64,000 nucleotides of DNA from Leucobacter sp. G161 (GTDB taxonomy: Bacteria > Actinomycetota > Actinomycetes > Actinomycetales > Microbacteriaceae), in assembly GCF_001482305.1 (NCBI RefSeq), contig NZ_LOHP01000046.1, forward strand, positions 62,001-126,000. Reading direction: 5' to 3'. Under the pieces are notes generated by a model that worked only from the letters and a program-made list of their open reading frames with translations, did not search any database and was not told the origin of the DNA. Of the stretch, positions 1 through 64,000 are shown in pieces. The number at the start of each line of letters is the position of its first letter. The first letter of the stretch is position 1. The position numbers and the translations under genes are program-made.

Positions 1-401
1 CCAGGCAACGAGCGATTCGACGTCCTCGCGGTGCTCAACGTGCTGGTAGCGGTCGGTGACCATCGCGCCTCGCTTGTTCCACCGGCGACGGCCAACGATC
101 TGCACGGTATCGGCGGCGAAGGCGTTCGCGCTGCGCACGATCGACCCGATGTTCATGTCGTGCTGCCAGTTCTCGATGGCGACATGGAACGGGTGCCGCT
201 GTTCGTCAAGGTCGGCGACGATCGCGTCCATGGTCCAGTACCGGTAGCGGTCGACGACGTTACGGCTGTCCCGTGCGCTAGGAGCTCGGGGTCGTAGTGC
301 GCCTCGCTCGGCCACTCGTCTGGGCCGCCTGGCCACGGCCCAACGCCAGCCGTGGTGCGCTCGGGGTGCGTGTTGGTGTCGGGCTTAGGGGTGTCGCTCA
401 C
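1..401 (-). pseudogene. TrmH/SpoU-family RNA 2'-O-methyltransferase, N-terminal part, frameshifted and cut by the window edge
   Basis: Two overlapping minus-strand frames together give one protein. From a GTG at 401 (GGAAGA 8 nt upstream) the first frame reads through EWPSEAHYDPELLAHG. One base out of register, the second frame reads NVVDRYRYWTMDAIVADLD, then IENWQHDMNIGSIVRSANAF and VGRRRWNKRGAMVTDRYQH, running off the left edge. The N-x-G-x-x-x-R-x-A-x-x-F block is the SPOUT methyltransferase signature, so the product would methylate a ribose 2'-OH in tRNA or rRNA using SAM. The switch falls at a three-C run at 270-272 on the plus strand; a fourth C would restore one frame. It is either a true frameshift or a sequencing error. 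The knotted C-terminal domain lies outside the window. Confidence 0.75.
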
Positions 402-430
402 TCGGCCATTCTTCCAGGCTTTCGGGGTCG

Positions 431-1021
431 CTATTCGCAGCCAACCCCATCACCGTCCCGGTCGAGGTGCCTACCGTAGCCAGGGTCGCCTGCGTACACC
501 GGAGCTGCACCCGCGTTGCGAGCAGCGGTGCAGTTGTCGAAGTACGCCGCGGCAGGTTGCGGCGCCGGGGCGGCGGGCGCCTGCGCTTCGGGGGCGGCCT
601 GCTTCGGGGCCGCAAACGGGATGGGCTCCGGGACAGCGGCTGCCTGAGCCTCAGCTGCTGCGGCTGCCGCTTCGAGGTCACGAACCTGCGCTTGAAGCTC
701 CTCGACCTGGGCGGTGAGCGCTCGCACGTTCTCCTCCCGATCGCTGAGGGACTCAGTGCGTTCGTCGAGTGCACTCGTTGCCACCCGCAGGTCCTCCACC
801 GTGGACGTGTGCTTGGCCTCGAGTGTGGCAACGTCGGTTGTCAGCGACTGCTCGGCGAGTCGGAGTTCGCTGATCTCAGTGTGAGCGCCGGTCGCGGAGG
901 CCCCTGCTCCCAACGCGAGGCCGACAACCCCCGCAAGGATCGGGATCCCGAGGGTCTTCAGTGTGTTTCGCTTGCCGGGCCGATCTTCCGCCACATACGG
1001 CGTCCCATCGTGGAACTGCAT
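431..1021 (-). CDS. Excalibur calcium-binding domain membrane protein
   Basis: A 196-residue protein with a short cytosolic tail, one membrane segment (about residues 23-45, GIPILAGVVGLALGAGASAT), a coiled coil rich in Glu, Leu and Ala (about 48-120), an Ala/Pro-rich linker, and a C-terminal Excalibur domain (about 158-196). The domain shows its usual pair of cysteines and the acidic loop DRDGDGVGCE, an EF-hand-like calcium site. Family members are extracellular or surface-anchored proteins of Gram-positive bacteria; the specific role is not known. It ends 29 bp before the GTG of the TrmH gene on the same strand, so the two may be co-transcribed. The ATG at 1021 is the first in frame. Confidence 0.85.
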   Translation of the reverse strand: MQFHDGTPYVAEDRPGKRNTLKTLGIPILAGVVGLALGAGASATGAHTEISELRLAEQSLTTDVATLEAKHTSTVEDLRVATSALDERTESLSDREENVRALTAQVEELQAQVRDLEAAAAAAEAQAAAVPEPIPFAAPKQAAPEAQAPAAPAPQPAAAYFDNCTAARNAGAAPVYAGDPGYGRHLDRDGDGVGCE

Positions 1022-1106
1022 GCGCCATACTCCTTCGCGAGCACGCCGCGCGAGATGCCCGGCAACCGAATCTCAGGCTCACAGTAGAGACATTGCAGAG
1101 AAAAAG

Positions 1107-2276
1107 CTAGCGAGCGTTGAAGGCCTGACCCATCCGTTCGATGGCTTCCCGCATCAGCGGCCGGGGCATCGCGAAGATAAACCTCGCGCATCCCTGCCCT
1201 GCGTCACCGCAAGCGGCCCCGTCGGTGAGGCCAACGCCAGCGTGCTCACGGAAGAACTCTCCGGGGCGTTCGATGCCGACGTCGCGGAAGTCGAGCCAGC
1301 CCACGTATGTCGCCTCGGGCACGGTGAAGTGCACGCCGGGGAGGTGTTCGGCGACAAGTTCGACGAGCTCGTCACGGTTGCCTTGCAGATAGGCAAGCGC
1401 CTCACCGAGCCACTCGTCCCCCTCGGCATAGGCAACCGTGCTCGCAATGATTCCGGGCGTTGCTGCCCCGCGACCTGCCCAGTGCGCGATCTCGTTCATG
1501 GTGCGGAGGTCCGCCTCGTTCGACACCACGAGCTGCGCGCACTTCAGCCCGGGGAGATTCCACGCTTTTGAGGCCGCCGTGCCCGTGATCGTGTGCCCAG
1601 CGGTCACCTCGTTGATGGTCGCGTAGGGCACCAGCTCTGTCCCCGGGTAGATGAGCGGCGCCCAGATCTCATCGGAGAACACCCGCCCGTTGTTACGCTC
1701 GACGACCTCGCTCACAGCGAGGAGTTCTTCCTCGGTGAACACGCGCCCGAGCGGGTTGTAGGGATTACACAGCATGAGAATGTTTCCGCCAGCATCGAAT
1801 GCCGCTTGCAGGCCGTCGAGATCGTACTGCCAGACGCCATCTATGCGCAGCATCGGCACCTCGATCACCTCACGCCCGAGCGCTCCCGGCACCGTCAAGA
1901 ACGGCATATAGGAGGGCGTGGGCACGATGATCTTCGAGTCCGGGGTGGAGAAGTGTTGGATCGAGACCTCGAGCGCGGTAATGACGTCTGGGACCTGGAA
2001 CACCTGCTCTGCTGTCACGTTCCAGCCGTGATGGCTGCGGAGCCTGGTCGCAGTCGCTTCTTTGAGTGCAGCGGTGAACCGGGGCGGCGTATACCCAAAG
2101 GCCCCTTCTGCGACTGCCGCGTGCAGTGCCTCCGTGATGACCGGCGCGACCCCGAAATCCATTTCAGCGATGAACGCACCCATGACGTCTGGGTCTGCCC
2201 ACTTCGTGCCGCCGAGCGCGCGTAGGTCTTCGGCTGTTGTTGCGTCGATGCGCGAGGCAAATGACTCGATACTCAT
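1107..2276 (-). CDS. MalY/PatB-family PLP-dependent C-S lyase (cystathionine beta-lyase type aminotransferase)
   Basis: A 389-residue class I/II fold aminotransferase. The Schiff-base lysine is K237 in TAASKAWNLPGLK; CNPYNPLGR (about 170-178) and SDEIWAPL (about 201-208) supply the cofactor-ring and Asp contacts; FAMPRPL near the C terminus carries the carboxylate-binding Arg. The S-x-x-K-x-W-N-x-x-G form is that of the MalY/PatB group, which cleaves cystathionine or cysteine S-conjugates to a thiol, pyruvate and ammonia. The length is normal. The ATG at 2276 has AAGGA 10 nt upstream. It is divergent from a leaderless small ORF rich in Met and Cys codons, which would suit a sulfur-amino-acid role, but this is inference. 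Substrate unproven. Confidence 0.85.
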   Translation of the reverse strand: MSIESFASRIDATTAEDLRALGGTKWADPDVMGAFIAEMDFGVAPVITEALHAAVAEGAFGYTPPRFTAALKEATATRLRSHHGWNVTAEQVFQVPDVITALEVSIQHFSTPDSKIIVPTPSYMPFLTVPGALGREVIEVPMLRIDGVWQYDLDGLQAAFDAGGNILMLCNPYNPLGRVFTEEELLAVSEVVERNNGRVFSDEIWAPLIYPGTELVPYATINEVTAGHTITGTAASKAWNLPGLKCAQLVVSNEADLRTMNEIAHWAGRGAATPGIIASTVAYAEGDEWLGEALAYLQGNRDELVELVAEHLPGVHFTVPEATYVGWLDFRDVGIERPGEFFREHAGVGLTDGAACGDAGQGCARFIFAMPRPLMREAIERMGQAFNAR

Positions 2277-2421
2277 GAGCGTTGTGTCCTTCCACAGAGC
2301 TGGAGCGTTCGACCCATTCTCGCGGATGAGTGAGCAAAACGCTCGATCGTGTTACGCCACGTTGAGCGGGACCGACGCGCCTGCGATCTCTGCATATGCT
2401 CTCGTCCACCTGGCGCCCCGC

Positions 2422-2450
2422 TTGACAGCCGGGCGCGGTCACCGTAACTT
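2422..2450 (+). promoter_or_regulatory. Promoter for a leaderless transcript
   Basis: A perfect -35 TTGACA (2422-2427) is followed after 17 bp by TAACTT (2445-2450), a T-A-n-n-n-T type -10 element. The next ATG begins 6 bp after the -10, so the predicted mRNA would start at or within a base or two of that ATG. This is the typical arrangement of leaderless genes in actinobacteria. Confidence 0.7.
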
Positions 2451-2456
2451 AGCGTT

Positions 2457-2561
2457 ATGCATACTTTCGTTCGCACCCAGTCCGCCTCCGAGGTGAACTT
2501 TGGGATGACCGGCATGATGATGGCCGGTCGCGACGGTATGCGCTGCCGAATGTGCAACTAA
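2457..2561 (+). CDS. Leaderless 34-residue Met/Cys-rich small ORF, possible leader peptide
   Basis: An ATG-to-TAA frame of 34 codons sits immediately after a strong promoter, with no room for a Shine-Dalgarno site. The peptide begins MHTFVRTQSASEVNFGM and ends GMRCRMCN; eight of its 34 residues are Met and two of the last five are Cys. It lies 144 bp upstream of a winged-helix regulator gene on the same strand. A codon bias this local is what one expects of an attenuating leader peptide that senses charged tRNA, or of a small conserved peptide. I do not recognise a named family. Translation is inferred from promoter geometry only. Confidence 0.5.
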   Translation: MHTFVRTQSASEVNFGMTGMMMAGRDGMRCRMCN

Positions 2562-2705
2562 CTGCCACACACGTTTCACCGTTTCTGGCACCCAGCACGA
2601 TTGGGCTCGCGCGATCCACTGATCGCCTCTCTCGCCCTACCCCTGGGATTGCCGCAACTCATTCGCAGCAACGCTCCGCACGGAGCACCAAAGGACTTCA
2701 TCATC

Positions 2706-3347
2706 ATGGCTATCACCGCTACCCCTACCCAGCAGCGCTCGACCGAGAGCGAAGTTCGCGGCTTCGCCCTCTACGTTGGTCTCTCCGAGGAGAAGCTCAA
2801 CTCGACTGACCCGTCCATCGGGGCCGTCGTCAACGAGATTAAGCGACTCGTCGCGCAGCTCGCCCCGAGCGCAGAGACCTACGCCGCCGTGGCGCTCGCC
2901 CCCGAGGGCACCGGCGGGCGCGACGTCGACGTTGTACGGCTCGCACTCGGCGACCCCGCTGCGGCGCACGCCCACCGCAAGCCCCAGGCCTCCGACCCTG
3001 ATCGTGCCGCGAGCGGCGTCGTGCTGGATCTGTCCCGCAAGCGCGTGCTGCTCGACAACGTTCCCGCGAACCTCACGTTCCGCGAGTTCGAGCTCCTCCA
3101 GTTCCTGGTGCTCCGCGAGGGACGCACCGTCGGGCGCGACGAGATCATCGAGACGCTGTGGGCTGACGCTGAGGGCGAAGAGATCCCGAGCGCGCGCACG
3201 ATCGACGTCCACGTTCGTCGCCTCCGGGTCAAGCTGGCCCACTACCAAGACATTGTGCGCACCGTGCGCGGCATCGGATATCGCTTCGACCGCCACGCAG
3301 ACGTCTCGATCCTTCCCGCGTCTGCGCCGAGCCCAGACTTTATCTAG
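2706..3347 (+). CDS. Winged-helix (OmpR/PhoB-type) DNA-binding regulator without a receiver domain
   Basis: A 213-residue protein whose C-terminal half (about 100-195) is a Trans_reg_C winged helix: VLDLSRKRVLLDN, then LTFREFELLQFLVLREGRTVGRDEIIETLWAD, then ARTIDVHVRRLRVKL and the wing VRTVRGIGYRF. The N-terminal 100 residues do not show the Asp/Lys pattern of a phosphoacceptor receiver, so it is probably controlled by something other than a classical histidine kinase, or simply by its own level. The ATG at 2706 is chosen because AAAGGA lies 10 nt upstream; the frame is open further up from a weaker start. The 5' region contains the leaderless small ORF, suggesting translational or attenuation control. 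Target genes unknown. Confidence 0.8.
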   Translation: MAITATPTQQRSTESEVRGFALYVGLSEEKLNSTDPSIGAVVNEIKRLVAQLAPSAETYAAVALAPEGTGGRDVDVVRLALGDPAAAHAHRKPQASDPDRAASGVVLDLSRKRVLLDNVPANLTFREFELLQFLVLREGRTVGRDEIIETLWADAEGEEIPSARTIDVHVRRLRVKLAHYQDIVRTVRGIGYRFDRHADVSILPASAPSPDFI

Positions 3348-3452
3348 GACGCGCAAAGCACACGTTGTAGTCTCGGAGTATCGCACTGTCGATTCATCGA
3401 CTGATGGGTCGCAGCCCAGCGTGCACGCAGCAACACAAAGGAGAAGGCTCCG

Positions 3453-4130
3453 ATGACTACGCTTCCCCCCGAGGACAACGAGCAGCCGACAGGGCTGCCC
3501 GAGGATCCTTCGACTCCAGAGCCGGCGCAGGGAGCACCTGAGTCTCCCGAGGTCCCGCCCGCTCCTCCCGGCTACGCTCCGCCGGCACCGCCGTACGGGG
3601 CACCGCAGCAGTCCGGTCATGCCGGGCCGCCGCCGGGCTATGCTCCCCCGCAGCCGCCCCAGTTCGGCAGCCCGCAGCCGCCTCCCGGCTACGGCCCGCC
3701 ACCCGGGTACGGCGCTCCGCAGCAGCCGGGCTACGGTCAGCCGCAGCAGCCAGGATACGGCCAGCCGCACGGCTACTACCAGCCGCAGGGCCGCCCCGCC
3801 GACCCGATGCCGAACCTCACCGCGAGCTACTGGCTGTCGGTGTTCTTCCTGTTCATCCCGGCGCTCATTTTCTACCTCATCGAGAGCCCACGCGCGACTC
3901 CGCAGGTGCGTGCGCTGCACGCAGCAAACCTGAACTTTACGCTCATGCGCACCGCACTGTTCGTCTTCGGGTGGGTGCTCACGGCGCTTCCGCTGATCGG
4001 CCCGACGATCCTGGGGCTCGCGCACCTCGCGGGCTTCATTTTCCACATCATGGCGGCCGCGAAGGTGAACGAGACGTACCGTCGCGGCGGCGGCGACCCG
4101 TTTATCTTCAACCTGCCGATGGTGAAATAG
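3453..4130 (+). CDS. Proline-rich DUF4870-domain membrane protein
   Basis: A 225-residue protein. Residues 1-115 are a low-complexity Pro/Gly/Tyr/Gln arm with repeats such as PGYGQPQ, typical of cytosolic tails of actinobacterial membrane proteins. From about 120 a DUF4870 domain follows: SYWLSVFFLFIPALIFYLIE, a loop with LHAANLNFTL, a second segment TALFVFGWVLTALPLIG and a third around TILGLAHLAGFIFHIMAA, ending in a conserved polar helix (AAKVNETYRRG). Function is unknown; related proteins lie in the inner membrane. The start has AAAGGAGAA upstream. It converges on the next gene with only 18 bp between stops. Confidence 0.8.
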   Translation: MTTLPPEDNEQPTGLPEDPSTPEPAQGAPESPEVPPAPPGYAPPAPPYGAPQQSGHAGPPPGYAPPQPPQFGSPQPPPGYGPPPGYGAPQQPGYGQPQQPGYGQPHGYYQPQGRPADPMPNLTASYWLSVFFLFIPALIFYLIESPRATPQVRALHAANLNFTLMRTALFVFGWVLTALPLIGPTILGLAHLAGFIFHIMAAAKVNETYRRGGGDPFIFNLPMVK

Positions 4131-4148
4131 CCGCGGTTCAACCGTTGC

Positions 4149-4517
4149 TTACGGCGCGGGCGGGCTCTGGCCCTCCGCGCCGTTTCGCCGTGCTGCGCGC
4201 CGCGCACGCCAGGCGTTCCACCGTTCCCAGAACCTCGCGAGCGCACGCCGCAGCCAGCCAAGGATGCGGCGCGCCCAGTGATACTCGGAGCCGAGCACGG
4301 TGAGACCCAGAAAGACGACCAGCCAGCCGGGCCCGGGGAGCGGGACGAGGATCAACCCCACGATCGCGATGACCGCTCCCAGGACGGTAATGACCACCCG
4401 ATAGAGCAGGTCAAGCCACGGCCGCCGGCGGATCGCGGCACGCCAGCGGGCCATGAACCGTGCAATGGGTCGCCCCAGCCGCCTGGCCCGATCTGCGTCG
4501 TCTTCTGGTCTCGTCAC
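4149..4517 (-). CDS. TIGR02611-type membrane protein with PGPGW motif
   Basis: A 122-residue protein with basic termini and two membrane segments around residues 40-77. The segments are joined by PLPGPGW, the signature of the small actinobacterial family of PGPGW/TIGR02611 membrane proteins. The sequence after it (LVVFLGLTVLGSEYHWARRIL) matches the family pattern, and the tail is rich in Arg and Trp. No enzymatic residues are visible and no function is known to me. It is transcribed alone, converging with the DUF4870 gene. Confidence 0.8.
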   Translation of the reverse strand: MTRPEDDADRARRLGRPIARFMARWRAAIRRRPWLDLLYRVVITVLGAVIAIVGLILVPLPGPGWLVVFLGLTVLGSEYHWARRILGWLRRALARFWERWNAWRARRAARRNGAEGQSPPAP

Positions 4518-4612
4518 GTTGAAAGCGTACAGCGGCAGCGCTGGAAGAACCCCCGCGTTTCAGGGCTTCATCAGGGTCACATCAGGGTCGACTCAGGGCC
4601 GCGTGCCTCACC

Positions 4613-5326
4613 CTACGCAGCCGGCGCGACCAGGGCAAACGGGTAGCGCTGAGAGCGCACCAGCGTGACCGTTTCGTCGCCCGCAGCACCCGTTGCCGCA
4701 TCGATGCCGCGGAAGCGATCCCCGGTTTCCCGGTCAGGGTCGGCGGACACAACAACGCGTCCATGCGCGTTCACGAGCGCCGCGCCATCGACCCCCCGAA
4801 TGCTCGGCAACAGGCACTCCTCAATGCGCGAAATGAGCACGTCTGCGCAGGCAACTCCCCAGAATGCGCCGTCGACCATGACGGGCATCGATGAGGTGAG
4901 GGTGATCTCGTTCGAGCACAGGTAGTCTACGAACGGCCCGGCAACGTGCTGCGCGCCGGTGTGCTTCGGCACGCGAAACCACTCGAGGCGTTCGAGGTCG
5001 ATCGCTGCCTGGCCGGGGCCAAAGGTCGAGGATGCCAGGAGGTGCCGGTCGGATCCCTGCCACCAGGCGAGCGGATTTCCCTCGCCCATCACCGCGTCAC
5101 TTCCGCAGAATCCCGCGCCGTACAGCGGCCGATCCTCCGTGTCGAGCACCCGGAAGGCGCCGTCGCGTACGAGCGCCGTGAGTGCGGTTCCGGTGAGCGG
5201 AAGCTCGGCGGACCGAAGCTCCTGCGCTAGCTCGGGAACCCAAGCGCTCAGCGGCGCGAAGACCCCGTCGAAGAAGTCGTCGACGATCGCAATACCGTCT
5301 GCCAATTGATTCGCGTCACTGCTCAT
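4613..5326 (-). CDS. Free-standing Cache-domain protein paired with a GntR/FCD regulator
   Basis: A 237-residue soluble protein with no signal peptide or membrane helix. Its core (about 25-225) resembles a Cache-type sensory domain: FFDGVFAPLSAW near the start, AGFCGSDAVMGEGNPLAWWQG, SSTFGPGQAAIDLERLEWFRVP, EITLTSSMPVMVDGAFWGVACADVLIS, and a repeat-like end GAALVNAHGRVVVSADPDRETG. Cache domains normally sit outside the membrane in receptors; here there is no output domain. The ATG at 5326 lies inside the last codons of the upstream regulator (11-bp overlap), so the two are translationally coupled. A cytosolic ligand sensor acting with the regulator is an inference; the divergent polyamine-type ABC operon suggests the ligand class. 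Confidence 0.7.
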   Translation of the reverse strand: MSSDANQLADGIAIVDDFFDGVFAPLSAWVPELAQELRSAELPLTGTALTALVRDGAFRVLDTEDRPLYGAGFCGSDAVMGEGNPLAWWQGSDRHLLASSTFGPGQAAIDLERLEWFRVPKHTGAQHVAGPFVDYLCSNEITLTSSMPVMVDGAFWGVACADVLISRIEECLLPSIRGVDGAALVNAHGRVVVSADPDRETGDRFRGIDAATGAAGDETVTLVRSQRYPFALVAPAA

Positions 5327-6146
5327 CTCGATTCTCCCGTTCGCGTCGTCTGCGTCGCGCCTCAAGTGTGCCACGAAGATCAGACTCTCGTGAACCCGCG
5401 AGCAGCTCTGCGCGGAAGGCGATGAGCCAGCGTACCGAACCCCGCACGCTTTCGCGCACCGCGGCACGCGCCAACTGAACGTCACCGGCTTGCGTCGCCT
5501 CCACCTGAGCGACGAGCGCCGCGTGGGTGAGCTCGCGCGCGGCGTCATCGAAATCCTGCAGCGCCAGGAGCGGCGTGAACTCCGTTTGTAGCCTGACGTG
5601 CTCGTTCGTGAGCCTGACCGATTGGCTGAGCGCAGCCAGCTCGAGTTGCAGCTCTGTGACGCGGCGACGCCACTGAAACGCCGGTGCCCGGCGAGATTCT
5701 GCCAGCACATCTGCGACGATCTGCAACTCTTCGCTCGTTGCGCGCAGGCACGCGTATTCGGCGCAGGCTGCGGACACTACTTCGTAGTGGACGCCAAGGT
5801 CGGCGAGGGCAACACGGGATTCGTCAGCGAGGGCTCGTGCGTTCACTTCCTCGACAGCGGCCTGGCTTGGGCGCACGAAGCTTCCCCCGTTGCGGCCGCG
5901 CTTGGTCTCGATGAGATCGCGATGCCGCAGCTCACTCAGGGCCTCACGCACTGTGACGACCGCAACGCCGAGCAGCGTCGAAAGCTCGTTCTCACTCGGC
6001 AACCGCTCGCCCTCCGTGAACGCCCCGACCGAGATCGCCTGCACAAGCCGCGACACGACCATGTCGGCGCGCCCCTCCTCGCCGATCGGCGCGAAGGCCG
6101 CGGTGCGGAGCCGGCTCGGGGTCGCACCTGGCACTGCTGTGGTCAA
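5316..6146 (-). CDS. GntR-family transcriptional regulator, FadR subfamily (FCD domain)
   Basis: A 276-residue protein. The N-terminal winged helix (about 25-95) shows MVVSRLVQAISVGAFTEGERLPSENELSTLLGVAVVTVREALSEL, the GntR pattern with the P-S-E-x-x-L core and the recognition helix ending REAL. The C-terminal all-helical FCD domain (about 110-250) would bind a small carboxylate or amine ligand through a metal. It overlaps the Cache-domain gene downstream and is divergent from the ABC operon starting at 6303, which it probably regulates. Intergenic DNA 6147-6302 is AT-rich around 6224-6265, as expected for its operator. The ATG at 6146 is the first good start. Confidence 0.85.
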   Translation of the reverse strand: MTTAVPGATPSRLRTAAFAPIGEEGRADMVVSRLVQAISVGAFTEGERLPSENELSTLLGVAVVTVREALSELRHRDLIETKRGRNGGSFVRPSQAAVEEVNARALADESRVALADLGVHYEVVSAACAEYACLRATSEELQIVADVLAESRRAPAFQWRRRVTELQLELAALSQSVRLTNEHVRLQTEFTPLLALQDFDDAARELTHAALVAQVEATQAGDVQLARAAVRESVRGSVRWLIAFRAELLAGSRESDLRGTLEARRRRRERENRDEQ

Positions 6147-6223
6147 GGGCGCGCCTCCGTTTCAGGGGCCGAGAGTGGGCCCACACTCCTAAGCGTAATC
6201 AAAACGTGACGACGAAGATGGAT

Positions 6224-6253
6224 TTGCGCTTAAAACATCTAATCCCCTATGTT
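6224..6253 (+). promoter_or_regulatory. Putative promoter of the polyamine-type ABC operon
   Basis: TTGCGC (6224-6229) and TATGTT (6248-6253) are separated by 18 bp in the only AT-rich stretch between the divergent FCD regulator and the ABC operon. Two copies of an octamer ending TCTAA (ACATCTAA and TGTTCTAA) overlap and follow the -10 region and could be regulator half-sites. Assigned by inspection only. Confidence 0.4.
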
Positions 6254-6302
6254 AATGTTCTAACCGACCTGATCGACAACGACGTTGAGGAGCAGTGGCG
6301 AC

Positions 6303-7379
6303 ATGGCCCACACCCCAAGCACCGAGCACACGAGCGCAGTTTCCCTGCGCGGCGTAGAAAAAACCTTCGGCGAAGTCACCGCGGTGAAGGATCTCGACAT
6401 CGAGATCCGCGCCGGTGAGTTCTTCTCCATGCTCGGCCCCTCCGGCTCCGGCAAGACCACCGTGCTCCGCATGATTGCGGGCTTCGAAGAGCCCACCGCG
6501 GGCGAGATCCTGCTCCACGGCAGCGACGTCACCCGTTCGGCCCCCTTCGACCGCGAGGTGAACACGGTCTTCCAGGACTACGCGCTCTTCCCGCACTACA
6601 CGATCGCCGAAAACGTCGCTTACGGGCTGAAGGTCCGCGGCCTCGCAAAGGCTGAGCGTGAAAAGCTCGTCACCGAAGCCCTCGAGCAGGTGCAGCTCGG
6701 TCACGTCGCCGGCCGCCTCCCCTCGCAACTCTCCGGCGGCCAGCGCCAGCGCATCGCGCTCGCCCGCGCCCTGATCCTCCGCCCGAAGGTGCTGTTGCTC
6801 GACGAGCCGCTCGGCGCGCTCGACAAGCAGCTCCGCGAGCACATGCAGGTCGAGCTCAAGCAGATCCAGCGCGACGTCGGGATCACCTTCATCTTCGTCA
6901 CCCACGATCAGGAGGAGGCGCTCACGCTCTCCGACCGCGTCGCGGTGTTCAACAACGGCAAGATCGAGCAGGTCGGCTCGCCCCGCGAGGTCTACGAATT
7001 CCCCCAGACCGAGTTCGTTGCCGGCTTCCTCGGCGTCACGAACCTGCTACCCGCAGAGCTCTCCGCTCGCCTCCTCGGCACGTCGGCGACGCACAGCCTC
7101 CGCCCCGAGCGCGTCCACATCGCCGATGCAACCGCGCCCGTCGAACCCGGCGTCATCGCGCTGCCCGCCACCGTCGCAGAGACCGTCTACGCCGGCGCGC
7201 ACACCCGATACCTGCTCGACACCGCAGACGGCACGCGCATCATCTCGGAGAAGCAGAACTCGCACACCCCGCGCACCGAGGCGAGCATTCGCCGCGGCGA
7301 CGCCGTGAGCGTGCGCTTCGAGGCGAGCCACGCAACCGCGATTCCCACGGCAGCCGCGAAGGCTCCGCAGCACGCGTAG
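6303..7379 (+). CDS. potA: Spermidine/putrescine-type ABC transporter ATP-binding protein
   Basis: A 358-residue ATPase with Walker A GPSGSGKTT (about 45-53), Q-loop in TVFQDYALFPH, signature LSGGQRQRIALARAL, Walker B VLLLDEP and switch His in FVTHDQEEAL. A C-terminal TOBE/OB extension (about 240-350) is of the PotA/CysA kind. It energises import of a polyamine or a similar solute. The ATG at 6303 is chosen because GAGGAG lies 10 nt upstream; a TTG 18 nt earlier is in frame but poorly placed. It is first of four genes (ATPase, binding protein, two permeases), divergent from the FCD/Cache pair. The symbol marks family; the substrate is not proven. Confidence 0.85.
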   Translation: MAHTPSTEHTSAVSLRGVEKTFGEVTAVKDLDIEIRAGEFFSMLGPSGSGKTTVLRMIAGFEEPTAGEILLHGSDVTRSAPFDREVNTVFQDYALFPHYTIAENVAYGLKVRGLAKAEREKLVTEALEQVQLGHVAGRLPSQLSGGQRQRIALARALILRPKVLLLDEPLGALDKQLREHMQVELKQIQRDVGITFIFVTHDQEEALTLSDRVAVFNNGKIEQVGSPREVYEFPQTEFVAGFLGVTNLLPAELSARLLGTSATHSLRPERVHIADATAPVEPGVIALPATVAETVYAGAHTRYLLDTADGTRIISEKQNSHTPRTEASIRRGDAVSVRFEASHATAIPTAAAKAPQHA

Positions 7380-7457
7380 CTCAGCTCCGCGCTGCCTCCC
7401 GCTCCACGTCCAACCCCGCTTCACCCTCACCACTCATCCCCTTACAAAGGAGTACCG

Positions 7458-8639
7458 ATGAACAAGAAACTGCTCGCAGCACCGATCGCCATGGCGGCGG
7501 TGCTCGGCCTCGCCCTCACCGGCTGCTCGTCAGACAGCGGCGCACCGGCCGGCGACGGCGGCCTGCAGATCGATGTCCCCGAGATCCCGGCTATCGAAAA
7601 GCTCGGCGAGAACGAAAAAGAACTGAACATCGTCGCGTGGTCGGGCTTCGTTGAGCCTGCCTGGGCTGACCAGTTCACCGCCGACACCGGGTGCGTCGTC
7701 AACCGTAAGGTGGCAGCGACCTCAGACGAGATGGTGCAGCTCATGCGCACCGGCGAGTACGACCTCGTCTCCGCCTCGGGCGACGCGAGCCTCCGGCTCA
7801 TCGTCGACGGCAACGTGCAGCCGCTCACCACCGATCTCATCCCGAACTTCTCCGACGACATCGTCGAGGGCATGAAGGGCCAGCTCTACGACACGCTCAA
7901 CGGCAACGTCTACGGCATCCCGATCGGTCGCGGCGCGAACGTGCTCCAGTACAACAGCGAGGCCGTCACCGAGGCACCCGACAGCTGGGACGTGGTGTGG
8001 GAGAAGGACAGCCCGTACGCCGGCAAGATTGCGGCCTACGACAGCCCGATCTACATCGCTGACGCAGCGATCTACCTCATGGAGCACCAGCCAGACCTCG
8101 GCATCACGAACCCCTACGCGCTCGACCAGGAGCAGCTGCAGGCCGCCACCGAGCTGCTCAAGCAGCAGAACGAGATGGTGTCCGAGTACTGGTCGCCCGC
8201 GACCAACGTGACCTCCTTCACCGGCGGCAACTCGGTGGTCGGCACCTCGTGGGAGGTGCTGCGCAAGGCGACGCAGGACGAGAAGTTCAAGAGCGTCCTC
8301 CCCAAGGAGGGCGCGACCGGCTGGTCTGACGCCTGGATGCTTGCAACCGACTCGAAGAGCCCGAACTGCGCGTACGCGTGGATGGACTACACCTCGGCAC
8401 CCGATGTGAACGGCGCGATCGCCATGAACTTCGGCATGGGCCCCGCCAACGGCGCGTTCTGTGAACTCAACGATGAAGCGAAGGCGCACTGCGACTACTT
8501 CAACGCCACCGACGAGGAGTACTACAAGCAGGTGTGGTGGTGGACGACCCCCATCGACCAGTGCCTCGACGGCCGCACTGATGTGCAGTGCACGAACTAC
8601 CAGGACTGGACCAACGCCTGGGCCACCGTCAAGGGCTAA
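7458..8639 (+). CDS. Polyamine-type ABC transporter substrate-binding lipoprotein
   Basis: A 393-residue protein with a lipoprotein signal peptide ending LALTGCSSD, so the mature N terminus would be a lipidated Cys near residue 22. The body is a PotD/PotF-like family 1 binding fold: LNIVAWSGFVEPAWADQF at the start of lobe 1, TSDEMVQLMRTGEYDLV, and VYGIPIGRGANVLQYN at the hinge. Asp, Glu, Trp and Tyr residues (for example VWWWTTPIDQCLDGR near the end) would suit a cationic amine ligand. It has an ABC-operon position and its own strong ribosome site (AAAGGAG). A large GC palindrome follows the stop. The exact ligand is unknown. Confidence 0.85.
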   Translation: MNKKLLAAPIAMAAVLGLALTGCSSDSGAPAGDGGLQIDVPEIPAIEKLGENEKELNIVAWSGFVEPAWADQFTADTGCVVNRKVAATSDEMVQLMRTGEYDLVSASGDASLRLIVDGNVQPLTTDLIPNFSDDIVEGMKGQLYDTLNGNVYGIPIGRGANVLQYNSEAVTEAPDSWDVVWEKDSPYAGKIAAYDSPIYIADAAIYLMEHQPDLGITNPYALDQEQLQAATELLKQQNEMVSEYWSPATNVTSFTGGNSVVGTSWEVLRKATQDEKFKSVLPKEGATGWSDAWMLATDSKSPNCAYAWMDYTSAPDVNGAIAMNFGMGPANGAFCELNDEAKAHCDYFNATDEEYYKQVWWWTTPIDQCLDGRTDVQCTNYQDWTNAWATVKG

Positions 8640-8648
8640 CCACCCAAC

Positions 8649-8674
8649 TGTGGGGCGCCCGCGGGCGCCCCACA
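8649..8674. terminator. Perfect 13-bp inverted repeat between binding-protein and permease genes
   Basis: A 26-bp perfect palindrome (arm TGTGGGGCGCCCG) lies 10 bp after the binding-protein stop and 41 bp before the permease start. There is no T-run. In an operon this position usually holds a partial terminator or a 3' stabiliser that lets more binding protein than permease be made. With no loop bases, the real hairpin would open a few central pairs. Confidence 0.6.
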
Positions 8675-8714
8675 CCCCCTTCTCTCTTCCCACACTCTGT
8701 CAGCGAGGACACCC

Positions 8715-9599
8715 GTGAGCATTCAGTCAGCTCTTCAACGCAAGCCGCGGCCCATCTCGACCGCGCTCCACCGACACCCGAAGGGTCGACTCGCGTCGCT
8801 CCTCACGCTTCCGATGGTGTGGCTCGTCGGCGTCTACATTCTGTCGCTCGCGATCATGCTCGTGACAGCGTTCTGGACGACCGATCCCTTTACTTCCCGC
8901 GTGAAGCCCGGCTTCACGCTCGAGAACTTCACGCAGCTCGCCACCGTGCCCGCCTACGGCATGACCGCGCTGCGCACGCTCGGGATCGCGCTCGCGGTCA
9001 CCCTCATCTGCGCGCTATTCTCGGTGCCGCTCGCGGTGTTCATGTCGCAGGTCGCTGGCCCGAAGCTCCGCGCCGTGCTCGCGGTGCTCGTCACACTCCC
9101 GCTCTGGGCCGGCTACCTCGTGAAGGTCATCGGCATGCGCCTCGTGTGGACAGAAAACGGCTTCTTCAACTGGGCGCTTGAGCCGCTCGGCATCTCCGGC
9201 CCAGGCCTCGGCGTGGCCACCGTAACGCTCACCCTCGTCTACCTCTGGTTCCCATACATGGCGATCCCGGTCTACACGGCCGTCGCCCAGATTCCGCCGA
9301 ACCTCTTCGATGCGGCTTCCGACCTGGGTGCCCGCGGCTTCCGCACGATCCGCACCGTCGTCGCACCGCTCCTGCTGCCTTCGCTCATCGCAGGATCCAT
9401 CTTCACGTTCTCACTCAGCCTCGGCGACTACCTCTCGGCGATGTACGTCGGTGGATCCACGCAGATGATCGGCAGCATCATCGCGCAGAACATCAACCTC
9501 AACCCGCCGCTCGCCGCCGCGTTCTCGTTCGTGCCGATCGTGCTGGTCATCGTCTACCTGGGGGCCGTCCGTCGCACCGGCGCCCTGAACAACCTCTAA
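8715..9599 (+). CDS. Polyamine-type ABC transporter permease 1
   Basis: A 294-residue integral membrane protein of the PotB class with about six helices (first SLLTLPMVWLVGVYILSLAIM). The EAA-type cytoplasmic loop reads NLFDAASDLGARGFRTIRTVVAPLLLP, the site that docks onto the ATPase. It starts with GTG at 8715 after GAGGAC. It is the third gene of the operon and presumably pairs with the next permease as a heterodimer. Confidence 0.85.
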   Translation: MSIQSALQRKPRPISTALHRHPKGRLASLLTLPMVWLVGVYILSLAIMLVTAFWTTDPFTSRVKPGFTLENFTQLATVPAYGMTALRTLGIALAVTLICALFSVPLAVFMSQVAGPKLRAVLAVLVTLPLWAGYLVKVIGMRLVWTENGFFNWALEPLGISGPGLGVATVTLTLVYLWFPYMAIPVYTAVAQIPPNLFDAASDLGARGFRTIRTVVAPLLLPSLIAGSIFTFSLSLGDYLSAMYVGGSTQMIGSIIAQNINLNPPLAAAFSFVPIVLVIVYLGAVRRTGALNNL

Positions 9600-9614
9600 G
9601 CGCAGGAGCCTGCA

Positions 9615-10418
9615 ATGCTACGACTGAATCGCGGAACCAAGATCGCGCTCGGCGGCGTCGCCGTCGTCGTCCTCGGGTTCCTGTACATTCCGATGTTCGT
9701 GATCATCATGAACTCCTTCAACTCGGGCCGGGTCTCCGGCTGGCCGATCCCCGGCTTCTCGCTCGAATGGTGGGGCAAGGCCCTCACGAACCCGGCAATG
9801 CACGCCGCCTTCATGAACTCGGTGATCGTCGCCTCGATCGCCACCGCGTTCGCCCTCGTGCTCGGCACGCTCGCGGCCTTCGCGCTGCAGCGCTTCAAGT
9901 TCTTCGGGCAGCACACCGTGAACCTGCTCATCGTGCTCCCGATCACCCTCCCCGGCATCGTCACCGGTGTCGCGCTCTCGAACACCTACCACCAGGTGCT
10001 CAAGCCGATGGGGATCCACGTCGGCTACTGGGGCATGATCATCGCGCACGCGACGTTCTGCGTCGTGATGGTGTTCAACAACGTCATCGCCCGCCTGCGC
10101 CGCATGAACCCGAACCTCGAGGAGGCCTCGGCAGACCTGGGTGCTGGCATCTGGCAGACCTTCCGGCTCGTCACCTTTCCGCAGTTCCGGCCCGCCTTCA
10201 TCGCGGGTGGCCTGCTCGCCTTCGCGCTCTCGTTTGACGAGATCGTCGTGACGATCTTTACGGCGCCACCCGGCACGGAGACACTGCCGCTCTGGATCAT
10301 GAACCAAATGGGCAGACCCAACGAGGTCAACCAGGTGAACGTCGTCGCGACGCTCATGATCCTGCTCTCGCTGATCCCCGTCTACTTCTCGCAGCGGGCG
10401 CAGCGCGCGGACACGTAG
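9615..10418 (+). CDS. Polyamine-type ABC transporter permease 2
   Basis: A 267-residue PotC-class permease with six predicted helices (first IALGGVAVVVLGFLYIPMFVIIM). The EAA loop is NLEEASADLGAGIWQTFRLVTFPQFRPA, and the conserved FSFDEIVVT-like stretch appears as ALSFDEIVVTIF. It follows the first permease by 15 bp with GGAG upstream. It is the last gene of the operon; a strong terminator hairpin follows. Confidence 0.85.
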   Translation: MLRLNRGTKIALGGVAVVVLGFLYIPMFVIIMNSFNSGRVSGWPIPGFSLEWWGKALTNPAMHAAFMNSVIVASIATAFALVLGTLAAFALQRFKFFGQHTVNLLIVLPITLPGIVTGVALSNTYHQVLKPMGIHVGYWGMIIAHATFCVVMVFNNVIARLRRMNPNLEEASADLGAGIWQTFRLVTFPQFRPAFIAGGLLAFALSFDEIVVTIFTAPPGTETLPLWIMNQMGRPNEVNQVNVVATLMILLSLIPVYFSQRAQRADT

Positions 10419-10430
10419 GCTCGCGAAGCA

Positions 10431-10476
10431 CGGGAGCGGGCGGTGTGAGTTTTCGGACTCACACCGCCCGCTCCCG
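10431..10476 (+). terminator. Rho-independent-type terminator of the polyamine-type ABC operon
   Basis: A perfect 19-bp stem (10431-10449 with 10458-10476) and an 8-base loop TTTTCGGA lie 12 bp after the last permease. GC-rich stem, no long T tract, as is common in actinobacteria. It separates the ABC operon from the efflux operon. Confidence 0.8.
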
Positions 10477-10482
10477 TCGTTA

Positions 10483-10527
10483 GTTGACTTGAATCAACCA
10501 TCCCTTATATAGTTGACCGTCATCAAC
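10483..10527 (+). promoter_or_regulatory. Promoter of the efflux operon with two MarR-type operators
   Basis: Two matching inverted repeats GTTGA-N6-TCAAC lie at 10483-10498 (GTTGACTTGAATCAAC) and 10512-10527 (GTTGACCGTCATCAAC), 29 bp centre to centre. The first contains the -35 (TTGACT, 10484-10489). A TATATA -10 (10506-10511, 16-bp spacing) lies between them. A repressor bound to both would cover the whole promoter. The MarR gene is the second gene of the operon, so autoregulation is expected. Confidence 0.75.
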
Positions 10528-10550
10528 TTTCGTAAGGACCCCGTCACTCA

Positions 10551-12278
10551 ATGAGCCGCACCACCCCCGCCGCCACAGCAGCAGACCCGACAGAGCCACT
10601 CGCCGGTCGGGCAAAGAACCTCGCCCTAGCAGGCATCTTCCTCGCGAACTTCGTATCCATGCTCGCGATGAACGTCGTTGGCACCTCAATGCCGATCATC
10701 ATCGCCGACATCGGCGGCACACAGGCCTCCTTCACCTGGGTTGTCACCGCCACCATGCTCGCGAGCGCGATCGCCACCCCCATCTGGGGCAAACTCGCCG
10801 ACCTGACGAGCAAGAAGGTGCTGCTGCAGCTCTCGCTCGTGATCTTCATCGTCGCTTCCGCGATGGCGGGCTTTGCTCAGGATCCGACCTGGCTCATCAC
10901 CTTCCGCGTGCTCCAGGGCATCGGCGTCGGCGGCCTCGGCGCCCTCGGCCAGATCGTGCTCGCCGAAATCGTCAGCCCGCGCGAGCGCGGCAAGTACATG
11001 GGCATCCTCGGCGCGATCATGGCGGTCGCCACGGTCGGCGGCCCGCTCCTCGGCGGGCTCCTCACCGACACGATCGGCTGGCGCTGGAACTTCTACGTCG
11101 CAGCCCCCATCGCGATCGTCGCGATCGTCATGCTGCAGCGCACGCTGCACCTGCCGACACTCAAGCGCAAGATCAAGATCGACTACTGGGGCGCAGCCCT
11201 CATCTCGCTCGGCTTCTCAAGCATCCTCATCTGGGTCACCCTCGGCGGCCAGAACTTCCCCTGGTGGTCCTGGCAGACGGCCGTCATGGTCGGCGGCGGC
11301 GTCATCGCACTCGTCATCGCGGTGTTTGTCGAACTCAAGGTTGAAGAACCCCTCATCCCAATGACCCTCTTCCAGAACCGCACGTTCACGATGGCGGCAA
11401 TCGCGTCGATCGCGGTCGGGCTCGCCATGATGGGCACCGCCGTGTTCCTCGGCCAGTACATGCAGCTCGCGCGCGGCCGCTCGGTCATCGAGTCGAGCCT
11501 GCTCACGCTCCCGATGATGGCCGGCGTGCTCATCTCGTCCACGATCGTCGGGCAGATCATCACCCGCACCGGCAAGTGGAAGCGCTACATGGTCGTCGGC
11601 GCGGTCGCCCTGCTCGCCGGCCTGCTGCTCATGGGCCAGCTCCGCCACGACACCAACTACTGGTACGTCGGCATCTCGATGGCGATTCTCGGCGCGGGCG
11701 TCGGCATGACCATGCAGAACCTCGTGCTCGTCGTGCAGAACACCTCGTCCCCCACCCAGATGGGTGCCGCGAGCTCCGCCGTCACGTTCTTCCGCACCGT
11801 CGGTGGCACGGCGGGCATCTCGGGCATGGGAGCGCTGCTCTCGTACCAGGTCACCGAGTACATGAAGGAGGGCCTCGCGAAGCTCCCGCCGAAGGATCTC
11901 GCGGGAGCCGAAGCGCTCGTCGGCGGCACGCTGCCGAAGATCTCGGACCTCACCGAGCCGATCCGGAACGTCGTCGAGTCGGCCTACGGCCACGCGATCG
12001 GCAACATCTTCCTCGCTGCGTCACCGGTCGCGGTCATCGCCCTCATCGCGATCATCTTCCTGCCGAACATTCCGCTCGACACGAAGAGCAACGCCGAACG
12101 GATCGCCGATCTGCAGGACGCCGAGGCTGATGTGGCTACAGTAGACGGGGCCGCTTCAACCGGGGCAGCTGCCAGCCGGGAGCACACCAAGCCCGTCGAT
12201 CGTGTGCTCGTCGACACGACGGGACCGATCCTGCTCCCGAATCATCGCCCCGGCACCGACCGCGGAACCGAACGATAG
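10551..12278 (+). CDS. DHA2-family MFS multidrug efflux transporter (EmrB/QacA type)
   Basis: A 575-residue transporter with about 14 membrane helices. Helix 1 and the motif D1-like stretch read FLANFVSMLAMNVVGTSMPIIIADIGG; motif A follows as GKLADLTSKKVLL; motif C region GGPLLGGLLTDTIGWRWNFY is the antiporter signature of drug/H+ exchangers. The C-terminal 60 residues are a polar cytosolic tail. It would export drugs or other hydrophobic compounds using the proton gradient. It sits behind a MarR-operator promoter and 8 bp before the MarR gene. The substrate is unknown. Confidence 0.9.
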   Translation: MSRTTPAATAADPTEPLAGRAKNLALAGIFLANFVSMLAMNVVGTSMPIIIADIGGTQASFTWVVTATMLASAIATPIWGKLADLTSKKVLLQLSLVIFIVASAMAGFAQDPTWLITFRVLQGIGVGGLGALGQIVLAEIVSPRERGKYMGILGAIMAVATVGGPLLGGLLTDTIGWRWNFYVAAPIAIVAIVMLQRTLHLPTLKRKIKIDYWGAALISLGFSSILIWVTLGGQNFPWWSWQTAVMVGGGVIALVIAVFVELKVEEPLIPMTLFQNRTFTMAAIASIAVGLAMMGTAVFLGQYMQLARGRSVIESSLLTLPMMAGVLISSTIVGQIITRTGKWKRYMVVGAVALLAGLLLMGQLRHDTNYWYVGISMAILGAGVGMTMQNLVLVVQNTSSPTQMGAASSAVTFFRTVGGTAGISGMGALLSYQVTEYMKEGLAKLPPKDLAGAEALVGGTLPKISDLTEPIRNVVESAYGHAIGNIFLAASPVAVIALIAIIFLPNIPLDTKSNAERIADLQDAEADVATVDGAASTGAAASREHTKPVDRVLVDTTGPILLPNHRPGTDRGTER

Positions 12279-12286
12279 GACGAACG

Positions 12287-12799
12287 ATGGCTTCCTCACC
12301 ATCCGACGAAGACATTATTTCCGGAATCATCTCGGAATTCTCCGAAGCGTTCGCGTTCTCGCGCACCCGCTGGACCCGCTACGCAAGCGAGGTGAGCCAT
12401 GAGCTCAGCGGCATGAGCATGATCGTGCTGCAGATTGTGTACCGCCGCGGCCCTATCACCGCGACGGGCATCGGGCACTGGCTCGAGATGGACAAGTCGC
12501 TCGTCAGTCGCCACGTCGCGAAGCTGCGTGAACTCGACCTCATCGAGGCGAACGAGTCACCCGAGGATCGCCGCGTGCAGCTCCTCACCACGAGCCCGCA
12601 TGCCGGAGGGCTCCTGGGTGGGGTTCGCGAGCGCTGGTCGAACGCTTATCGGGAACGGCTCGCAGACTGGAGCGACGCAGAGCTTGAGTCGCTCCGTGCC
12701 GGGCTGCATCGCTTCAACGCCTCCGCCGAGAACACCCCAGCAGACGGCCCGGCCGCCCGCTGCTCCCGGCAGGCAAGCGAGGAATCTCAGGGCGAGTAA
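12287..12799 (+). CDS. MarR-family transcriptional regulator
   Basis: A 170-residue protein with the MarR winged helix: ELSGMSMIVLQIVYRRGPITATGIGHWLEMDKSLVSRHVAKLRELDLIEANESPEDRRV, in which D-x-R in the wing (EDRRVQ) is the family hallmark. Flanking N- and C-terminal helices would form the dimer. It is probably the repressor of the upstream efflux gene, acting at the two GTTGA-N6-TCAAC sites, released by a phenolic or drug ligand. The start has AGGA 9 nt upstream. The last 30 residues are a disordered Ala/Pro-rich tail. Confidence 0.85.
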   Translation: MASSPSDEDIISGIISEFSEAFAFSRTRWTRYASEVSHELSGMSMIVLQIVYRRGPITATGIGHWLEMDKSLVSRHVAKLRELDLIEANESPEDRRVQLLTTSPHAGGLLGGVRERWSNAYRERLADWSDAELESLRAGLHRFNASAENTPADGPAARCSRQASEESQGE

Positions 12800-12817
12800 T
12801 CCCGCGTCCGGCGTTCC

Positions 12818-12921
12818 CGATTTGCCACGTATTGCCGTTGAGCGCCGCCCGCAAGCGGCAATACGAAGCAAATCGACAGGGCCGCGGTCACCTCAGCGAA
12901 GCTGGGAGAACCGCGGCCCTG
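12818..12921. terminator. Compound inverted repeats with bidirectional terminator
   Basis: Three nested or adjacent stems lie between the converging marR and phnE genes: outer CGATTTGC (12818-12825) with GCAAATCG (12868-12875), inner GTATTGCCG (12829-12837) with CGGCAATAC (12856-12864), and a separate 12-bp stem CAGGGCCGCGGT (12877-12888) with its complement at 12910-12921. The last would terminate the phosphonate operon; the first pair would serve marR. Confidence 0.7.
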
Positions 12922-12934
12922 TTGCGTGTGCGAG

Positions 12935-13810
12935 CTACTTCTGCAGTCGCTTGCGGATCCAGCCCGAGGCGAGATCCACCGCGACGATGACGAGCAGAAT
13001 GATGATGAGGTACGTGAGCATCTCGTCGAACTGGAACGTCTTGATCGCCTTGTTGATGAGCAGGCCGATGCCGCCGGCACCGACGAGGCCGAGCACGAGC
13101 GACGAGCGCACGTTCACGTCGAAGCGGTAGAGCAGGAGGCCGGTGAGCTGCGGCAGCACGTTCGGGATCGTCGCGTTCGCGACCACCTGCCAGCGCGAGG
13201 CACCGGCGGTGCGGAGCGCCTGCTCGGGGCCCGGATCGATGTCCTCCATCGCCTCGGCCCACAGCTTGCCCATGACGCCGGTGTTGTGGCAGATGAGGGC
13301 GAGCACACCCGCGAACGGGCCAAGCCCGACTGCGGTGACGAAGATCAACGCGAACACGATATCGGGCACCGCGCGGAAGAACGACAGGATGCCGCGGGCG
13401 ATCTGGTACACGAACGCGTTCGGCGTCGTCGTACGGGCCGCGAACACGGCGAGCAGCAGCGCCGTCGGAACCGACACCGTCGTGCCGAGCAGGCCGACCC
13501 AGAGCGTCGTGAGCGCGCCCTCGAGGCCGCGGGCGAGTACGTCGGAGCTGAGGTCAGGCGGGAACGCCTCGGAGATGAAGTTCATCATGCCCTTGGCGCC
13601 GGTGACGAGCGCGTCGGGGCGGAAATCGGTGGCCTGGAAGGCAAGCAGGTGCAGCAGCACGAGGACGACGATGATCGTGCTCCACGAGCCGATCCGCGTG
13701 ATCGTCTTCGGGTCGCTCGGCACGGGGAGGCGTGCTGGGGCCGGGGCGAAGTCGTCCACCGGGTCGGCTGCGTGTTCGGGAGTGCGCGCGGGCGCAGAGG
13801 TGGGGGTCAC
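12935..13810 (-). CDS. phnE: Phosphonate ABC transporter permease
   Basis: A 291-residue permease with an N-terminal polar arm and about six helices (first WSTIIVVLVLLHLLAFQATDF). The EAA loop is PEQALRTAGASRWQVVANATIPNVLPQL, followed by the PhnE-typical YRFDVNVRSSLVLGLVGAGGIGLLI. It would form a homodimeric channel for phosphonates or phosphite. It starts with GTG at 13810 and follows phnC by 8 bp. It is the last gene of the minus-strand phosphonate operon. Confidence 0.9.
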   Translation of the reverse strand: MTPTSAPARTPEHAADPVDDFAPAPARLPVPSDPKTITRIGSWSTIIVVLVLLHLLAFQATDFRPDALVTGAKGMMNFISEAFPPDLSSDVLARGLEGALTTLWVGLLGTTVSVPTALLLAVFAARTTTPNAFVYQIARGILSFFRAVPDIVFALIFVTAVGLGPFAGVLALICHNTGVMGKLWAEAMEDIDPGPEQALRTAGASRWQVVANATIPNVLPQLTGLLLYRFDVNVRSSLVLGLVGAGGIGLLINKAIKTFQFDEMLTYLIIILLVIVAVDLASGWIRKRLQK

Positions 13811-13818
13811 TGATCGTC

Positions 13819-14607
13819 CTAGAGGTAGAGGGCCGCGAGTTCGGTGTCGTCGAGCTCTGCCGTCGGGCAGTCAAAGACGAGGTGACCGTCGCGGAGGCCG
13901 ATGACACGGTCTGCGTAGAGCCGAGCGAGCTGCGGCTGGTGCAGCACGGCTGCGACCCCGAGCCCCTCTTCGACGGCGAGCTGCCGCAGCAGCCGCATGA
14001 CATCGTCGGCGGCGCGCGGGTCGAGCGCCGACACTGGCTCGTCGGCGAGGATCATGCGGGGGCGCTGGCACAGGGCGCGTGCGATGGCGACGCGCTGCTG
14101 CTGGCCGCCCGAGAGGCTGCCGGCCTTGTCGTGGGCGCGGTCTGCGAGCCCCACGCGCTCGAGGCAGGCCATGGCTTCTTCCTTGAGCTCGTCGCCGAAC
14201 AGGGGCGGGATCGAGCGCCAGGCCGGAAGCCGGGAGAAGCCGCCGGCGCACACGTTCTGCAGCGCGGTCCGGCGGGGCACGAGGTGGATCTTTTGGAACA
14301 CGGTGGCGGCCGCCCGGCGGGCCTCCGCCTTGCGTGCCGAGCTCGCCTCGTTGAGGCGAACCCCGGTGATCTCAATGTCTCCGGAGTCCGCCTCAATGAG
14401 GCCGTTCACCGCGCGCAGCGTTGTCGATTTACCCGAGCCGTTCGCTCCGAGGAACGCAACGACCTCGCCTGCGTGGACACGCATGCTCATGTCATTGAGA
14501 ACGACTCGGCCGCCGAAACTCTTGGATATCGCGCGGACGTCGAGGAGTACTTCTGGCTCGACGCGCTCGGTCTCGGGGGCGCTCGTGCTGGTCGCGGTGA
14601 TCGTCAT
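13819..14607 (-). CDS. phnC: Phosphonate ABC transporter ATP-binding protein
   Basis: A 262-residue ATPase with Walker [10 protein letters not shown] (about 54-62), Q-loop [13 protein letters not shown] (the PhnC-like phenotype with a basic stretch after the Gln), signature [15 protein letters not shown], and Walker [14 protein letters not shown]. The family is single-domain, about 260 residues, as here. It lies between phnE and phnD with short gaps, and powers uptake of the phosphonate bound by PhnD. Confidence 0.9.
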
Positions 14608-14612
14608 GAGGT

Positions 14613-15533
14613 TTAGACGTCCTTCTCGGTGAGGCCCATGGTCTCTGCGAGGTCGAAGAGGGGCTGGTAGGTCTCGTTCGTGACCGGGATCAGGGGCCCG
14701 GCGGGGTCGACACCGAGGAAGCCGCTGACGGTCTCGACGTCCTTCTTGTCGAGGCTGAGCAGCGCCTCCTTGACGGCATCCTTGAACTCCTGCGGCATGT
14801 TGCCGCGGACGGTGATCGGGTCGTTCGGGATCGGCTCCGACTCCCAGATCTGACGGAACTTCGACTGATCGAAGGTGCCCTCTGCGGTCGCGGTGGCGAG
14901 CGTCTGCGAGTTAATCTGCGCGGCGTCGACGGTGCCGTTGACGAGTGCGAGCAGCGCCTCCGGGTGACCGCCGGCGTAGTCCGCGGTCACATCGTCGGTG
15001 ATGCCGGCGTCAGCGAGCGCCGAGCTCGGGATCGCGTCACCCGAGGTCGAGCCAGGGCTGCCGAGCGCGAGAGTCTTGCCCTTGAGATCCTCGATCGTCT
15101 GCACGCTCGAATCCTTCGGCACCCAGATGCCGCCAGTGTAGGTCGTCGGCTTGCCCTCTGCGTCACCGAACGACACCAAGGCGTTGGCGTCAGCACGCTC
15201 GTTCGCGAATACGAACCCGAGCGGGCCGAACTGCGCGATCTCGAGCTGGTCGTTCTCCATTGCGAGAACCTCTGCTGCGTAGTCCTCGGTGATGGACACC
15301 TCGACCTCGCAGTCGAGCTTCTCCGAAAGCGCCGCCGCCAGGGTCTGGTAGGCGGGCTCAAGGCGATCCGGATCCTCGTAGGGGAGGATGCCGAAGCGAA
15401 TCTTGCCGTCCGGGCAGGTGACGCTAGCCGCGTCACCCTCGGGTGCAGCAGAATCGCCGGCGGTCGAACAGCCTGCGAGGCCGAGGCCGAGCAGGATCGC
15501 CGCTGAGGCGGCGAGGGTAGTGGTCTTCTTCAC
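14613..15533 (-). CDS. phnD: Phosphate/phosphite/phosphonate ABC transporter substrate-binding lipoprotein
   Basis: A 306-residue protein with a lipoprotein signal ending LGLAGCSTA (Cys near 22). The mature part is a PhnD-type fold: [35 protein letters not shown] opens lobe 1; [14 protein letters not shown] and [25 protein letters not shown] carry the Ser/Thr/Gly loop that grips the phosphonate group; [11 protein letters not shown] and [16 protein letters not shown] complete the site. It probably binds a 2-aminoethylphosphonate-like compound, given the enzymes next to it. The gene follows the FAD oxidoreductase by 47 bp. Confidence 0.9.
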
Positions 15534-15580
15534 GATGCTCCTTGGATGTGTGGGGTAGTGAACGTCGATAAGCGGGTGGA

Positions 15581-16690
15581 TTAGAGGTCAGCGATCGTGC
15601 GCGCGCCGAGTGCGGGCCCGATCGTCATGCCGACGCCGGTCGTGACGCTCACGACCGAGACGCCAGGCAGCGGGGTCTCGCGCAGCAGGTCACGATCCGC
15701 GCTGGTGGCGTAGATCCCCTGCCAGCGCTCCAGCACCTCGAGCCGTTCGGTGCCGAGCAGCGAGGCGACCTCGCCCAGCAGCAGCTCGGACCAGCGTTCG
15801 TCGAGGAACGGGGGTGCGGCATCAAAGGTGCGGTGCGAGTCGCCGACGAGCAGGGTGCCGTCGGGCTGCTGCGTGAACATCACGTTCGCGTCGATCTCAA
15901 GCAGATCCGGGCGGATAGCCTGCATTTCGGTGCGGAGCGCCTCCTGCGCCGGGCCCTCGAAGGCGCCGTAGCGCAGCATCGACGTGCCGGTGAGCACAGC
16001 CGGGCCGAGACCCATGACGTGCGGCGTCTTCACCCGCGCCATCTGCAGCACGCACTCGCGCACGTCGCCCGCGAGCTCCGGGAAGAGCCGGCCGACGAGG
16101 TGGCCAGTGGCGATCACGATGTGATCCACAGCGACATCGCCCCGGTTCGTTTCAAGCGTGAGCCTGGGCTCCTCGCTCACCCCGCGCACGGTGGTGTTGA
16201 ACCGCACCTCTCCGCGCTCGTGCGCATCAACCCAGGCCGCGATCTTCGCGACGGCCGTGCGCGGGTTCGCGGTGATGTCGCCCGCGAGCCGCAGCCCCGA
16301 GCGGATCCCGGTGGGTGCGGTGACACCGAGCATCGCCGCAGCCGTCTTCCCGTCGAGCATCTCGCTGCCGGCCGGCGCCCTGAGTGCGGCGAGCTCCTCG
16401 AGCACGCCCTCCTCCGCCTCGGTGCGCGCCACCGCGAGCGTGCCGGAGACGCGCGCTTCAACGCCCACTCGTTCGGCGAGCGAGCGCCAGATCGGGTTCG
16501 CCTCGCGAGCAAGTTCGCCAAGCTCACCCGCCTGCACCGAGGTACAGACGTGACCGAAGTTGCGGATGCTCGAAAGCACGGCGGCAGCGTCCTGTTCGAC
16601 GACCGTAACTCGGTAGCCGGCGTCGAGCGCTGCGACCGCGTGGGAGAGGCCCACGATGCCGGCGCCGACGATTGCGATGTGCGTTGTCAT
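15581..16690 (-). CDS. TIGR03364-type FAD-dependent oxidoreductase of phosphonate clusters
   Basis: A 369-residue DAO-like flavoprotein. The Rossmann motif IVGAGIVGLSHAVAALDAG is at residues 6-24, followed by an ADP-ribose-binding acid VVEQD; RNFGHVCTS (about 43-51) is the flavin-ring loop; a second dinucleotide-contact stretch VDHIVIATGHLVGRLFPEL lies near 205; VTTGVGMTIGPALGARTIADL closes the FAD site. This clade is consistently found with phosphonatase-like hydrolases and phosphonate transporters; relatives oxidise N-methylated 2-aminoethylphosphonates to phosphonoacetaldehyde (family knowledge). Here it is first gene of the minus-strand phn operon and divergent from the regulator and hydrolase. 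No clear ribosome site precedes its ATG. Confidence 0.85.
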   Translation of the reverse strand: MTTHIAIVGAGIVGLSHAVAALDAGYRVTVVEQDAAAVLSSIRNFGHVCTSVQAGELGELAREANPIWRSLAERVGVEARVSGTLAVARTEAEEGVLEELAALRAPAGSEMLDGKTAAAMLGVTAPTGIRSGLRLAGDITANPRTAVAKIAAWVDAHERGEVRFNTTVRGVSEEPRLTLETNRGDVAVDHIVIATGHLVGRLFPELAGDVRECVLQMARVKTPHVMGLGPAVLTGTSMLRYGAFEGPAQEALRTEMQAIRPDLLEIDANVMFTQQPDGTLLVGDSHRTFDAAPPFLDERWSELLLGEVASLLGTERLEVLERWQGIYATSADRDLLRETPLPGVSVVSVTTGVGMTIGPALGARTIADL

Positions 16691-16740
16691 GGTTCAAGCA
16701 TGCAAAGCCGAAAGAAGTCATGACAACTTTTTTGACGCCT

Positions 16741-16814
16741 GTTCGCGGAGCGTTCACCTTCGAAACCAAGCCACCCACAACGCTTACCGAACGTTCACCT
16801 TTCGGGCACCGTGC
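16741..16814 (+). promoter_or_regulatory. PHO-box-like array of 11-bp units in the divergent phosphonate promoter
   Basis: Two tandem 11-mers GTTCGCGGAGC, GTTCACCTTCG (16741-16762) and, 19 bp on, three tandem 11-mers GCTTACCGAAC, GTTCACCTTTC, GGGCACCGTGC (16782-16814) share the GTTCACC-type 7-mer spaced every 11 bp, the arrangement of actinobacterial PhoP-binding PHO boxes. The array lies between the divergent FAD-oxidoreductase and GntR genes, so phosphate starvation probably activates both arms. Confidence 0.6.
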
Positions 16815-16831
16815 GGCCGCCAAAGCTGTAT

Positions 16832-16847
16832 TGACAACTTGTACGCT
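16832..16847 (+). promoter_or_regulatory. Putative operator TGACAACTT overlapping a leaderless -10
   Basis: TGACAACTT occurs at 16832-16840 and again at 16721-16729, inside the near-palindrome AAGTCATGACAACTT (16715-16729), one copy near each divergent start. TACGCT (16842-16847) lies 7 bp before the regulator's ATG and there is no Shine-Dalgarno site, so that mRNA may be leaderless. The repeats are candidate binding sites for the UTRA-type regulator. Confidence 0.45.
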
Positions 16848-16854
16848 GTCGAGC

Positions 16855-17631
16855 ATGAGCCCAAACCAACCGCTGCACGTGCAGCTCTACGACGAGATGG
16901 CGAAGCGCATCCGGACGGGTGAGTGGGAGACCGGCGACCGCGTTCCGAGCGAGAAATCACTCATTGCAGAGTTCGGTACCTCTCGCGGCCCGGTGCGCCA
17001 GGCGCTCGCCGCGCTCCGCGCAGAGGGCGTCATCACCGGCGGCCGCGGCGCACCCCCGCGCGTCCAGCGGGCCGTCCCGACCCAGTCGTTCAGCACGTTC
17101 CTCTCCTTTACCGAGTGGGCCAAGAGCGCTGGCTTCACACCCGGGCAGCACGTCGTCGAGGTCGCGAAGCGCCCCGCGAGCGAGCAGGTCGCCAGGCAGC
17201 TTCGAGTGAACCCAGATGACACCGTCGTCGAGATCGTCCGCTTGCGCACACTCGACGGCGAACCCGCCCTGTTTGAGCGCACGAGCCTCGCCTACCCGAT
17301 TGGCGTGCACCTCCTCACTGCAAACTTTGACGACGGCAGCATCTACCAGTCGCTCGCGCAGCACGGCATCGTGCCAACCCGAGCACGCCACCTCATCGAC
17401 GCGGTCGCCGCTCACCCGCTGGACGCCGAATGGCTGCGGGTGTCACCCGGGTACCCGCTGCTCCGCGACCGTCGCCGTTCGACCGCCGAGGACGGCACAG
17501 TCATCGAGTACGCCGACGACAGGCATCTGCCGAGCATGACCACCTTCGCCATCGAAAACACCGCAGCACATCGTTCATCCCTCACCCGCGGGTTCGCGGG
17601 CGAGATCAACTCCGCAAAGGACACAGCATGA
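16855..17631 (+). CDS. GntR-family transcriptional regulator, HutC/PhnF subfamily (UTRA domain)
   Basis: A 258-residue regulator. The GntR winged helix occupies about 5-70 (LHVQLYDEMAKRIRTGEWETGDRVPSEKSLIAEFGTSRGPVRQALAALRAEGVI). The UTRA ligand domain covers about 85-235, with FSTFLSFTEWAKSAGFTPGQHVVEV, the family's typical opening, and VVEIVRLRTLDGEPALFERTSLAYP. The ATG at 16855 is chosen because homology begins there, although the frame is open far upstream. Its stop overlaps the hydrolase start (ATGA). It likely represses the phosphonate genes until the phosphonate or a breakdown product appears. Confidence 0.85.
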   Translation: MSPNQPLHVQLYDEMAKRIRTGEWETGDRVPSEKSLIAEFGTSRGPVRQALAALRAEGVITGGRGAPPRVQRAVPTQSFSTFLSFTEWAKSAGFTPGQHVVEVAKRPASEQVARQLRVNPDDTVVEIVRLRTLDGEPALFERTSLAYPIGVHLLTANFDDGSIYQSLAQHGIVPTRARHLIDAVAAHPLDAEWLRVSPGYPLLRDRRRSTAEDGTVIEYADDRHLPSMTTFAIENTAAHRSSLTRGFAGEINSAKDTA

Positions 17632-18326
17632 TTACTCTCGCCGCATTCGACATGGCAGGCACTACCGTGAACGACGGCGGCGCCGTCTACGACGCCCTCG
17701 AGAACGCCGTCACCGAGACCGGCGTCACCGTCACCCCCGAAAATCTGCAAATCTGGATGGGTGTCGAGAAGCGCGAGGCCATCACCGCGCTCATTGAGCT
17801 CGGTGGCGGTGTCGCCGACGACGCAACGGTTGCGGAGACATTCGATCGCTTCCGCGCGCTCCTCGACGAGTACTACACAGCCCAGCCGCCGACCCCGATC
17901 GACGGTGTTCCTGAGGCAATCGCTCAGCTCCAGGCCGCCGGCATCAAGGTAGCGCTCACCACCGGGTTCTCCCGCGATGTCGCCGAGAGCATTCTCGCCG
18001 GGATGGGCTGGACTGTGTCGGCCGACCCAACGGCTGCCCCCGGTGGCGTGCGCGTCGACGCCCTCTCATGCGGCGACGATGTTGCGGCAGGGCGCCCGGC
18101 GCCGTACATGGTCCACCGCGTGATGGAGGCGACCGGCGTCATCAACGTCGCCGATGTGCTCGTCGCCGGCGACACCGCCGTCGACGTCCAGTCCGGTCTG
18201 AACTCGGGCGCAGCGATTTCGATCGGCGTGCTCAGCGGCAAGCTCGATCGCGCGAGCTTGGAGAAGGAGTCGCCGACCGCGGTGCTCGACTCGGTCGCCG
18301 CGATCCCCACCTACCTGGGTCTGTAA
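17628..18326 (+). CDS. Phosphonatase-like HAD-superfamily hydrolase (TIGR03351)
   Basis: A 232-residue HAD enzyme. The nucleophile is D8 in FDMAGTTV, with the DxAGT form of phosphonatases; the cap domain keeps the Schiff-base lysine K48 in WMGVEKREAI (aligned with M-G-x-x-K of PhnX); Arg replaces the usual motif-III Lys in AAGRPAPYM; the acidic motif IV is VLVAGDTAVDVQSG. It would cleave the C-P bond of phosphonoacetaldehyde or a hydroxylated analogue to an aldehyde and phosphate. It is translationally coupled to the regulator and is followed by a 27-bp terminator stem. Substrate inferred from motifs and neighbours. Confidence 0.85.
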   Translation: MITLAAFDMAGTTVNDGGAVYDALENAVTETGVTVTPENLQIWMGVEKREAITALIELGGGVADDATVAETFDRFRALLDEYYTAQPPTPIDGVPEAIAQLQAAGIKVALTTGFSRDVAESILAGMGWTVSADPTAAPGGVRVDALSCGDDVAAGRPAPYMVHRVMEATGVINVADVLVAGDTAVDVQSGLNSGAAISIGVLSGKLDRASLEKESPTAVLDSVAAIPTYLGL

Positions 18327-18417
18327 CCCGACAGTCTGGCGCGCCCCGGCGCAGCCGGCCCGCCCGGTGCGTGGCGGCGCCGACCGCGCGCCGCACCCCG
18401 GCGTCGACCGCCGAAAG

Positions 18418-18484
18418 GACATGTCCTCAGCGAGGTGGGGTCTTATCTGCTGCAGAGAAGACCCCACCTCGCTGAGGGCATGTC
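18418..18484. terminator. Long bidirectional terminator hairpin
   Basis: A 27-bp stem with one G-T pair (18418-18444 with 18458-18484) and a 13-base loop lies between two converging genes, the phosphonatase-like hydrolase (+) and the MFS exporter (-). It could serve both. The left arm ends in TCTT and the right begins AAGA, giving short T tracts in either direction. Confidence 0.8.
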
Positions 18485-18525
18485 TTGTGAGCGGAGACGG
18501 GGAAAGGCAGCCGCCGACCACTTAC

Positions 18526-19710
18526 TCAGTCGTTGGGGGCGGCTCGCGACAAGACAGCGCCCACGAGCAAGCCTGCGCCTACGAAACCGAACACGGAAGC
18601 CGCCCCTCCTGCTGATGAGATCCCCGCTGCAATCAGCGGAATTCCGGTTTGCCCGATACGGTTTCCGAGCAAACGGAGCGACGCCGCCATACTCCGCTCA
18701 TCGACGGAAGTAATGAGCGTCATCCATGACATCGTCAGTGGCTGCACCGTACCAGCGGCCAGTCCGTAAAGGACACAAACTGCCAAGATCGCAGTTGCAG
18801 GAAGGGGGAACATCAGACTCAACAGCGCGATTCCGGCAAGCGCACCACCAGCAACGAGCACGAATCTACGCCCAAATCGTCTCGTCATCGGAGAAAGCGT
18901 CAGACGGGACACCATGGTTGCGGCACCGCGAGCAACCAGCATCGCGCTCACCCATCCAGCAGAGATACCGAGCCCCTCAGCGAGCAACGGCAGATACACA
19001 ATCGCCATATCAAGCGAGGTGAGCACGATTGAACTCGCAAAGAGCGCGGCAGGCACCCCTGGGCTGCGCAAGAGCGAGAGCACTCCCCCGGTCGATCGAG
19101 AGTTATGCCCAGCGCCACTCGCGGGGATACAGGCTGAAAGAACCAGAATCACCACTGACACCAGCAGGCTCAGCAGAGCAATCGCCAGCATCTCCGGTGA
19201 GGAGTCGCCCGTGGTCTCTGCGACAGCCGGCGAGCGGATGAGGAGCATGAGCGGGCCGAGCATTTGCCCTGTCGAAGTCGCAAGAGTGTAAATTCCGAAT
19301 GCGAAGTCGAGTCGACGGCCTGGCACGACGCTCATCACCCAGCTCTGCTCACCGATGACAGAGAACAGCACTCCGCAGCCTAGGAACGCAGAAGCCACGA
19401 TGAGACCCACCGGGTTCGTGCCGAATCTCAACACCGCGATCACCGAGAGCAGAAACGCCGCCGCCCCGATGAGCATCGACACCCGTTCACCAAATCGGTG
19501 GACAAGTCTGCCGGAAGGTAGCGCAAGCAAAAGTGGCGGTAGCGCGAACGCGGCAGCCGAGTACCCAAGCCACACGCCGTCTTTGCCGAGCGCGAGTAGC
19601 TCATACGCGATCGCAGCGCGGAGGCCGTAACTCACTACTTGCACCAGCGTCGCGTGCACGAGCAGTAGGCCGTGTGCGGACTTGCGAGCTGGACGAGACG
19701 CCAGATTCAC
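18526..19710 (-). CDS. MFS transporter, 12-helix
   Basis: A 394-residue transporter with about 12 membrane segments in two halves. Motif A-like loops are seen as GRLVHRFGERVSMLIG (between helices 2 and 3) and SPMTRRFGRRFVLVAGG in the second half. The C terminus is short. It starts with GTG at 19710 with AAAGGGGAAG upstream. GC and codon use are slightly more relaxed than in the neighbours. It stands between terminators, so it is probably a single-gene unit. The substrate is unknown; location next to the carboxylate cluster does not prove a link. Confidence 0.75.
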   Translation of the reverse strand: MNLASRPARKSAHGLLLVHATLVQVVSYGLRAAIAYELLALGKDGVWLGYSAAAFALPPLLLALPSGRLVHRFGERVSMLIGAAAFLLSVIAVLRFGTNPVGLIVASAFLGCGVLFSVIGEQSWVMSVVPGRRLDFAFGIYTLATSTGQMLGPLMLLIRSPAVAETTGDSSPEMLAIALLSLLVSVVILVLSACIPASGAGHNSRSTGGVLSLLRSPGVPAALFASSIVLTSLDMAIVYLPLLAEGLGISAGWVSAMLVARGAATMVSRLTLSPMTRRFGRRFVLVAGGALAGIALLSLMFPLPATAILAVCVLYGLAAGTVQPLTMSWMTLITSVDERSMAASLRLLGNRIGQTGIPLIAAGISSAGGAASVFGFVGAGLLVGAVLSRAAPND

Positions 19711-19734
19711 GCGCTTCCCCTTTCACCACGAATA

Positions 19735-19779
19735 CGGGCCGTGGGTGGCTACCGAATTTCGGTTTCCGCCCACGGCCCG
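19735..19779 (-). terminator. Terminator of the carboxylate ABC operon
   Basis: A 14-bp stem (19735-19748 with 19766-19779, one G-T pair) encloses a smaller ACCGA/TCGGT stem (19751-19763). It lies 26 bp beyond the stop of the binding-protein gene on the minus strand and just upstream of the MFS gene. Confidence 0.7.
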
Positions 19780-19805
19780 GGTATCGCATCTGTCTTCGCT
19801 CCGCG

Positions 19806-20915
19806 TTAGCCTGTGTAGTCGAAGATCTGCATCCAGAGTTTCGCATCTGCCTCGAGGTTCTCAAGCGATTCCTCAAGAGTTGACCGGTACAAGAAGCCCG
19901 AATCGAGCGAGGGGAGCTCTACATCACCAATCGTCGGGCTCGGTGCGAGCTCATTGACTGGGTAGTCCCCAATCGATGCTGCGAGCGACTGACCGTTAGC
20001 TGACAGCAGCCAGTTCACGAAGACAGTCGCCGCGTTTGATCGCGAAGTGGACTTGGTCTGGCCGAGATAGAACGGGTAAGCCGCTGCACCCTCCTCAGGC
20101 ATTGCAATGGTGATGGGAGCACCGGCGAGGATTGCCGAGTAAGCGGTCCCAATTGGCACCATACCTACGCCGATCTCGCCACGAGCCAAAGCATCCGTGA
20201 GGTTAGCCGATGAGTCGAACACTCGAGGATCGTTTGCTGCGAGATCCTTCATCCACTGCTCGCCAAGCTCGTCAAACTGGAAGCGAGTGAGGGCCGCCGT
20301 GCTTCCGCCCGCGCCGACCTGCACAAGACCAACCTTGCCGCTGTACTCCGCTTCCGTCAGGTCAGCCCAGTTCTTTGGAGCATCAGCATCTGGGATTACC
20401 TGATTGTTGTAGCCAAAGCTGTATACCCGGTCGAAACTGTTGTAGTACAAACCGTCATCGAAAACTGCACCGTCGATGAGGGAACCCGAGACATCATCGG
20501 TCAGCTCTGTTGGCTGAAACACTTCGTCTTCTGCGAGTGCCACGATGAGGTCTTCACCCGAGATTCGAACGAGGTCGGCACCTAGCTTTCCTGCCGCGTT
20601 CTCACTGAGAATACGTTCCTGAAGCTTGTTGGGCGCAAGTCGGACGATTTCAACAGGGATATCGGTGAGTGCAGTGAACGCGTCGGTAACTTCCTTCTCT
20701 GAAACTTCGCTTGCCCCGGTGTAGAACACAAGGGTCCCTTCTTGCTTTGCGGCTTCAAACATTTCCGCGGTTGCGACGAGTTCCCCCTCGATCACAAGAT
20801 CTCCTCCAGATGCAGGATCGGCGGGTGCAGTGTCGTTACCTCCGTTCGAGCAGCCTACGAGCATCAGGCCAACGGCTGTGGCAACAGCCAAGCCTCTAAT
20901 CATTCGTGCTTTCAT
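19806..20915 (-). CDS. ABC transporter substrate-binding lipoprotein (AfuA/FbpA-like family 1)
   Basis: A 369-residue protein with a lipoprotein signal ending GLMLVGCSNGG. The body is an extracellular solute-binding protein of the Fe3+/AfuA class: EMFEAAKQEGTLVFYTGASEVSEKEVTDAFTALTDIPVEIVRLAPNKLQERI, the usual first-lobe pattern. Ligand residues of the second lobe are not the Tyr-Tyr pair expected for ferric iron (YNSFDRVYSFGYNN is the nearest), so an organic acid or sugar phosphate is possible. The ATG at 20915 is preferred because AGAGAGGA lies 7 nt upstream. It is the last gene of the minus-strand operon with a permease, an ATPase and a dehydrogenase. Confidence 0.75.
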   Translation of the reverse strand: MKARMIRGLAVATAVGLMLVGCSNGGNDTAPADPASGGDLVIEGELVATAEMFEAAKQEGTLVFYTGASEVSEKEVTDAFTALTDIPVEIVRLAPNKLQERILSENAAGKLGADLVRISGEDLIVALAEDEVFQPTELTDDVSGSLIDGAVFDDGLYYNSFDRVYSFGYNNQVIPDADAPKNWADLTEAEYSGKVGLVQVGAGGSTAALTRFQFDELGEQWMKDLAANDPRVFDSSANLTDALARGEIGVGMVPIGTAYSAILAGAPITIAMPEEGAAAYPFYLGQTKSTSRSNAATVFVNWLLSANGQSLAASIGDYPVNELAPSPTIGDVELPSLDSGFLYRSTLEESLENLEADAKLWMQIFDYTG

Positions 20916-20965
20916 TGCATTTCCTCTCTGAAATGTGGTCTGAGATTGGAGAGTTGTTGGTGGGG

Positions 20966-22744
20966 TCATACTTTTCGCTGCCGATCTTCGCCGAAACGTC
21001 TCGCGAGCCATGCGAGCAAGAAGATCAGGACGCAATACAGCACGCTCGTGGCGGCGCTTGCTTGGAGAATTCCGTTCTCGTAGTTGTCGAAAATCAGAAT
21101 CGAGAGCAGCCGTGTATCGGTCGTGAATAGGAAGAGCGGCACTGTCAACTCACGCATCGACAGCATGAGGAGCAGCAGGAACGTCGAGGTGAGAGGCACC
21201 CGCAGTAGCGGAACAGTGATCCGCCAGATTGCGCGGATCCGATTAGCTCCGTGCATCACCGCACTATCCTCAAGATCTTGGTGGATCTGCAGAATGCCTG
21301 AGCTCGCGCCTTGGAAGCCCTGGGGCATCTGAGCAGCAGTGAACGCAATCACCATGACAACCAGGGTTCCGTACACCGGGAGCGGAATGAGCAGCCAAGT
21401 CCAGAGCAGCCCCAGGCCGAGAACAATTGCGGGCACGGCAAGAGGGATCATACTGATGTAGCCGAGGCCTGCTCGGCCAGGAATGCGACTTCGGTTGACG
21501 ACATAAGACACGATGAAAGCGAGCACGGTTCCGATGAGCGCCGCCGAGATCGACACCACAAGCGAGTTCATAGTCGCCTTGTGCGCAGTCGGATTCGTGA
21601 GCACCTCGACGAATGCGTCAAGGTTCAATGCGCCGGCTTGAATGGAGCCGATCACACTGCCCACGTATGGCGAGTCGTGCATAGCAACAAATAGAAGCGC
21701 CCCTATGGGCAGCACAGCCGTGATCACGAAGTAAGTGATGCCGAGTACCAGTGAGGGGATCCGGAACCATCCCAGATACACCTTCGCAGGCTTCAGCCCC
21801 TTACCTGAGACGGTCGTGAAGGTGCGCTTTGAAACAACTCGACGCTGGATCGCGGTGACGATGAGCACCACCAAGACGAGAGCGATAGCTACCGCGGCTG
21901 CTTCATTGCCACGCGACGGTGCCGAGTTCATGAGCCGGAAGATGTAGGTCGGGAGGGTATCAAGCCCGCCGGCGGATCCAATCATCTGCGCCACAGGAAA
22001 GTTCTCCACTGTGAGTGTGAAGATCAGAATCGCCGACCCGAGGATGGCCGGAGTTGCGAGCGGAAACGTAACGCGACGAAGCACTTGACCGGGCGTTGCA
22101 CCGTGAACGCGCGCGGATTCTTCGAGGTCGGGGTTCATGAGGCTAAAGGAAGCATGGATGAGCAGAAATGCGTACGGTGCATAGTAGATGCCGAGCAGCA
22201 TGATGAGGCCGGGCAGTGTGTAGATGTTCATAAAGGGCGCGAAGCCGAGATCGCGGGCGAGAATGTTGAGCAGTCCCGCGTTGGGTCCGCCCAGCAGACC
22301 CCAGGCCAACGCTCCAACGAAGCTGGGTAGGAACATCGGCACCAGTCCCGCGAAGTACAAGAAGCGACGAGCGGGAGCATTGGTACGCGCCGTCACAAAG
22401 GCGAGGAACCCGCCGCAAAGCAACGCCACCACGGAGCCGCCAATTCCAACAATCAACGAGTTTCCCGCAGCGCGCATTGCGCCAGGTCCGAATACCGTTG
22501 CAAAGTTCGACAGCGTGAAATTTGAGAGTGAAATGTTTCCGGGTCGCGGCGTCTCAGTCGTGAAAGCCGAGAGCACGACCAGTGCGACTGGAAGCAGAAT
22601 AAGAATGCCGAGCACCCCGTAGAGCGCGATGACTCCCGCGATTTTGCGCGGTTGTGCCTGGGCCGATGAGGCTGGGCGACGGCGGGATCCCCTGCGAGTG
22701 GTGATCACGCCGGTCGCATCCGACGGCGTTGTCTGGCTGCTCAT
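20966..22744 (-). CDS. ABC transporter permease with two fused permease domains (FbpB/AfuB-like)
   Basis: A 592-residue membrane protein with about 12 helices, composed of two tandem BPD-type permease halves. The first EAA loop is PDLEESARVHGATPGQVLRRVTFPLATPAI; the second is QDLEDSAVMHGANRIRAIWRITVPLLRVPL. Both are intact, so the protein could form the whole channel by itself. This architecture is typical of ferric-iron and phosphonate-type transporters. Its ATG overlaps the ATPase stop by 4 bp. Confidence 0.85.
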   Translation of the reverse strand: MSSQTTPSDATGVITTRRGSRRRPASSAQAQPRKIAGVIALYGVLGILILLPVALVVLSAFTTETPRPGNISLSNFTLSNFATVFGPGAMRAAGNSLIVGIGGSVVALLCGGFLAFVTARTNAPARRFLYFAGLVPMFLPSFVGALAWGLLGGPNAGLLNILARDLGFAPFMNIYTLPGLIMLLGIYYAPYAFLLIHASFSLMNPDLEESARVHGATPGQVLRRVTFPLATPAILGSAILIFTLTVENFPVAQMIGSAGGLDTLPTYIFRLMNSAPSRGNEAAAVAIALVLVVLIVTAIQRRVVSKRTFTTVSGKGLKPAKVYLGWFRIPSLVLGITYFVITAVLPIGALLFVAMHDSPYVGSVIGSIQAGALNLDAFVEVLTNPTAHKATMNSLVVSISAALIGTVLAFIVSYVVNRSRIPGRAGLGYISMIPLAVPAIVLGLGLLWTWLLIPLPVYGTLVVMVIAFTAAQMPQGFQGASSGILQIHQDLEDSAVMHGANRIRAIWRITVPLLRVPLTSTFLLLLMLSMRELTVPLFLFTTDTRLLSILIFDNYENGILQASAATSVLYCVLIFLLAWLARRFGEDRQRKV

Positions 22745-23856
22745 CGGACCGTCTCCCGATCCGTGTTCGCGAGCTCCGGCACCTCGGTGGGAAGCACCTG
22801 TACGGCTTCCACGGGGAGATGGACTCGCACGAGCTCTCCCTCACGAGTGCGGTTCGCCTGCTGCTTCGTGCCGAGCACGTCGAGTTCGACCCCCGGAGCA
22901 AGACGCACGCGGAACGTCGCAGTTGCCCCAAGAAACTCGCGGGCTACGATCTCCCCTTCAAGGGTGTTTGGAGCCGCCGCAGGGGCATCGTCTCCGATAA
23001 GGACGTCTTCAGCGCGGATGCAAGCGCGAAGCTCCCCGGCGCTGGCATCATAGGGCCCGACCTTGATTGCGAGATCGCTACCTGCAAAACCGACGCTTTC
23101 GGGGTCGATCGCGCGTACAGGAATGATGTTTGACACACCAAGGAAGTCCGCAATGGAGGCACTCAAGGGGCGGCCGTAGATTTCGTCAGGCCGGCCAATC
23201 TGCACGATTCGACCAAACTGCATCATCGCAATGTGATCCGCGAGCGCGAGAGCCTCTTCTTGATCGTGAGTCACGTACACGGCAGTAAGGCCGAGTCGAT
23301 GTTGCAGTTCGCGGAGATCGGTACGAAGCCGATGACGGAGGCGGGCATCGAGGTTTGAGAGAGGCTCATCAAGCAGCATCACTGATGGCTCCATGACGAT
23401 CGACCTCGCCAGTGCAACCCGCTGCATCTGGCCGCCCGAGAGCATGCTCGCGCCTCGATCAGCAAAACCGTCAAGACCTACCACGGTGATTGCTTCGTCA
23501 ACACGACGGGCAATTTCTGCCTTAGATACCCTCTTCATGCGAAGCGGGAACGCAACGTTCTCAAACACACTCATGTGCGGCCAGATCGCGTACGACTGGA
23601 ACACCATTCCGATGTTGCGCTTGTGTGAAGCCTTGTTGATACCCCGTTCAGAGTCGAAGAGCACCTCGCCATCGACTGAGATTCGTCCTTCATCTGGCGT
23701 CTCCAGACCTGCAATGCACCGCATCGTGCTGGTCTTGCCACAACCAGACTGTCCGAGCAGAACCAACGCCTCACCCTGCTCGATTTCAAGACTTAGGTTG
23801 CGGACCGCTACAGAATCGCCGTAGCTGAGGGTGAGGTTTTCGATCTTGATAGTCAT
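22741..23856 (-). CDS. ABC transporter ATP-binding protein (FbpC/AfuC-like)
   Basis: A 371-residue ATPase: Walker A GQSGCGKTS (about 36-44), Q-loop MVFQSYAIWPHMSVFENVAFPLRM, signature LSGGQMQRVALARSI, Walker B VMLLDEPLSNLDARL, switch YVTHDQEEALAL. A TOBE domain follows (about 240-355). The Q-loop W-P-H form is usual for iron- and phosphonate-type importers. The ATG at 23856 overlaps the dehydrogenase stop (ATGA), so this operon couples a metabolic enzyme to transport. Confidence 0.9.
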   Translation of the reverse strand: MTIKIENLTLSYGDSVAVRNLSLEIEQGEALVLLGQSGCGKTSTMRCIAGLETPDEGRISVDGEVLFDSERGINKASHKRNIGMVFQSYAIWPHMSVFENVAFPLRMKRVSKAEIARRVDEAITVVGLDGFADRGASMLSGGQMQRVALARSIVMEPSVMLLDEPLSNLDARLRHRLRTDLRELQHRLGLTAVYVTHDQEEALALADHIAMMQFGRIVQIGRPDEIYGRPLSASIADFLGVSNIIPVRAIDPESVGFAGSDLAIKVGPYDASAGELRACIRAEDVLIGDDAPAAAPNTLEGEIVAREFLGATATFRVRLAPGVELDVLGTKQQANRTREGELVRVHLPVEAVQVLPTEVPELANTDRETVR

Positions 23857-24656
23857 GCGTGAGCTCCTTCGCTGCTGTGCGCTGGGTCTGCCTCGTGGAG
23901 CAGTTGTGCGAACCACTGGATGGTAGCGGCACTCATCCAGGTGGGTTGACCGAGTTCGTCGAGATAAGCCTGTGCATCTTCGACCTCGTGCGCCCTCCGC
24001 TCTGCATGCAACCGTGAGCCGTCGATCAGCCTCTGGATAAGCACGTTCGCATCGCCCGACAGCTCCAACACGATCTGCTCACGCAACCACGTGTCTGCAC
24101 CAGCACGCTCCGCCGCCCCAACGCTCTCAATAACGACGGCAGCAAGGCCCTTCATGAACACGCTCCGAAGCAGTTTCCGGGCTGCCGCGTCCCCTGCGGC
24201 TCCACCGATAGCATCGACGGGCGTGCCCGCCGACATCACGAGTTCGCGGAATCGCTCAGCGCCCTTACCGCTTGCCATGAGCGGCGTGCGCACTCCCGCA
24301 CGAGGAACTGGTGCCAGCACAGCGACATCAGCGAACAATACGTTTGCCGAAGCTGCCCCTTCTTCAAGCTGAGCTTTCAACGCGGGGCTACCTGTGTTGA
24401 GGTCGGCATACACCGTTCCTGCGTCCAGCAACGGAAACGCATCGTTGGCGACCGCAGCTGCCGCGCGAGCCCCAACAAGGCTGATCACCAGTTCAGCGCC
24501 GCCGACAGTCGCCGCGAGATCTGCCTCCTGGCGAATGTCACGGTCACCAAGCGTCGTGAACGGGTCGTACCCGGCCACTTCATACCCCGCGTCGCGGAAG
24601 CCGCGGGCGTAGAGTGCCCCAGCTTCTCCTAGACCGAGAACTGCAACGATTTTCAT
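23853..24656 (-). CDS. NAD(P)-dependent dehydrogenase with DUF1932 C-terminal domain
   Basis: A 267-residue protein of the 3-hydroxyacid-dehydrogenase/6PGDH superfamily. Residues 1-165 are the nucleotide-binding domain, opening KIVAVLGLGEAGALYARGFRDAGYEVAGYD (G-x-G-x-x-G). DLNTGSPALK takes the substrate-loop position, and the catalytic-lysine region is GAAGDAAARKLLRSVFMKGLAAVVIES, where the second K is the likely catalyst. Residues 190-255 form the helical DUF1932 domain. It probably oxidises a hydroxy-carboxylate. It is the first gene of the transporter operon. The substrate is unknown; its neighbours suggest a branched di- or tricarboxylate. Confidence 0.8.
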   Translation of the reverse strand: MKIVAVLGLGEAGALYARGFRDAGYEVAGYDPFTTLGDRDIRQEADLAATVGGAELVISLVGARAAAAVANDAFPLLDAGTVYADLNTGSPALKAQLEEGAASANVLFADVAVLAPVPRAGVRTPLMASGKGAERFRELVMSAGTPVDAIGGAAGDAAARKLLRSVFMKGLAAVVIESVGAAERAGADTWLREQIVLELSGDANVLIQRLIDGSRLHAERRAHEVEDAQAYLDELGQPTWMSAATIQWFAQLLHEADPAHSSEGAHA

Positions 24657-24723
24657 CTTTGACTCCTGAAAAGCGTGATGTGCATCGACGCTAGTTGATG
24701 GTTTCAATATCGGCAAGCATTTC

Positions 24724-24751
24724 GTTAACAATTTAGATAACACAATTGTCA
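24724..24751 (-). promoter_or_regulatory. Putative operator upstream of the transporter operon
   Basis: An AT-rich island in a 115-bp gap. On the minus strand it contains GTGACAATTGTGTTATC followed by TAAATTGTTAAC, sharing ATTGT-T-(T/A)-AC with the site at 27386-27407 in front of the divergent GntR/FCD gene. It is a candidate second target of that regulator. Seen by eye only. Confidence 0.4.
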
Positions 24752-24771
24752 CGCTTGCTTTTTGCGAGAGG

Positions 24772-25839
24772 TTAGCTACCAGTCGGCCCGGGAAACACGC
24801 GCCCTTCAAAGAGCTTTCGTGTGGTGCGTGTGGCGATCGAGCTTCCCAGCCACCCTCGCACCGCGTCTTCTCGGGTCCGCACCCGTGACGTGAAAGCCCC
24901 AGCTGGATACTCCAGAACTACGGCTTCCCCTTCACCGCCCCACTCACTGGCAACAGTTCCTGGTATCCGTGTTGCCGCAGCCACGCCAGCCGCCATAAGG
25001 ACCCCCACAGAGCGGTGCACACGGTGGGGTATGAGCGCCCGTACTGTGACATCCCCCTCCGCCTGGGGTGCCGAGATGAGCATCATCTTTGGCACTGAGA
25101 GCCGCGATACGTCGCCCATACCGAAGAGTTCACCGGCAGCGATCCTGAGCTCTTCTACGCGCCCGAGAAACGCCCGGTTCGCCTCAAGCTCCTCTGGACC
25201 CTCATCACCGACTATCCCGACTTCACTCGCACGCACCACGACGACTGGCATCCCGTTATTGACCAATGTCACCGGAACCCCATCAATGTCATCGATCTGG
25301 CGTCCGCTCGGAAGCAGCGCTCCGCCCCCGCTACTGACCTCAATCTCAATCGGGTTGCCCGCGCCAGGCACTCCTGGCAACACGCAATCACCGGAGTAAT
25401 CGAGGACACCGCCCGGAGAGGCGAAACTCACCGACGCTTGATCTCCAGTGTTCACGAGGTGAACCGTCGCTGTGGTGCGCTCTGCCCCGGCTTGCAACAA
25501 GCCACGTTCAATCGCAAACGGAACGACGCCAGCAAGTAGGTTGCCGCACGTCTGTGCGCGGGTGACATCCCCCGTGTCAACGGCCACCTGCAAGAACTCG
25601 TACTCGAGATCCACTCCAGCTTTGCGCCCTGGCCCAACAATGGCAATTTTGCTTGTGAGTGGGTGCCCACCACCAATGCCGTCGATTTGCTGGGGATCCG
25701 GACTCCCAAGGATACGCCGCGCGAGATCGTCGCGCTCCTGCGCACCCTGCGGCATATCAGACTCAAGGAAAAACGCTCCCTTTGAGGTACCACCTCGCAT
25801 CCAAAGACAGGGAATGCCCTCGCCACTTACATCAGTCAC
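24772..25839 (-). CDS. PrpF-family isomerase, 4-oxalomesaconate-tautomerase-like
   Basis: A 355-residue protein of the PrpF family (diaminopimelate-epimerase fold). The start IPCLWMRGGTSKGAFFLESDMP is the family signature; QIDGIGGGHPLTSKIAIV, AQTCGNLLAGVVPFAIE (the Cys-Gly-Asn loop with the catalytic Cys) and VTVRALIPHRVHRSVGVLMA follow. Family members move a double bond: PrpF in methylaconitate, GalD in 4-oxalomesaconate. The GTG at 25839 is preferred because it overlaps the RraA stop and fits the normal N terminus. It is grouped with RraA- and GalB-like genes, which favours the 4-oxalomesaconate role. Confidence 0.8.
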   Translation of the reverse strand: MTDVSGEGIPCLWMRGGTSKGAFFLESDMPQGAQERDDLARRILGSPDPQQIDGIGGGHPLTSKIAIVGPGRKAGVDLEYEFLQVAVDTGDVTRAQTCGNLLAGVVPFAIERGLLQAGAERTTATVHLVNTGDQASVSFASPGGVLDYSGDCVLPGVPGAGNPIEIEVSSGGGALLPSGRQIDDIDGVPVTLVNNGMPVVVVRASEVGIVGDEGPEELEANRAFLGRVEELRIAAGELFGMGDVSRLSVPKMMLISAPQAEGDVTVRALIPHRVHRSVGVLMAAGVAAATRIPGTVASEWGGEGEAVVLEYPAGAFTSRVRTREDAVRGWLGSSIATRTTRKLFEGRVFPGPTGS

Positions 25840-26533
25840 CAATTGTGCTCTCCTGCTGCCGAACATACGAAACGCCAAGCTCGGCGAGCAGAGGCCGCAA
25901 GCCGTTATGGTCAAGGCTCAACACACCCTCCTGATAGCGTGCGCGCGCGATCTCTTCTTTGGCAATCCGAGCCCGCGACTTCTCGAGCACCTCGGTGACC
26001 CGTTCGCGCGGCACACAGACAACACCATCATCGTCTGCGACGACAACATCGCCCGGCTGGATCTGCGCACCGCCCAGGACGATCGGGACGTTCACGCTAC
26101 CCCCGGTCGCTTTGACGGTTCCTTGAGCGTTTTGGGCACCTGCCCATGCGTGGAAGTTCATTTCACGAAGCTCGGCAACGTCCCGGACCCCGCCCGACGT
26201 GACGATGCCCCGCCCTCCGCGATGCTGCAATGCTGTTGCAAACAGTTCACCAAAGGACCCATCAAGCGAAGGCGAGACGGTGGTCACTACAAGCACGTCT
26301 CCCGGTTCGCACTGATCGACTGCCGCGTGGATCATGAGGTTATCTCCGGGCCAGCAGAGCACCGTCACCGCGCTCCCCGCAATCTTTGCGCCGGCCTGTA
26401 CCGGCACGACCCCAGTTCCAACCAGTCCCGTGCGGCCCATCGCTTCGTGCACCGTGGCCACCCCGAGCGCTTCGAGCTCCGCGATCGAGGCAGAATCGGC
26501 CCGAGTTATGTCCGTAACGATTACATGGCTCAC
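25832..26533 (-). CDS. RraA-family aldolase, 4-carboxy-4-hydroxy-2-oxoadipate aldolase-like
   Basis: A 233-residue protein with the RraA/HMG-aldolase fold. GDVLVVTTVSPSLDGSFGELFATALQHRG and GIVTSGGVRDVAEL contain the substrate-binding Arg and metal-binding Asp of the R-D motif; VVVADDDGVVCVP is the conserved C-terminal strand. RraA itself is shorter and lacks this neighbourhood; the extra C-terminal helices fit the aldolase (GalC) group, which splits 4-carboxy-4-hydroxy-2-oxoadipate to pyruvate and oxaloacetate. It overlaps both neighbours in the operon. Confidence 0.8.
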   Translation of the reverse strand: MSHVIVTDITRADSASIAELEALGVATVHEAMGRTGLVGTGVVPVQAGAKIAGSAVTVLCWPGDNLMIHAAVDQCEPGDVLVVTTVSPSLDGSFGELFATALQHRGGRGIVTSGGVRDVAELREMNFHAWAGAQNAQGTVKATGGSVNVPIVLGGAQIQPGDVVVADDDGVVCVPRERVTEVLEKSRARIAKEEIARARYQEGVLSLDHNGLRPLLAELGVSYVRQQESTIGD

Positions 26534-27285
26534 GACAGCTCCCCCGTTACCTGCGGAAGGAAACGCACGTAGGCCTCACCCTTTGTCTCGTGAGGGAGTC
26601 CAAGGTTCGGTCCAGCATTCCGCCTGACCTGCACACCGCGACGGACTGCGAGGTCGGTGTAGTAGCTCCACATGTGCTTCTGAGCGGGCATGCACTCCAT
26701 TGCACGCTGCTTGCGTTCAAAAGCCTCAGTAATGTCGAGTAGCAAGTTCGGCTTGAAGTCGCACTGCTCGGATTGGTGGGGCTCAAAGAAGAACACGGGA
26801 GGCGCGCCAATAATCTCGTCTTGCGACGGGAACGATCCGTCGGAATTCTGCACACCGATCGCCTGCGCAAGCACGCGAGCACGGAGCGCCATCCGCGCAG
26901 CAGCGGGGTGGTCTTCGTTATATGGATCAGCAAGCGCGTGCGTGAGCACCACAGTCGGCTGAGTACGCCGGAACACGTCTACGAGCTTGGAGATCGCTTC
27001 TTGTGATTCAAGCAGCGGGTAATCCCCCATGTCCATAAACTCAATGTCTGCGCCCAAAGCAGCGGCTGCCGCCTCGGCTTCGGAACGGCGCATTGCCTTG
27101 ATCTCTTCGAGGTCCTTACCCGCCAGCCACTGGCTGGCAGACTCACCGCGCTCACCATAGGAGAGGCAGACAACGGTGACCCTCTCGCCGCGGAGCGCCG
27201 CGGCAGCAATCGCGCCACCGGCGCGCCATACGAAATCGCCAGCGTGGGCGCTGATCACAAGCAGAGACGCTGATGTGTGTGACAA
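26530..27285 (-). CDS. PIG-L/LmbE-fold hydratase, GalB-like
   Basis: A 251-residue zinc protein. SAHAGDFVWRAGGAIA near residue 10-25 replaces the AHPDD of deacetylases with the AHxxDFVWRAGG form found in GalB, the 4-oxalomesaconate hydratase. THALADPYNEDHPAAARMA supplies the D-x-x-x-D-H-x-A zinc motif, and YGERGESASQW is also shared with that group. The TTG at 27285 is chosen for its GAGGAGG site 8 nt upstream. It is the first gene of the three-enzyme operon, divergent from the FCD regulator. It would add water to a dicarboxylate double bond rather than remove an acetyl group. Confidence 0.75.
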   Translation of the reverse strand: MSHTSASLLVISAHAGDFVWRAGGAIAAAALRGERVTVVCLSYGERGESASQWLAGKDLEEIKAMRRSEAEAAAAALGADIEFMDMGDYPLLESQEAISKLVDVFRRTQPTVVLTHALADPYNEDHPAAARMALRARVLAQAIGVQNSDGSFPSQDEIIGAPPVFFFEPHQSEQCDFKPNLLLDITEAFERKQRAMECMPAQKHMWSYYTDLAVRRGVQVRRNAGPNLGLPHETKGEAYVRFLPQVTGELS

Positions 27286-27385
27286 GTGTTGTTCCTCCTC
27301 GAACTCACGCCGGGTTTGCAGACGTTTACCGCAGCCACAGCGGGGGTGCTTTCGTGACAACTCAAACACACAACACAAAATTGGT

Positions 27386-27407
27386 CAAGAAATTGTTTAC
27401 AATCTTG
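27386..27407 (+). promoter_or_regulatory. Putative operator for the divergent GntR/FCD regulator
   Basis: A 22-bp near-palindrome with outer arms CAAGA/TCTTG and inner arms ATTGT/ACAAT around TT lies in the AT-rich centre of the divergent intergenic region. FadR-type regulators bind such short inverted repeats. A related ATTGTTAAC sequence lies ahead of the transporter operon. Confidence 0.5.
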
Positions 27408-27499
27408 AGAGAAGGATATCCCTCGGCCCCTTGTGAGCGATAGGCTCGAACAAAACGCCGCACCTATAGCCGGAAGACCCCGGACAGTGAGGAATGCAC

Positions 27500-28153
27500 G
27501 TGACGACCTCTGACACCGCACAGAAGCGACTAGGTACACTCGACGATGCCATTACCGCGATTCGCTCTTCCATTCTTGAGGGCGAGTTTGCACCCCACCA
27601 GCGTCTGGTCGAAGTAGATCTGTGCGAACAATTCGGGGTCTCCAGAGCTGTCGTCCGAAACGCACTGTTGAAGCTGACGTCCGAGGGCCTGGTCGAACAC
27701 CTTCCCAACCGCGGGGCACGAGTTCGCGCCATCTCGCTCGACGAGGCTATCGAAATCGTCGAGGCTCGCGCCGCGCTTGAGGCCCTCTGCGCACGAAAGG
27801 CAGCGGAGCGGATGACCCCAGAAGCTCGCGAGTATCTGACGGAGCTGCGCGCCGCAATCGTCGACGCGCTTGAATCAGGTGACCTCGCCGAGTACTCCAT
27901 GCTCCACCAGCGACTCGACCACTACATCCGCGACCTTAGCGCCCACCACACTTCCACCCAGATCCTCGAACGCCTGCAGGCACAGGGTGCTCGTCACCAG
28001 TTCCGGCTGAGCTTCAGACCCGGGCGCGCAGCCCGTTCGGGCCCCGAGCATCTCGAGATCATCGATGCTCTGCTTGCCGAAGATGCCGATGCCGTTGAAG
28101 AGGCAACCATCTCCCACCTCAAGGGAGTCATTACAGCGATGCGCGAAAGCTAA
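27500..28153 (+). CDS. GntR-family transcriptional regulator, FadR subfamily (FCD domain)
   Basis: A 217-residue protein. The winged helix is about 12-75 (TLDDAITAIRSSILEGEFAPHQRLVEVDLCEQFGVSRAVVRNALLKLTSEGLVEHLPNRGARV). The FCD domain follows (about 85-205) with helices ARAALEALCARKAAERM and HQRLDHYIRDLSAHHTSTQI, the latter carrying the metal-binding His and Asp. The GTG at 27500 is favoured because GTGAGGA lies 6 nt upstream; an ATG two codons earlier abuts that site. It is divergent from the carboxylate catabolic operon and is its probable repressor. Confidence 0.85.
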   Translation: MTTSDTAQKRLGTLDDAITAIRSSILEGEFAPHQRLVEVDLCEQFGVSRAVVRNALLKLTSEGLVEHLPNRGARVRAISLDEAIEIVEARAALEALCARKAAERMTPEAREYLTELRAAIVDALESGDLAEYSMLHQRLDHYIRDLSAHHTSTQILERLQAQGARHQFRLSFRPGRAARSGPEHLEIIDALLAEDADAVEEATISHLKGVITAMRES

Positions 28154-28320
28154 AACCCAGCAAGGTGCTTCCGCCGAACCATATTGGGCGGCTCACGTTG
28201 AGCGCGGCAGCGGGAGCCTCCGGGGGCACTCGTTTCAGCAATCTGCCAGCACGAGCGGGAGTGCCTCACCCATTTGCGGAGTGAGGCCGCCCCGTCAGCG
28301 CGGGCGCGGCGCAGCGCGTG
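28154..28320. other. Intergenic spacer without a recognised gene
   Basis: 167 bp between the FCD regulator (+) and the EEP-fold gene (-), which converge. It holds GGGCGGCTCAC near 28176 and a complementary GTGAGGCCGCCC near 28281, imperfect arms about 100 bp apart that could close a larger bidirectional terminator. Nothing else is evident. Confidence 0.35.
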
Positions 28321-29037
28321 CTACGCCGCGAGCGGTAGCTGGTCGCGCAGCAGCGCGCCGTGGCGGGCAGCTGTCACAAGGATCGGCAGATGGTCCGAGG
28401 AGCCGCGACCGAGCGTCTGCACGCGGTCGATCTCGAAGCCTGTCGAGGTGACGAAGTCATAGTGTCCGCGGAAGAGGAAGTACCTGTTGTAGGTCCGCTT
28501 GTCGGAGTAGTTCGTGTCGTAGCCCGACTCGAGCATGGTCGCGGTCAGGCGATTCTGGAACACCGGGTAGTTGAAGTCACCGACCATGATCGTCGGCAGC
28601 CCGGGGCCGATGCCGCCGAGCTCGTCGATCGCGGTGCGGATCTGGATGCGCCGCAACGAGTTCAGTGCGGTGAGCGGGGCAGCGTGGAACGAGGCCGCGA
28701 TGAAGTCAGAGCCGGTCTCGCGGTCGTGGATGCGGGCGCCAAGTAGCCGCTCGTGCGCGGGCGACAGGAGCCGGTCGTGCAGCGACTTCTTGAGCTGGAA
28801 CGCGTGCGCCGAGCGCACCGCGAACCGTTCGGAGTCGACGTACATGGCGAGCCCGAGCCGGTTCTTCTCGGTCGCGTGCACGAGCGAGAGTGAACCAATG
28901 CGCGACGGCAGGTTCACGGTCTCCGCTTCTTGGAGGCACGGCAGCTCGGCTCCGTGAGTGTCGACGAGGTCGGCAAGCTCACCGATGGCTCGGTTCTTTC
29001 GCAGGTTGTAACTAATCGTCTTCACCCGGCCAAGCAT
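28321..29037 (-). CDS. Endonuclease/exonuclease/phosphatase (EEP) family protein
   Basis: A 238-residue EEP-fold hydrolase. ISYNLRKN with the following CLQEAE gives the Asn and metal-binding Glu; FIAASFHAAPL corresponds to the catalytic His/Asn strand; TIMVGDFNYP holds the D-x-N pair; YDFVTSTGFEID and GRGSSDHLPI supply the Asp and final S-D-H catalytic motif. All active-site elements are present. It may act on DNA, RNA or a phosphoester; nothing indicates which. The ATG at 29037 has AGGAA 9 nt upstream; a GTG 12 nt later is possible. It follows the LysR gene by 12 bp on the same strand. Confidence 0.8.
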   Translation of the reverse strand: MLGRVKTISYNLRKNRAIGELADLVDTHGAELPCLQEAETVNLPSRIGSLSLVHATEKNRLGLAMYVDSERFAVRSAHAFQLKKSLHDRLLSPAHERLLGARIHDRETGSDFIAASFHAAPLTALNSLRRIQIRTAIDELGGIGPGLPTIMVGDFNYPVFQNRLTATMLESGYDTNYSDKRTYNRYFLFRGHYDFVTSTGFEIDRVQTLGRGSSDHLPILVTAARHGALLRDQLPLAA

Positions 29038-29049
29038 ACGTCGCAATTC

Positions 29050-29985
29050 CTATGGTTCAACCGTGACCGTGTTTTCTGCAGTTTTTGCCAGGGAAGCCGC
29101 CTCAATCGCAAGGGTCTCTCGTACGGCAAGCACAGCTGGGGCCTCGGCGTTAGAGATCCTCGCCGCCGTGAAGATGGATCGCTGCGGGTCACCAGGCAGA
29201 TCCACCATGCGCAGCCGCGACTCCGCGCGCACGAGTCCAGGCAACAGCGCGACCGCGTTGCCAGATTCGATGAGTCGCACGTGCGCCTGCAGGTCGGCCG
29301 TTTCATAGCGCACATCGGGCTCGAAGCCAGCGCTCCTGCAGGCCTGTTCTGCCCAGTGCCGCGAGGCGGCGCCGCGCGGCTCCATCACCCACGGCAGCCC
29401 GGCCGCGTCTGCCAAGCTCTCAACGAGATCGAACTCGGCATCACCGGCCCCGACGCGAGGCAGCGCGAGCTGGATCGAGTCGTAGGTCAGGGGAGCATGA
29501 TCGAGCCCGTCGAACTGCGCGGTCGCATGGCCCGGATACTGCTCGGCGACGACGAGGTCGAAGCCGCGCACGCGGGTCTCGTGCAGCGCGGTTTCGGGCT
29601 CGTGCTGCACCATCTCGACACGGAGGTTCGGGTACTCCGTGCGGAGCCTGCGGAGCGCCTGCGGCATGAAGGCCAACACGGCGGTCTGAAACACCGCCAC
29701 TCGGACACGCCCGGCGACCTCTCCGCGCACCCGGTGAGCCGCGGTTTCTGCTCGCTCGAGCCCGGCCAACAGTTCCTCGGTTTCAGCGACGAGCGCCTCC
29801 GCAGCGGCGGTGAGTTCGAGGGTGCGACCGACGCGTCTGAGGAGCGGAGTCCCGACCTCTTTTTCGAGCAGCGCGAGCTGCTGCGACACCGCAGAGGGGC
29901 TGTAATTCAGCGCCTCTGCGACCTGCACGACCGTGCCCCGGGCCGACAGCTCCCAGAGCAGTCGCAGCCGTTTCATTTCGAGCAT
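29050..29985 (-). CDS. LysR-family transcriptional regulator of the putA-putP region
   Basis: A 311-residue LysR protein. The N-terminal helix-turn-helix (about 1-60) reads KRLRLLWELSARGTVVQVAEALNYSPSAVSQQLALLEKEVGTPLLRRVGRTLELT. The type 2 periplasmic-binding-like effector domain follows from about 90 (RVRVAVFQTAVLAFMPQALRRLRTEYPNLRVEMVQHEPE). It is divergent from putA, with a tandem repeat in the shared promoter. LysR proteins normally activate the divergent operon in response to substrate, here perhaps proline or 4-hydroxyproline derivatives. The ligand is inferred from position. Confidence 0.85.
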   Translation of the reverse strand: MLEMKRLRLLWELSARGTVVQVAEALNYSPSAVSQQLALLEKEVGTPLLRRVGRTLELTAAAEALVAETEELLAGLERAETAAHRVRGEVAGRVRVAVFQTAVLAFMPQALRRLRTEYPNLRVEMVQHEPETALHETRVRGFDLVVAEQYPGHATAQFDGLDHAPLTYDSIQLALPRVGAGDAEFDLVESLADAAGLPWVMEPRGAASRHWAEQACRSAGFEPDVRYETADLQAHVRLIESGNAVALLPGLVRAESRLRMVDLPGDPQRSIFTAARISNAEAPAVLAVRETLAIEAASLAKTAENTVTVEP

Positions 29986-30008
29986 TCCAGCCCCCGATCA
30001 ATCGTTTA

Positions 30009-30051
30009 GCTTTACTTCACATTATCGCTCAGAAAGCATCGCTTTACTTCA
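30009..30051 (+). promoter_or_regulatory. Direct repeat in the LysR-putA divergent promoter
   Basis: GCTTTACTTCA occurs at 30009-30019 and 30041-30051, 32 bp apart (three helical turns), with CATTAT and AT-rich sequence between. The regular spacing on one face of the helix fits binding by a LysR tetramer controlling putA. Confidence 0.5.
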
Positions 30052-30136
30052 AGCTTGCGAACGCTCACACTTAGCTCATCGGGCAAAGGGCCGCCGCATC
30101 CGCGCGCGCCCGCACCCATGTACGAAAGGAACGCCG

Positions 30137-33100
30137 TTGTCTCAGGCAACCCCACGCCCCCAGGACCTCGCAGAAGAGTCCATCGCGCTCGCACGCAAGT
30201 GGATCACCGAAGCCGCCAGTATCCCGACTGACGCCTCAGCAGCACGCCTCGCAGGTGTGCTTCGCGACCCCAACGGCCTCGACTTCACGGTTGGATTCGT
30301 CGACGGCGTCGTGCGCCCCGAGGACCTCAGCGTCGCAGCAAAGAAGCTCAAGGAGCTCGTGCCCCTCACCCCCGGGTTCCTCCCCGGCGTGATGCGCGGC
30401 GCCATCGGCATGGGCGGCGCGTTCGCCAAGCCACTGCCCGGCGTTGTCGTGCCGATCGCACGCAAGGTGCTCCGCCAGATGGTGAGCCACCTCATCATTG
30501 ACGCGACCGACTCGAAGCTCGGCCCCGCGATCTCGAAGATCCAGACCGAGGGTGTTCGCCTGAACATGAACCTGCTCGGCGAGGCCATCCTCGGCCAGGG
30601 CGAGGCAGAGCGTCGCCTCGCAGGCACGCACAAGCTGCTCGCGCGCCCTGACGTCGACTACGTGTCGATCAAGGTCTCCTCGACCGTCGCGCCGCACAAC
30701 CACTGGGCGTTTGACGAGGCGATCGAGCACATCGAGAGCCAGCTCATTCCGCTGTTCGAGCGCGCGGCCGCAGCATCGCCGCAGAAGTTCATCAACCTCG
30801 ACATGGAGGAGTACAAGGATCTCGACCTCACCCTTGAGGTCTTCATGCGGATCCTCGACCGCCCAGAGTTCCTGAACCTCGAGGCCGGCATCGTGCTGCA
30901 GGCGTACCTCCCCGACGCTCTCGGTGCCATGATGCGCCTCCAGGAGTGGTCGGCGAAGCGCGTCGCTCGTGGCGGTGCCTCGATCAAGGTCCGTCTCGTC
31001 AAGGGCGCGAACCTCCCGATGGAGCTCGTCGATGCGGCCGTGCACGGCTGGCCGGCAGCGACCTGGGGCACCAAGCAGGATTCGGACACGAGTTACAAGG
31101 CTGTCCTCGACTACTCGCTCACCCCTGAGCACGTGAAGAACGTGCGCATCGGTGTCGCAGGCCACAACCTCTTCGATCTCGCCCTCGCCTGGCTGCTCGC
31201 CAAGGGCCGCGGCGCAGAGTCGGGCCTCGAGGTCGAGATGCTCCTCGGCATGGCCACCGGCCAGGCTGAGGCAGTGCGCCGCGATGTCGGTTCGCTGCTG
31301 CTGTACGTTCCCGTCGTGCACCCCGACGAGTTCGACGTCGCGATCTCCTACCTCATTCGCCGCCTCGAAGAGGGCGCGAGCCAGGAGAACTTCATGTCGG
31401 CCGTATTCGAGGTCCACGAGAACAAGGAGCTCTTCGACCGCGAGAAGAACCGCTTCCTCGCATCGCTCGACGATCTGGCCGCGATCACCGCTGACGGAGA
31501 CCCCGCAAACTACTCGGTACCGCCGTCGAACCGCGTGCAGGATCGCCGCGCGTACGACGCAGCAGGCGCCGAGGCGCGCGTCGAGGCGCTCGTTGCCAAG
31601 GGCCGCAAGGGCGAGTTCGACAACGCCCCCGACAGCGACCCGGATCTCCCGGGCAACCACGTGTGGGGTCGCGAGATCGCTGACCGCATGGTCTCCTCAA
31701 CGCTCGGCGACAACCTCGTCGCGGAGGCGCTCGTGGAGTCCGCGCAGGATCTCGACGAGATCGTCGCCCGTGGCGTCGCCGCCGCTGACGGCTGGCAGGC
31801 ACTCGGTGCCGACGAGCGCGCACGCATCCTCTACCGCGCCGGCGAGGCCCTCGAGGCGCGCCGCGGGGCCCTCCTCGAGGTCATGGGCTCCGAGTGTGGC
31901 AAGACGCTCGACCAGGGTGACCCCGAGGTCTCCGAGGCGATCGACTTCGCGAACTACTACGCGATGCTCGGCCAGGTCATCGGTCAGGTTGATGGCGCGA
32001 CGTACAAGCAGCAGAAGCTCACCGCGGTGATCCCGCCGTGGAACTTCCCCGTCGCGATCCCCGCAGGCGGCGCGCTCTCCGCACTGGCGGCTGGCTCGGC
32101 CGTCATCATCAAGCCAGCTTCGAACTCGGCGCGCTCCGGTGCCGTCATGATCGAGGCGCTGTGGGAGGCCGGCGTTCCCCGCGACGTCCTGCAGTTCGTG
32201 CAGTTCGCTGACCGCGCGCTCGGCTCGAAGCTCGTCGCTGACCCGCGCGTCGACCGCCTCATCCTCACCGGTGCCTACGAGACCGCGGTGAACTTCCGCG
32301 AGCTCCGCCAGGATCTCCCGATCCTCGCCGAGACCAGCGGCAAGAACGCGATCATTGTCACCCCGAACGCTGATCTCGATCTCGCTGCGAAGGACGTCGT
32401 GCAGTCGGCGTTCGGTCACGCCGGCCAGAAGTGCTCGGCGGCATCGCTCGTGATCCTCGTCGGCTCGGTCGCAACTTCGAAGCGATTCCGCGGCCAGCTG
32501 CTCGACGCGGCTCGCTCGCTGAAGATCGGCACCCCCGAGAACCTCGAGACCCAGATGGGCACCATCATCACGGCGCCCGACGGCAAGCTGCTCCGCGGCC
32601 TCACCACGCTCAGCGCTGGCGAGAAGTGGCTCATCGAGCCGAAGCCCCTCAAGAGCGACAGCCCGCTGGCTGCCGACAAGAAGGGCAACAACAAGCTCTG
32701 GAACCCGGGCGTTCGCGAGGGCGTCAAGCGCGGTTCCGAGTACCACCTCACGGAGTACTTCGGCCCGATTCTCGGCATCATGACCGCTGAGACCCTTGAC
32801 GAGGCGATCGACATGGTCAACGAGATCGATTACGGCCTCACCAGCGGCCTGCACTCGCTCGATCGTGACGAGATGGCGCTGTGGCTGGATCGCATCCAGG
32901 CCGGCAACCTCTACATCAACCGCGGCATCACCGGCGCGATCGTACGCCGCCAGTCGTTCGGCGGCTGGAAGAAGTCGGCGATTGGCGCAGGCACGAAGGC
33001 CGGCGGTCCGAGCTACCTCTACGGTCTCGGCGCTTGGGAGGACGCACCGGTCACGGCTGCGCTCACCGCTCCGCGCCCCGCCGCTGCCCCCATTCTCACC

Positions 33101-33694
33101 GCTGCGCAGCAGGCCGGTGTGTCGGGCGCTGAGCTCGAGTGGCTGCGCGCTGCACTCGGCACCGACGCGACCGCGTGGAACGATGAGTTTGGGATCGCAC
33201 GCGACGCCTCGGGTGTCGGCGTCGAGCGCAACCTCCTCCGCTACAAGCCCGTGCCGGTCACGGTGCGCGCGGCGGCTGACGCGCCGATCCACCACACGAT
33301 TCGCGTCGTCGCAGCGGGCATCGCGGCGGGCAGCCGCCCGACCGTGAGCACGCCGGCCGCGCTTCCCGAGCCGATCAGCAAGGCGTTCAAGGCTGCTGGC
33401 GTCGAGATCCAGTTCGAGGACGACGCGGCCTGGGCCGCTCGCCTCGGCCGGATCGCGGCACAGGACGGCCCGAACGCGAGCGCACGCATCCGTCTCGTGG
33501 CTGGCGCCAGCCGCGCAGACGGCCTCGCCGCGATCACGGCAGCGACGGGTGGCAAGCCCGACATCGCCGTGTACGGTGGGGACATCGTGTCGGCAGGGCG
33601 CGTTGAGATGCTGCCCTTCATGCACGAGCAGGCGGTGTCCATTACGGCACACCGCTTCGGCACGCCGAACAAGCTGTCCGAGGGCCTGATCTAA
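30137..33694 (+). CDS. putA: Bifunctional proline dehydrogenase / L-glutamate-gamma-semialdehyde dehydrogenase
   Basis: A 1185-residue PutA without the DNA-binding ribbon-helix-helix of the enteric protein. The FAD-dependent proline dehydrogenase barrel spans about 25-490 (VDYVSIKVSST, FINLDMEEYKDLDLTLEVF, KVRLVKGANLPMELVDAA, RIGVAGHNLFDLALAW, YVPVVHPDEFDVAISYLIRRLEEG). The aldehyde dehydrogenase half spans about 540-1010, with AVIPPWNFPVAIP, catalytic E732 in AETSGKN and C766 in GQKCSAASL, 34 apart as usual. Residues 1040-1185 are a C-terminal domain. It turns proline to glutamate, passing the semialdehyde internally. The TTG at 30137 is chosen for GAAAGGA upstream and for homology. Confidence 0.9.
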   Translation: MSQATPRPQDLAEESIALARKWITEAASIPTDASAARLAGVLRDPNGLDFTVGFVDGVVRPEDLSVAAKKLKELVPLTPGFLPGVMRGAIGMGGAFAKPLPGVVVPIARKVLRQMVSHLIIDATDSKLGPAISKIQTEGVRLNMNLLGEAILGQGEAERRLAGTHKLLARPDVDYVSIKVSSTVAPHNHWAFDEAIEHIESQLIPLFERAAAASPQKFINLDMEEYKDLDLTLEVFMRILDRPEFLNLEAGIVLQAYLPDALGAMMRLQEWSAKRVARGGASIKVRLVKGANLPMELVDAAVHGWPAATWGTKQDSDTSYKAVLDYSLTPEHVKNVRIGVAGHNLFDLALAWLLAKGRGAESGLEVEMLLGMATGQAEAVRRDVGSLLLYVPVVHPDEFDVAISYLIRRLEEGASQENFMSAVFEVHENKELFDREKNRFLASLDDLAAITADGDPANYSVPPSNRVQDRRAYDAAGAEARVEALVAKGRKGEFDNAPDSDPDLPGNHVWGREIADRMVSSTLGDNLVAEALVESAQDLDEIVARGVAAADGWQALGADERARILYRAGEALEARRGALLEVMGSECGKTLDQGDPEVSEAIDFANYYAMLGQVIGQVDGATYKQQKLTAVIPPWNFPVAIPAGGALSALAAGSAVIIKPASNSARSGAVMIEALWEAGVPRDVLQFVQFADRALGSKLVADPRVDRLILTGAYETAVNFRELRQDLPILAETSGKNAIIVTPNADLDLAAKDVVQSAFGHAGQKCSAASLVILVGSVATSKRFRGQLLDAARSLKIGTPENLETQMGTIITAPDGKLLRGLTTLSAGEKWLIEPKPLKSDSPLAADKKGNNKLWNPGVREGVKRGSEYHLTEYFGPILGIMTAETLDEAIDMVNEIDYGLTSGLHSLDRDEMALWLDRIQAGNLYINRGITGAIVRRQSFGGWKKSAIGAGTKAGGPSYLYGLGAWEDAPVTAALTAPRPAAAPILTAAQQAGVSGAELEWLRAALGTDATAWNDEFGIARDASGVGVERNLLRYKPVPVTVRAAADAPIHHTIRVVAAGIAAGSRPTVSTPAALPEPISKAFKAAGVEIQFEDDAAWAARLGRIAAQDGPNASARIRLVAGASRADGLAAITAATGGKPDIAVYGGDIVSAGRVEMLPFMHEQAVSITAHRFGTPNKLSEGLI

Positions 33695-33710
33695 GGTCCA
33701 CAGACGTGTT

Positions 33711-33740
33711 GGGGCTGGGAGCCAAGTGGTTCCCAGCCCC
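33711..33740 (+). terminator. Terminator after putA
   Basis: A 10-bp perfect stem GGGGCTGGGA (33711-33720) with TCCCAGCCCC (33731-33740) and a 10-base loop, 16 bp beyond the putA stop and before putP. It could lower read-through into the transporter gene. Confidence 0.7.
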
Positions 33741-33784
33741 TTCGCATTGGAGCCGCACGGCTCACACTCGAAAGGCGAACATCA

Positions 33785-35293
33785 ATGACTGATCAGTTCT
33801 TCCTCTACCTCGCACTCGGCATCTACTTTGCCGTGATGCTGCTCATCGGCTGGATCGCGTTCCGCCGCACGAGCAGCCACGAGGGCTACATGCTCGCCGG
33901 ACGCGGCCTGCCGCCGTGGGTCGCCGCACTCTCCGCAGGTGCCTCGGACATGTCCGGCTGGCTCATTATGGGACTTCCCGGCGCGATCTTCGCGACCGGT
34001 CTCATCGAGGGCTGGATCGCCGTTGGCCTCCTCCTCGGCTCCTACCTCAACTGGCGGCTGGTCGCCCCGCGCCTGCGCGCCTACTCCGAGGTTTCGAAGA
34101 ATTCGATCACGGTGCCGAGCTTCTTCGAGAACCGCACCCGCGACAAGTCGCACCTGCTGCGCTCAGTGTCGAGCATCATCATTCTCGTGTTCTTCACGCT
34201 GTACGCTTCCTCCGGCATGGTCGCCGGCGGCAAATTCTTTGAGAGCGCATTCGGCGGCGACTACTTTGTCGGCATGCTGCTCGTCACCGCAGTCACCCTC
34301 GGCTACACGCTCTTCGGCGGCTTCCTGGGCGCGTCACTCACTGACGTCGTGCAGGGCCTCATGATGGTCGTCGCGCTCATCGTCGTTCCCGTCGTCGCGA
34401 TCATCACGATCGGCGGCTTCGGTGAGACAGTGTCGATCGTCGAGACCGTCGGTGCCGCGAACCTCTCGATCTTCGGTGGCCCCGAGCTGACGACGGGCGC
34501 GGTCGTGCTTGTCGTGATCTCGGGCCTTGCCTGGGGTCTCGGCTACTTCGGTCAGCCGCACATCATCGTGCGCTTCATGGCGCTGCGCACCCCCGGGGAG
34601 GCGAAGTCCGCACGCCGCATCGCGACGTCGTGGCAGTTCCTCTCGCTGCTCGGCGCGGTCGCCGCGGGCCTCGTCGGTATCGCGTACTTTGACAAGTTCG
34701 GCGGCGCCCCGAGCGACCCCGAGACGATCGTGCTGCTCCTCTCGCAGGTGCTGCTGCACCCGCTCGTCGCCGGCCTCGTGCTCGCGGCCGTGCTCGCAGC
34801 GATCATGAGCACGCTCTCGAGCCAGCTCATCGTGTGCTCTTCGGCACTCGTCGAGGACCTCTACCGGATCATGCGCAAGACCCCACCTGCCGAGAAGACC
34901 CTCGTGATCCTCGGCCGCCTCGGTGTGCTCGCGGTCGCCGTCGTGGCTGCGCGCCTCGCAATCAGCCCGAACGACTCGATCCTCGGCCTCGTGAGCTTCG
35001 CATGGGCCGGCTTCGGTGCTGCCTTCGGCCCCGTGGTGTTGCTCAGCCTGTACTGGCGGAGGCTCACGAACTGGGGTGCGCTCGCCGGTATGCTCGTCGG
35101 CGCGATCACCGTGTTCGTGTGGAAGGCGTTCGACACCGGGCTGTACGAGCTGCTCCCCGGCTTCGTGCTCGCACTCATCACTGCGATGGTCGTCAGCCGC
35201 TTCACCTACGCAAAGAACGCGGAAATTGAGGGCGAGTTCACCACTACGATGAGCCTCATCCTCCCCGGCGCGAAGAGCGCTTCCCAGCAGTAA
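33785..35293 (+). CDS. putP: Sodium/proline symporter
   Basis: A 502-residue sodium:solute symporter (SSS family) with about 13 membrane helices. Family landmarks are GWIAFRRTSSHEGYMLAGRGLPPWVAALSAGASDMSGWLIMGLPGA (helices 1-2, with the Na+-binding Ala and the GASDMSGW loop) and GYFGQPHIIVRFMALR and SSQLIVCSSALVEDLY further on. The helix 8 Ser/Thr pair typical of the second sodium ligand set is in IMSTLSSQLIV. It imports proline for PutA. The stop is followed by a GC stem at 35301-35322. Confidence 0.9.
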   Translation: MTDQFFLYLALGIYFAVMLLIGWIAFRRTSSHEGYMLAGRGLPPWVAALSAGASDMSGWLIMGLPGAIFATGLIEGWIAVGLLLGSYLNWRLVAPRLRAYSEVSKNSITVPSFFENRTRDKSHLLRSVSSIIILVFFTLYASSGMVAGGKFFESAFGGDYFVGMLLVTAVTLGYTLFGGFLGASLTDVVQGLMMVVALIVVPVVAIITIGGFGETVSIVETVGAANLSIFGGPELTTGAVVLVVISGLAWGLGYFGQPHIIVRFMALRTPGEAKSARRIATSWQFLSLLGAVAAGLVGIAYFDKFGGAPSDPETIVLLLSQVLLHPLVAGLVLAAVLAAIMSTLSSQLIVCSSALVEDLYRIMRKTPPAEKTLVILGRLGVLAVAVVAARLAISPNDSILGLVSFAWAGFGAAFGPVVLLSLYWRRLTNWGALAGMLVGAITVFVWKAFDTGLYELLPGFVLALITAMVVSRFTYAKNAEIEGEFTTTMSLILPGAKSASQQ

Positions 35294-35300
35294 CCCTGTC

Positions 35301-35322
35301 GGGGCGCCCCAACGGGCGCCTC
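35301..35322 (+). terminator. Short terminator stem after putP
   Basis: GGGGCGCCC (35301-35309) pairs with GGGCGCCTC (35314-35322) with one G-T pair and a 4-base loop, 8 bp after the stop of putP, followed by a few T residues. Confidence 0.55.
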
Positions 35323-35358
35323 GAATTTCCCCCACCCGTACACGAAAGACACGCAGCA

Positions 35359-36390
35359 ATGACGCACGCACAGCACAACTGGATCCACACGACCGACTAC
35401 CACACGGCGGGCGAGCCGTTCCGCATCGTCCACGAGGGCCTTCCCGAGCTTCCCGGCGCGACCGTCGGTGAGCGCCGGGTCGCGGCGATCGCAAACTCCG
35501 GAGGCATCGACGAGCTGCGGCAGCTGCTCTGCAACGAGCCGCGCGGCCACGCTGACATGTACGGCGGATTCATCACCCCGCCCGACGACGCGGGCGCAGC
35601 CTTCGGCGTGCTCTTCTGGCACAAGGACGGCTTCTCGACCGCCTGCGGGCACGGCACCATCGCGCTCGGCGTGTGGGCGACCGACACGGGGCTCGTCGAG
35701 AGCGATCCCGACGGGGTCACCGAGGTCGTGATTGACGTGCCATCGGGCCGCGTTGCCGCGCTCGTCGAGCGCCGCGGCGGCACGCTCGTGGGGGCGACGT
35801 TCCGCAACGTCGATTCGCACGTGATCGCCCGCGATGTGAGTGTCGCGACCTCGCGCGGCGACGTCGTTGTGGATCTCAGCTACTCCGGCGCGATCTACGC
35901 CTCGGTTCGCGCGGCGGATCTCGGCCTCACGGTCGGGCCCGAGCAGTACACGGAGCTCATCGCGCTCGGCCGCGAGATCAAGTGGGCGCTGAACGAGTCC
36001 GCTGAGGCCCAGTTCGCTGACGCTCCACGCCTGTCTGGCGTGTACGGGACGATCCTCTGGGACGACCTCGGACGGCACGAGAACGGGCCGATCCAGCGCA
36101 ACGTCACCGTCTTCGCCGACGGCGAGGTGGATCGTTCGCCATGCGGTTCGGGCACCGGGGCACGCGTCGCGCTGCTCGCGGATTCGGGGGTGCTCGGGGC
36201 CACGGAGACGCTCGAACACCGCTCGATCGTCGACACGGTCTTCGCGGCGACCTGGGACGCAAGCACCGCACGGGCCGACGGCACCGCGACCGTCGTGCCA
36301 CGCGTCACCGGCACGGCCTACCAGACCGGTGAACACCGTTTCATGCTCGACCAGGCAGACACGCTCGGGACCGGCTTCACGCTGCGCTAA
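35359..36390 (+). CDS. Proline-racemase-family enzyme with two catalytic cysteines (hydroxyproline epimerase or racemase)
   Basis: A 343-residue protein. The two half-sites are complete: C96 in STACGHGT and C262 in DRSPCGSGTGAR. Two cysteines mark proline racemase or hydroxyproline 2-epimerase activity; the trans-3-hydroxyproline dehydratases of the family carry a Thr at the second site. NEPRGHADMYGGFITPP is the family's conserved loop. It would interconvert L- and D-proline or 4-hydroxyproline. The gene follows putP, separated by a short hairpin, which ties it to proline metabolism. A second member of the same family begins at 63729. Confidence 0.8.
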   Translation: MTHAQHNWIHTTDYHTAGEPFRIVHEGLPELPGATVGERRVAAIANSGGIDELRQLLCNEPRGHADMYGGFITPPDDAGAAFGVLFWHKDGFSTACGHGTIALGVWATDTGLVESDPDGVTEVVIDVPSGRVAALVERRGGTLVGATFRNVDSHVIARDVSVATSRGDVVVDLSYSGAIYASVRAADLGLTVGPEQYTELIALGREIKWALNESAEAQFADAPRLSGVYGTILWDDLGRHENGPIQRNVTVFADGEVDRSPCGSGTGARVALLADSGVLGATETLEHRSIVDTVFAATWDASTARADGTATVVPRVTGTAYQTGEHRFMLDQADTLGTGFTLR

Positions 36391-36399
36391 CCCGACAGC

Positions 36400-36459
36400 C
36401 CGACACGACAGCGGCCCCGCCCCCACAACTCTGTGGGTGCGGGGCCGCTGTCGTGTCGG
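36400..36459 (+). terminator. Long terminator hairpin
   Basis: A 21-bp perfect stem (36400-36420 with 36439-36459); its loop itself holds CCCACA/TGTGGG. It lies 10 bp after the racemase-family stop and ends the putA-putP-racemase region. Confidence 0.8.
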
Positions 36460-36669
36460 CGCCCACGTGGGAACGCGAACGCCGAGGGCGATTCGCACCG
36501 TGTTTTCGGCGGATGTGCTCGCCGGTCCAGCCAAGATTCGGCCCAGTTCAACGATGCCGCGGGACATATCGAAACTGTCGCAATTCTCCTTAACGCCAGC
36601 GAAACACCCGTTCCGATTCACTGAGTGATGTCGCTGCGAGTTCGCAGGGCACCCAAACAAAGGAACACC

Positions 36670-37155
36670 ATGTCGCGCAACTCTCTTTCCCTGCTCAAGC
36701 TCGCAGCCTGCTCGGCGGCACTCGTGCTCGCACTCGCGGGCTGCAGCGCCTCACCAGAGGCGGAAGGCGAGGCTGGCGGGGGTGGCGGCACCGATGCTCA
36801 CGCCGCGGAATTCCAGGAGTGGGAGCTGAAGATGGCGCAGTGCTTCCGCGATAAGGGTCTCGACGTCGAAGACCCGACGCCGGAAGGCGGCTGGCCCGAG
36901 GTCACGCAGGAGATGCAGGAGGTCTCGCCGGAGTGCCAGTCGGAGGTTGGTGAGCCGCCGATCAAGGAGCTCAGTGAGGCCGAGAAGCGCGAAGCAGACA
37001 AGGCACGCTTCGAGTACGACAGCAAGTTCGGCGAGTGCATGCGCGACCTCGGCTACGACATCGAGGACGCGAAGCTCGGCGGCACCTCGCCGAAGACGCC
37101 GGACGGCGCAAGCAACACCGACCTCGACACCTGCAGCGAGAAGGCCATGCAGTAG
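36670..37155 (+). CDS. Secreted lipoprotein upstream of the MacAB-type efflux genes
   Basis: A 161-residue protein with a lipoprotein signal ending LVLALAGCSASPE (lipidated Cys near 24), then a Gly-rich linker and a helical domain with five spaced Cys residues. Four of them are in MAQCFRDKGLDVEDP, SPECQSEV, FGECMRDLGYDIED and LDTCSEKAM. The two C-(M/F)-R-D-(K/L)-G motifs form an internal repeat (about 55-70 and 115-130). Similar small lipoproteins precede MacA/MacB-type genes in other actinobacteria. No known enzyme motif. The ATG at 36670 is chosen over an upstream one because AAAGGAAC lies 6 nt before it. Confidence 0.75.
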   Translation: MSRNSLSLLKLAACSAALVLALAGCSASPEAEGEAGGGGGTDAHAAEFQEWELKMAQCFRDKGLDVEDPTPEGGWPEVTQEMQEVSPECQSEVGEPPIKELSEAEKREADKARFEYDSKFGECMRDLGYDIEDAKLGGTSPKTPDGASNTDLDTCSEKAMQ

Positions 37156-37208
37156 GCGGATCCGCTGCTCCCCACAGACACCGTGAACCATCCCTGAACG
37201 AGTAGGCC

Positions 37209-38393
37209 ATGACCCACACACCTCGCACTCCCGATACCGGGCAGCACGACGCAGCCGACCACGGGGCCGCTGCTCCACCGACGGGGTCGGCCACCGAGCT
37301 GCCGGCTCCACCCACCGGCGGTCGCGCGCGCAAGGTGCTGTGGGGATCCCTCGCCATCGCAGTGCTCGCCGGCAGCGGCTTTGGCGCCGCCGCGCTACTG
37401 CAACCCTCGGACACCGCCCCGCCCACCAAGCTCCCAGCGGTGGACACCGCGACGGTCGCAGCCGGCGACCTCACCTCGGAGACCACCGCACGCGGCAAGC
37501 TCCAGTACGCGCTCCAGGTCGACATCGCCGCTACCACGAGCGGGATGCTCACCGAGGTTCCCGCCACCGGTACGCAGCTCGCTGCGGGATCGGTGGCGTA
37601 CCGGGTCGACGAGAAGCCGGTATTCATGTTGTCCGGCGCGATGCCGGCCTGGCGGGACTTCACCGCTGGTATGGAGCCCGGAGTCGACATTGAACAGCTC
37701 GAGCGCAATCTGCAATCGTTCGGGTACCTCAGCGTCGACCCCTCGCAGGAGTTCAATTGGTACACGAAGTGGGCGTTGCACGCCTGGACGGATTCGCTCG
37801 GCTTGAAGCCACAGCAGTCACTGAGCAAGGACCAGGTGCTGTTCTCGAGCCAGCCGCTGCAGGTCACCAAGGCAGCGAAGCGGCCCGGCGATCGGGTCGC
37901 AGCCGGCGACACGCTCTTCAGCGCCTCCGGCGCAGCACAGGAGGTGCTCGCGCTCCTCACACCTGCTCAGGCGGAGCTCTCCCCCGTTGGCACGGCCGTC
38001 ACGATCGAACTGCCGAACGGCACATCGACGACCGGCAAGGTCGCAGGCATCGGCGCGGCGGAGGAGGCGCCATCTGAAGACCCGAATGCGGCCGCTGAGC
38101 TGCTGCTGCCCGTGCAGATCTCGCTCGACGACCAGGCCGCAGTAGCGTCGCTCTCGCTCGTCAGCGTGAAGCTCAGCTTCGGGAAGGTGCTCCGGGAGGG
38201 CGTGCTGACCGTTCCGGTCGACGCGCTCGTTCCTGTCGACCAGGAGACGTTCGCGCTCGAGCTGCCACGGAGCTCCCCCGAAGCAGAACGCGAGTTCCTG
38301 TCGGTCGAGGTCGGCGCGTTCGCCTCGGGTTCGGTCGAGGTGTCTGGAAAGGGAGTCCGCGAGGGGCTCGAGGTGACGGTGCCCAAGCGATGA
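37209..38393 (+). CDS. HlyD/MacA-like efflux adaptor (membrane-fusion protein)
   Basis: A 394-residue protein with an N-terminal cytosolic Ala/Pro/Thr-rich arm, one membrane segment about 45-65, and an extracellular part of the membrane-fusion type. The beta-barrel and lipoyl-like stretches are VAAGDLTSETTARGKLQYALQVDIAATTSGMLTEVPATGTQLAAGSVAYRVDEKPVFMLSG and KRPGDRVAAGDTLFSASG. A peptidoglycan-binding-like region (YLSVDPSQEFNWYTKWALHAWTDSLGL) sits in the middle. It would link the ABC permease to the cell envelope. Its stop overlaps the ATPase start by 4 bp. Confidence 0.8.
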   Translation: MTHTPRTPDTGQHDAADHGAAAPPTGSATELPAPPTGGRARKVLWGSLAIAVLAGSGFGAAALLQPSDTAPPTKLPAVDTATVAAGDLTSETTARGKLQYALQVDIAATTSGMLTEVPATGTQLAAGSVAYRVDEKPVFMLSGAMPAWRDFTAGMEPGVDIEQLERNLQSFGYLSVDPSQEFNWYTKWALHAWTDSLGLKPQQSLSKDQVLFSSQPLQVTKAAKRPGDRVAAGDTLFSASGAAQEVLALLTPAQAELSPVGTAVTIELPNGTSTTGKVAGIGAAEEAPSEDPNAAAELLLPVQISLDDQAAVASLSLVSVKLSFGKVLREGVLTVPVDALVPVDQETFALELPRSSPEAEREFLSVEVGAFASGSVEVSGKGVREGLEVTVPKR

Positions 38394-39079
38394 GCTCCGT
38401 GATTCGGCTCAGCGGGGTCACCCGTGCATACGGTCATCCGCCGGTGACCGCGCTGGGCGGGGTGAGCATCGAGGTAGATTCGGGCGAGTACGTTGCGATC
38501 GTCGGGGCGAGCGGCTCCGGGAAGTCGACGCTGCTCAATGTTATGGGCACGCTCGATAGGCCGAGCGCGGGCACGGTCGAGCTCGTCGGGATCGATACGA
38601 CGACGCTCACCGACGTCGAGCTCTCGGCGCTCCGCTCGCAGCACATCGGCTTCGTGTTCCAGCAATTCCATCTCCGGGAGGGGGTGAGCGCCGAGGAGAA
38701 CGTCGCCGATGGGCTGCTCTACTCAGGGGTGCCACGCCGCGAGCGCATGCAGCGTGCGCAGACGATCCTCAGCAGGGTGGGTCTCGGCGAACGCATGCAC
38801 CATAAGCCGCATCCGATGTCTGGCGGCGAGCGCCAGCGCGTCGCGATCGCTCGCGCTGTCGTGGGTGACCCGCCGATCCTGCTCGCAGACGAGCCGACGG
38901 GCAATCTCGACTCGCGCGCGAGCGCGAGCATCATCGAGCTCCTCGACCAGCTCCATCAGGCGGGCACGAGCATCGTGATCATCACCCACGACCCGAAGAT
39001 TGCCGCCAAACTCCCGCGGCAGATCACCATCAGCGATGGCGCGGTCACCAGCGATTCGCGAACGCAGGTGGCGGCGTGA
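38390..39079 (+). CDS. MacB/LolD-type ABC transporter ATP-binding protein
   Basis: A 229-residue ATPase: Walker A GASGSGKST (about 38-46), Q-loop GFVFQQFHLREGVSAEENV, signature [15 protein letters not shown], Walker B ILLADEPTGNLDS, and TIVIITHDP in switch position. The A-D-E-P-T-G-N-L-D form is the mark of the lipoprotein/peptide-exporter class. It is translationally coupled to its neighbours. Confidence 0.9.
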   Translation: MSSVIRLSGVTRAYGHPPVTALGGVSIEVDSGEYVAIVGASGSGKSTLLNVMGTLDRPSAGTVELVGIDTTTLTDVELSALRSQHIGFVFQQFHLREGVSAEENVADGLLYSGVPRRERMQRAQTILSRVGLGERMHHKPHPMSGGERQRVAIARAVVGDPPILLADEPTGNLDSRASASIIELLDQLHQAGTSIVIITHDPKIAAKLPRQITISDGAVTSDSRTQVAA

Positions 39080-40281
39080 GCGCCGGCACCGAGCGCGCGC
39101 CGCTGCGCCGCTCCCGGTTGCGCCCCGGCGATCTCTTCGGCCTCGGCACCGCAGGCATTCGCGCGCGACCGCTGCGCGCGGTGCTCTCAGCGCTCGGTAT
39201 CGCAATCGGCGTCGCCGCGATGGTCGCCGTGCTCGGGATTTCGGCGTCGAGCCAGGCCAAGCTTGAGGCGCAACTCTCCAGCCTCGGCACGAACCTGCTC
39301 AGCGCAGTCGCCGCTGACGGGGGAAACGCAGCCGGGCCGCTGCCGAAAAACGCGGCGGATCGACTCGCACGACTCCCAGGAGTGACTGCGACCGCCGCGA
39401 TCGGCACGCTCGCTGACACCTCCGTCTACCGGAACCAGTATGTGGATCCGCAGCGCACCGGCGGCGTGACCGTGGCCGCCGTCGACACCGCGTTTCTCGA
39501 GGTCGTCGCCGGCGACATGCTGTCGGGATCCTGGTTCAACGCCACCACGTCAGCGTTCCCCGCCGCTGTGCTCGGATTCGAGGCTGCGTCCCGGCTCGGC
39601 ACGGTCGAACCGGGCTCGAACGTCTGGCTCGGCGACACCCTCGTCACGGTCATCGGCATCCTGGAACCGCTGAGCCTCGCCCCCGAATACGACAGCGCAG
39701 CGCTCATCGGTTCTCGGGTGGCGGAGGCAGAGTTCGGGTGGGACGGGCACCCGTCGGTGGTGATGCAGCGCGCCGCCGAGAGCGAGTTGGAGACCGTGCG
39801 CTGGCTCACGCCAGCCGCGATCCAGCCGCAGCAGCCCGGCTCGGTCAGCGTCTCTCGCCCGTCCGACGCGCTCGCGGCGCAGCAGGCGGTCGATGACGTA
39901 TTCACGAGCATGCTTGTCGGGCTCGGCTCAATTTCACTGCTCGTCGGGGCCATCGGCGTCGCAAACACCATGGTGATCTCGGTCATCGAGCGCCGCAAGG
40001 AGATCGGTTTGAGACGCGCCCTCGGGGCCACCCGACGGCATATTCGTCTGCAGTTCGTCACCGAGGCGCTCGTGCTCTCGGGCCTTGGCGGGCTCGCCGG
40101 GGTGGTGATCGGTGCGGGCGTCACGCTCGGTGTCGCGCTCGCCAACGGCTGGACACCAGTCGTGTCGCTCACGGTCTCCGGCGTCGCCGTGATCGCAACG
40201 CTGCTCGTCGGTGCGATCGCCGGGCTCTACCCTGCGGTGCGTGCGTCGCGCACCCCGCCGACGGCCGCACTCAGCGGGTAG
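39076..40281 (+). CDS. MacB-type ABC transporter permease (FtsX/MacB fold)
   Basis: A 401-residue permease with the four-helix MacB topology: first segment about 40-60 (ALGIAIGVAAMVAVLGISAS), an extracytoplasmic periplasmic-core domain of about 230 residues, and three C-terminal segments, with MLVGLGSISLLVGAIGVANTMVISVIERRKEIGLRRALGATRRHIRLQFV being the conserved coupling region. With the adaptor and ATPase it would form a mechanotransmission exporter for peptides, lipids or antibiotics. The substrate is unknown. Confidence 0.9.
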   Translation: MSAGTERAPLRRSRLRPGDLFGLGTAGIRARPLRAVLSALGIAIGVAAMVAVLGISASSQAKLEAQLSSLGTNLLSAVAADGGNAAGPLPKNAADRLARLPGVTATAAIGTLADTSVYRNQYVDPQRTGGVTVAAVDTAFLEVVAGDMLSGSWFNATTSAFPAAVLGFEAASRLGTVEPGSNVWLGDTLVTVIGILEPLSLAPEYDSAALIGSRVAEAEFGWDGHPSVVMQRAAESELETVRWLTPAAIQPQQPGSVSVSRPSDALAAQQAVDDVFTSMLVGLGSISLLVGAIGVANTMVISVIERRKEIGLRRALGATRRHIRLQFVTEALVLSGLGGLAGVVIGAGVTLGVALANGWTPVVSLTVSGVAVIATLLVGAIAGLYPAVRASRTPPTAALSG

Positions 40282-40333
40282 GCGCGGCCGGCGATCGGGC
40301 TGCGGCCCGGTCGCCGGCAGGTCGCGCGTTGGG

Positions 40334-41434
40334 CTACCGGAACTCGGCCACAGGCGTCAGCGCCGACTCGTCGACGGTGGTGCCGAGGCCCGGACCTGTC
40401 AGCGCCCTTCCCCGCCCCGCACTCGAGCGCGGCTCGTAGCCCGCGACGTGCTCGTTCGTCCAGTCGTTCATGAACGACACATTGAAGAGCGTCTCCGGCG
40501 CGGTGGTCGCAGCGAGGTGACTCACCGCTGCCGAGGTAATGTCGCCGCCCCATGTGTCCTCCATCGACACCTTCAACCCGAGGCTCTGCGCGGCGTCGCG
40601 CAGCTGGAGCGTGCGGCTGAACCCGCCGATACGCGAATACTTCAGGTTGATTGCCGAAATACCGGCGTCGTACTTCGCCCGGTAGAGGTCGTCGAGTGTG
40701 ACGATGCACTCGTCAAGGACCAGCTGCTGCGGGATCTGCCTCGCGACAAGCACGTTGTTGTCGAGGCCACGGCAGGGCTCCTCGATGTACACCGGAATGT
40801 CACCAATCAGGCGCGCGGCTTTGATGGCATCGTGCACGTCCCAGCCCCCGTTCGCGTCGGCGATCACGATGACATCGTCGGGCACCGCCTCGACCACAGC
40901 GCGGGTGCGCGCCGCGTCAAGTTCTGGCTCGTTGCCAACCTTGAGCTGGAACCGTCGAATGCCCTCAGCCATGCGCGCTTCAACAAACCCGACCATGCGC
41001 TCAGGGGCTTCCAGTGGCACCGCCTCATAGAGCGGAAACTCAGGTGTCTGGATACCGCCAGTGAGCTGCGCGATCGGTTGCCCGGTTGCCTGCCCCAGAA
41101 CGTCCCAGAGCGCAATGTCGATGGGGCTCTTGGCGGCTCGCTGCTCAAGCAACACCTCGTCCATTAGCCGTAACGCGCCACGGATGTTGAGTGCGTCATG
41201 CCCGATGAGCGCCGGCGCGAGTTCAGCGATCCCGGCGCGCACCCCAGCCGCAAACGCCGGAAGATAGGTGCTGCCGAGCGTGCACACTTCACCCCACCCG
41301 GTGATCCCCGAGTCCGTCGTGATCGCGACGAGCGTTGACTGCTGCGCAGCCGCAGCTCGGCCGCCGGACATCACATACGTCCCGTGCCGATAGGTCAGTT
41401 CGTAGCCGAACACCTGCACTCCGGTGATGTTCAT
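40334..41434 (-). CDS. Enolase-superfamily enzyme, cis-3-hydroxy-L-proline dehydratase / proline-betaine epimerase-like
   Basis: A 366-residue mandelate-racemase/muconate-lactonising-type barrel. Catalytic lysines are K165 (RFQLKVG) and K265 (INLKYSRIGG). Metal ligands are D193 (IADANGG), E218 or E219 (YIEEP) and D241 (LDECI). The EDTWGGD loop near 297 is characteristic of the cis-3-hydroxyproline dehydratase and hydroxyproline-betaine epimerase subgroup. The ATG at 41434 has GGAGGA 7 nt upstream. It is divergent from a GntR/FCD gene, its probable regulator. Confidence 0.85.
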   Translation of the reverse strand: MNITGVQVFGYELTYRHGTYVMSGGRAAAAQQSTLVAITTDSGITGWGEVCTLGSTYLPAFAAGVRAGIAELAPALIGHDALNIRGALRLMDEVLLEQRAAKSPIDIALWDVLGQATGQPIAQLTGGIQTPEFPLYEAVPLEAPERMVGFVEARMAEGIRRFQLKVGNEPELDAARTRAVVEAVPDDVIVIADANGGWDVHDAIKAARLIGDIPVYIEEPCRGLDNNVLVARQIPQQLVLDECIVTLDDLYRAKYDAGISAINLKYSRIGGFSRTLQLRDAAQSLGLKVSMEDTWGGDITSAAVSHLAATTAPETLFNVSFMNDWTNEHVAGYEPRSSAGRGRALTGPGLGTTVDESALTPVAEFR

Positions 41435-41649
41435 GGGTGAGTCCTCCATGTCAGTTCAGCGCGGACGGAACACCTGCGTTCCACGGACCGCAACAGCAAG
41501 GCCCTCGTTCGATCTAAGCACCGAACCCACTGCGAACGCCAGCGCCCCCTCCGCTGAGTACCGCGGGCAGATCACGCCGCTGCCGGGCTTCTCCAGAGGG
41601 ATGAGCAGATAGAGTTTCTTCCATTACCGAGCAGAGAGGGGAACGCCCA

Positions 41650-42378
41650 GTGATCGAAATGCTGCGGATGCCGCCGACGACGCTGCGGGAGCAAGCCCTC
41701 GCGCAGCTCCGCGCGCTGCTCGTCTCCGGAGACCTCAAACCGGGCGAGGTGTACTCGGCATCGGCAATTGCAGCAGAGCTGGGCGTCTCGCACGGTCCCG
41801 TCCGTGAAGCAATGCTTGCACTCGTCAATGACGGCATGATGGAGGCCGTACGCGGTCGCGGATACAGGGTCGTCACCATTAGCCGCCGAGACCGGGAGAA
41901 CATCGCCGAGATCCGCACGCTCCTCGAGGTGCCATCGATGGTGAAGCTCGCCGGTTCACCCCGGGTGCGCGAGCGGGAGGCTGCGTTCTCCGCGATCATC
42001 GATAAGTTCTTCGCGGCAGCCGAGCAGGAAGACATCATCGCGTTCTTCGACGCAGACCGGGAATTTCACCTCGGGCTGCTGGCGCTCCTCGATAACGACC
42101 GCCTGACCGAGTTCATCGGAACGCTGCGCGATCAGACCCGCCAGTACGGCATCTACGAGCTCGCCGTGCGCGGAGAGCTCACTGACTCGGCGCAGGATCA
42201 CCGCGACATCCTTGACGCGCTGCTCGCCGGCGACCGACCAGCCGTCGAGCGGCTCATGCAGGAGCACCTGGAGTATCTCCGCTGGAGCAGGTGGAGCTCG
42301 CTCGATCTCAAAGCGGCGCCGATCGCTGAGCCCGAGGTGCCCGCGACCGACGCCACCGACGCACTCGCTACCGAATAA
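41650..42378 (+). CDS. GntR-family transcriptional regulator, FadR subfamily (FCD domain)
   Basis: A 242-residue protein. The winged helix (about 8-70) reads LREQALAQLRALLVSGDLKPGEVYSASAIAAELGVSHGPVREAMLALVNDGMMEAVRGRGYRV; the FCD domain (about 80-215) includes FFDADREFHLGLLALLDNDRLTEFI with metal-binding Asp and His. The GTG at 41650 follows GAGAGGGG. It is divergent from the enolase-superfamily gene, and its stop overlaps that of the converging amidohydrolase by 11 bp. It probably controls the hydroxyproline and amidohydrolase genes around it. Confidence 0.85.
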   Translation: MIEMLRMPPTTLREQALAQLRALLVSGDLKPGEVYSASAIAAELGVSHGPVREAMLALVNDGMMEAVRGRGYRVVTISRRDRENIAEIRTLLEVPSMVKLAGSPRVREREAAFSAIIDKFFAAAEQEDIIAFFDADREFHLGLLALLDNDRLTEFIGTLRDQTRQYGIYELAVRGELTDSAQDHRDILDALLAGDRPAVERLMQEHLEYLRWSRWSSLDLKAAPIAEPEVPATDATDALATE

Positions 42379-43552
42379 CGCGGCCGGCCTGCACGACTGC
42401 GAGCCGCGCGGCGGGCTCGGACAGTGCACCTGCGAGTTCGAGCGGGTTTTCCGAGAGCAGGAGCGCGTCTCCGTAGCTCCCGATGGCGAGTGAGCCGGCA
42501 CGGGGATCCCCGATGAGTTGGGCGTTCACTGCCGTGAGCGAGTGGATCGTCGCCGCCGCCCCGCTCGCGTCAGCCTGCAGCCGGACCCCGCGCAGTTGAT
42601 CGTCTTCGAGATCACCCATGAGGTCGCTGCCGAAGCCAACGCTCACGCCTGCGGCGAGCGCGATCTGCACCGCTTCCTGCCCCTTCGATAGCACCTCGGA
42701 GTTCTTCGCGAGGGAGATCTCGTTGAGTCCGATCTCGGCTCCTCGGCGATCCATGGCATCGTATGCGGCGAGAGTCGGCACCAGGAACGCACCGCGATCC
42801 GCCATCGCAGTTGCCGTGGCGGCGTCGATGAGGTTGCCGTGTTCGATCGAGCGGACACCGTTCTCGATGGAGTGCATCACGGCCTCGGACGAGTAGGCGT
42901 GGGCCGCAACGTAGCTGCCGCGGCGGCCCGCTTCCTCGGTGACGACACGCACCTCCTCCGGTGAGTATTGCGGGATCGGTAGCGGATCGGCGAGCGAGAA
43001 CACGCCACCGCTCGTCATGATCTTGATCGCGTGCGCGCCGGTGCGCAGCCGGTTGCGCACCGCGAGGCGCAGCGCCTCGACGCCGTCAACGACCTCGCAC
43101 ATGTGCCCGTGGGAGAAGCAGATGTCGACGTGCTCGGATCGTGGATCGCCGTGCCCACCGGTCTGGCTGAGCGCAGGCCCCGTGAACAGGTATCGGGGCG
43201 AGTCGAACAGCGAGGCGTTGATCGCGCGGGCGAGCCCGATGTCCCCTCCGGCGACATCACGAACGGTCGTGAAGCCGCGGCGCAGCGCCTTCTCAAGGCG
43301 GCGCGTGCCGTTGATCGCGGCGTAACTCAGTGGGCCACGCTCGTTCTCGAGCCCGTCCATGCTCGTCGCATACGCCTGGAAGTGTGCGTCGATGAACCCG
43401 GGGAGGAGCCAGCCGCCGCTGCCGTCGAGTGTCTCTGCGTCTGGTGCCGGTTCGGCTGACACGAGCCCGTCAACAATGTGCAGGTCCTGCGGGGAGAAAT
43501 CGGTCCCGTTCCAGACCTGTGCCCCAAGAATCGAAAGCGATTGCGATTTCAC
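42368..43552 (-). CDS. Metal-dependent amidohydrolase paralogue 1, with an altered H-x-H motif
   Basis: A 394-residue amidohydrolase of the imidazolonepropionase/prolidase-like group. PGFIDAHFQAYATSMDGLENERG holds the first metal motif, but the second His of the usual H-x-H is Gln here (H-F-Q, codon CAG). The rest is present: KIMTSGGVFSLADP (lysine ligand), AAHAYSSEAVMHSIENGVRSIEHG (two His), and VSVGFGSDLMGD (Asp). Relatives hydrolyse Xaa-Pro dipeptides and N-acyl-prolines. The GTG at 43552 has GAGGAGG upstream. It closely matches the amidohydrolase at 45112-46302 and is divergent from the M17 peptidase. Confidence 0.85.
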   Translation of the reverse strand: MKSQSLSILGAQVWNGTDFSPQDLHIVDGLVSAEPAPDAETLDGSGGWLLPGFIDAHFQAYATSMDGLENERGPLSYAAINGTRRLEKALRRGFTTVRDVAGGDIGLARAINASLFDSPRYLFTGPALSQTGGHGDPRSEHVDICFSHGHMCEVVDGVEALRLAVRNRLRTGAHAIKIMTSGGVFSLADPLPIPQYSPEEVRVVTEEAGRRGSYVAAHAYSSEAVMHSIENGVRSIEHGNLIDAATATAMADRGAFLVPTLAAYDAMDRRGAEIGLNEISLAKNSEVLSKGQEAVQIALAAGVSVGFGSDLMGDLEDDQLRGVRLQADASGAAATIHSLTAVNAQLIGDPRAGSLAIGSYGDALLLSENPLELAGALSEPAARLAVVQAGRVIR

Positions 43553-43655
43553 CCGTGTCCTCCTCGTACGTACAGTTCGTGCGCTGTGTTCAGCGCTACA
43601 TGCATTGTGGCAGTTTGCCGCTCCTGGCAGGCATGCGAACCACTGTCTCCCTTGA

Positions 43656-43670
43656 TGTGCACCGTGCACA
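43656..43670. promoter_or_regulatory. Palindrome TGTGCACCGTGCACA in a divergent promoter
   Basis: A 15-bp inverted repeat (arms TGTGCA/TGCACA) lies in the 184-bp region between the first amidohydrolase (-) and the M17 peptidase (+). It is a likely regulator-binding site, placed 67 bp before the peptidase start. Confidence 0.5.
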
Positions 43671-43736
43671 GGCGGCCACGTTCGCCCCACCATAGTGTGG
43701 ATCGGTGACCCGGAAGTGGGCCGAAAGGAACGAACA

Positions 43737-45080
43737 ATGGCGATCATCCAATCCACAGCCACATCGGTGACCCCCACAGTCGCGCCAGCAGCACACTCGG
43801 GGCGCGACCGGAATGCGCCGTGGCACCTCCCACCGATCCCGACAGGCAATGCCAGCCGCGAATGCCTGAGTAGCTGGGGCGAACGGGCAGGGGAGCTTCT
43901 GCGCGCACAGGGCGGCGAGTCAGGCCCCCTGCCCACCCTAACCCTCACCGGCAGCTCCCTCACCACAGCCGAGTTTCGCCAAATCCTCGCCGGGCTGCTC
44001 GCGGCGATCAGTGGGCCGTCCGGAGATGAAACGTTCGATTTGCCTGTAGAGATCGACATTCCCGCAGCAGAGTTCACGCGAGCAGTGGTTGAAGAACACC
44101 GGCTGCACCGCGCTGAAACTCTGGCAAAGTCCCTGACGGACGCGCGGTCGAACCAGCTGACCCCCGCAATGTTTGCCGAGCGAGCCAGCGAAGTGGCTGT
44201 CGCGAACGGCCTTGGCTTCCGGCTGACGACCGCGCCGAGTTTGCGAGCGGAAGGCTTTGGCGGGATCACTGCAATCGGGCAGGGATCCGTGAAACCGCCC
44301 GTGCTAGTCGAACTCTGGTTTTCGGGGACGCTGCCCCCGGGAGATGAGCCTCCTGCAGACGCTATTGGTCTGGCTGGGAAAGGCGTGACATTCGATGCGG
44401 GCGGTCTCTCGCTCAAGCCACCCTCTGCTATGTACTCAATGCACACTGACTGCGCCGGAGCCGCGACCGTACTGGCAACGCTATCTGTGCTGCGAGACTT
44501 CGGCGTGACCCAGCCTGTCTACGCCGCGCTGCCCCTGGTTGAAAACATCCCCGGCCCCGCATCGATACGCCCGGGAGACGTCGTGCACACTCGTAGCGGG
44601 GTGGGAGTAGAAATCATCGATACGGACTTCGAGGGCCGGGTGGTTCTCGCGGACGCCATCGCGAGGTTATCCGAGGCGGCACCTCGCGCGGTCATCAGCG
44701 TCGCAACACTCACCTACCAAATCGAGGTCGCGCTTGGTCCAGAGATCGCGGGGCTCTTCGCCCGCGACCACGCGCTCGGAGGGCGCCTCCTCCGTGCGGC
44801 AGACCAGTCGGCAGAAGCGCTCTGGGAGATGCCCTGGGCGACGCGCTACGCGTCGCAGCTCCGCTCGACCGCGCCGGGAGCCACGCTGAGAAACCATCCG
44901 CTCAGTGACACCGGAAGGGCGATAACGGCAGCTCTTTTCCTCGGAGAATTTGCCCCCGCTGACGTTCCGTTCGCGCACATCGATTGTTCGGGCCCTGCGG
45001 TGCGTGCTACCCCGGACGGGCCGCTCGCAACGGGGTACGGTGTGCGCACCCTCGTGGAGCTGCTCCGCCAGTGGGACTGA
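43737..45080 (+). CDS. Leucyl-aminopeptidase-type (M17) metallopeptidase
   Basis: A 447-residue M17 enzyme. The catalytic domain holds all ligands: GKGVTFDAGGLSLKP (Lys, Asp, Lys), MHTDCAGAATVLATL (Asp), and IDTDFEGRVVLADAI (Asp, Glu, Arg), where the family usually has N-T-D-A-E-G-R. The N-terminal macrodomain-like half is about 1-190. Two metal ions would remove N-terminal residues from peptides. The ATG at 43737 has AAAGGAACG upstream. It stands alone on the plus strand between two paralogous amidohydrolases, which suggests that together they break down small, perhaps prolyl, peptides. Confidence 0.9.
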   Translation: MAIIQSTATSVTPTVAPAAHSGRDRNAPWHLPPIPTGNASRECLSSWGERAGELLRAQGGESGPLPTLTLTGSSLTTAEFRQILAGLLAAISGPSGDETFDLPVEIDIPAAEFTRAVVEEHRLHRAETLAKSLTDARSNQLTPAMFAERASEVAVANGLGFRLTTAPSLRAEGFGGITAIGQGSVKPPVLVELWFSGTLPPGDEPPADAIGLAGKGVTFDAGGLSLKPPSAMYSMHTDCAGAATVLATLSVLRDFGVTQPVYAALPLVENIPGPASIRPGDVVHTRSGVGVEIIDTDFEGRVVLADAIARLSEAAPRAVISVATLTYQIEVALGPEIAGLFARDHALGGRLLRAADQSAEALWEMPWATRYASQLRSTAPGATLRNHPLSDTGRAITAALFLGEFAPADVPFAHIDCSGPAVRATPDGPLATGYGVRTLVELLRQWD

Positions 45081-45111
45081 TGTGGCAACCGTCGGGCACG
45101 CACTCCGCCTG

Positions 45112-46302
45112 TTACACGACCCGTCCCGCCTGGATGACTGCTTGGCGCGCGCCCATAGCTCCCAGCACGAAGGGATCTTCAAGAGGGTTACCCGAGAGTA
45201 GGACTGCATCGCCGTAGGAACCGACCTCCATGCTCCCCAAGCGCGCGTCACCGAGAACCGCTGCGTTCCCCGCCGTCATCGAGTGCAGGGCCTCAGGCAC
45301 ACCGAGCGCCTCCACCTGCAAGGCAACCCCGCGGAGTTGTTCGTCCTCCATATCTCCCATCAGGTCGGTGCCAAATCCGACGCGAACGCCAGCTCGTACC
45401 GCCATGTTCGCTGCCTCCTGCCCCTTCGAGAGCACCTCAGCGTTCTTCGCAAGCGACACCTCGTTCAGGCCGAGTCCGGGACCCCGACGCCCCATGGCAT
45501 CGTAGGTCGCGAGCGTCGGGACGAGGAAGGTGCCCCGCCGCGCCATCTCCGTAGCAGTGGCGGCGTCGATGAGGTTTCCGTGTTCGATGCAATCGACGCC
45601 GTTCTCGATGGAATGCATGACTGACTCCGACGAATACGAATGCGCAGTGACGTACGTTCCACGGCGGTGTGCTTCGTCGGCAACCGCCTGAAGCTCCTCT
45701 GCCGAGTATTGGGGAATGCGCACCGGATCCGTGAGGGAAAACACCCCGCCCGATGTCATCACTTTGATGGCGTGGGCGCCGGTGCGCAGCCGCTCGCGCA
45801 CTGCGACCCTGAGCGCGTCGATCCCGTCAACAACCTCGCACATGTGCCCGTGTCCAAAACACACATCGACATGCTGCGAGCGCGGGTCACCGTGCCCACC
45901 GGTCTGGCTCAGTGCAGGGCCAGTGAACAGGTATCTCGGCGCGGCAAGTAGGCCTCCTTCGACGGCACGTTGCAGCCCGATGTCGCCGCCTGCGGCGTCG
46001 CGTACGGTCGTAAACCCGCGCTCAAGCGCAGCCCTCAGCCGATGAGTGGCGTTGAGCGCCGCGTAGCTCAGCTGGCCGCGCTCGTTCTCGAGCCCGTCCA
46101 TGCTGAGCGCGTAGGCATGAAAGTGCGCATCGATGAGACCGGGAATCACCCACTGGCCTCGTCCGTCGATCTCAGTTGCATCGGCGTCGGCGCGCTCCGC
46201 AATCATTCCGCCCGAAATGATGAGATCACCCGGTTCAAAGCCACGCGCTTTTCCCCGCCAGATCTGCGTATCAACGATCACCATTGACCCTTGGCCAGTC
46301 AT
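45112..46302 (-). CDS. Metal-dependent amidohydrolase paralogue 2, with intact H-x-H
   Basis: A 396-residue amidohydrolase, very similar to the one at 42368-43552 across its whole length. PGLIDAHFHAYALSMDGLENERG keeps both His of the first metal motif; KVMTSGGVFSLTDP, TAHSYSSESVMHSIENGVDCIEHG and VRVGFGTDLMGD complete the bimetal site. It is predicted to open an amide or peptide bond, like the prolidase-type and imidazolonepropionase members of the family. The ATG at 46302 with GGGG 8 nt upstream is preferred over an ATG 18 nt later. It is the last gene of the long minus-strand catabolic run. Confidence 0.85.
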   Translation of the reverse strand: MTGQGSMVIVDTQIWRGKARGFEPGDLIISGGMIAERADADATEIDGRGQWVIPGLIDAHFHAYALSMDGLENERGQLSYAALNATHRLRAALERGFTTVRDAAGGDIGLQRAVEGGLLAAPRYLFTGPALSQTGGHGDPRSQHVDVCFGHGHMCEVVDGIDALRVAVRERLRTGAHAIKVMTSGGVFSLTDPVRIPQYSAEELQAVADEAHRRGTYVTAHSYSSESVMHSIENGVDCIEHGNLIDAATATEMARRGTFLVPTLATYDAMGRRGPGLGLNEVSLAKNAEVLSKGQEAANMAVRAGVRVGFGTDLMGDMEDEQLRGVALQVEALGVPEALHSMTAGNAAVLGDARLGSMEVGSYGDAVLLSGNPLEDPFVLGAMGARQAVIQAGRVV

Positions 46303-46396
46303 GTATTTCCCCTTCGAAATGTTCATCATTTTGCACCGTCGACTGCGTACAGGAAAGGCCCGCTGCGCACTACAGCGGACCCGTCCTGTCCCCCGG

Positions 46397-48109
46397 CTAA
46401 CGCGACGCTGCGCGCAGCTCCGCGGTTGCCGCTTCGTCGATACCGAGGTCATCAGTCAGCACGACCAGGTAGTCACGCGCGGCGGCTTCAGGCGAGACGA
46501 AGCCGTTTCGGAGGTCCTTCGCAATCGCGGCGAAATCGCGTTCGAGCGGATCTCCGTAACCACCGCCGCCACCGGTCGCGTTGACGAGCACTTCTCCAGC
46601 TTCGAGCAGATTGTAGCTGCCGCCCTGCCAGACCTCGCGCTCGGTTCCGGGGTTCAGGATCACCGCATTCGGTGTACCCTCGTTGCCGCCGGCAATGCTC
46701 CACGGGTTCGTTTGTGTCTTGTACACAAGCATGATGCCGGTTCCCGGGGCCGTATAGCGGTACGAACGGCTAATGCCGACGCCCCCACGGTGTTTACCTG
46801 CCCCAGAGCTGTCCTGCCGGTACCCGTAGTGCTCAAGAAACAGCGGAGTGCGCATCTCAAACACCTCGACCGGAGTGTTGCGACAGCCGGGCTCCGAGAG
46901 GTGCATGATGCCATCTTCGCCGTCGTGGGTTGCGGTGCCGCCAAACCCGACCGCTTCGTTACTACCGTCCTGCCACAATTCGCCGGTTCGCGGGTTCGTG
47001 CCGAGGCCAATAAACGCGCATACGTCTCCGCCCGACGCAGCAGGAATCTTGTCTGGCATCCCCTTGGCGAGCGCCTTCAAGATGACCTCGCCTGCGAGAA
47101 TTCCAGTCCACAGCGTAAACGTCGGCATTGGGTGCACCGCGTGGACGACAGAGCCTTCCTCAGTGACCACACGCATCGGAGCAAAGTTCCCGGCAACAAC
47201 GGGTGAATCCGGCGTCGTAATTGACTTGAAGATGAGGCACGATGCGGCCTCAGTGAGCCCGAGCGGCACGTTCACCGGGCCCTTAACGTTCTTTGCGCTT
47301 CCGGTCCAGTCGATCACCATCTCCTCGTCGGTGATCGTGACCGTGCACTGCAGCTTCACGAGCTGCCCGACGTCGACGCCGTCCTCGTCAACGTAGTCGA
47401 CCGCGGTCCACGTGCCCTTTGGAAGCTTCGCGAGGGCCAGACGGGAGAGCTTCTCACCGTGCTCATTGATAGCGCGCATAGCGTCGCCGAGCGTGTCCGC
47501 ACCGTACTTCGCTGCGAGCTCCTGTGTGCGCTTCACACCCGTAAAGCACGCAGAGACCTGCGACTGGATATCACCGACGGTATGACGCGGCCTCCGGCTG
47601 TTGAACTTGATGATGTTGAACACGTCTTCGTTCCGCACACCACGTCGGTACAGTTTCGAGGCGGGCAGCATGAGCCCCTCCTGCGCGAGGTCCGTCGAGT
47701 CCATCACGTACCCGGGATCCTTCTGGTTCAGATCAGTGACGTGCACGCGGCAGGTCGCGAAGCCGAGCAGCTCGTCCTCGAAGTGGATCGGAGCAAAGAC
47801 CAGCGGGTCAAGCGCATGCGCACTCGACCAGTACGGGTAGTTGAGGATGAAGACATCGCCGGGCTCCATCGCGTCTTTCCCGAGGAAATTGATGGCGTGC
47901 TTGACGCCAGCATCGTTGCCGCGGGTGAATACTGCGACACCTGGGGTGTCAGCGACGACGTCGCCGTTCGCGTCGTGGAGCCCAATGCCATAGTCATGCA
48001 CCTCGTACACGACCGTGTTGTATGCCGTGCGGCAGAGATTACGAGCGATCTCCTCAGCGGCTGCAAGCAGACCGTGTCGAATAATCTCGGTGGTGATTGC
48101 GTCTACCAT
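46397..48109 (-). CDS. hyuB: Hydantoinase B/oxoprolinase-family protein, pair 2
   Basis: A 570-residue HyuB subunit, the normal length. TAYNTVVYEVHDYGIGLHDANGDVVADTPG and GDVFILNYPYWSSAHALDPLVFAPIHF are the family's N-terminal landmarks; the metal-site loops LLGFATCRVHVTDLNQKDPG and ATGGGGGYGDPLERD near the C terminus are conserved. With the A subunit it would hydrolyse a cyclic amide such as hydantoin or 5-oxoproline using ATP. The ATG is one base after the A-subunit stop, so the two are coupled. It is the second HyuB in the region. Confidence 0.85.
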   Translation of the reverse strand: MVDAITTEIIRHGLLAAAEEIARNLCRTAYNTVVYEVHDYGIGLHDANGDVVADTPGVAVFTRGNDAGVKHAINFLGKDAMEPGDVFILNYPYWSSAHALDPLVFAPIHFEDELLGFATCRVHVTDLNQKDPGYVMDSTDLAQEGLMLPASKLYRRGVRNEDVFNIIKFNSRRPRHTVGDIQSQVSACFTGVKRTQELAAKYGADTLGDAMRAINEHGEKLSRLALAKLPKGTWTAVDYVDEDGVDVGQLVKLQCTVTITDEEMVIDWTGSAKNVKGPVNVPLGLTEAASCLIFKSITTPDSPVVAGNFAPMRVVTEEGSVVHAVHPMPTFTLWTGILAGEVILKALAKGMPDKIPAASGGDVCAFIGLGTNPRTGELWQDGSNEAVGFGGTATHDGEDGIMHLSEPGCRNTPVEVFEMRTPLFLEHYGYRQDSSGAGKHRGGVGISRSYRYTAPGTGIMLVYKTQTNPWSIAGGNEGTPNAVILNPGTEREVWQGGSYNLLEAGEVLVNATGGGGGYGDPLERDFAAIAKDLRNGFVSPEAAARDYLVVLTDDLGIDEAATAELRAASR

Positions 48110-48110
48110 T

Positions 48111-50159
48111 TCAGGCACCCTTCTGCGCGTGGTGAATAGCGATAGTGAGTTCGCCGTAGGCGCCGACCTCAAGCCGGTCACCCTCGTGCAACACTGTCGT
48201 CGCTGTATGTTCGGTGACCACAGCGGGGCCATCCAGCACATCGCCGGCAAGCAGTGACTCGCGAGCCACGAGCGCGTAGTCGACGGTGATATCTCCCGGG
48301 AGCACGACCTGACGAATGCCTCGTTCGAAACTCTCACCCGGTGCGCGCCGTGCTGCACGAGGCAAATCTGGCTTATCGACGACGCCAACGGCCATCAGCC
48401 GCAGTGTCGTGAGCTCGATCGGATCGTCCATGACATGGCCGTACTGCCGCTCGTGCAGGTCGTTGAACTGGGCTGAGATCTCGGTGCGCGGATCACTGCT
48501 GTCTGCCGGCAGCTCGACCGACACGGAGTGCTCTTGTCCGAGGTAACGCACATTGACGGATCGGTGGAAGCGGCGTGCCTCAGGTCCGAAACCTTCTGAG
48601 CCGAGCAGCTCGGCCGCTTCACGCTCCATATCCGCGAAAAAGGCGTCAGCACGCGCCGGGTCGAGTTCGTCGAGCAGTTCGACGCAGGTACGCGAGAGGT
48701 CGTGCTGCACGTCAGCCATAAGCATGCCGAGCGCCGAAAAGGCGCCCTGGCCGGGTGGCACAATCACCTCTGGAATGCCGAGTTCACGTGCGACATCAAC
48801 GGCGACCAGTCCACCACCGCCGCCAAACGAGAGCAGCGAGAAGTCCTTCGGATCGTGCCCGAGTTCGATCGAGATCGCACGCACGGCACCCATGATTTTG
48901 GTGTTCGAGATACGGACCATGCCGCGGGCCAACTCGGTCTCGGTAATCCCCATCTCTGCCGCAATTGCGCGCAGCGATGCCAGCGCCCTCTCGCGGTCGA
49001 GGGTGAGTTCACCACCGAGCGGTGTGTCAGTGCCGAGGTATCCAATGGCGAGGGCTGCATCGGTGAACGTCGGCTCGGTCCCGCCGCGACCGTACGCCGC
49101 CGGACCGGGCACCGCTCCTGCACTCTTCGGCCCCACCTGCAAGCCGCCAGCGTCATCGAGGTAGCCGAGCGAACCGCCCCCGGCTCCGATCGTGTGGATG
49201 TAGAGCGACGGAGTGTTAATGGGGAGGCCCTCAAACTCAGCGCCGTGGTACAGCACCGGGCTCCCGTCGAGCACGAGTGACGCGTCCAGGCTCGTGCCAC
49301 CCATGTCGATCGTGATGAGGTTCGGTCGGTCAATGAGCTTCGAGAAGCCGGCCGCTCCGACCACGCCTCCAGCCGGGCCGGAAAGGATGAGGTTCACAGG
49401 CTGCTCGCGGGCCGTCGATGCGGTCATCGCACCGCCACCAGAGCGGGACATCAGGAATCGGCCGTCAAAACCACGCTCTGCGAGCTCGCCCTCGAGCGTA
49501 CGCAGGTAGTTGTGCATGATCGGCTTGATGTACGCATCAAGCACGGCAGTGCTCGTGCGCTCGCATTCGCGGTATTCACGGGAGAGCTCGTGCGAGATGG
49601 TCACCTGCACCTCGGGCGCCTCCTCGCGGAGGATCTCACGCATCCGTTGCTCGTGCTGCGGCGCGACGTAGGAGTGCAGGAAGGTCACAGCAACCGCGTC
49701 GTACCCGCGCCTCGCGATCTCACGGGCAAGCTCGCGCGCCTCCGCTTCATCGAGCGGCACCGCAACCGAGCCGTCAAACAGACTCCGCTCGGTGACCTCG
49801 AACGTGTCGAAACGCTCGAGCAGCGCCGCCGGCTTGCGGTAGGCGATGTCGTACATCGGTACACGGTCGGTGCGGCCCAGCAGGTACACGTCGCGGAAAC
49901 CGCGAGTGGCAATCGTCGCGATCCGGGCACCGGTGCGGGTGAGCAGCGCGTTCAGGCCGAGCGTGCTGCCGTGATTGAACATTTCGACGCCCGCGCGGTC
50001 TGCTTCGGCCTTGCTGAACGCTGCGAGCACGCCCTCTGCGGGCGCATTCGGGGTCGTCGGCACCTTCTCAAATCGCAGTTCACCGGTCTCGGGGACGAGC
50101 TTCACGACATCGGTGAACGTTCCCCCCACATCGATGGCTACGCGGACACGTTCGTTCAT
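48111..50159 (-). CDS. hyuA: Hydantoinase A/oxoprolinase-family protein, pair 2
   Basis: A 682-residue ASKHA-fold A subunit. The phosphate-1 loop is VAIDVGGTFTDVVKL; LNALLTRTGARIATIATRGFRDV and GYDAVAVTFLHSYVAPQHEQRMREIL follow; the hydantoinase A core includes LMSRSGGGAMTASTAREQPVNLILSGPAGGVVGAAG and ITIDMGGTSLD. It transfers phosphate from ATP to the lactam. It is translationally linked to the B subunit downstream and preceded by a small ABM-like protein. The ATG has AAAGGAGAAA upstream. Confidence 0.9.
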   Translation of the reverse strand: MNERVRVAIDVGGTFTDVVKLVPETGELRFEKVPTTPNAPAEGVLAAFSKAEADRAGVEMFNHGSTLGLNALLTRTGARIATIATRGFRDVYLLGRTDRVPMYDIAYRKPAALLERFDTFEVTERSLFDGSVAVPLDEAEARELAREIARRGYDAVAVTFLHSYVAPQHEQRMREILREEAPEVQVTISHELSREYRECERTSTAVLDAYIKPIMHNYLRTLEGELAERGFDGRFLMSRSGGGAMTASTAREQPVNLILSGPAGGVVGAAGFSKLIDRPNLITIDMGGTSLDASLVLDGSPVLYHGAEFEGLPINTPSLYIHTIGAGGGSLGYLDDAGGLQVGPKSAGAVPGPAAYGRGGTEPTFTDAALAIGYLGTDTPLGGELTLDRERALASLRAIAAEMGITETELARGMVRISNTKIMGAVRAISIELGHDPKDFSLLSFGGGGGLVAVDVARELGIPEVIVPPGQGAFSALGMLMADVQHDLSRTCVELLDELDPARADAFFADMEREAAELLGSEGFGPEARRFHRSVNVRYLGQEHSVSVELPADSSDPRTEISAQFNDLHERQYGHVMDDPIELTTLRLMAVGVVDKPDLPRAARRAPGESFERGIRQVVLPGDITVDYALVARESLLAGDVLDGPAVVTEHTATTVLHEGDRLEVGAYGELTIAIHHAQKGA

Positions 50160-50201
50160 TCGGTTTCTCCTTTTGGATCTGCCGACATCTAGATGACGGT
50201 G

Positions 50202-50519
50202 CTACGACGCGCGTTCGACACGGTGGTCGACGCGGAACAGTCGTCCCACACCGACTTCAGCACCCTCGAGCAGTTCTTGCAGTTCGGGCGCGGTGCGCAA
50301 GCGCTGGGGATGGTCGAGCCACTCCTGATACCCAGCCTCATCAGGCCATTCGGCGCTCACAATGATCTCGCCCGACCCATCTGCGGCGAGCGCGATGTCC
50401 GATGAAAGCTGTCGGGTGAGGTCGAGGGACTCTTGGAGAATCAACTCGCGCCGGTAGAGCTCGAGGATACGCTCGGCCTTCTCCGGTGTGGTGCGCAGGG
50501 TAAGAACTGAACGGATCAT
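50202..50519 (-). CDS. Small ABM-like (antibiotic biosynthesis monooxygenase fold) protein
   Basis: A 105-residue dimeric alpha+beta barrel protein. MIRSVLTLRTTPEKAERILELYRRELILQESLDLT fits the first strand-helix of ABM/heme-oxygenase-like proteins, and EIIVSAEWPDEAGYQEWLDHPQR fits the W-x-x-x-x-x-(Y/F)-x-x-(W/H) helix. It could be a cofactor-independent monooxygenase, or just a structural member of the fold. The ATG at 50519 has GGAGGA 7 nt upstream. It sits between the PucR-type regulator and hyuA. Confidence 0.65.
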   Translation of the reverse strand: MIRSVLTLRTTPEKAERILELYRRELILQESLDLTRQLSSDIALAADGSGEIIVSAEWPDEAGYQEWLDHPQRLRTAPELQELLEGAEVGVGRLFRVDHRVERAS

Positions 50520-50656
50520 GCGGGTGCTCCTCCTCGAGACAACGTGCGGAAATGTTCCAGCAACAGCGAGAGTACTTCCGGGGGCGCCCACACCCTTGGG
50601 CATACTGCACAGCCCGAGCGCTAACTCGTGTGAGTTTCGCAAGGAGGGTCGGGAAA

Positions 50657-52147
50657 TCAGCCGTTTCGGAGCACGCTGGCGAGCAGCATGTGCACGGACA
50701 GCACCTCAGTGGGATCAGCGAGGGGGACGCCGAGCTCGTCTGCTCGCCGGAGCCTCGTCTGCAGCGTGTTCCGGTGCACCCCGAGCATCTCGGCCGCGCG
50801 CGAGACTGATCCGCGTGCCGACAGGAACGGCACGGCGGCCGCAATAATCTCGCCCGAGGCCGCATCTCCCATGAGGTCTGGGAAAATCCGCGCCGCCAGC
50901 TTGTCCGCGAGTTCCGCCGGGACAAGCCGGTCGAGTAGGCGCGACGGTATCTCTGCGAACTCGATGACGTTGGTTTCTCGCGCCCTCTCAGGCCAAGCCA
51001 TTCGCGCGGCAAGCCACGCTTCACGCACACTCTCGAGTAGTTCCGTCGGGCTGCTCCGCTGCTCAGCGACGCCCACGCCAGCCCCCAGCGGACCGACTTC
51101 CCCGAACCCTGCGCGAACATCGTTGACGATGGTATCTCGTGCCACTCTTCCCGCCGTCGGCACGAATGCAAGCCAGCCATCGGCGATGGCCGTCAGGGGC
51201 ACCTCGGGATAGAAGCGCTGCCAGATGTGGTGCACGACAGCACCAACGCTCGCTGGCTCGGCAGCGAGGATGCACACGGTGCGGTATCGCTCTCCCAGCG
51301 TGTGCGCTCCACGCAGCGCCGCTTCCCGACTCGGCGCATCGAGCAAACCGAGTTCTGCCGACCCGATCAGAGATGCAATCGACATCGCTGGCAACGAGTC
51401 AAGGATCGAATTCAGTCGCGACTCGAACAGCAGCGAACGGAAAATTGGCACCGCGGCACGCAACGCCTGCTCGGCGTACTCTCGGGTACGACGCCCCGTC
51501 CCGATGAGGACGAGCTCAGCAGATGTCACGCCCTGAGGTATCTCGACGACAATAGGGTCGCCGTCGCCCCCGTCTCCGGTGAACACGTCGGAGCTGGGTG
51601 CTGACTCTGCGAAGTCGAGCGTGACAGTTCCTGACACACGAATTTGCACTCGGGCGCCGCCGAACTCCCGCGAAATCTGCGCCGCGAGCGCTGTCGGCGT
51701 CGCGGCCTGCGTGATCTCATCGACAAACGCCTGCACCCGCGCCATGACGCCGGCACGCGCGATACCGAGCTGAATGGCAAGGGCAATACTCAGTTGCGTC
51801 ACATCTCGGGTTGTCGTGAGCAGGGCCACGTTGAGTCGACGAGCCAGTTCCACGGTCGCCTCAGTTACAGCCTGTTCTGGCGCAAGCACCGCGCAGGCTC
51901 TCCGCTCCCAGGCGTACCGCAGTGCGGCGGAAACCATCCAGCCACCAGCGGAGACGTGATTGCTGAGCAGGACGATCGTGTCTGGAGCAACTTCGGTAAT
52001 TTCTTCGATGTCACTAATCAGCGCTAGATCTTGCACGAGCGTCGGCTCTGAGGGCTGAAAGCGAGCGGTGAGGTCTTGAGCGAGTTTCGACTCGGTCAAA
52101 TCCTGTAGCTCGACGGCATAGCTTCCACGGGCAGTCGACCCAATCAT
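50657..52147 (-). CDS. PucR-family transcriptional regulator
   Basis: A 496-residue regulator. The N-terminal sensory part resembles the PucR-class purine-catabolism domain (about 25-135: ALISDIEEITEVAPDTIVLL, ALRYAWERRACAVLAPEQAVTEATVELARRLNVALLTT). A GGDEF-like or CdaR region is in the middle (GVGVAEQRSSPTELLESVREAWLAARMA), and the C-terminal helix-turn-helix is SVSRAAEMLGVHRNTLQTRLRRADEL, the HTH_30 form. It overlaps the DUF917 gene by 4 bp. Members of this family activate purine, hydantoin or ureide catabolism, so it is a plausible activator of the surrounding operon. Confidence 0.85.
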   Translation of the reverse strand: MIGSTARGSYAVELQDLTESKLAQDLTARFQPSEPTLVQDLALISDIEEITEVAPDTIVLLSNHVSAGGWMVSAALRYAWERRACAVLAPEQAVTEATVELARRLNVALLTTTRDVTQLSIALAIQLGIARAGVMARVQAFVDEITQAATPTALAAQISREFGGARVQIRVSGTVTLDFAESAPSSDVFTGDGGDGDPIVVEIPQGVTSAELVLIGTGRRTREYAEQALRAAVPIFRSLLFESRLNSILDSLPAMSIASLIGSAELGLLDAPSREAALRGAHTLGERYRTVCILAAEPASVGAVVHHIWQRFYPEVPLTAIADGWLAFVPTAGRVARDTIVNDVRAGFGEVGPLGAGVGVAEQRSSPTELLESVREAWLAARMAWPERARETNVIEFAEIPSRLLDRLVPAELADKLAARIFPDLMGDAASGEIIAAAVPFLSARGSVSRAAEMLGVHRNTLQTRLRRADELGVPLADPTEVLSVHMLLASVLRNG

Positions 52148-53214
52148 TGTTGCACTCCCAGCGCGCTAAAGGCTCCCGGTCCCGCGAGCCGCAACCCAGC
52201 TTCCGTGTACCAGGCTGCGTCAGCTGACATGACGAGAATATCGATTGTGTTCCCCACCCAGAGGTCCTCCAACGTCGCGGGGTTACCGTCGTGTGCATCG
52301 AGGATAGTAATGATGTCGGGCACGGCGGCACGGACGACACCGTCGACCATGAGCAGCAGCACTTCATCTTGAATCTCAAGTTGCACGATGCGGCCGTTGG
52401 GCTCCCCGATGAGGGTGACGCTCGATGGCCGCGCCGTCTGGCCGGGTTGTGTTGCGCTGGCAAGCCAGCCGACGTTACTCACTCTGGCCCTGATGCGCAG
52501 TTTCAGGCCTCCCATGCGTTCGAGGCCCTCGTACTTTTCGCGGATCGAGGTGTCAGCGGCGAGAATCTCGCCGATCCGCAACAGCCGTGTTGTGCTTCCC
52601 TGGACACCGGTTGCTGCGAGCACCGCAGCGGTCATCGGATAACTTACGGTCGCAGCCCAGCCACCGTACACACCTGCGAGTGCGCGCAGCAAACGGTCGA
52701 CGCGTACGGGGTCTTGCACCTGCACCATCGCGGATTCGCCGGTGGCGCCCGTCGCTGCAACTGGGCCGGCCGGGAGCCCTGCGACGGCAAACACGCTCTG
52801 ACTCACGAGGGGAAACACGCGCCCCATCGGATCCGCGTCAACCAGGGGAACTCCGGCTTGAAGGGCGACCAATGGAGCCACCATGCCATTCAACCCGCCC
52901 GCGGCAAGGGGCATGACGCCAACGACGGGCTGCTCAAGTTCCTGCTCTATCAACGCGATACACCGCAAGAATTCGTCTCCCACAGGGCGCAATTCAGCGG
53001 GAGGTAGCCCGTTGCTGACAAACCCGACAGCGACGACGAGCCCCTCGGGTTCGAGTTCCCCAGGGTCGCACAGCACCGGCCGGTCATCAGTTTCCCGGAA
53101 CAACGCGAGGACTTTGTCCGCTTGTTCCCCGGCCCAGTCGGGGTCGATCATGCAGGCAGCAAACACCGATCCTGTGTACAGGTGGCGGATATGTGCCTCG
53201 TTCAGCCGGATCAT
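52144..53214 (-). CDS. DUF917-family protein (thiohydantoin-desulfurase-like superfamily)
   Basis: A 356-residue protein whose central and C-terminal regions match DUF917: VVAVGFVSNGLPPAELRPVGDEFLRCIALIEQELEQPVVGVMPLAAGGLNGMVAPLVALQAGVPLVDADPMGRVFPLV, the usual core, and QLEIQDEVLLLMVDGVVRAAVPDIITILDAHDG. Pfam now relates this family to S-methyl-thiohydantoin desulfurase chemistry (family knowledge). Members are often beside or fused to hydantoinase A genes, exactly as here. The ATG at 53214 overlaps the upstream HyuA-like stop (ATGA). Activity on a hydantoin- or thiohydantoin-like ring is the best guess. Confidence 0.75.
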   Translation of the reverse strand: MIRLNEAHIRHLYTGSVFAACMIDPDWAGEQADKVLALFRETDDRPVLCDPGELEPEGLVVAVGFVSNGLPPAELRPVGDEFLRCIALIEQELEQPVVGVMPLAAGGLNGMVAPLVALQAGVPLVDADPMGRVFPLVSQSVFAVAGLPAGPVAATGATGESAMVQVQDPVRVDRLLRALAGVYGGWAATVSYPMTAAVLAATGVQGSTTRLLRIGEILAADTSIREKYEGLERMGGLKLRIRARVSNVGWLASATQPGQTARPSSVTLIGEPNGRIVQLEIQDEVLLLMVDGVVRAAVPDIITILDAHDGNPATLEDLWVGNTIDILVMSADAAWYTEAGLRLAGPGAFSALGVQQ

Positions 53215-54509
53215 CCGCTGGTCTCCTCGAAGATCTCTCGCGGACTCGGCCCCGCGGCGCCTCGCACCCGGACGGTCACTACGTTCGGATTCTGGTACGA
53301 GGCCCCGATCACGCGACAATCAAGGATCCGCACCTGAGAGGGCGGGGAACCGTACGAGACCAGTCGGGCACGAACTTTCGCCTCCGCATTTCCGAGTGCC
53401 TGTTCTTTCTCGGGAGCGTTGTTGATCTGCACTGCCTGCTCGAACCACTCCACGAGCTGCGAACAGGCCGCCCCAAGCGCCCCGGCGTCAAGCTCGATGC
53501 GTTCGCAGCCATCAGTCCCCGGCAGCTCAACCAGTCCAGCGGCGGTAACGGTGATCTCCAGGGGTTCGCCCATCCAGTCCCCCACCGACCCGTCGTCAAG
53601 CGTAACGAGATGAACGGTCCGGGTCGCGATGAGCTCACCCGCGCTATCCCGAGACCGTGACACGACGGTAGGGGCTCCGGCCGTCACTTCGCCAAAGCTC
53701 ACGCTGTCTGGCCGCCGCATCACGATCCTGCCATCGTCGATTCCGGCGACGGCCGCCACGCCAACGAACTCGGCCGCGAGTCCGGAGAACAGCGAGTGCA
53801 CGGGCTTTAACGACAGGGACGCCAATGGCGCGGCACCCCCATCGTTCGTCATCACAAACAGACGCGCATTGGGGATATGCGCAGCCGCGACAGTTGCGAG
53901 ACTCGTTGCGATCCCCTCTGCATACGCCAAGTGCGAGCTGTTGAGCACTCCCGTACGTTCTCGTACCGAGAAAGAGGTGTTGTGAAAGGAGTGCGATTGG
54001 ACGACGCTGGCAGGCGCCGCTTCGTCAAGCAGAATCCGGCTCGCTTCGATCTCGTGCGCAGCATTCACCGAGGCTCCGACGCTTGTCACGACGTACCGCC
54101 CGCCCGGCGGCTGTCCCCGGAGCCGAGACCGAAGCCCGCTCGCTTCAAACGTGGCAAGCGCCTCGCCAGCGTTCGAATGCCCACCCGTTACGTGCACGGT
54201 CTGCAGGGCACGCTGAGCGACGCTCACGCCCGAGTAGGCGTGAGCGTCGTCCATGGGCGCTCGGGGAGCAATGCGCACAACCGTCACAGGTTCTCCCTGG
54301 TCCGGGGCAAAAAGCTGGCTGACTTCGAACGTGACCGTCGCTGTCGGGCGGTCCTCAATATCGCCTGCGAGTTGCGCGAGCACTCGTCCCAGCGCCGCCT
54401 CCAAACCGCCCGGATGTTCGACAGCTTCACTGTGGTGTTCGCGAGCCTCGTCTCGCACCAGACGCACACCAGTCACACGATCCGGTGTTACCCGCACGCC
54501 GATCCGCAT
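53211..54509 (-). CDS. Divergent hydantoinase-A-like protein lacking the ATPase loop
   Basis: A 432-residue protein. Its middle (about 195-240), LFVMTNDGGAAPLASLSLKPVHSLFSGLAAEFVGVAAVAGIDDGRIV, matches the hydantoinase A pattern (L-M-x-S-x-G-G...P...L-x-S-G-P-A...G-A-A...). The N-terminal D-x-G-G-T-F-T-D phosphate loop is replaced by IGVRVTPDRVTGVRLV, and the protein is about 250 residues shorter than HyuA. It is probably not an ATPase; it may be a scaffold, or a partner of the DUF917 protein whose start it overlaps. The ATG at 54509 has AAAGGA 7 nt upstream. Confidence 0.6.
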   Translation of the reverse strand: MRIGVRVTPDRVTGVRLVRDEAREHHSEAVEHPGGLEAALGRVLAQLAGDIEDRPTATVTFEVSQLFAPDQGEPVTVVRIAPRAPMDDAHAYSGVSVAQRALQTVHVTGGHSNAGEALATFEASGLRSRLRGQPPGGRYVVTSVGASVNAAHEIEASRILLDEAAPASVVQSHSFHNTSFSVRERTGVLNSSHLAYAEGIATSLATVAAAHIPNARLFVMTNDGGAAPLASLSLKPVHSLFSGLAAEFVGVAAVAGIDDGRIVMRRPDSVSFGEVTAGAPTVVSRSRDSAGELIATRTVHLVTLDDGSVGDWMGEPLEITVTAAGLVELPGTDGCERIELDAGALGAACSQLVEWFEQAVQINNAPEKEQALGNAEAKVRARLVSYGSPPSQVRILDCRVIGASYQNPNVVTVRVRGAAGPSPREIFEETSG

Positions 54510-54589
54510 GTGCTTCCTTTGCATGCTTGAACACTACTCGTCGGAACCATGGTCTTCACCGGGCGCCCGCGCGCCCGGGCGCGACGCTG

Positions 54590-55579
54590 CTAGCGTTTCC
54601 GCAGGCGTTGCACGAGCAGACTGTCAGCAGCCACCGCGATCAGGATCAGCGCACCCGTCACGACCTGCTGGTAAGTGGTGTCCCACCCCATGAGGTTAAA
54701 GCCGTTCGCAATCACGGTGAGGATGAGGACGCCCACTGCGGTGCGCCAGACAGCGCCCGAGCCACCCATGATGCTGGTTCCTCCGATGACAACCGCCGCG
54801 ATAGCCGTCAGTTCAAGCCCGGTCGCCATCGCGGGCTGCGCGGATCCCGCACGGGATGCGAGCACCATGCCGGCGGCAGAGCTGCACAGGCCACTGATCG
54901 CAAAGACCGAAATGTGGATCAACTCCGTGCGCACCCCGCTCAGCCTGGCTGCTTCGGGGTTCCCTCCCACCGCGTAGATACGGCGGCCGTAGGTCGTGCC
55001 CCAGAGCACGAGCCCAAAGACAACCAGCCCGACGACGAGCAGCAGCGTTGCCGCGGATACTCCGCCGAACACCGAGCGCGTCCAGACTCGAAAGCCCTCG
55101 AGCTGGTCGCCGAGCGGGGCTACGATGGCCCCCGCGGTGAGCACGACCGCCAACCCGCGGTAGATAATGCTCATCGCAAGGGAGCCGATGAATGAGTGCA
55201 CCTTGGTCGCGACAATGAGTGTGCCTGTCAACGCGCCAAGAGCGGCTCCAACGCCCAGGGCAAGCACAAACCCGAGGCCGACACCGAACGCTTGTGTGAG
55301 GTACACGCCAATAATCGCGGAGAGCGCAAGATTGGCGCTCGCCGAGAGGTCAAAGACGCCGCTCGTGATACACAGGGTCGCCCCAATCGCGATAAGGCCG
55401 ATCACCACTGCCTGGTCGAGCAGGTTCACGAGGTTCTGTGATGAGAGGAACGTATCGGTAGAGACGGAAAGGAAAATCACCAGCACCAGGAGCCCGATGA
55501 GCACTCCGTAGTCCTTCAGATCAATCCTGAATCGACGTCGCGTGGATGCGGGTTCAACCGCAATAGTCTCGGTTTTCAT
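54590..55579 (-). CDS. Ribose/autoinducer-2-type ABC transporter permease (RbsC-like)
   Basis: A 329-residue permease with about ten hydrophobic segments, of the BPD_transp_2 family: LLVLVIFLSVSTDTFLSSQNLVNLLDQAVVIGLIAIGATLCITSG, SIIYRGLAVVLTAGAIV, and AIAAVVIGGTSIMGGSGAVWRTAVGVLILTVIANGFNLMGW (the conserved loop). It would carry a small polar solute. It is 14 bp after the ATPase gene and 80 bp before the next start, so it belongs to the same run. Confidence 0.9.
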   Translation of the reverse strand: MKTETIAVEPASTRRRFRIDLKDYGVLIGLLVLVIFLSVSTDTFLSSQNLVNLLDQAVVIGLIAIGATLCITSGVFDLSASANLALSAIIGVYLTQAFGVGLGFVLALGVGAALGALTGTLIVATKVHSFIGSLAMSIIYRGLAVVLTAGAIVAPLGDQLEGFRVWTRSVFGGVSAATLLLVVGLVVFGLVLWGTTYGRRIYAVGGNPEAARLSGVRTELIHISVFAISGLCSSAAGMVLASRAGSAQPAMATGLELTAIAAVVIGGTSIMGGSGAVWRTAVGVLILTVIANGFNLMGWDTTYQQVVTGALILIAVAADSLLVQRLRKR

Positions 55580-55593
55580 TATTCTTGCTTCTC

Positions 55594-57117
55594 CTAGAGG
55601 AAGGCGGTGGCCATGATGGTGTCGGGCGAGACCGAGCGGTCGTACTCGGCGACGATGCGGCCCTGGCGCATCACGGCTAGTCGGTGGGAGATCGAAAGCA
55701 CTTCTTCGAGTTCGGAGCTCGCTACAACGACGGCTGTGCCGCGCTCCGCTAGCTCGATGATGAGGTTATGAATGTTCGCCTTCGCTGCAATATCGACTCC
55801 GCGAGTTGGTTCGTCGATGAGGAACACCTCGGGCGGGTTGATGAGCCACTTTGCAAAGAGCGCTTTCTGCTGGTTACCACCGGACAGCGCCCCGACGGAC
55901 ACGCGCCTCACCTTGCCGCGGATATCAACACGGGCGGCAACGTGGTCCACCACGCTTCGCTCGACCCCCTGCCGCACGAACCCCGCTATCTGGCGCGAGT
56001 CGAGTGACGGCAGTGCGATATTCTCTGCGGCCGACCGCCCGAGGACGAGTCCCTGGTCCTTGCGGGATTCCGGGACGAGTGCGACCCCGCTGCGAATCGC
56101 GTGCCTGATGGAATTCTTGCGCACTCGACGCCCGTTGACGTGCACCTCTCCCGAGGTGACACGGTCGCTCCCAAACACAGCGTTCAACGTTTCGCTGCGG
56201 CCGCTTCCCATCAGCCCGACAAGCCCAAGAATCTCGCCCTGACGCACGTTCAATGTGATATCAGATATCGCTGAGGTGGTGAGTTTGTCGGCGCTCAGCA
56301 CCACCGGCGCTCCATCGGCAACAGGCCGTGGCGAACGGGCCAGCGCTTCCACCTGCCGACCCACCATGAGCTGCACAAGGCTGTCAGAGTCGTGACCGCG
56401 CGCTGACTCAGTGACAATCTGATCGCCATCACGCAGCACCGTGATGCGATCAGCGATCCCTAAGATCTCCTCGAGGAAGTGGGAGACAATCACAATCGTG
56501 GTGCCACCTGCCGCAAGACGGCGAATAACGGCAAGGAGGTTCTCTGTGTCAGCCTCCCCCAGCGCGGCAGTTGGCTCATCGAAACAGATCACCTTCGACC
56601 CGCGCGCGATCGCTTTGAGGATTTCGACCTGCTGCGCCTGCCCGAGGGAGAGGCTTGACACCTGCGCATCCGGGTCTAGGTCGAAGCCGCTTTCTGCAAT
56701 CAGGGTGGCGAGTTGCGCTCGGTCTCTTGCCTGCCGGACGAGTCCGTAGGTGTTCGTCCACCTGCCGAGGAAAACGTTCTCCATCACTGAGCGAGCCGGC
56801 ACCGGTGCCAGCTCCTGTGAGATCAGTGAAATGCCGTGGTCAATGGCGGAGCGAGGGTTGCCGAGCTTGGTCGGGACCCCGTCGAACAGCACCGTTCCGG
56901 AGTCGGCAGAAATCGCGCCTCCCAGGATCTTCAGCAGGGTCGATTTGCCTGCCCCGTTTTCGCCAAGCAGTCCGTGGATCTCTCCCGGTTCGATCGTCAG
57001 CGAAACATCGCGCAGCACCGACGTTCCGCCATAGCTTTTCCCGACTGCTTCGAGTGTGATGTGTGGCGCCTTGGCCTCCGCACGAGATTGCGTCTGCATT
57101 ATCTGGGCGTTGTTCAT
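55594..57117 (-). CDS. Ribose-type ABC transporter ATP-binding protein with two ATPase domains (RbsA-like)
   Basis: A 507-residue tandem ATPase. Domain 1 (about 20-255): Walker A GENGAGKST, signature LSLGQAQQVEILKAI, Walker B VICFDEPTAALGE. Domain 2 (about 265-505): Walker A-like GLMGSGRSE, signature SGGNQQKALFAKWL, Walker B EVFLIDEPTRGVD. The degenerate first loop of domain 2 is usual for RbsA. The ATG at 57117 has GGAGGTGG upstream. It powers the RbsC-like permease; the solute is unknown but presumably the amide or hydantoin broken down by the neighbours. Confidence 0.9.
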   Translation of the reverse strand: MNNAQIMQTQSRAEAKAPHITLEAVGKSYGGTSVLRDVSLTIEPGEIHGLLGENGAGKSTLLKILGGAISADSGTVLFDGVPTKLGNPRSAIDHGISLISQELAPVPARSVMENVFLGRWTNTYGLVRQARDRAQLATLIAESGFDLDPDAQVSSLSLGQAQQVEILKAIARGSKVICFDEPTAALGEADTENLLAVIRRLAAGGTTIVIVSHFLEEILGIADRITVLRDGDQIVTESARGHDSDSLVQLMVGRQVEALARSPRPVADGAPVVLSADKLTTSAISDITLNVRQGEILGLVGLMGSGRSETLNAVFGSDRVTSGEVHVNGRRVRKNSIRHAIRSGVALVPESRKDQGLVLGRSAAENIALPSLDSRQIAGFVRQGVERSVVDHVAARVDIRGKVRRVSVGALSGGNQQKALFAKWLINPPEVFLIDEPTRGVDIAAKANIHNLIIELAERGTAVVVASSELEEVLSISHRLAVMRQGRIVAEYDRSVSPDTIMATAFL

Positions 57118-57210
57118 TGCCGTCCACCTCCGTAACTGTGTTCTGTGCTGGTGTGATGCGCAGGAAAACTCCTGAGGTGGGTGGGCGGCGCCCACCCACC
57201 CCAGCGTGAA

Positions 57211-58221
57211 TTACTCTTCGTAACCGGAAACGAAATCAGCCTCGTTCAAGACGTCAGTTGTCCCGAGCCCGCCATTCGGGGCGAGCGAGGCCTGGTCGAT
57301 TGCGGTTTCCACGTCTTCGCCCTTCGCGTGTTTGAGACCGAGGTCGGCCGCAATCCGACCGTTACCGACGACGTCAAGCGCCCAGATCGCAAACCACTCC
57401 CCGCTGCGCACCTTCTCGACCGCTGACTGCGGGCTCCCGTTGCCGATGAACTTCACCTTCGAGTCCGGTCCTGCGACCAGTGCGGCGCCGGCGATGGCCT
57501 GGGTCGAACCAATAACGACGTCGACGTCAGGGTTCGCCTGGGTAATGTCCTGGAATGCAGCGCGACCCTCATCCTGGGAGTACCCACCGGTCACCGTGGG
57601 CAACGTGGCGATGCTGCTGTCGGCCTGAAGCGTGTCGAGTACCGCCTTCGTGCGGGCGTTTTCGAGGGGAAGCGCGGGGTTCCCTTCCATATACGCAACC
57701 TTGCAGCCCGCTCCCGCGTCCGCGCAGGCCTGCTTGCCGAGCTCTGCGAGCGCGGTGCCGTTGCCCACCGGTGGATCGACGATGCTGATGGCGCCCTCGA
57801 TCTGCGGCTCGGCGGTGTCCATCTCTGGACCGACCGGGGTGAACTCGACAACCACGGTGATTCCGGCGTCGACCGCTTTCTTCAACGGCTCCTGCACGGC
57901 GAGGTTGTCATTCGCCTGGATGATGATGACGTCATAGCGCTTCGAGGTGATTGAATCGTTGATCTGCTGCGCTTGCAGCTGCCCATCGAACTGACCGTCA
58001 ACAAAGGTGGCTTTCGCCCCTGCCTCGGCAGCGGTCTCCTCAACACCCTGGTAGACGGCCTGCGCGAACGAATTGGCGGCAGCGAAGCCGAAGAAGCCAA
58101 TCTCAAGCGCCTCGTCTCCCGAGCCCCCGGCGTCGCCGCCAGCAGAGGGAGCTGAGCACCCAACGAGCGACACTGCTCCGATGAGCCCGGCCGCGAGGCC
58201 AAGCAGAATTCTCTTATTCAT
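57211..58221 (-). CDS. Ribose-type periplasmic-binding lipoprotein
   Basis: A 336-residue binding protein with a lipoprotein signal ending GAVSLVGCSAPSAGG. The Peripla_BP_4 fold follows: LEIGFFGFAAANSFAQAVYQGVEETAAEAGAKATFVDGQFDGQLQAQQINDSITSKRYDVIIIQANDNLA, then VVVEFTPVGPEMD, the hinge PNVAY-like VAYMEGNPALP, and DVVIGSTQAIAGAALVAG. The ligand residues are not those of ribose, so the substrate class cannot be read. It is upstream of the ATPase and permease genes and follows the first hyuA-hyuB pair. Confidence 0.85.
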   Translation of the reverse strand: MNKRILLGLAAGLIGAVSLVGCSAPSAGGDAGGSGDEALEIGFFGFAAANSFAQAVYQGVEETAAEAGAKATFVDGQFDGQLQAQQINDSITSKRYDVIIIQANDNLAVQEPLKKAVDAGITVVVEFTPVGPEMDTAEPQIEGAISIVDPPVGNGTALAELGKQACADAGAGCKVAYMEGNPALPLENARTKAVLDTLQADSSIATLPTVTGGYSQDEGRAAFQDITQANPDVDVVIGSTQAIAGAALVAGPDSKVKFIGNGSPQSAVEKVRSGEWFAIWALDVVGNGRIAADLGLKHAKGEDVETAIDQASLAPNGGLGTTDVLNEADFVSGYEE

Positions 58222-58304
58222 GTGTGTTTCCTTCCAAAGTGTGAACCTGTGTCATGGCGTGGTTCCGGCGACTCAGCCGGGTCCACCCCACTCCTGGGGA
58301 TCGG

Positions 58305-59993
58305 CTACGCGCTGGGTGTGTAGCCGTAGTGTTTGGTCGCGAACGCCTCCGAGATGAAGCCGTTCTCGATGTCGTACTGCACGGAGGCGGGGTCGCGTTC
58401 GGCCGGGTTACCGAAGCCACCGCCACCACTCACATTCAGCTGGATCACGTCGCCACGCTTCATAGGCCGCGCGTTGGCCTTCAGCGCGAGCACCTCACGA
58501 TCGGTGCCTGGGTTGATCTTCACTTCAGGGCCGCTCGCATCGCCGCCGCCGAAAATGCCCCACGGCGGAGTCTGGGACCGCTCGAACCACAGCCCCACCA
58601 CGCAGTCTGTGAGGAATTCGTAGCCGCGCGTCACGCCGTTACCACCGCGCCACTTGCCAGGTGCGCCAGAGTCCTGACGGATGCGGTACTCCGTGATCCT
58701 GAACGGGTATTTCGTCTCCACCATCTCGATCGGCAGGTCTTGCAGCGAACCATTCACGCTATTGATCAGCGCGGACTCACCGTCTGAGCCCTCCCACGCG
58801 CCCCAGCCACCGAGCGTCGCTTCCATCGTCACCCAGTTCCGTGAGGTCCTCGGGTCGAACCCCGCGGTCGTAATAATCATCGAGTCACCGTGCGAGGCGG
58901 CAACAACGCGCCCCGGGATCGCGGGTGCGAGGGCTTTGGCGACAAGATCGATCAGCAAGCCGAGATGTGAGAAGTACCACTGGCACGCCGCCGGGGCTAC
59001 TGCGCCAAGCACCGACCCCTCGCGCACCTGCGTCGTCATCGCTCGAAACGAGCCACCATTCGAATTCGTGTCGGGACTCACAAGCAGCTTGTACCCAACG
59101 CGGAGCGCCGATACCGCCTGAGCGACACCGCAGTTCACTGGGCCACGCGTCTGGTCGGCAGACTCGGTCACGTCGAAATCGATCGTGCCACCAGCGACCG
59201 TAACCCGGAGCTTGATCGGAATGGTGCGCTCAAGGTCAATGCCGTCATTGTCGAGCATGCCTTCGGCCTCGTACACACCATCCGGTATCGCTTCGACAAC
59301 CTCGCGCTCAATCTCTGCAGTCTGCCGAAAGATCTCGTCCCGAGCTTCCTCAACTGCCCCAAGGCCGTAGCGCGAGACCAGCTCCTGCATTCGGATCGTC
59401 CCCATGCGCAGGGCCGCGATCATCGCGTTCATATCACCGATGGTTTGGTACGGGAATCGCACGTTCGTCTTGATGAGGTCGACGACGTGGGTCTGTTTGC
59501 CCGCCTCGTGCAGCTTCACCGGCCCCATCCGGAAGCCTTCCTGGAAAATATCAACCGAGTCCATCGACCCACCAACGTCCTTCGAGCCCATGTCCATCCA
59601 GTGGGCCCGGGTCGCAGCGAACCCAACAAGCTGGGCATCTACGAAGACCGGCGCGAAGATCGTGACGTCGTTGAGGTGCGTGCCACCGAGGTACGAGTCG
59701 TTCAGGATCCAGACGTCGTCCTCTTTCCAGACCTCCGCGCCATAGAGTTCTTCAACCGCCATGGAGCAGGTCTCGAGGTTGCCGAGGAACAACGGCAGCC
59801 CTGCCGACTGCCCGAGTACCTGGTGCTCGGTGTCGAGGAGCGCCACGACACAGTCGCCGCCCTCGTACAGAATCGGTGAGTACGCGGAGCGAATCAGCGT
59901 CGCGTTCATATCGTTTGCCGCGCTCGTGAAGGCGTTACGAATGATTTCTACGGTAACCGGATCAATCCGGCTAGCGGCAGTAGTGCTGGACAT
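58305..59993 (-). CDS. hyuB: Hydantoinase B/oxoprolinase-family protein, pair 1
   Basis: A 562-residue HyuB subunit. DPVTVEIIRNAFTSAANDMNATLIRSAYSPILYEGGDCVVALLDTEHQVLGQSAGLPLFLG opens it as in the family; DDVWILNDSYLGGTHLNDVTIFAPVF, FAATRAHWMDMGSKDVGGSMDS and the C-terminal VSGGGGFGNPAERD are also present. It differs clearly from the second HyuB, so the two pairs are not recent copies. It would form an ATP-dependent ring-opening enzyme with the A subunit, whose stop is 3 bp upstream. Confidence 0.85.
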   Translation of the reverse strand: MSSTTAASRIDPVTVEIIRNAFTSAANDMNATLIRSAYSPILYEGGDCVVALLDTEHQVLGQSAGLPLFLGNLETCSMAVEELYGAEVWKEDDVWILNDSYLGGTHLNDVTIFAPVFVDAQLVGFAATRAHWMDMGSKDVGGSMDSVDIFQEGFRMGPVKLHEAGKQTHVVDLIKTNVRFPYQTIGDMNAMIAALRMGTIRMQELVSRYGLGAVEEARDEIFRQTAEIEREVVEAIPDGVYEAEGMLDNDGIDLERTIPIKLRVTVAGGTIDFDVTESADQTRGPVNCGVAQAVSALRVGYKLLVSPDTNSNGGSFRAMTTQVREGSVLGAVAPAACQWYFSHLGLLIDLVAKALAPAIPGRVVAASHGDSMIITTAGFDPRTSRNWVTMEATLGGWGAWEGSDGESALINSVNGSLQDLPIEMVETKYPFRITEYRIRQDSGAPGKWRGGNGVTRGYEFLTDCVVGLWFERSQTPPWGIFGGGDASGPEVKINPGTDREVLALKANARPMKRGDVIQLNVSGGGGFGNPAERDPASVQYDIENGFISEAFATKHYGYTPSA

Positions 59994-59996
59994 CGA

Positions 59997-62048
59997 TTAA
60001 TCCCCCTGGATCTCGAGGTTGCGAATAGTGAGCGCGCCGTGCGACTCCACAGTTACGGAGAATCGGGGCGGGACAACGGTGGTCGCGGTCGCCTCGACCA
60101 CGATTGCGGGGCCTTCAAAGGTGTGCCCAGCGCCGAGAACCGAGCGATCAACGATGACGGTGTCCCATTCCTGCTGTTCGAACACGACCTTGCGGCGTTC
60201 GTGCGGGGACTCTGGCGATGTCGCTGTCGGAATCTGGAGCGAATCAGTGCTGTCGAGTTCGCCGGTGACACGGGTGCGGAGCGCGACCACCTCAATGGGG
60301 GCGCCGAGCGTCGCGTGCCCGTAGCGTTCTTCGTACTGCTTGGCAAAGCGAGCACCGAGGGTCTCCATGAACCCATCTTCGAGCGGCTCTTCGGCACTCG
60401 TCAGCGGCACCGACAGGAAGAACTCCTGCATCTGATAGCGCACATCGACGGAGTGCTCGGAGAACCGGCGGTCAGCAGGGATACCCTCGTGAGCGAGTTC
60501 GTCGAGCGCGCCTCGCTCGATGTCGCGAAGCACCCGACTCATATCTGCCGTATCGAGATCCTCATCGATGAAGAAGTAGGGTTCGGTGAAGTCCTTGCGC
60601 ACATTTCCCTGCAGCATGCCCCACGCTGAGAATGCTCCCGGGAAGCGGGGAACGATCGTTTCGGCGATCCCGAGTTCCTTCGCCAGGAAGACCGCGTGCA
60701 TTGGCCTAGCCCCGCCAAAGGCGACGAGCGCGAAATCCCGCGGTTCGATCCCTCGCGAGATGGTGATGGTGCGAATAGCCTGCGCCATCTGCGAGTTGGC
60801 AACGTCGCAGATGCCCTCTGCAATCGCCGTCACGCCGAGACCAAGCCGACTCCCGACGGTCTCAAGCGCGGCCTTCGACGCATCGATATCGAGGCTCATC
60901 TGCCCACCCGCAAAGTTGCGAGGGTCCACTCGCCCGAGGATGAGGTTTGCGTCAGTGACTGTCGGTTCGGTGCCTCCGCGTCCATAGCAGGCGGGACCGG
61001 GTGTCGCCCCGGCGGAACGTGGCCCGACACGCAGGCCACCGGCTTCGATCCAGGCGACCGACCCGCCGCCGGCTCCAATCGTGTGGATGTTGACGACGCT
61101 CATGAGCAGCGGCAGCCCCTCGAGCTCGGCCTCTGTTGAGACGTCGGGCGCCCCATCGACCACCAGCGACACATCGAACGAGGTCCCGCCCATGTCCACA
61201 CCGATGAGGTTCTTTGTTGAAAGAACGTCCGTCAGCTTCTCGCCGCCGATCGCCCCACCGACAGGGCCGGACAGGAGCGTCTGTAGCGGGCGCTGCCTGG
61301 CCGACTTTGCTGTGAGAATGCCACCCGATGACTGCATAATGTGCAGTGGCACGTCAACGCCTCGTTCGATGAGTTCCTGCTCAAGATCGATGAGGTAGTT
61401 GCGTACAACGGGGCCCGTGTACGCTTCGACAACGGCGGAAGAGGTCCGCTCGTATTCACGCCACTCCTTCGCCGACTCGTGGGAGAGCGAAACCGTGAAG
61501 TCTGCTCCCAGCTCCTCGAGCAAGATCTCCCTGGTTCGCAACTCGTGCGCCGGGTTCTTGTAGCTGAAGAGGTAGGCAACGGCGACGGCGCCATGGCCCT
61601 CCGCACGCACCCGCTGGGCGGCGCGGCGAACCGCATCCTCGTCGAGTGAGACGAGCTCGTTCCCGTCGTATTCGAGGCGGCCAGCGATACCGACAACGTC
61701 CTTGCGCTCGAGAAGCGGTGCGGGCTTGCGATACTGCGCGTTGTAGAGCTCCTGCCTGGGCCCGCGTGCAATGTGGTACGAGTCTTCAACGCCATCAGTG
61801 GCGAGAAGCAACACCTGCACACCGCGGCGCTCCAGGAATGCGTTCAGGCCCTGCGTGGTGCCGTGGACCACGAAATCGATCTCTGATAATTCCTCGACAA
61901 GGGCGCCAAGGCCCTCGATGACGCCTCGACTCAGCTCCCCAGGAGTGGTAGACGCCTTAGTGGCGGTGTACTCCCGTGTGTCTTCGTTGTAGGCAACGAT
62001 GTCGGTGAACGTGCCACCGATGTCCATCGATACGCGGTACTTGCTCAA
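59997..62048 (-). CDS. hyuA: Hydantoinase A/oxoprolinase-family protein, pair 1
   Basis: A 683-residue A subunit. YRVSMDIGGTFTDIVAYNEDT is the phosphate loop; LNAFLERRGVQVLLLATDGVEDSYHIARGPRQELYNAQYRKPAPLLERKDV, VDVPLHIMQSSGGILTAKSARQRPLQTLLSGPVGGAIGG and LIGVDMGGTSFD are family landmarks. The start is taken as TTG at 62048, with GGGAGG 5 nt upstream, since homology begins there. It heads the long minus-strand run and is divergent from the RidA gene. Confidence 0.85.
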   Translation of the reverse strand: MSKYRVSMDIGGTFTDIVAYNEDTREYTATKASTTPGELSRGVIEGLGALVEELSEIDFVVHGTTQGLNAFLERRGVQVLLLATDGVEDSYHIARGPRQELYNAQYRKPAPLLERKDVVGIAGRLEYDGNELVSLDEDAVRRAAQRVRAEGHGAVAVAYLFSYKNPAHELRTREILLEELGADFTVSLSHESAKEWREYERTSSAVVEAYTGPVVRNYLIDLEQELIERGVDVPLHIMQSSGGILTAKSARQRPLQTLLSGPVGGAIGGEKLTDVLSTKNLIGVDMGGTSFDVSLVVDGAPDVSTEAELEGLPLLMSVVNIHTIGAGGGSVAWIEAGGLRVGPRSAGATPGPACYGRGGTEPTVTDANLILGRVDPRNFAGGQMSLDIDASKAALETVGSRLGLGVTAIAEGICDVANSQMAQAIRTITISRGIEPRDFALVAFGGARPMHAVFLAKELGIAETIVPRFPGAFSAWGMLQGNVRKDFTEPYFFIDEDLDTADMSRVLRDIERGALDELAHEGIPADRRFSEHSVDVRYQMQEFFLSVPLTSAEEPLEDGFMETLGARFAKQYEERYGHATLGAPIEVVALRTRVTGELDSTDSLQIPTATSPESPHERRKVVFEQQEWDTVIVDRSVLGAGHTFEGPAIVVEATATTVVPPRFSVTVESHGALTIRNLEIQGD

Positions 62049-62183
62049 GACGCCTCCCTTGGCTTCTTTGCGGTTGGTATTGGTGAGATTACGTAGTCCC
62101 GCATTGTGCGCCCAGTGCATTTCCTCCCCTGAGGAGCTGCGCGTTTGTGCATATTGCCCGAGGTGGCATCGCGAACGCCGCCT

Positions 62184-62189
62184 TACTGT
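62184..62189 (+). promoter_or_regulatory. Possible leaderless -10 of the RidA gene
   Basis: TACTGT lies 6 bp before the RidA ATG and no ribosome-binding sequence is visible, so this transcript could be leaderless. No good -35 is seen at 16-18 bp. Confidence 0.35.
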
Positions 62190-62195
62190 GGCTCC

Positions 62196-62567
62196 ATGAC
62201 AACGCAGTTACCTCTCGGCACATTCGGATCCGCTCGAGTCGCTCAAGGAATGGTCTTCACGTCTGGCAAAGTCGGCGTCAACGAACACGGTGTTCGGCCC
62301 GAGTCCTTTGCAGATGAGGTTCGGGCGGCAATCGCCGACCTTGCCAAGACCTTGGAGGAGCACGGGTCCCATCTCGGTGCACTGCTACAAGTGCACTGCA
62401 TTCTGAGCGACATGGATCAGTTCGATGAATTCAATTCCGTGTACGCCGAACTCATCCCCGACCCTGCGCCACCGCGGTTCACTCACGGCGGCGCGCTGGT
62501 GCAGGACTTCCGCTTCGAGATCGTGGGCATCGCGGAGGTGCTGGGCTCCGCGCACCTGCACCCCTAG
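62196..62567 (+). CDS. RidA/YjgF-family enamine/imine deaminase
   Basis: A 123-residue RidA-fold protein: MVFTSGKVGVNEHG, LAKTLEEHGSHLGALLQVHCILSDMDQFDEFNSVYAELI, PPRFTHGGALVQDFRFEIVGIAEV. The expected P-x-R-(S/T) motif appears as PPRFTH, in which the Arg that holds the substrate carboxylate is kept. Such proteins hydrolyse reactive imines, for example those made by amino-acid dehydrogenases, and would protect against 1-pyrroline-type intermediates of hydroxyproline breakdown. The upstream region is the divergent promoter of the hydantoinase run. Confidence 0.85.
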   Translation: MTTQLPLGTFGSARVAQGMVFTSGKVGVNEHGVRPESFADEVRAAIADLAKTLEEHGSHLGALLQVHCILSDMDQFDEFNSVYAELIPDPAPPRFTHGGALVQDFRFEIVGIAEVLGSAHLHP

Positions 62568-62704
62568 GCGCCCTCGGTCCGGGGGCACGGAAGGCTGCAC
62601 ATCCCGCGGTCTTGCGTTCCGCCCAGAACCTGGGTAATCTGTGCAATGTCACACACCACGAGTGGCCCAAGTACTCCCACCCCATTCCTGAAAGGAATAT
62701 CTCA

Positions 62705-63610
62705 ATGGCTGAGAAGAAGCCCTGGCACGGCGTAATCGTCGCGTCCGCTCTGCAGTTCAAGGAAGACCTCTCGGTCGACTACGACAAGTTCGCAGAGCAC
62801 GTCCAGTTCCTTGCAGACAACGGCTGCGACGGCATCGCGCCGAACGGTTCGCTCGGCGAGTACCAGAACCTCACCGAGGCTGAGCGCGCAAAGGTGATCG
62901 AGGTCGCCGTCGACGCGGCGCCCAAGGGCTTCCCGGTCATGGCTGGCACCGGCGCGTACGGCGCCATGGAGTCGCTCCGCTGGGCAGAGCAGGCAGCCGA
63001 GGCAGGCGCTGACTGCGTCATGCAGCTCCCGCCGAACACGTTCCGCGCGAACCACGAGCAGGTGAAGCACCACTATGCGACCGTCGCCAAGGCCGGACTG
63101 CCAATCGTGGGCTACAACAACCCGCTCGACACCAAGGTCGACCTCATCCCCTCGCTCATCGCTGAGATCCACGAGGCTGGCCACATGGTTGGCGTGAAGG
63201 AGTTCACGGGCGACCCCCGCCGCATCTACGAAATCCAGGAGCTTGCTCCGACGATGGACATCCTCATCGGCACCGATGACTCGGTCCTCGAGGTCGGCAT
63301 CGCCGGCGCCGTCGGCTGGGTCGCTGGCTACCCGAACGCGATCCCGCAGGCCACCGTTGAGCTCTACAAGCTCTCGACCTCGGGCAACGTTGCCGATCTC
63401 GAGCGCGCAAAGGTCATCTACCGCGACCTCCACAAGCTGCTCCGCTGGGACACGAAGACCGAGTTCGTCGAGTCAATCAAGCTCTCCATGGACGTGCTCG
63501 GCCTGTACGGCGGCCCCTGCCGCCCGCCGCGCCTGCCGCTCGCCAAGGAGGTCGCCGACCAGATCATCGCCGACACCCGCGAGGCTGCCGAAAAGGGCTA
63601 CGGCAAGTAG
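62705..63610 (+). CDS. Dihydrodipicolinate-synthase-family lyase, probable pyrroline-4-hydroxy-2-carboxylate deaminase
   Basis: A 301-residue class I aldolase barrel. The Schiff-base lysine is K165 in MVGVKEFTGD; the partner Tyr is Y137 in VGYNNP; GSLGEYQNLT (about 48-57) is the substrate loop, and LPPNTFRA takes the place of the lysA loop. Family members next to a hydroxyproline epimerase (as here) deaminate 1-pyrroline-4-hydroxy-2-carboxylate to 2-oxoglutarate semialdehyde, the third step of hydroxyproline breakdown. This is an assignment by context. The ATG has AAAGGA 9 nt upstream. A strong terminator stem follows. Confidence 0.8.
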   Translation: MAEKKPWHGVIVASALQFKEDLSVDYDKFAEHVQFLADNGCDGIAPNGSLGEYQNLTEAERAKVIEVAVDAAPKGFPVMAGTGAYGAMESLRWAEQAAEAGADCVMQLPPNTFRANHEQVKHHYATVAKAGLPIVGYNNPLDTKVDLIPSLIAEIHEAGHMVGVKEFTGDPRRIYEIQELAPTMDILIGTDDSVLEVGIAGAVGWVAGYPNAIPQATVELYKLSTSGNVADLERAKVIYRDLHKLLRWDTKTEFVESIKLSMDVLGLYGGPCRPPRLPLAKEVADQIIADTREAAEKGYGK

Positions 63611-63631
63611 AGTTCGCAGTACCTTCGGGGG

Positions 63632-63663
63632 TGGATCGTGCGGCGTTCTCGCCGCACGATCCA
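63632..63663 (+). terminator. Hairpin between the lyase and the epimerase gene
   Basis: A perfect 13-bp stem (63632-63644 with 63651-63663) with a 6-base loop GTTCTC, followed by T-containing sequence. It lies 21 bp after the lyase stop. The epimerase gene beyond is on the same strand, so it may be a partial terminator. Confidence 0.75.
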
Positions 63664-63728
63664 TTCCCGTCTCTCGGGATCACTGACCCCACCCACCCCA
63701 CCCCTATTTTTCTTCAGAAGGGCCCCAC

Positions 63729-64000
63729 ATGCGCACGTCCCGCGTCTACCACGCCGTTGATTCGCACACCGAGGGCATGCCGACCCGCGTCATCACCGGC
63801 GGTGTCGGCACCATCCCAGGCAACACGATGGCCGAGCGCCGCACCTGGTTCATGGAGAACAACGACGAGCTGCGCGAACTCCTCATGTTCGAGCCGCGCG
63901 GCCACGCCTCGATGAGCGGCGCGATCCTGCAGCCCGCCACCCGCCCCGACTGCGACTGGGGCGTGCTCTACATCGAGGTCTCCGGCTGCCTCCCCATGTG
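63729..64000 (+). CDS. Proline-racemase-family enzyme (4-hydroxyproline 2-epimerase-like), 5' part only
   Basis: The first 90 codons of a gene cut by the window end. The start RVYHAVDSHTEGMPTRVITGGVGTIPG and ELLMFEPRGHASMSGAIL match proline racemase and hydroxyproline epimerase N termini. The two catalytic cysteine loops lie beyond the edge, so epimerase cannot yet be told from dehydratase. It differs from the paralogue at 35359 in its N terminus. Grouped with the DHDPS-family lyase, it fits the trans-4-hydroxy-L-proline pathway. The start ATG at 63729 has AGAAGGG upstream. Confidence 0.8.
   Translation, partial: MRTSRVYHAVDSHTEGMPTRVITGGVGTIPGNTMAERRTWFMENNDELRELLMFEPRGHASMSGAILQPATRPDCDWGVLYIEVSGCLPM

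What the first reader, a model, noticed from the sequence alone, without database searches (positions are those of the whole stretch)
45112..62048. 17-kb minus-strand catabolic run with two hydantoinase pairs, ABC importer and own regulator
Twelve genes in one direction combine two distinct HyuA/HyuB pairs (each about 680 and 565 residues), a ribose-type importer, a DUF917/HyuA-like unit, an ABM protein and an amidohydrolase. No known pathway uses this exact set. A cyclic amide (hydantoin, oxoproline, diketopiperazine or a sulfur analogue) would be imported and opened stepwise, releasing an amino acid for the hydroxyproline enzymes nearby. This is the best candidate for an undescribed system.
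Basis: inference. Interest (0 to 1): 0.85.

Follow-up and report, generated by a model that had tools for sequence, protein, structure and literature searches.

The report
Cyclic-dipeptide route into hydroxyproline catabolism
A bacterium of the Leucobacter group carries a recurring gene set that probably imports ring-shaped amides containing proline or hydroxyproline, opens the ring with ATP and passes the freed amino acid to neighbouring proline and hydroxyproline breakdown genes; the gene set is real, its substrate is still inferred.

Summary
In detail: twelve minus-strand genes (45112-62120) encode two HyuA/HyuB pairs, a ribose-type ABC importer, a HyuA-like/DUF917 pair, a PucR regulator, an ABM-like protein and an amidohydrolase (AH). 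The run is two recurring modules joined. HyuA2 was found in 37 further loci (HyuB2 in 36, importer in 31, AH within 4 kb in 25). HyuA1B1 with HyuA-like-DUF917-PucR also occurs apart, and on two Arthrobacter-type plasmids. New here: context ties both modules to proline and hydroxyproline. PutA, PutP and a trans-3-hydroxyproline-dehydratase-like gene lie on one side, a 4-hydroxyproline gene set on the other. In 6 of 10 whole genomes (this one included) HyuA2 lies within 20 kb of the epimerase-type gene. In four Microbacterium genomes without AH beside HyuB2, its orthologue sits by the hydroxyproline cluster. AH is nearest to known Xaa-Pro prolidases. Best reading: HyuAB opens cyclo(Xaa-Pro/Hyp) diketopiperazines with ATP, AH splits Xaa-Pro/Hyp, the imino acid is catabolised. 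Pro/Hyp as product is well supported; the diketopiperazine substrate is inference. The HyuA-like and DUF917 proteins lack family glycine motifs and may be non-catalytic. Nothing was tested by experiment.

The parts
59997..62120 (-). HyuA1, ATP-binding subunit of ATP-dependent cyclic amidase (likely start 62051)
   Evidence: PF05378, PF01968, PF19278; DIGGTFTD, DMGGT and GATPGP motifs intact; about 72.5% identical copies next to an AH gene on two plasmids
58305..59993 (-). HyuB1, metal-dependent hydrolytic subunit
   Evidence: PF02538, 530 bits; an H..D...H pattern is found in 8 of 8 homologues (pattern search not tied to a position)
57211..58221 (-). Lipoprotein-type substrate-binding protein of the importer
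   Evidence: PF13407; only weak matches to sugar-binding equivalogs and PDB sugar-binding chains
55594..57117 (-). Importer ATPase, two ABC domains (ORF to 57195)
   Evidence: PF00005, two stretches; AraG 480 bits under cut-off 689
57172..57204 (-). 15-pair hairpin with T-rich tail between SBP and ATPase genes, attenuator-like
   Evidence: 14 terminator-like sites in the stretch, shuffles 9.7 +/- 3.5; this has the longest stem
54590..55579 (-). Importer permease
   Evidence: PF02653
53211..54524 (-). HyuA-like protein, shortened HyuA fold without ATP motifs
   Evidence: 0 of 23 homologues carry DxGGT, nor does the window protein; AF2 pLDDT 86.9, Foldseek to HyuA-type subunits E 8e-17 to 1e-10, TMq 0.61-0.69
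52144..53214 (-). DUF917/S-Me-THD-family protein without GxGGG motif
   Evidence: fold match 2o3i E 9e-17; motif found only in the 4 canonical paralogues among 27 sequences
50657..52147 (-). PucR-family regulator
   Evidence: PF13556 47.4 bits
50202..50519 (-). ABM-like protein
   Evidence: PF03992 E 5.5e-4, below cut-off; start codon read; homologues in 25 of 37 other HyuA2 loci, some only 30% identical
48111..50159 (-). HyuA2, ATP-binding subunit
   Evidence: DVGGTFTD, DMGGT, GAVPGP intact
46397..48109 (-). HyuB2, hydrolytic subunit
   Evidence: PF02538 503 bits; H..D...H pattern in 30 of 30 homologues
45112..46302 (-). AH1, prolidase-like amidohydrolase (COG1228 type)
   Evidence: PF01979; nearest PDB 3feq/3n2c, E 8e-84; HxH metal motif present
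43695..45080 (+). M17 aminopeptidase, convergent neighbour; a homologue also lies near HyuA2 in 5 of 37 other loci
   Evidence: PF00883
42368..43561 (-). AH2, second prolidase-like amidohydrolase, 67.8% identical to AH1, start uncertain; metal motif HFQ instead of HFH
40334..41449 (-). cis-3-hydroxyproline-dehydratase-like enolase-superfamily enzyme
   Evidence: best hit NF043002 328 bits, cut-off 500 not reached
35359..36390 (+). trans-3-hydroxyproline-dehydratase-like proline-racemase-family protein
   Evidence: best hit NF045511 286 bits, cut-off 540 not reached
33785..35293 (+). PutP sodium/proline symporter
   Evidence: TIGR02121 663 bits, over cut-off 515.5
29933..33694 (+). PutA-like, proline dehydrogenase/P5C dehydrogenase (open frame; match from 30155)
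   Evidence: 63.8% identical over 1207 aa to the annotated PutA beside the plasmid cluster
62196..62567 (+). RidA-family protein, divergent from HyuA1
   Evidence: PF01042
62705..63610 (+). DHDPS-family, candidate pyrroline-4-hydroxy-2-carboxylate deaminase (ORF from 62612)
   Evidence: PF00701; dapA model below its cut-off (150 vs 206 bits); same gene types as the S. coelicolor hydroxyproline set
63729..64000 (+). 5' part of a proline-racemase-family gene, candidate 4-hydroxyproline epimerase; continues in L047, which then holds an OCD-family reductase, a GntR regulator and the three D-hydroxyproline-dehydrogenase-like subunits

Best explanation
The run encodes import and ATP-dependent opening of cyclic amides that contain proline or hydroxyproline, most likely 2,5-diketopiperazines cyclo(Xaa-Pro/Hyp). 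Proposed steps: (1) the ribose-type ABC importer takes up the cyclic dipeptide [inferred]. (2) HyuA activates the only enolisable (secondary) amide and HyuB hydrolyses it; in cyclo(Xaa-Pro) that is the Pro-CO-NH-Xaa bond, so the product is linear Xaa-Pro [family chemistry known, this substrate inferred]. (3) The prolidase-like amidohydrolase AH cuts Xaa-Pro/Xaa-Hyp [inferred from nearest characterised relatives]. (4) Proline goes to PutA, 3-hydroxyproline to dehydratase plus pyrroline-2-carboxylate reductase, 4-hydroxyproline to epimerase, D-hydroxyproline dehydrogenase and deaminase, encoded in the same island [genes shown, activities by homology]. PucR regulates; the HyuA-like/DUF917 pair, which lacks its families' glycine motifs, is proposed as a non-catalytic ligand sensor for PucR or an accessory. 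Confidence: about 0.8 that the module's product is Pro/Hyp, about 0.5 that the substrate is a diketopiperazine.
For: Pro/Hyp genes on both sides in the window and L047. HyuA2 within 20 kb of the hydroxyproline-epimerase-type gene in 6 of 10 whole genomes (this one included), 4 of 8 genera (positions; binomial estimates 4.5e-10 by genome, 1.2e-6 by genus). Hydroxyproline DAO-type gene in 9 of 9 HyuA2 genomes of the family sample against 39 of 199 overall (Fisher 1.9e-7; G085 only just passes with a partial match). AH within 25 kb of that gene in 8 of 13 AH genomes, 5 of 9 genera; AH in 9 of 9 HyuA2 genomes against 13 of 199. Hydroxyproline genes, importer, HyuA2B2 and AH on one strand in L029, L064 and L065. 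In four Microbacterium genomes without AH beside HyuB2, the AH orthologue lies between a trans-3-hydroxyproline-dehydratase-like gene and the 4-hydroxyproline cluster. HyuA1B1-AH followed by PutA on a Paenarthrobacter plasmid. AH nearest to Sgx9260b/c, which cut Xaa-Pro dipeptides and N-acyl-prolines (PMC11511702 passage). HyuA motifs intact (compare PMC8453981 passages). A Microbacteriaceae isolate opens diketopiperazines with unknown enzymes (PMC3852281 section), and one paper suggests that genes annotated as 5-oxoprolinase may be cyclic dipeptide hydrolases (PMC6061476 passage).
Against: No substrate was tested. The diketopiperazines opened by the isolate in the section read were cyclo(Ala-Ala) and cyclo(Gly-Phe), not proline rings. 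[quoted passage not shown] A hydantoin-racemase-type gene is in both plasmid clusters and near L019, which would suit hydantoins. HyuA2 is not close to hydroxyproline genes in 4 of 10 genomes (50 kb away in G003, 1.4 Mb in G129, other contigs in G064 and G085). In the fetched flanks 4-Hyp-type genes appear in 12 of 37 loci besides the window, one of them (L037) by DHDPS alone; PutA adds L062. L033 and L066 show HyuA2B2 without importer, AH or Hyp genes nearby. Of five AH regions fetched from genomes lacking a neighbouring AH, one (L088, Streptomyces, at a contig end) shows no Hyp genes, and the genome of L033 has no AH match. No alpha-ketoglutarate-semialdehyde dehydrogenase was identified in L047. 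No M9 collagenase in G000 (1 of 17 genomes). Two HyuAB pairs imply at least two substrates. The genomes share ancestry, so the probabilities are optimistic.
Confidence: 0.52

Rival explanations
1. Hydantoin route: HyuAB opens proline- or hydroxyproline-derived hydantoins to N-carbamoyl-(hydroxy)proline, which AH hydrolyses.
For: HyuAB homologues include ATP-dependent (N-methyl)hydantoinases, the best PDB match of HyuA2 (7hk5); a hydantoin/Asp-Glu racemase-family gene lies in the two plasmid clusters and near L019; Sgx9260-type enzymes accept N-acyl-prolines.
Against: No carbamoylase is named among the features of the two plasmid clusters and none of the Pfam hits in the run is of that type; an M20 aminoacylase is annotated about 8 kb from AH on the Paraburkholderia plasmid only. 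The racemase was found in 3 loci only. Proline hydantoins are not a known abundant nutrient (general knowledge).
Confidence: 0.18
2. Pyroglutamyl-peptide route: HyuAB opens the pyroglutamyl ring of pGlu-Pro/pGlu-Hyp, giving Glu-Pro/Glu-Hyp for AH.
For: The family includes 5-oxoprolinases (passages); the Pro/Hyp context and the prolidase-like AH fit equally.
Against: Among NCBIfam hits the HyuA proteins match caprolactamase best (474 and 509 bits, cut-off 1000 not reached) and no oxoprolinase model is listed, which is weak evidence; no oxoprolinase acting on pGlu-dipeptides is known to the author.
Confidence: 0.1
3. Co-located but independent functions: HyuAB, importer and AH serve different substrates and merely sit in a catabolic island.
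For: 137-base gap between PucR and ABM; the two halves occur apart in other genomes (L051, L062); AH can sit apart from HyuAB; L033 and L066 have HyuA2B2 alone.
Against: The separated AH copies sit by the hydroxyproline cluster in 4 of 5 fetched cases; HyuA2 and AH co-occur in 9 of 9 genomes; order is conserved over several genera.
Confidence: 0.15
4. Creatinine/N-methylhydantoin to sarcosine: the sarcosine-oxidase-like genes in L047 oxidise sarcosine.
For: TIGR01372 and TIGR01373 hits below cut-off and the N-methylhydantoinase match.
Against: The same TIGR01372-type subunit belongs to the D-hydroxyproline dehydrogenase set of S. coelicolor, where deletion of the epimerase gene abolished growth on hydroxyproline (PMC6608401 passages); epimerase- and deaminase-type genes lie beside it here.
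Confidence: 0.04

Closest known systems
ATP-dependent caprolactamase CapAB (Pseudomonas jessenii) and the wider oxoprolinase/hydantoinase (ATP-dependent lactamase) family
   Same: Two subunits, ATP motifs in A, His-Asp-His metal pattern in B
   Different: About half or less of the equivalog cut-offs; linked to a prolidase-like amidohydrolase and to Pro/Hyp catabolism instead of an omega-amino-acid pathway
Sgx9260b/Sgx9260c prolidases (COG1228 amidohydrolases, PDB 3mkv, 3feq/3n2c)
   Same: Best solved-structure matches of AH1 and AH2; KxMxSGG, HxY and EHGNL blocks shared
   Different: Here next to HyuAB genes; AH2 of the window lacks one metal-motif histidine
4-hydroxyproline operon SCO6289-6293 of Streptomyces coelicolor (HypR regulon)
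   Same: Epimerase-type, DHDPS-type and three D-hydroxyproline-dehydrogenase-type genes and a GntR regulator beside the window module
   Different: The passages seen mention no HyuAB, importer or AH, but I did not search that paper for those words
Thiohydantoin / S-methyl-thiohydantoin desulfurases
   Same: S-Me-THD (DUF917) family
   Different: 48.3 and 37.2 bits against cut-offs 450 and 440; glycine motif absent

Membership tests
ATP-dependent lactamase (HyuA/HyuB) family | DxGGTxxD, DxGGT and GxxPGP ATP motifs in A subunit | tested here: met
   Both HyuA1 and HyuA2; not met by the HyuA-like protein (0 of 23 homologues with DxGGT)
ATP-dependent lactamase (HyuA/HyuB) family | Asp, His-x2-Asp, His metal ligands in B subunit | tested here: met
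   H..D...H pattern in 30 of 30 HyuB2 and 8 of 8 HyuB1 homologues, search not tied to a position; the sites of HyuB1 and HyuB2, first Asp included, were read from a pairwise alignment
ATP-dependent lactamase (HyuA/HyuB) family | ATP-dependent opening of a cyclic amide | not testable with these tools
   needs enzyme assay
Caprolactamase equivalogs (NF050156/NF050157) | score over curated cut-off 1000 | tested here: not met
   474/509 and 212/260 bits
COG1228 prolidase (Sgx9260 type) | nearest characterised relatives and HxH of the metal site | tested here: met
   AH1: 3feq E 8e-84, HxH present; 24 of 25 aligned sequences have HxH, AH2 of the window has HxQ
COG1228 prolidase (Sgx9260 type) | Xaa-Pro hydrolysis | not testable with these tools
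   needs assay; the curated Xaa-Pro dipeptidase model NF051886 is below cut-off (211 and 184 vs 500 bits)
(S-methyl)thiohydantoin desulfurase | score over curated cut-off and GxGGG motif | tested here: not met
   48.3 vs 450 and 37.2 vs 440 bits; motif absent
4-hydroxyproline catabolic cluster | epimerase, D-hydroxyproline dehydrogenase alpha/beta/gamma and DHDPS-type deaminase genes together | tested here: met
   gene types; semialdehyde dehydrogenase not identified nearby; activities not tested
Sugar (ribose/arabinose) ABC importer | equivalog scores of ATPase, permease and SBP over cut-off | tested here: not met
   best hits AraG 480 vs 689, AraH 210 vs 378, RhaS 33 vs 342

The most novel reading that the evidence does not exclude
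An apparently mobile catabolic system in which an ATP-dependent HyuAB 'diketopiperazinase' plus a prolidase-type amidohydrolase scavenges proline and hydroxyproline diketopiperazines, controlled by PucR together with a degenerate HyuA-like/DUF917 pair that has given up catalysis to sense the cyclic substrate.
Probability: 0.2. Interest if true: 0.78.

Novelty: new variant of a known kind. Interest (0 to 1): 0.6.

Why it matters
Proline diketopiperazines are common in food, fermentation and microbial products (general knowledge; several titles), yet the 2013 section read leaves open which enzymes open diketopiperazines, although a Microbacteriaceae isolate does so. If right, this names a concrete gene set (two HyuAB pairs, importer, prolidase, regulator) to test, would explain many genes annotated only as hydantoinase/oxoprolinase, and adds an entry point to hydroxyproline catabolism. 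It could also yield ATP-dependent biocatalysts for stable amide rings.

Tried and rejected
Thiohydantoin/ergothioneine catabolism: rejected, DUF917 scores far under the curated cut-offs and lacks the motif. Sugar importer: the best scores are under the curated cut-offs, but the binding protein's ligand stays unknown. Sarcosine/creatinine route: put low because the sarcosine-oxidase-like genes match the D-hydroxyproline dehydrogenase set. Collagenase in the same genomes: 1 of 17, not G000, although an M9 N-terminal fragment is annotated near one plasmid cluster. RNA families and tRNAs: none. Promoter scan uninformative (2 found, shuffles 2.5 +/- 1.6). Of 174 plasmid records with an AH match (25 listed) I inspected 7: two HyuAB-AH clusters, one AH in a proline-racemase/DHDPS cluster, two with partial hints (Thioclava: 2Fe-2S and FAD oxidoreductase genes about 10 kb off; Bosea: OCD, FAD and aldehyde dehydrogenase genes and an Xaa-Pro peptidase), one with a DHDPS gene and a symporter only (Skermanella), one with nothing of the kind (S. 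fredii).

Literature: searches showed no title or abstract start that links hydantoinase/oxoprolinase genes with prolidase or hydroxyproline catabolism; one search listed only 20 of 607 papers, and the four papers holding both 'hydantoinase' and 'prolidase' were not read for it (one of them only for a reference). 'Thiohydantoin desulfurase' gave none. The library holds open-licence papers only, so absence is weak.

Papers, what was seen: PMC3852281 passages and one section; PMC6061476, PMC8453981, PMC11511702, PMC6608401, PMC4113996 passages; PMC8301969 and PMC13081902 one reference passage each; others search listings. The Sgx9260 primary paper is not held. That HyuA needs an enolisable secondary amide is reasoning from the lactim mechanism plus general knowledge.

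Corrections: the HyuB2 query was out of frame, repeated correctly. In one search L049 (G085, same locus as L024) and L051 (no HyuA2) were left out of the count; near relatives (L015, 98% identical to the window in HyuA2; L031/L037; the Paractinoplanes set) were kept. In one search L011-L014 and L049 were left out of the family sets as duplicates.

Full report
What is there. The window is G000:C46:62001-126000 of a 3.55 Mb genome; the closest named locus is a Leucobacter MAG contig (98% identical HyuA2). Junctions run from -4 to +94 bases except 137 bases between PucR and ABM. A 15-pair hairpin lies between the binding-protein and ATPase genes.

It recurs. A scan of genome contigs with HyuA2 gave 29 loci. 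Whole-genome searches found HyuA2 in 9 of 199 genomes of the family and 2 of 396 of the phylum, G000 counted in both. After dropping one duplicate, 37 loci besides the window were compared: HyuB2 in 36, importer genes in 31, an AH gene within 4 kb in 25, ABM in 25, the HyuA-like/DUF917 pair in 22, PucR in 21, HyuA1B1 in 6. Several loci are cut by contig ends, so these are lower bounds; L033 and L066 show HyuA2B2 without the rest. L018, L025, L039 and L043 share the window's gene order (L025 without importer). Others have HyuA2B2 behind a different importer (SBP about 29-33% identical), the trio being divergent or absent. L051 has HyuA1B1, importer and trio without HyuA2B2. HyuA1 is rare (2 of 199), the HyuA-like protein was found in 5 of 199. 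So the run is two modules joined, with patchy distribution.

Link to proline and hydroxyproline. Beyond the window's right end (L047) lie a proline-racemase-family gene that starts in the window, then OCD-family, GntR, DAO, 2Fe-2S and Pyr_redox genes, after the DHDPS gene inside the window (the 2Fe-2S frame was recognised from its sequence). These are the gene types of the S. coelicolor hydroxyproline operon, where deletion of the epimerase gene abolished growth on hydroxyproline (PMC6608401 passages; superfamilies in PMC4113996 passages). No semialdehyde dehydrogenase was identified in L047. On the left lie PutA, PutP (over cut-off), and trans-3- and cis-3-hydroxyproline-dehydratase-like genes (best hits, under cut-off).

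More than chance? In the 10 whole genomes with HyuA2, the epimerase-type gene (best PF05544 hit) lies within 20 kb in 6 (G000, G014, G033, G153, G165, G360), 50 kb away in G003, on other contigs in G064 and G085, 1.4 Mb away in G129. The DAO-type gene was found in 9 of 9 HyuA2 genomes of the family sample, against 39 of 199 overall. AH is within 25 kb of it in 8 of 13 AH genomes; the others are G003 (45 kb), G148 (78 kb), G129 (1.4 Mb), G085 and G009 (not on one contig or not found). Estimates are; shared ancestry makes them optimistic, so the genus counts (4 of 8, 5 of 9) matter more. The genome's third HyuB (C67) is on a contig without proline-racemase-family hits, an internal contrast.

Telling rearrangements. 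In L029, L064 and L065 hydroxyproline genes, ABM, importer, HyuA2B2 and AH run on one strand; in L063 the importer is followed on its strand by hydroxyproline genes. Seven genomes whose HyuB2 had no adjacent AH were searched: 6 of 7 have an AH match. Of five AH regions fetched, the four Microbacterium ones (67-68% identical to the query) place AH between a trans-3-hydroxyproline-dehydratase-like gene and the 4-hydroxyproline cluster; the fifth, from Streptomyces, lies at a contig end without such genes. On Arthrobacter plasmid p232 (typed conjugative) and Paenarthrobacter pYJN5-3, HyuA-like, DUF917, PucR, a racemase, an MFS transporter, HyuA1B1 (72-78% identical), a GAF protein and AH form one cluster; only in the latter is it followed by PutA. 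A Paraburkholderia plasmid has AH in a proline-racemase/DHDPS cluster; Skermanella and S. fredii hits show little or nothing of the kind.

How it likely works. HyuA1 and HyuA2 keep the ATP motifs, HyuB1 and HyuB2 the metal pattern, of the ATP-dependent lactamase family (PMC8453981 passages), whose A subunit is thought to activate a lactim tautomer and B to hydrolyse it. Only a secondary amide has that tautomer, so in cyclo(Xaa-Pro) the Pro-CO-NH-Xaa bond would be cut, leaving Xaa-Pro, a prolidase substrate. AH1 is closest to prolidases that cut Xaa-Pro and N-acyl-prolines. This chemical fit is inference, not proof; hydantoins or pGlu-dipeptides remain possible.

The HyuA-like/DUF917 pair. The HyuA-like protein has the HyuA fold (AF2 pLDDT 86.9; Foldseek to acetone carboxylase, N-methylhydantoinase and caprolactamase subunits at 11-12% identity), but none of 23 homologues keeps DxGGT. 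The DUF917 partner folds like 2o3i but lacks the glycine motif of the four canonical paralogues examined. The DUF917 gene overlaps PucR by 4 bases. A sensing role is a proposal only; 10 of 20 aligned HyuA-like members still score with PF05378, so altered catalysis is not excluded.

Verdict. Substrate identity, expression and every enzyme activity remain untested.

Noticed in passing
window 42368-43561: AH2 carries HFQ where the other 24 of 25 aligned sequences, including the 97% identical copy in L015, have HxH at the metal site; described only.
   Followed up: partly
G000 contigs C46, C60, C64, C67 (L001-L006): The genome has six S-Me-THD/DUF917 genes, three close together on C60; the role of the other five is unknown.
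   Followed up: partly
L019:15917-21128 and L043:13870-17943: A peptide-type ABC importer (binding protein recognised from its sequence, not from a family search) lies near a prolidase-like AH gene in both loci.
   Followed up: no
L079:5040-5861, L080:4055-4858, L019 near 1703: Hydantoin/Asp-Glu racemase-family gene in or near the cluster; could mean D-configured or hydantoin substrates.
   Followed up: partly
L079:15060-15701: Annotated M9 (collagenase) N-terminal fragment near the plasmid cluster.
   Followed up: partly
window 20001-28000: G+C falls to 0.57-0.61 against about 0.63-0.67 on either side, over an ABC importer, a PrpF-family gene and a PIG-L-family gene.
   Followed up: no
L042:10001-12226: HyuA2 in Paractinoplanes deccanensis matches in two pieces, possibly a frameshift or insertion.
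   Followed up: no
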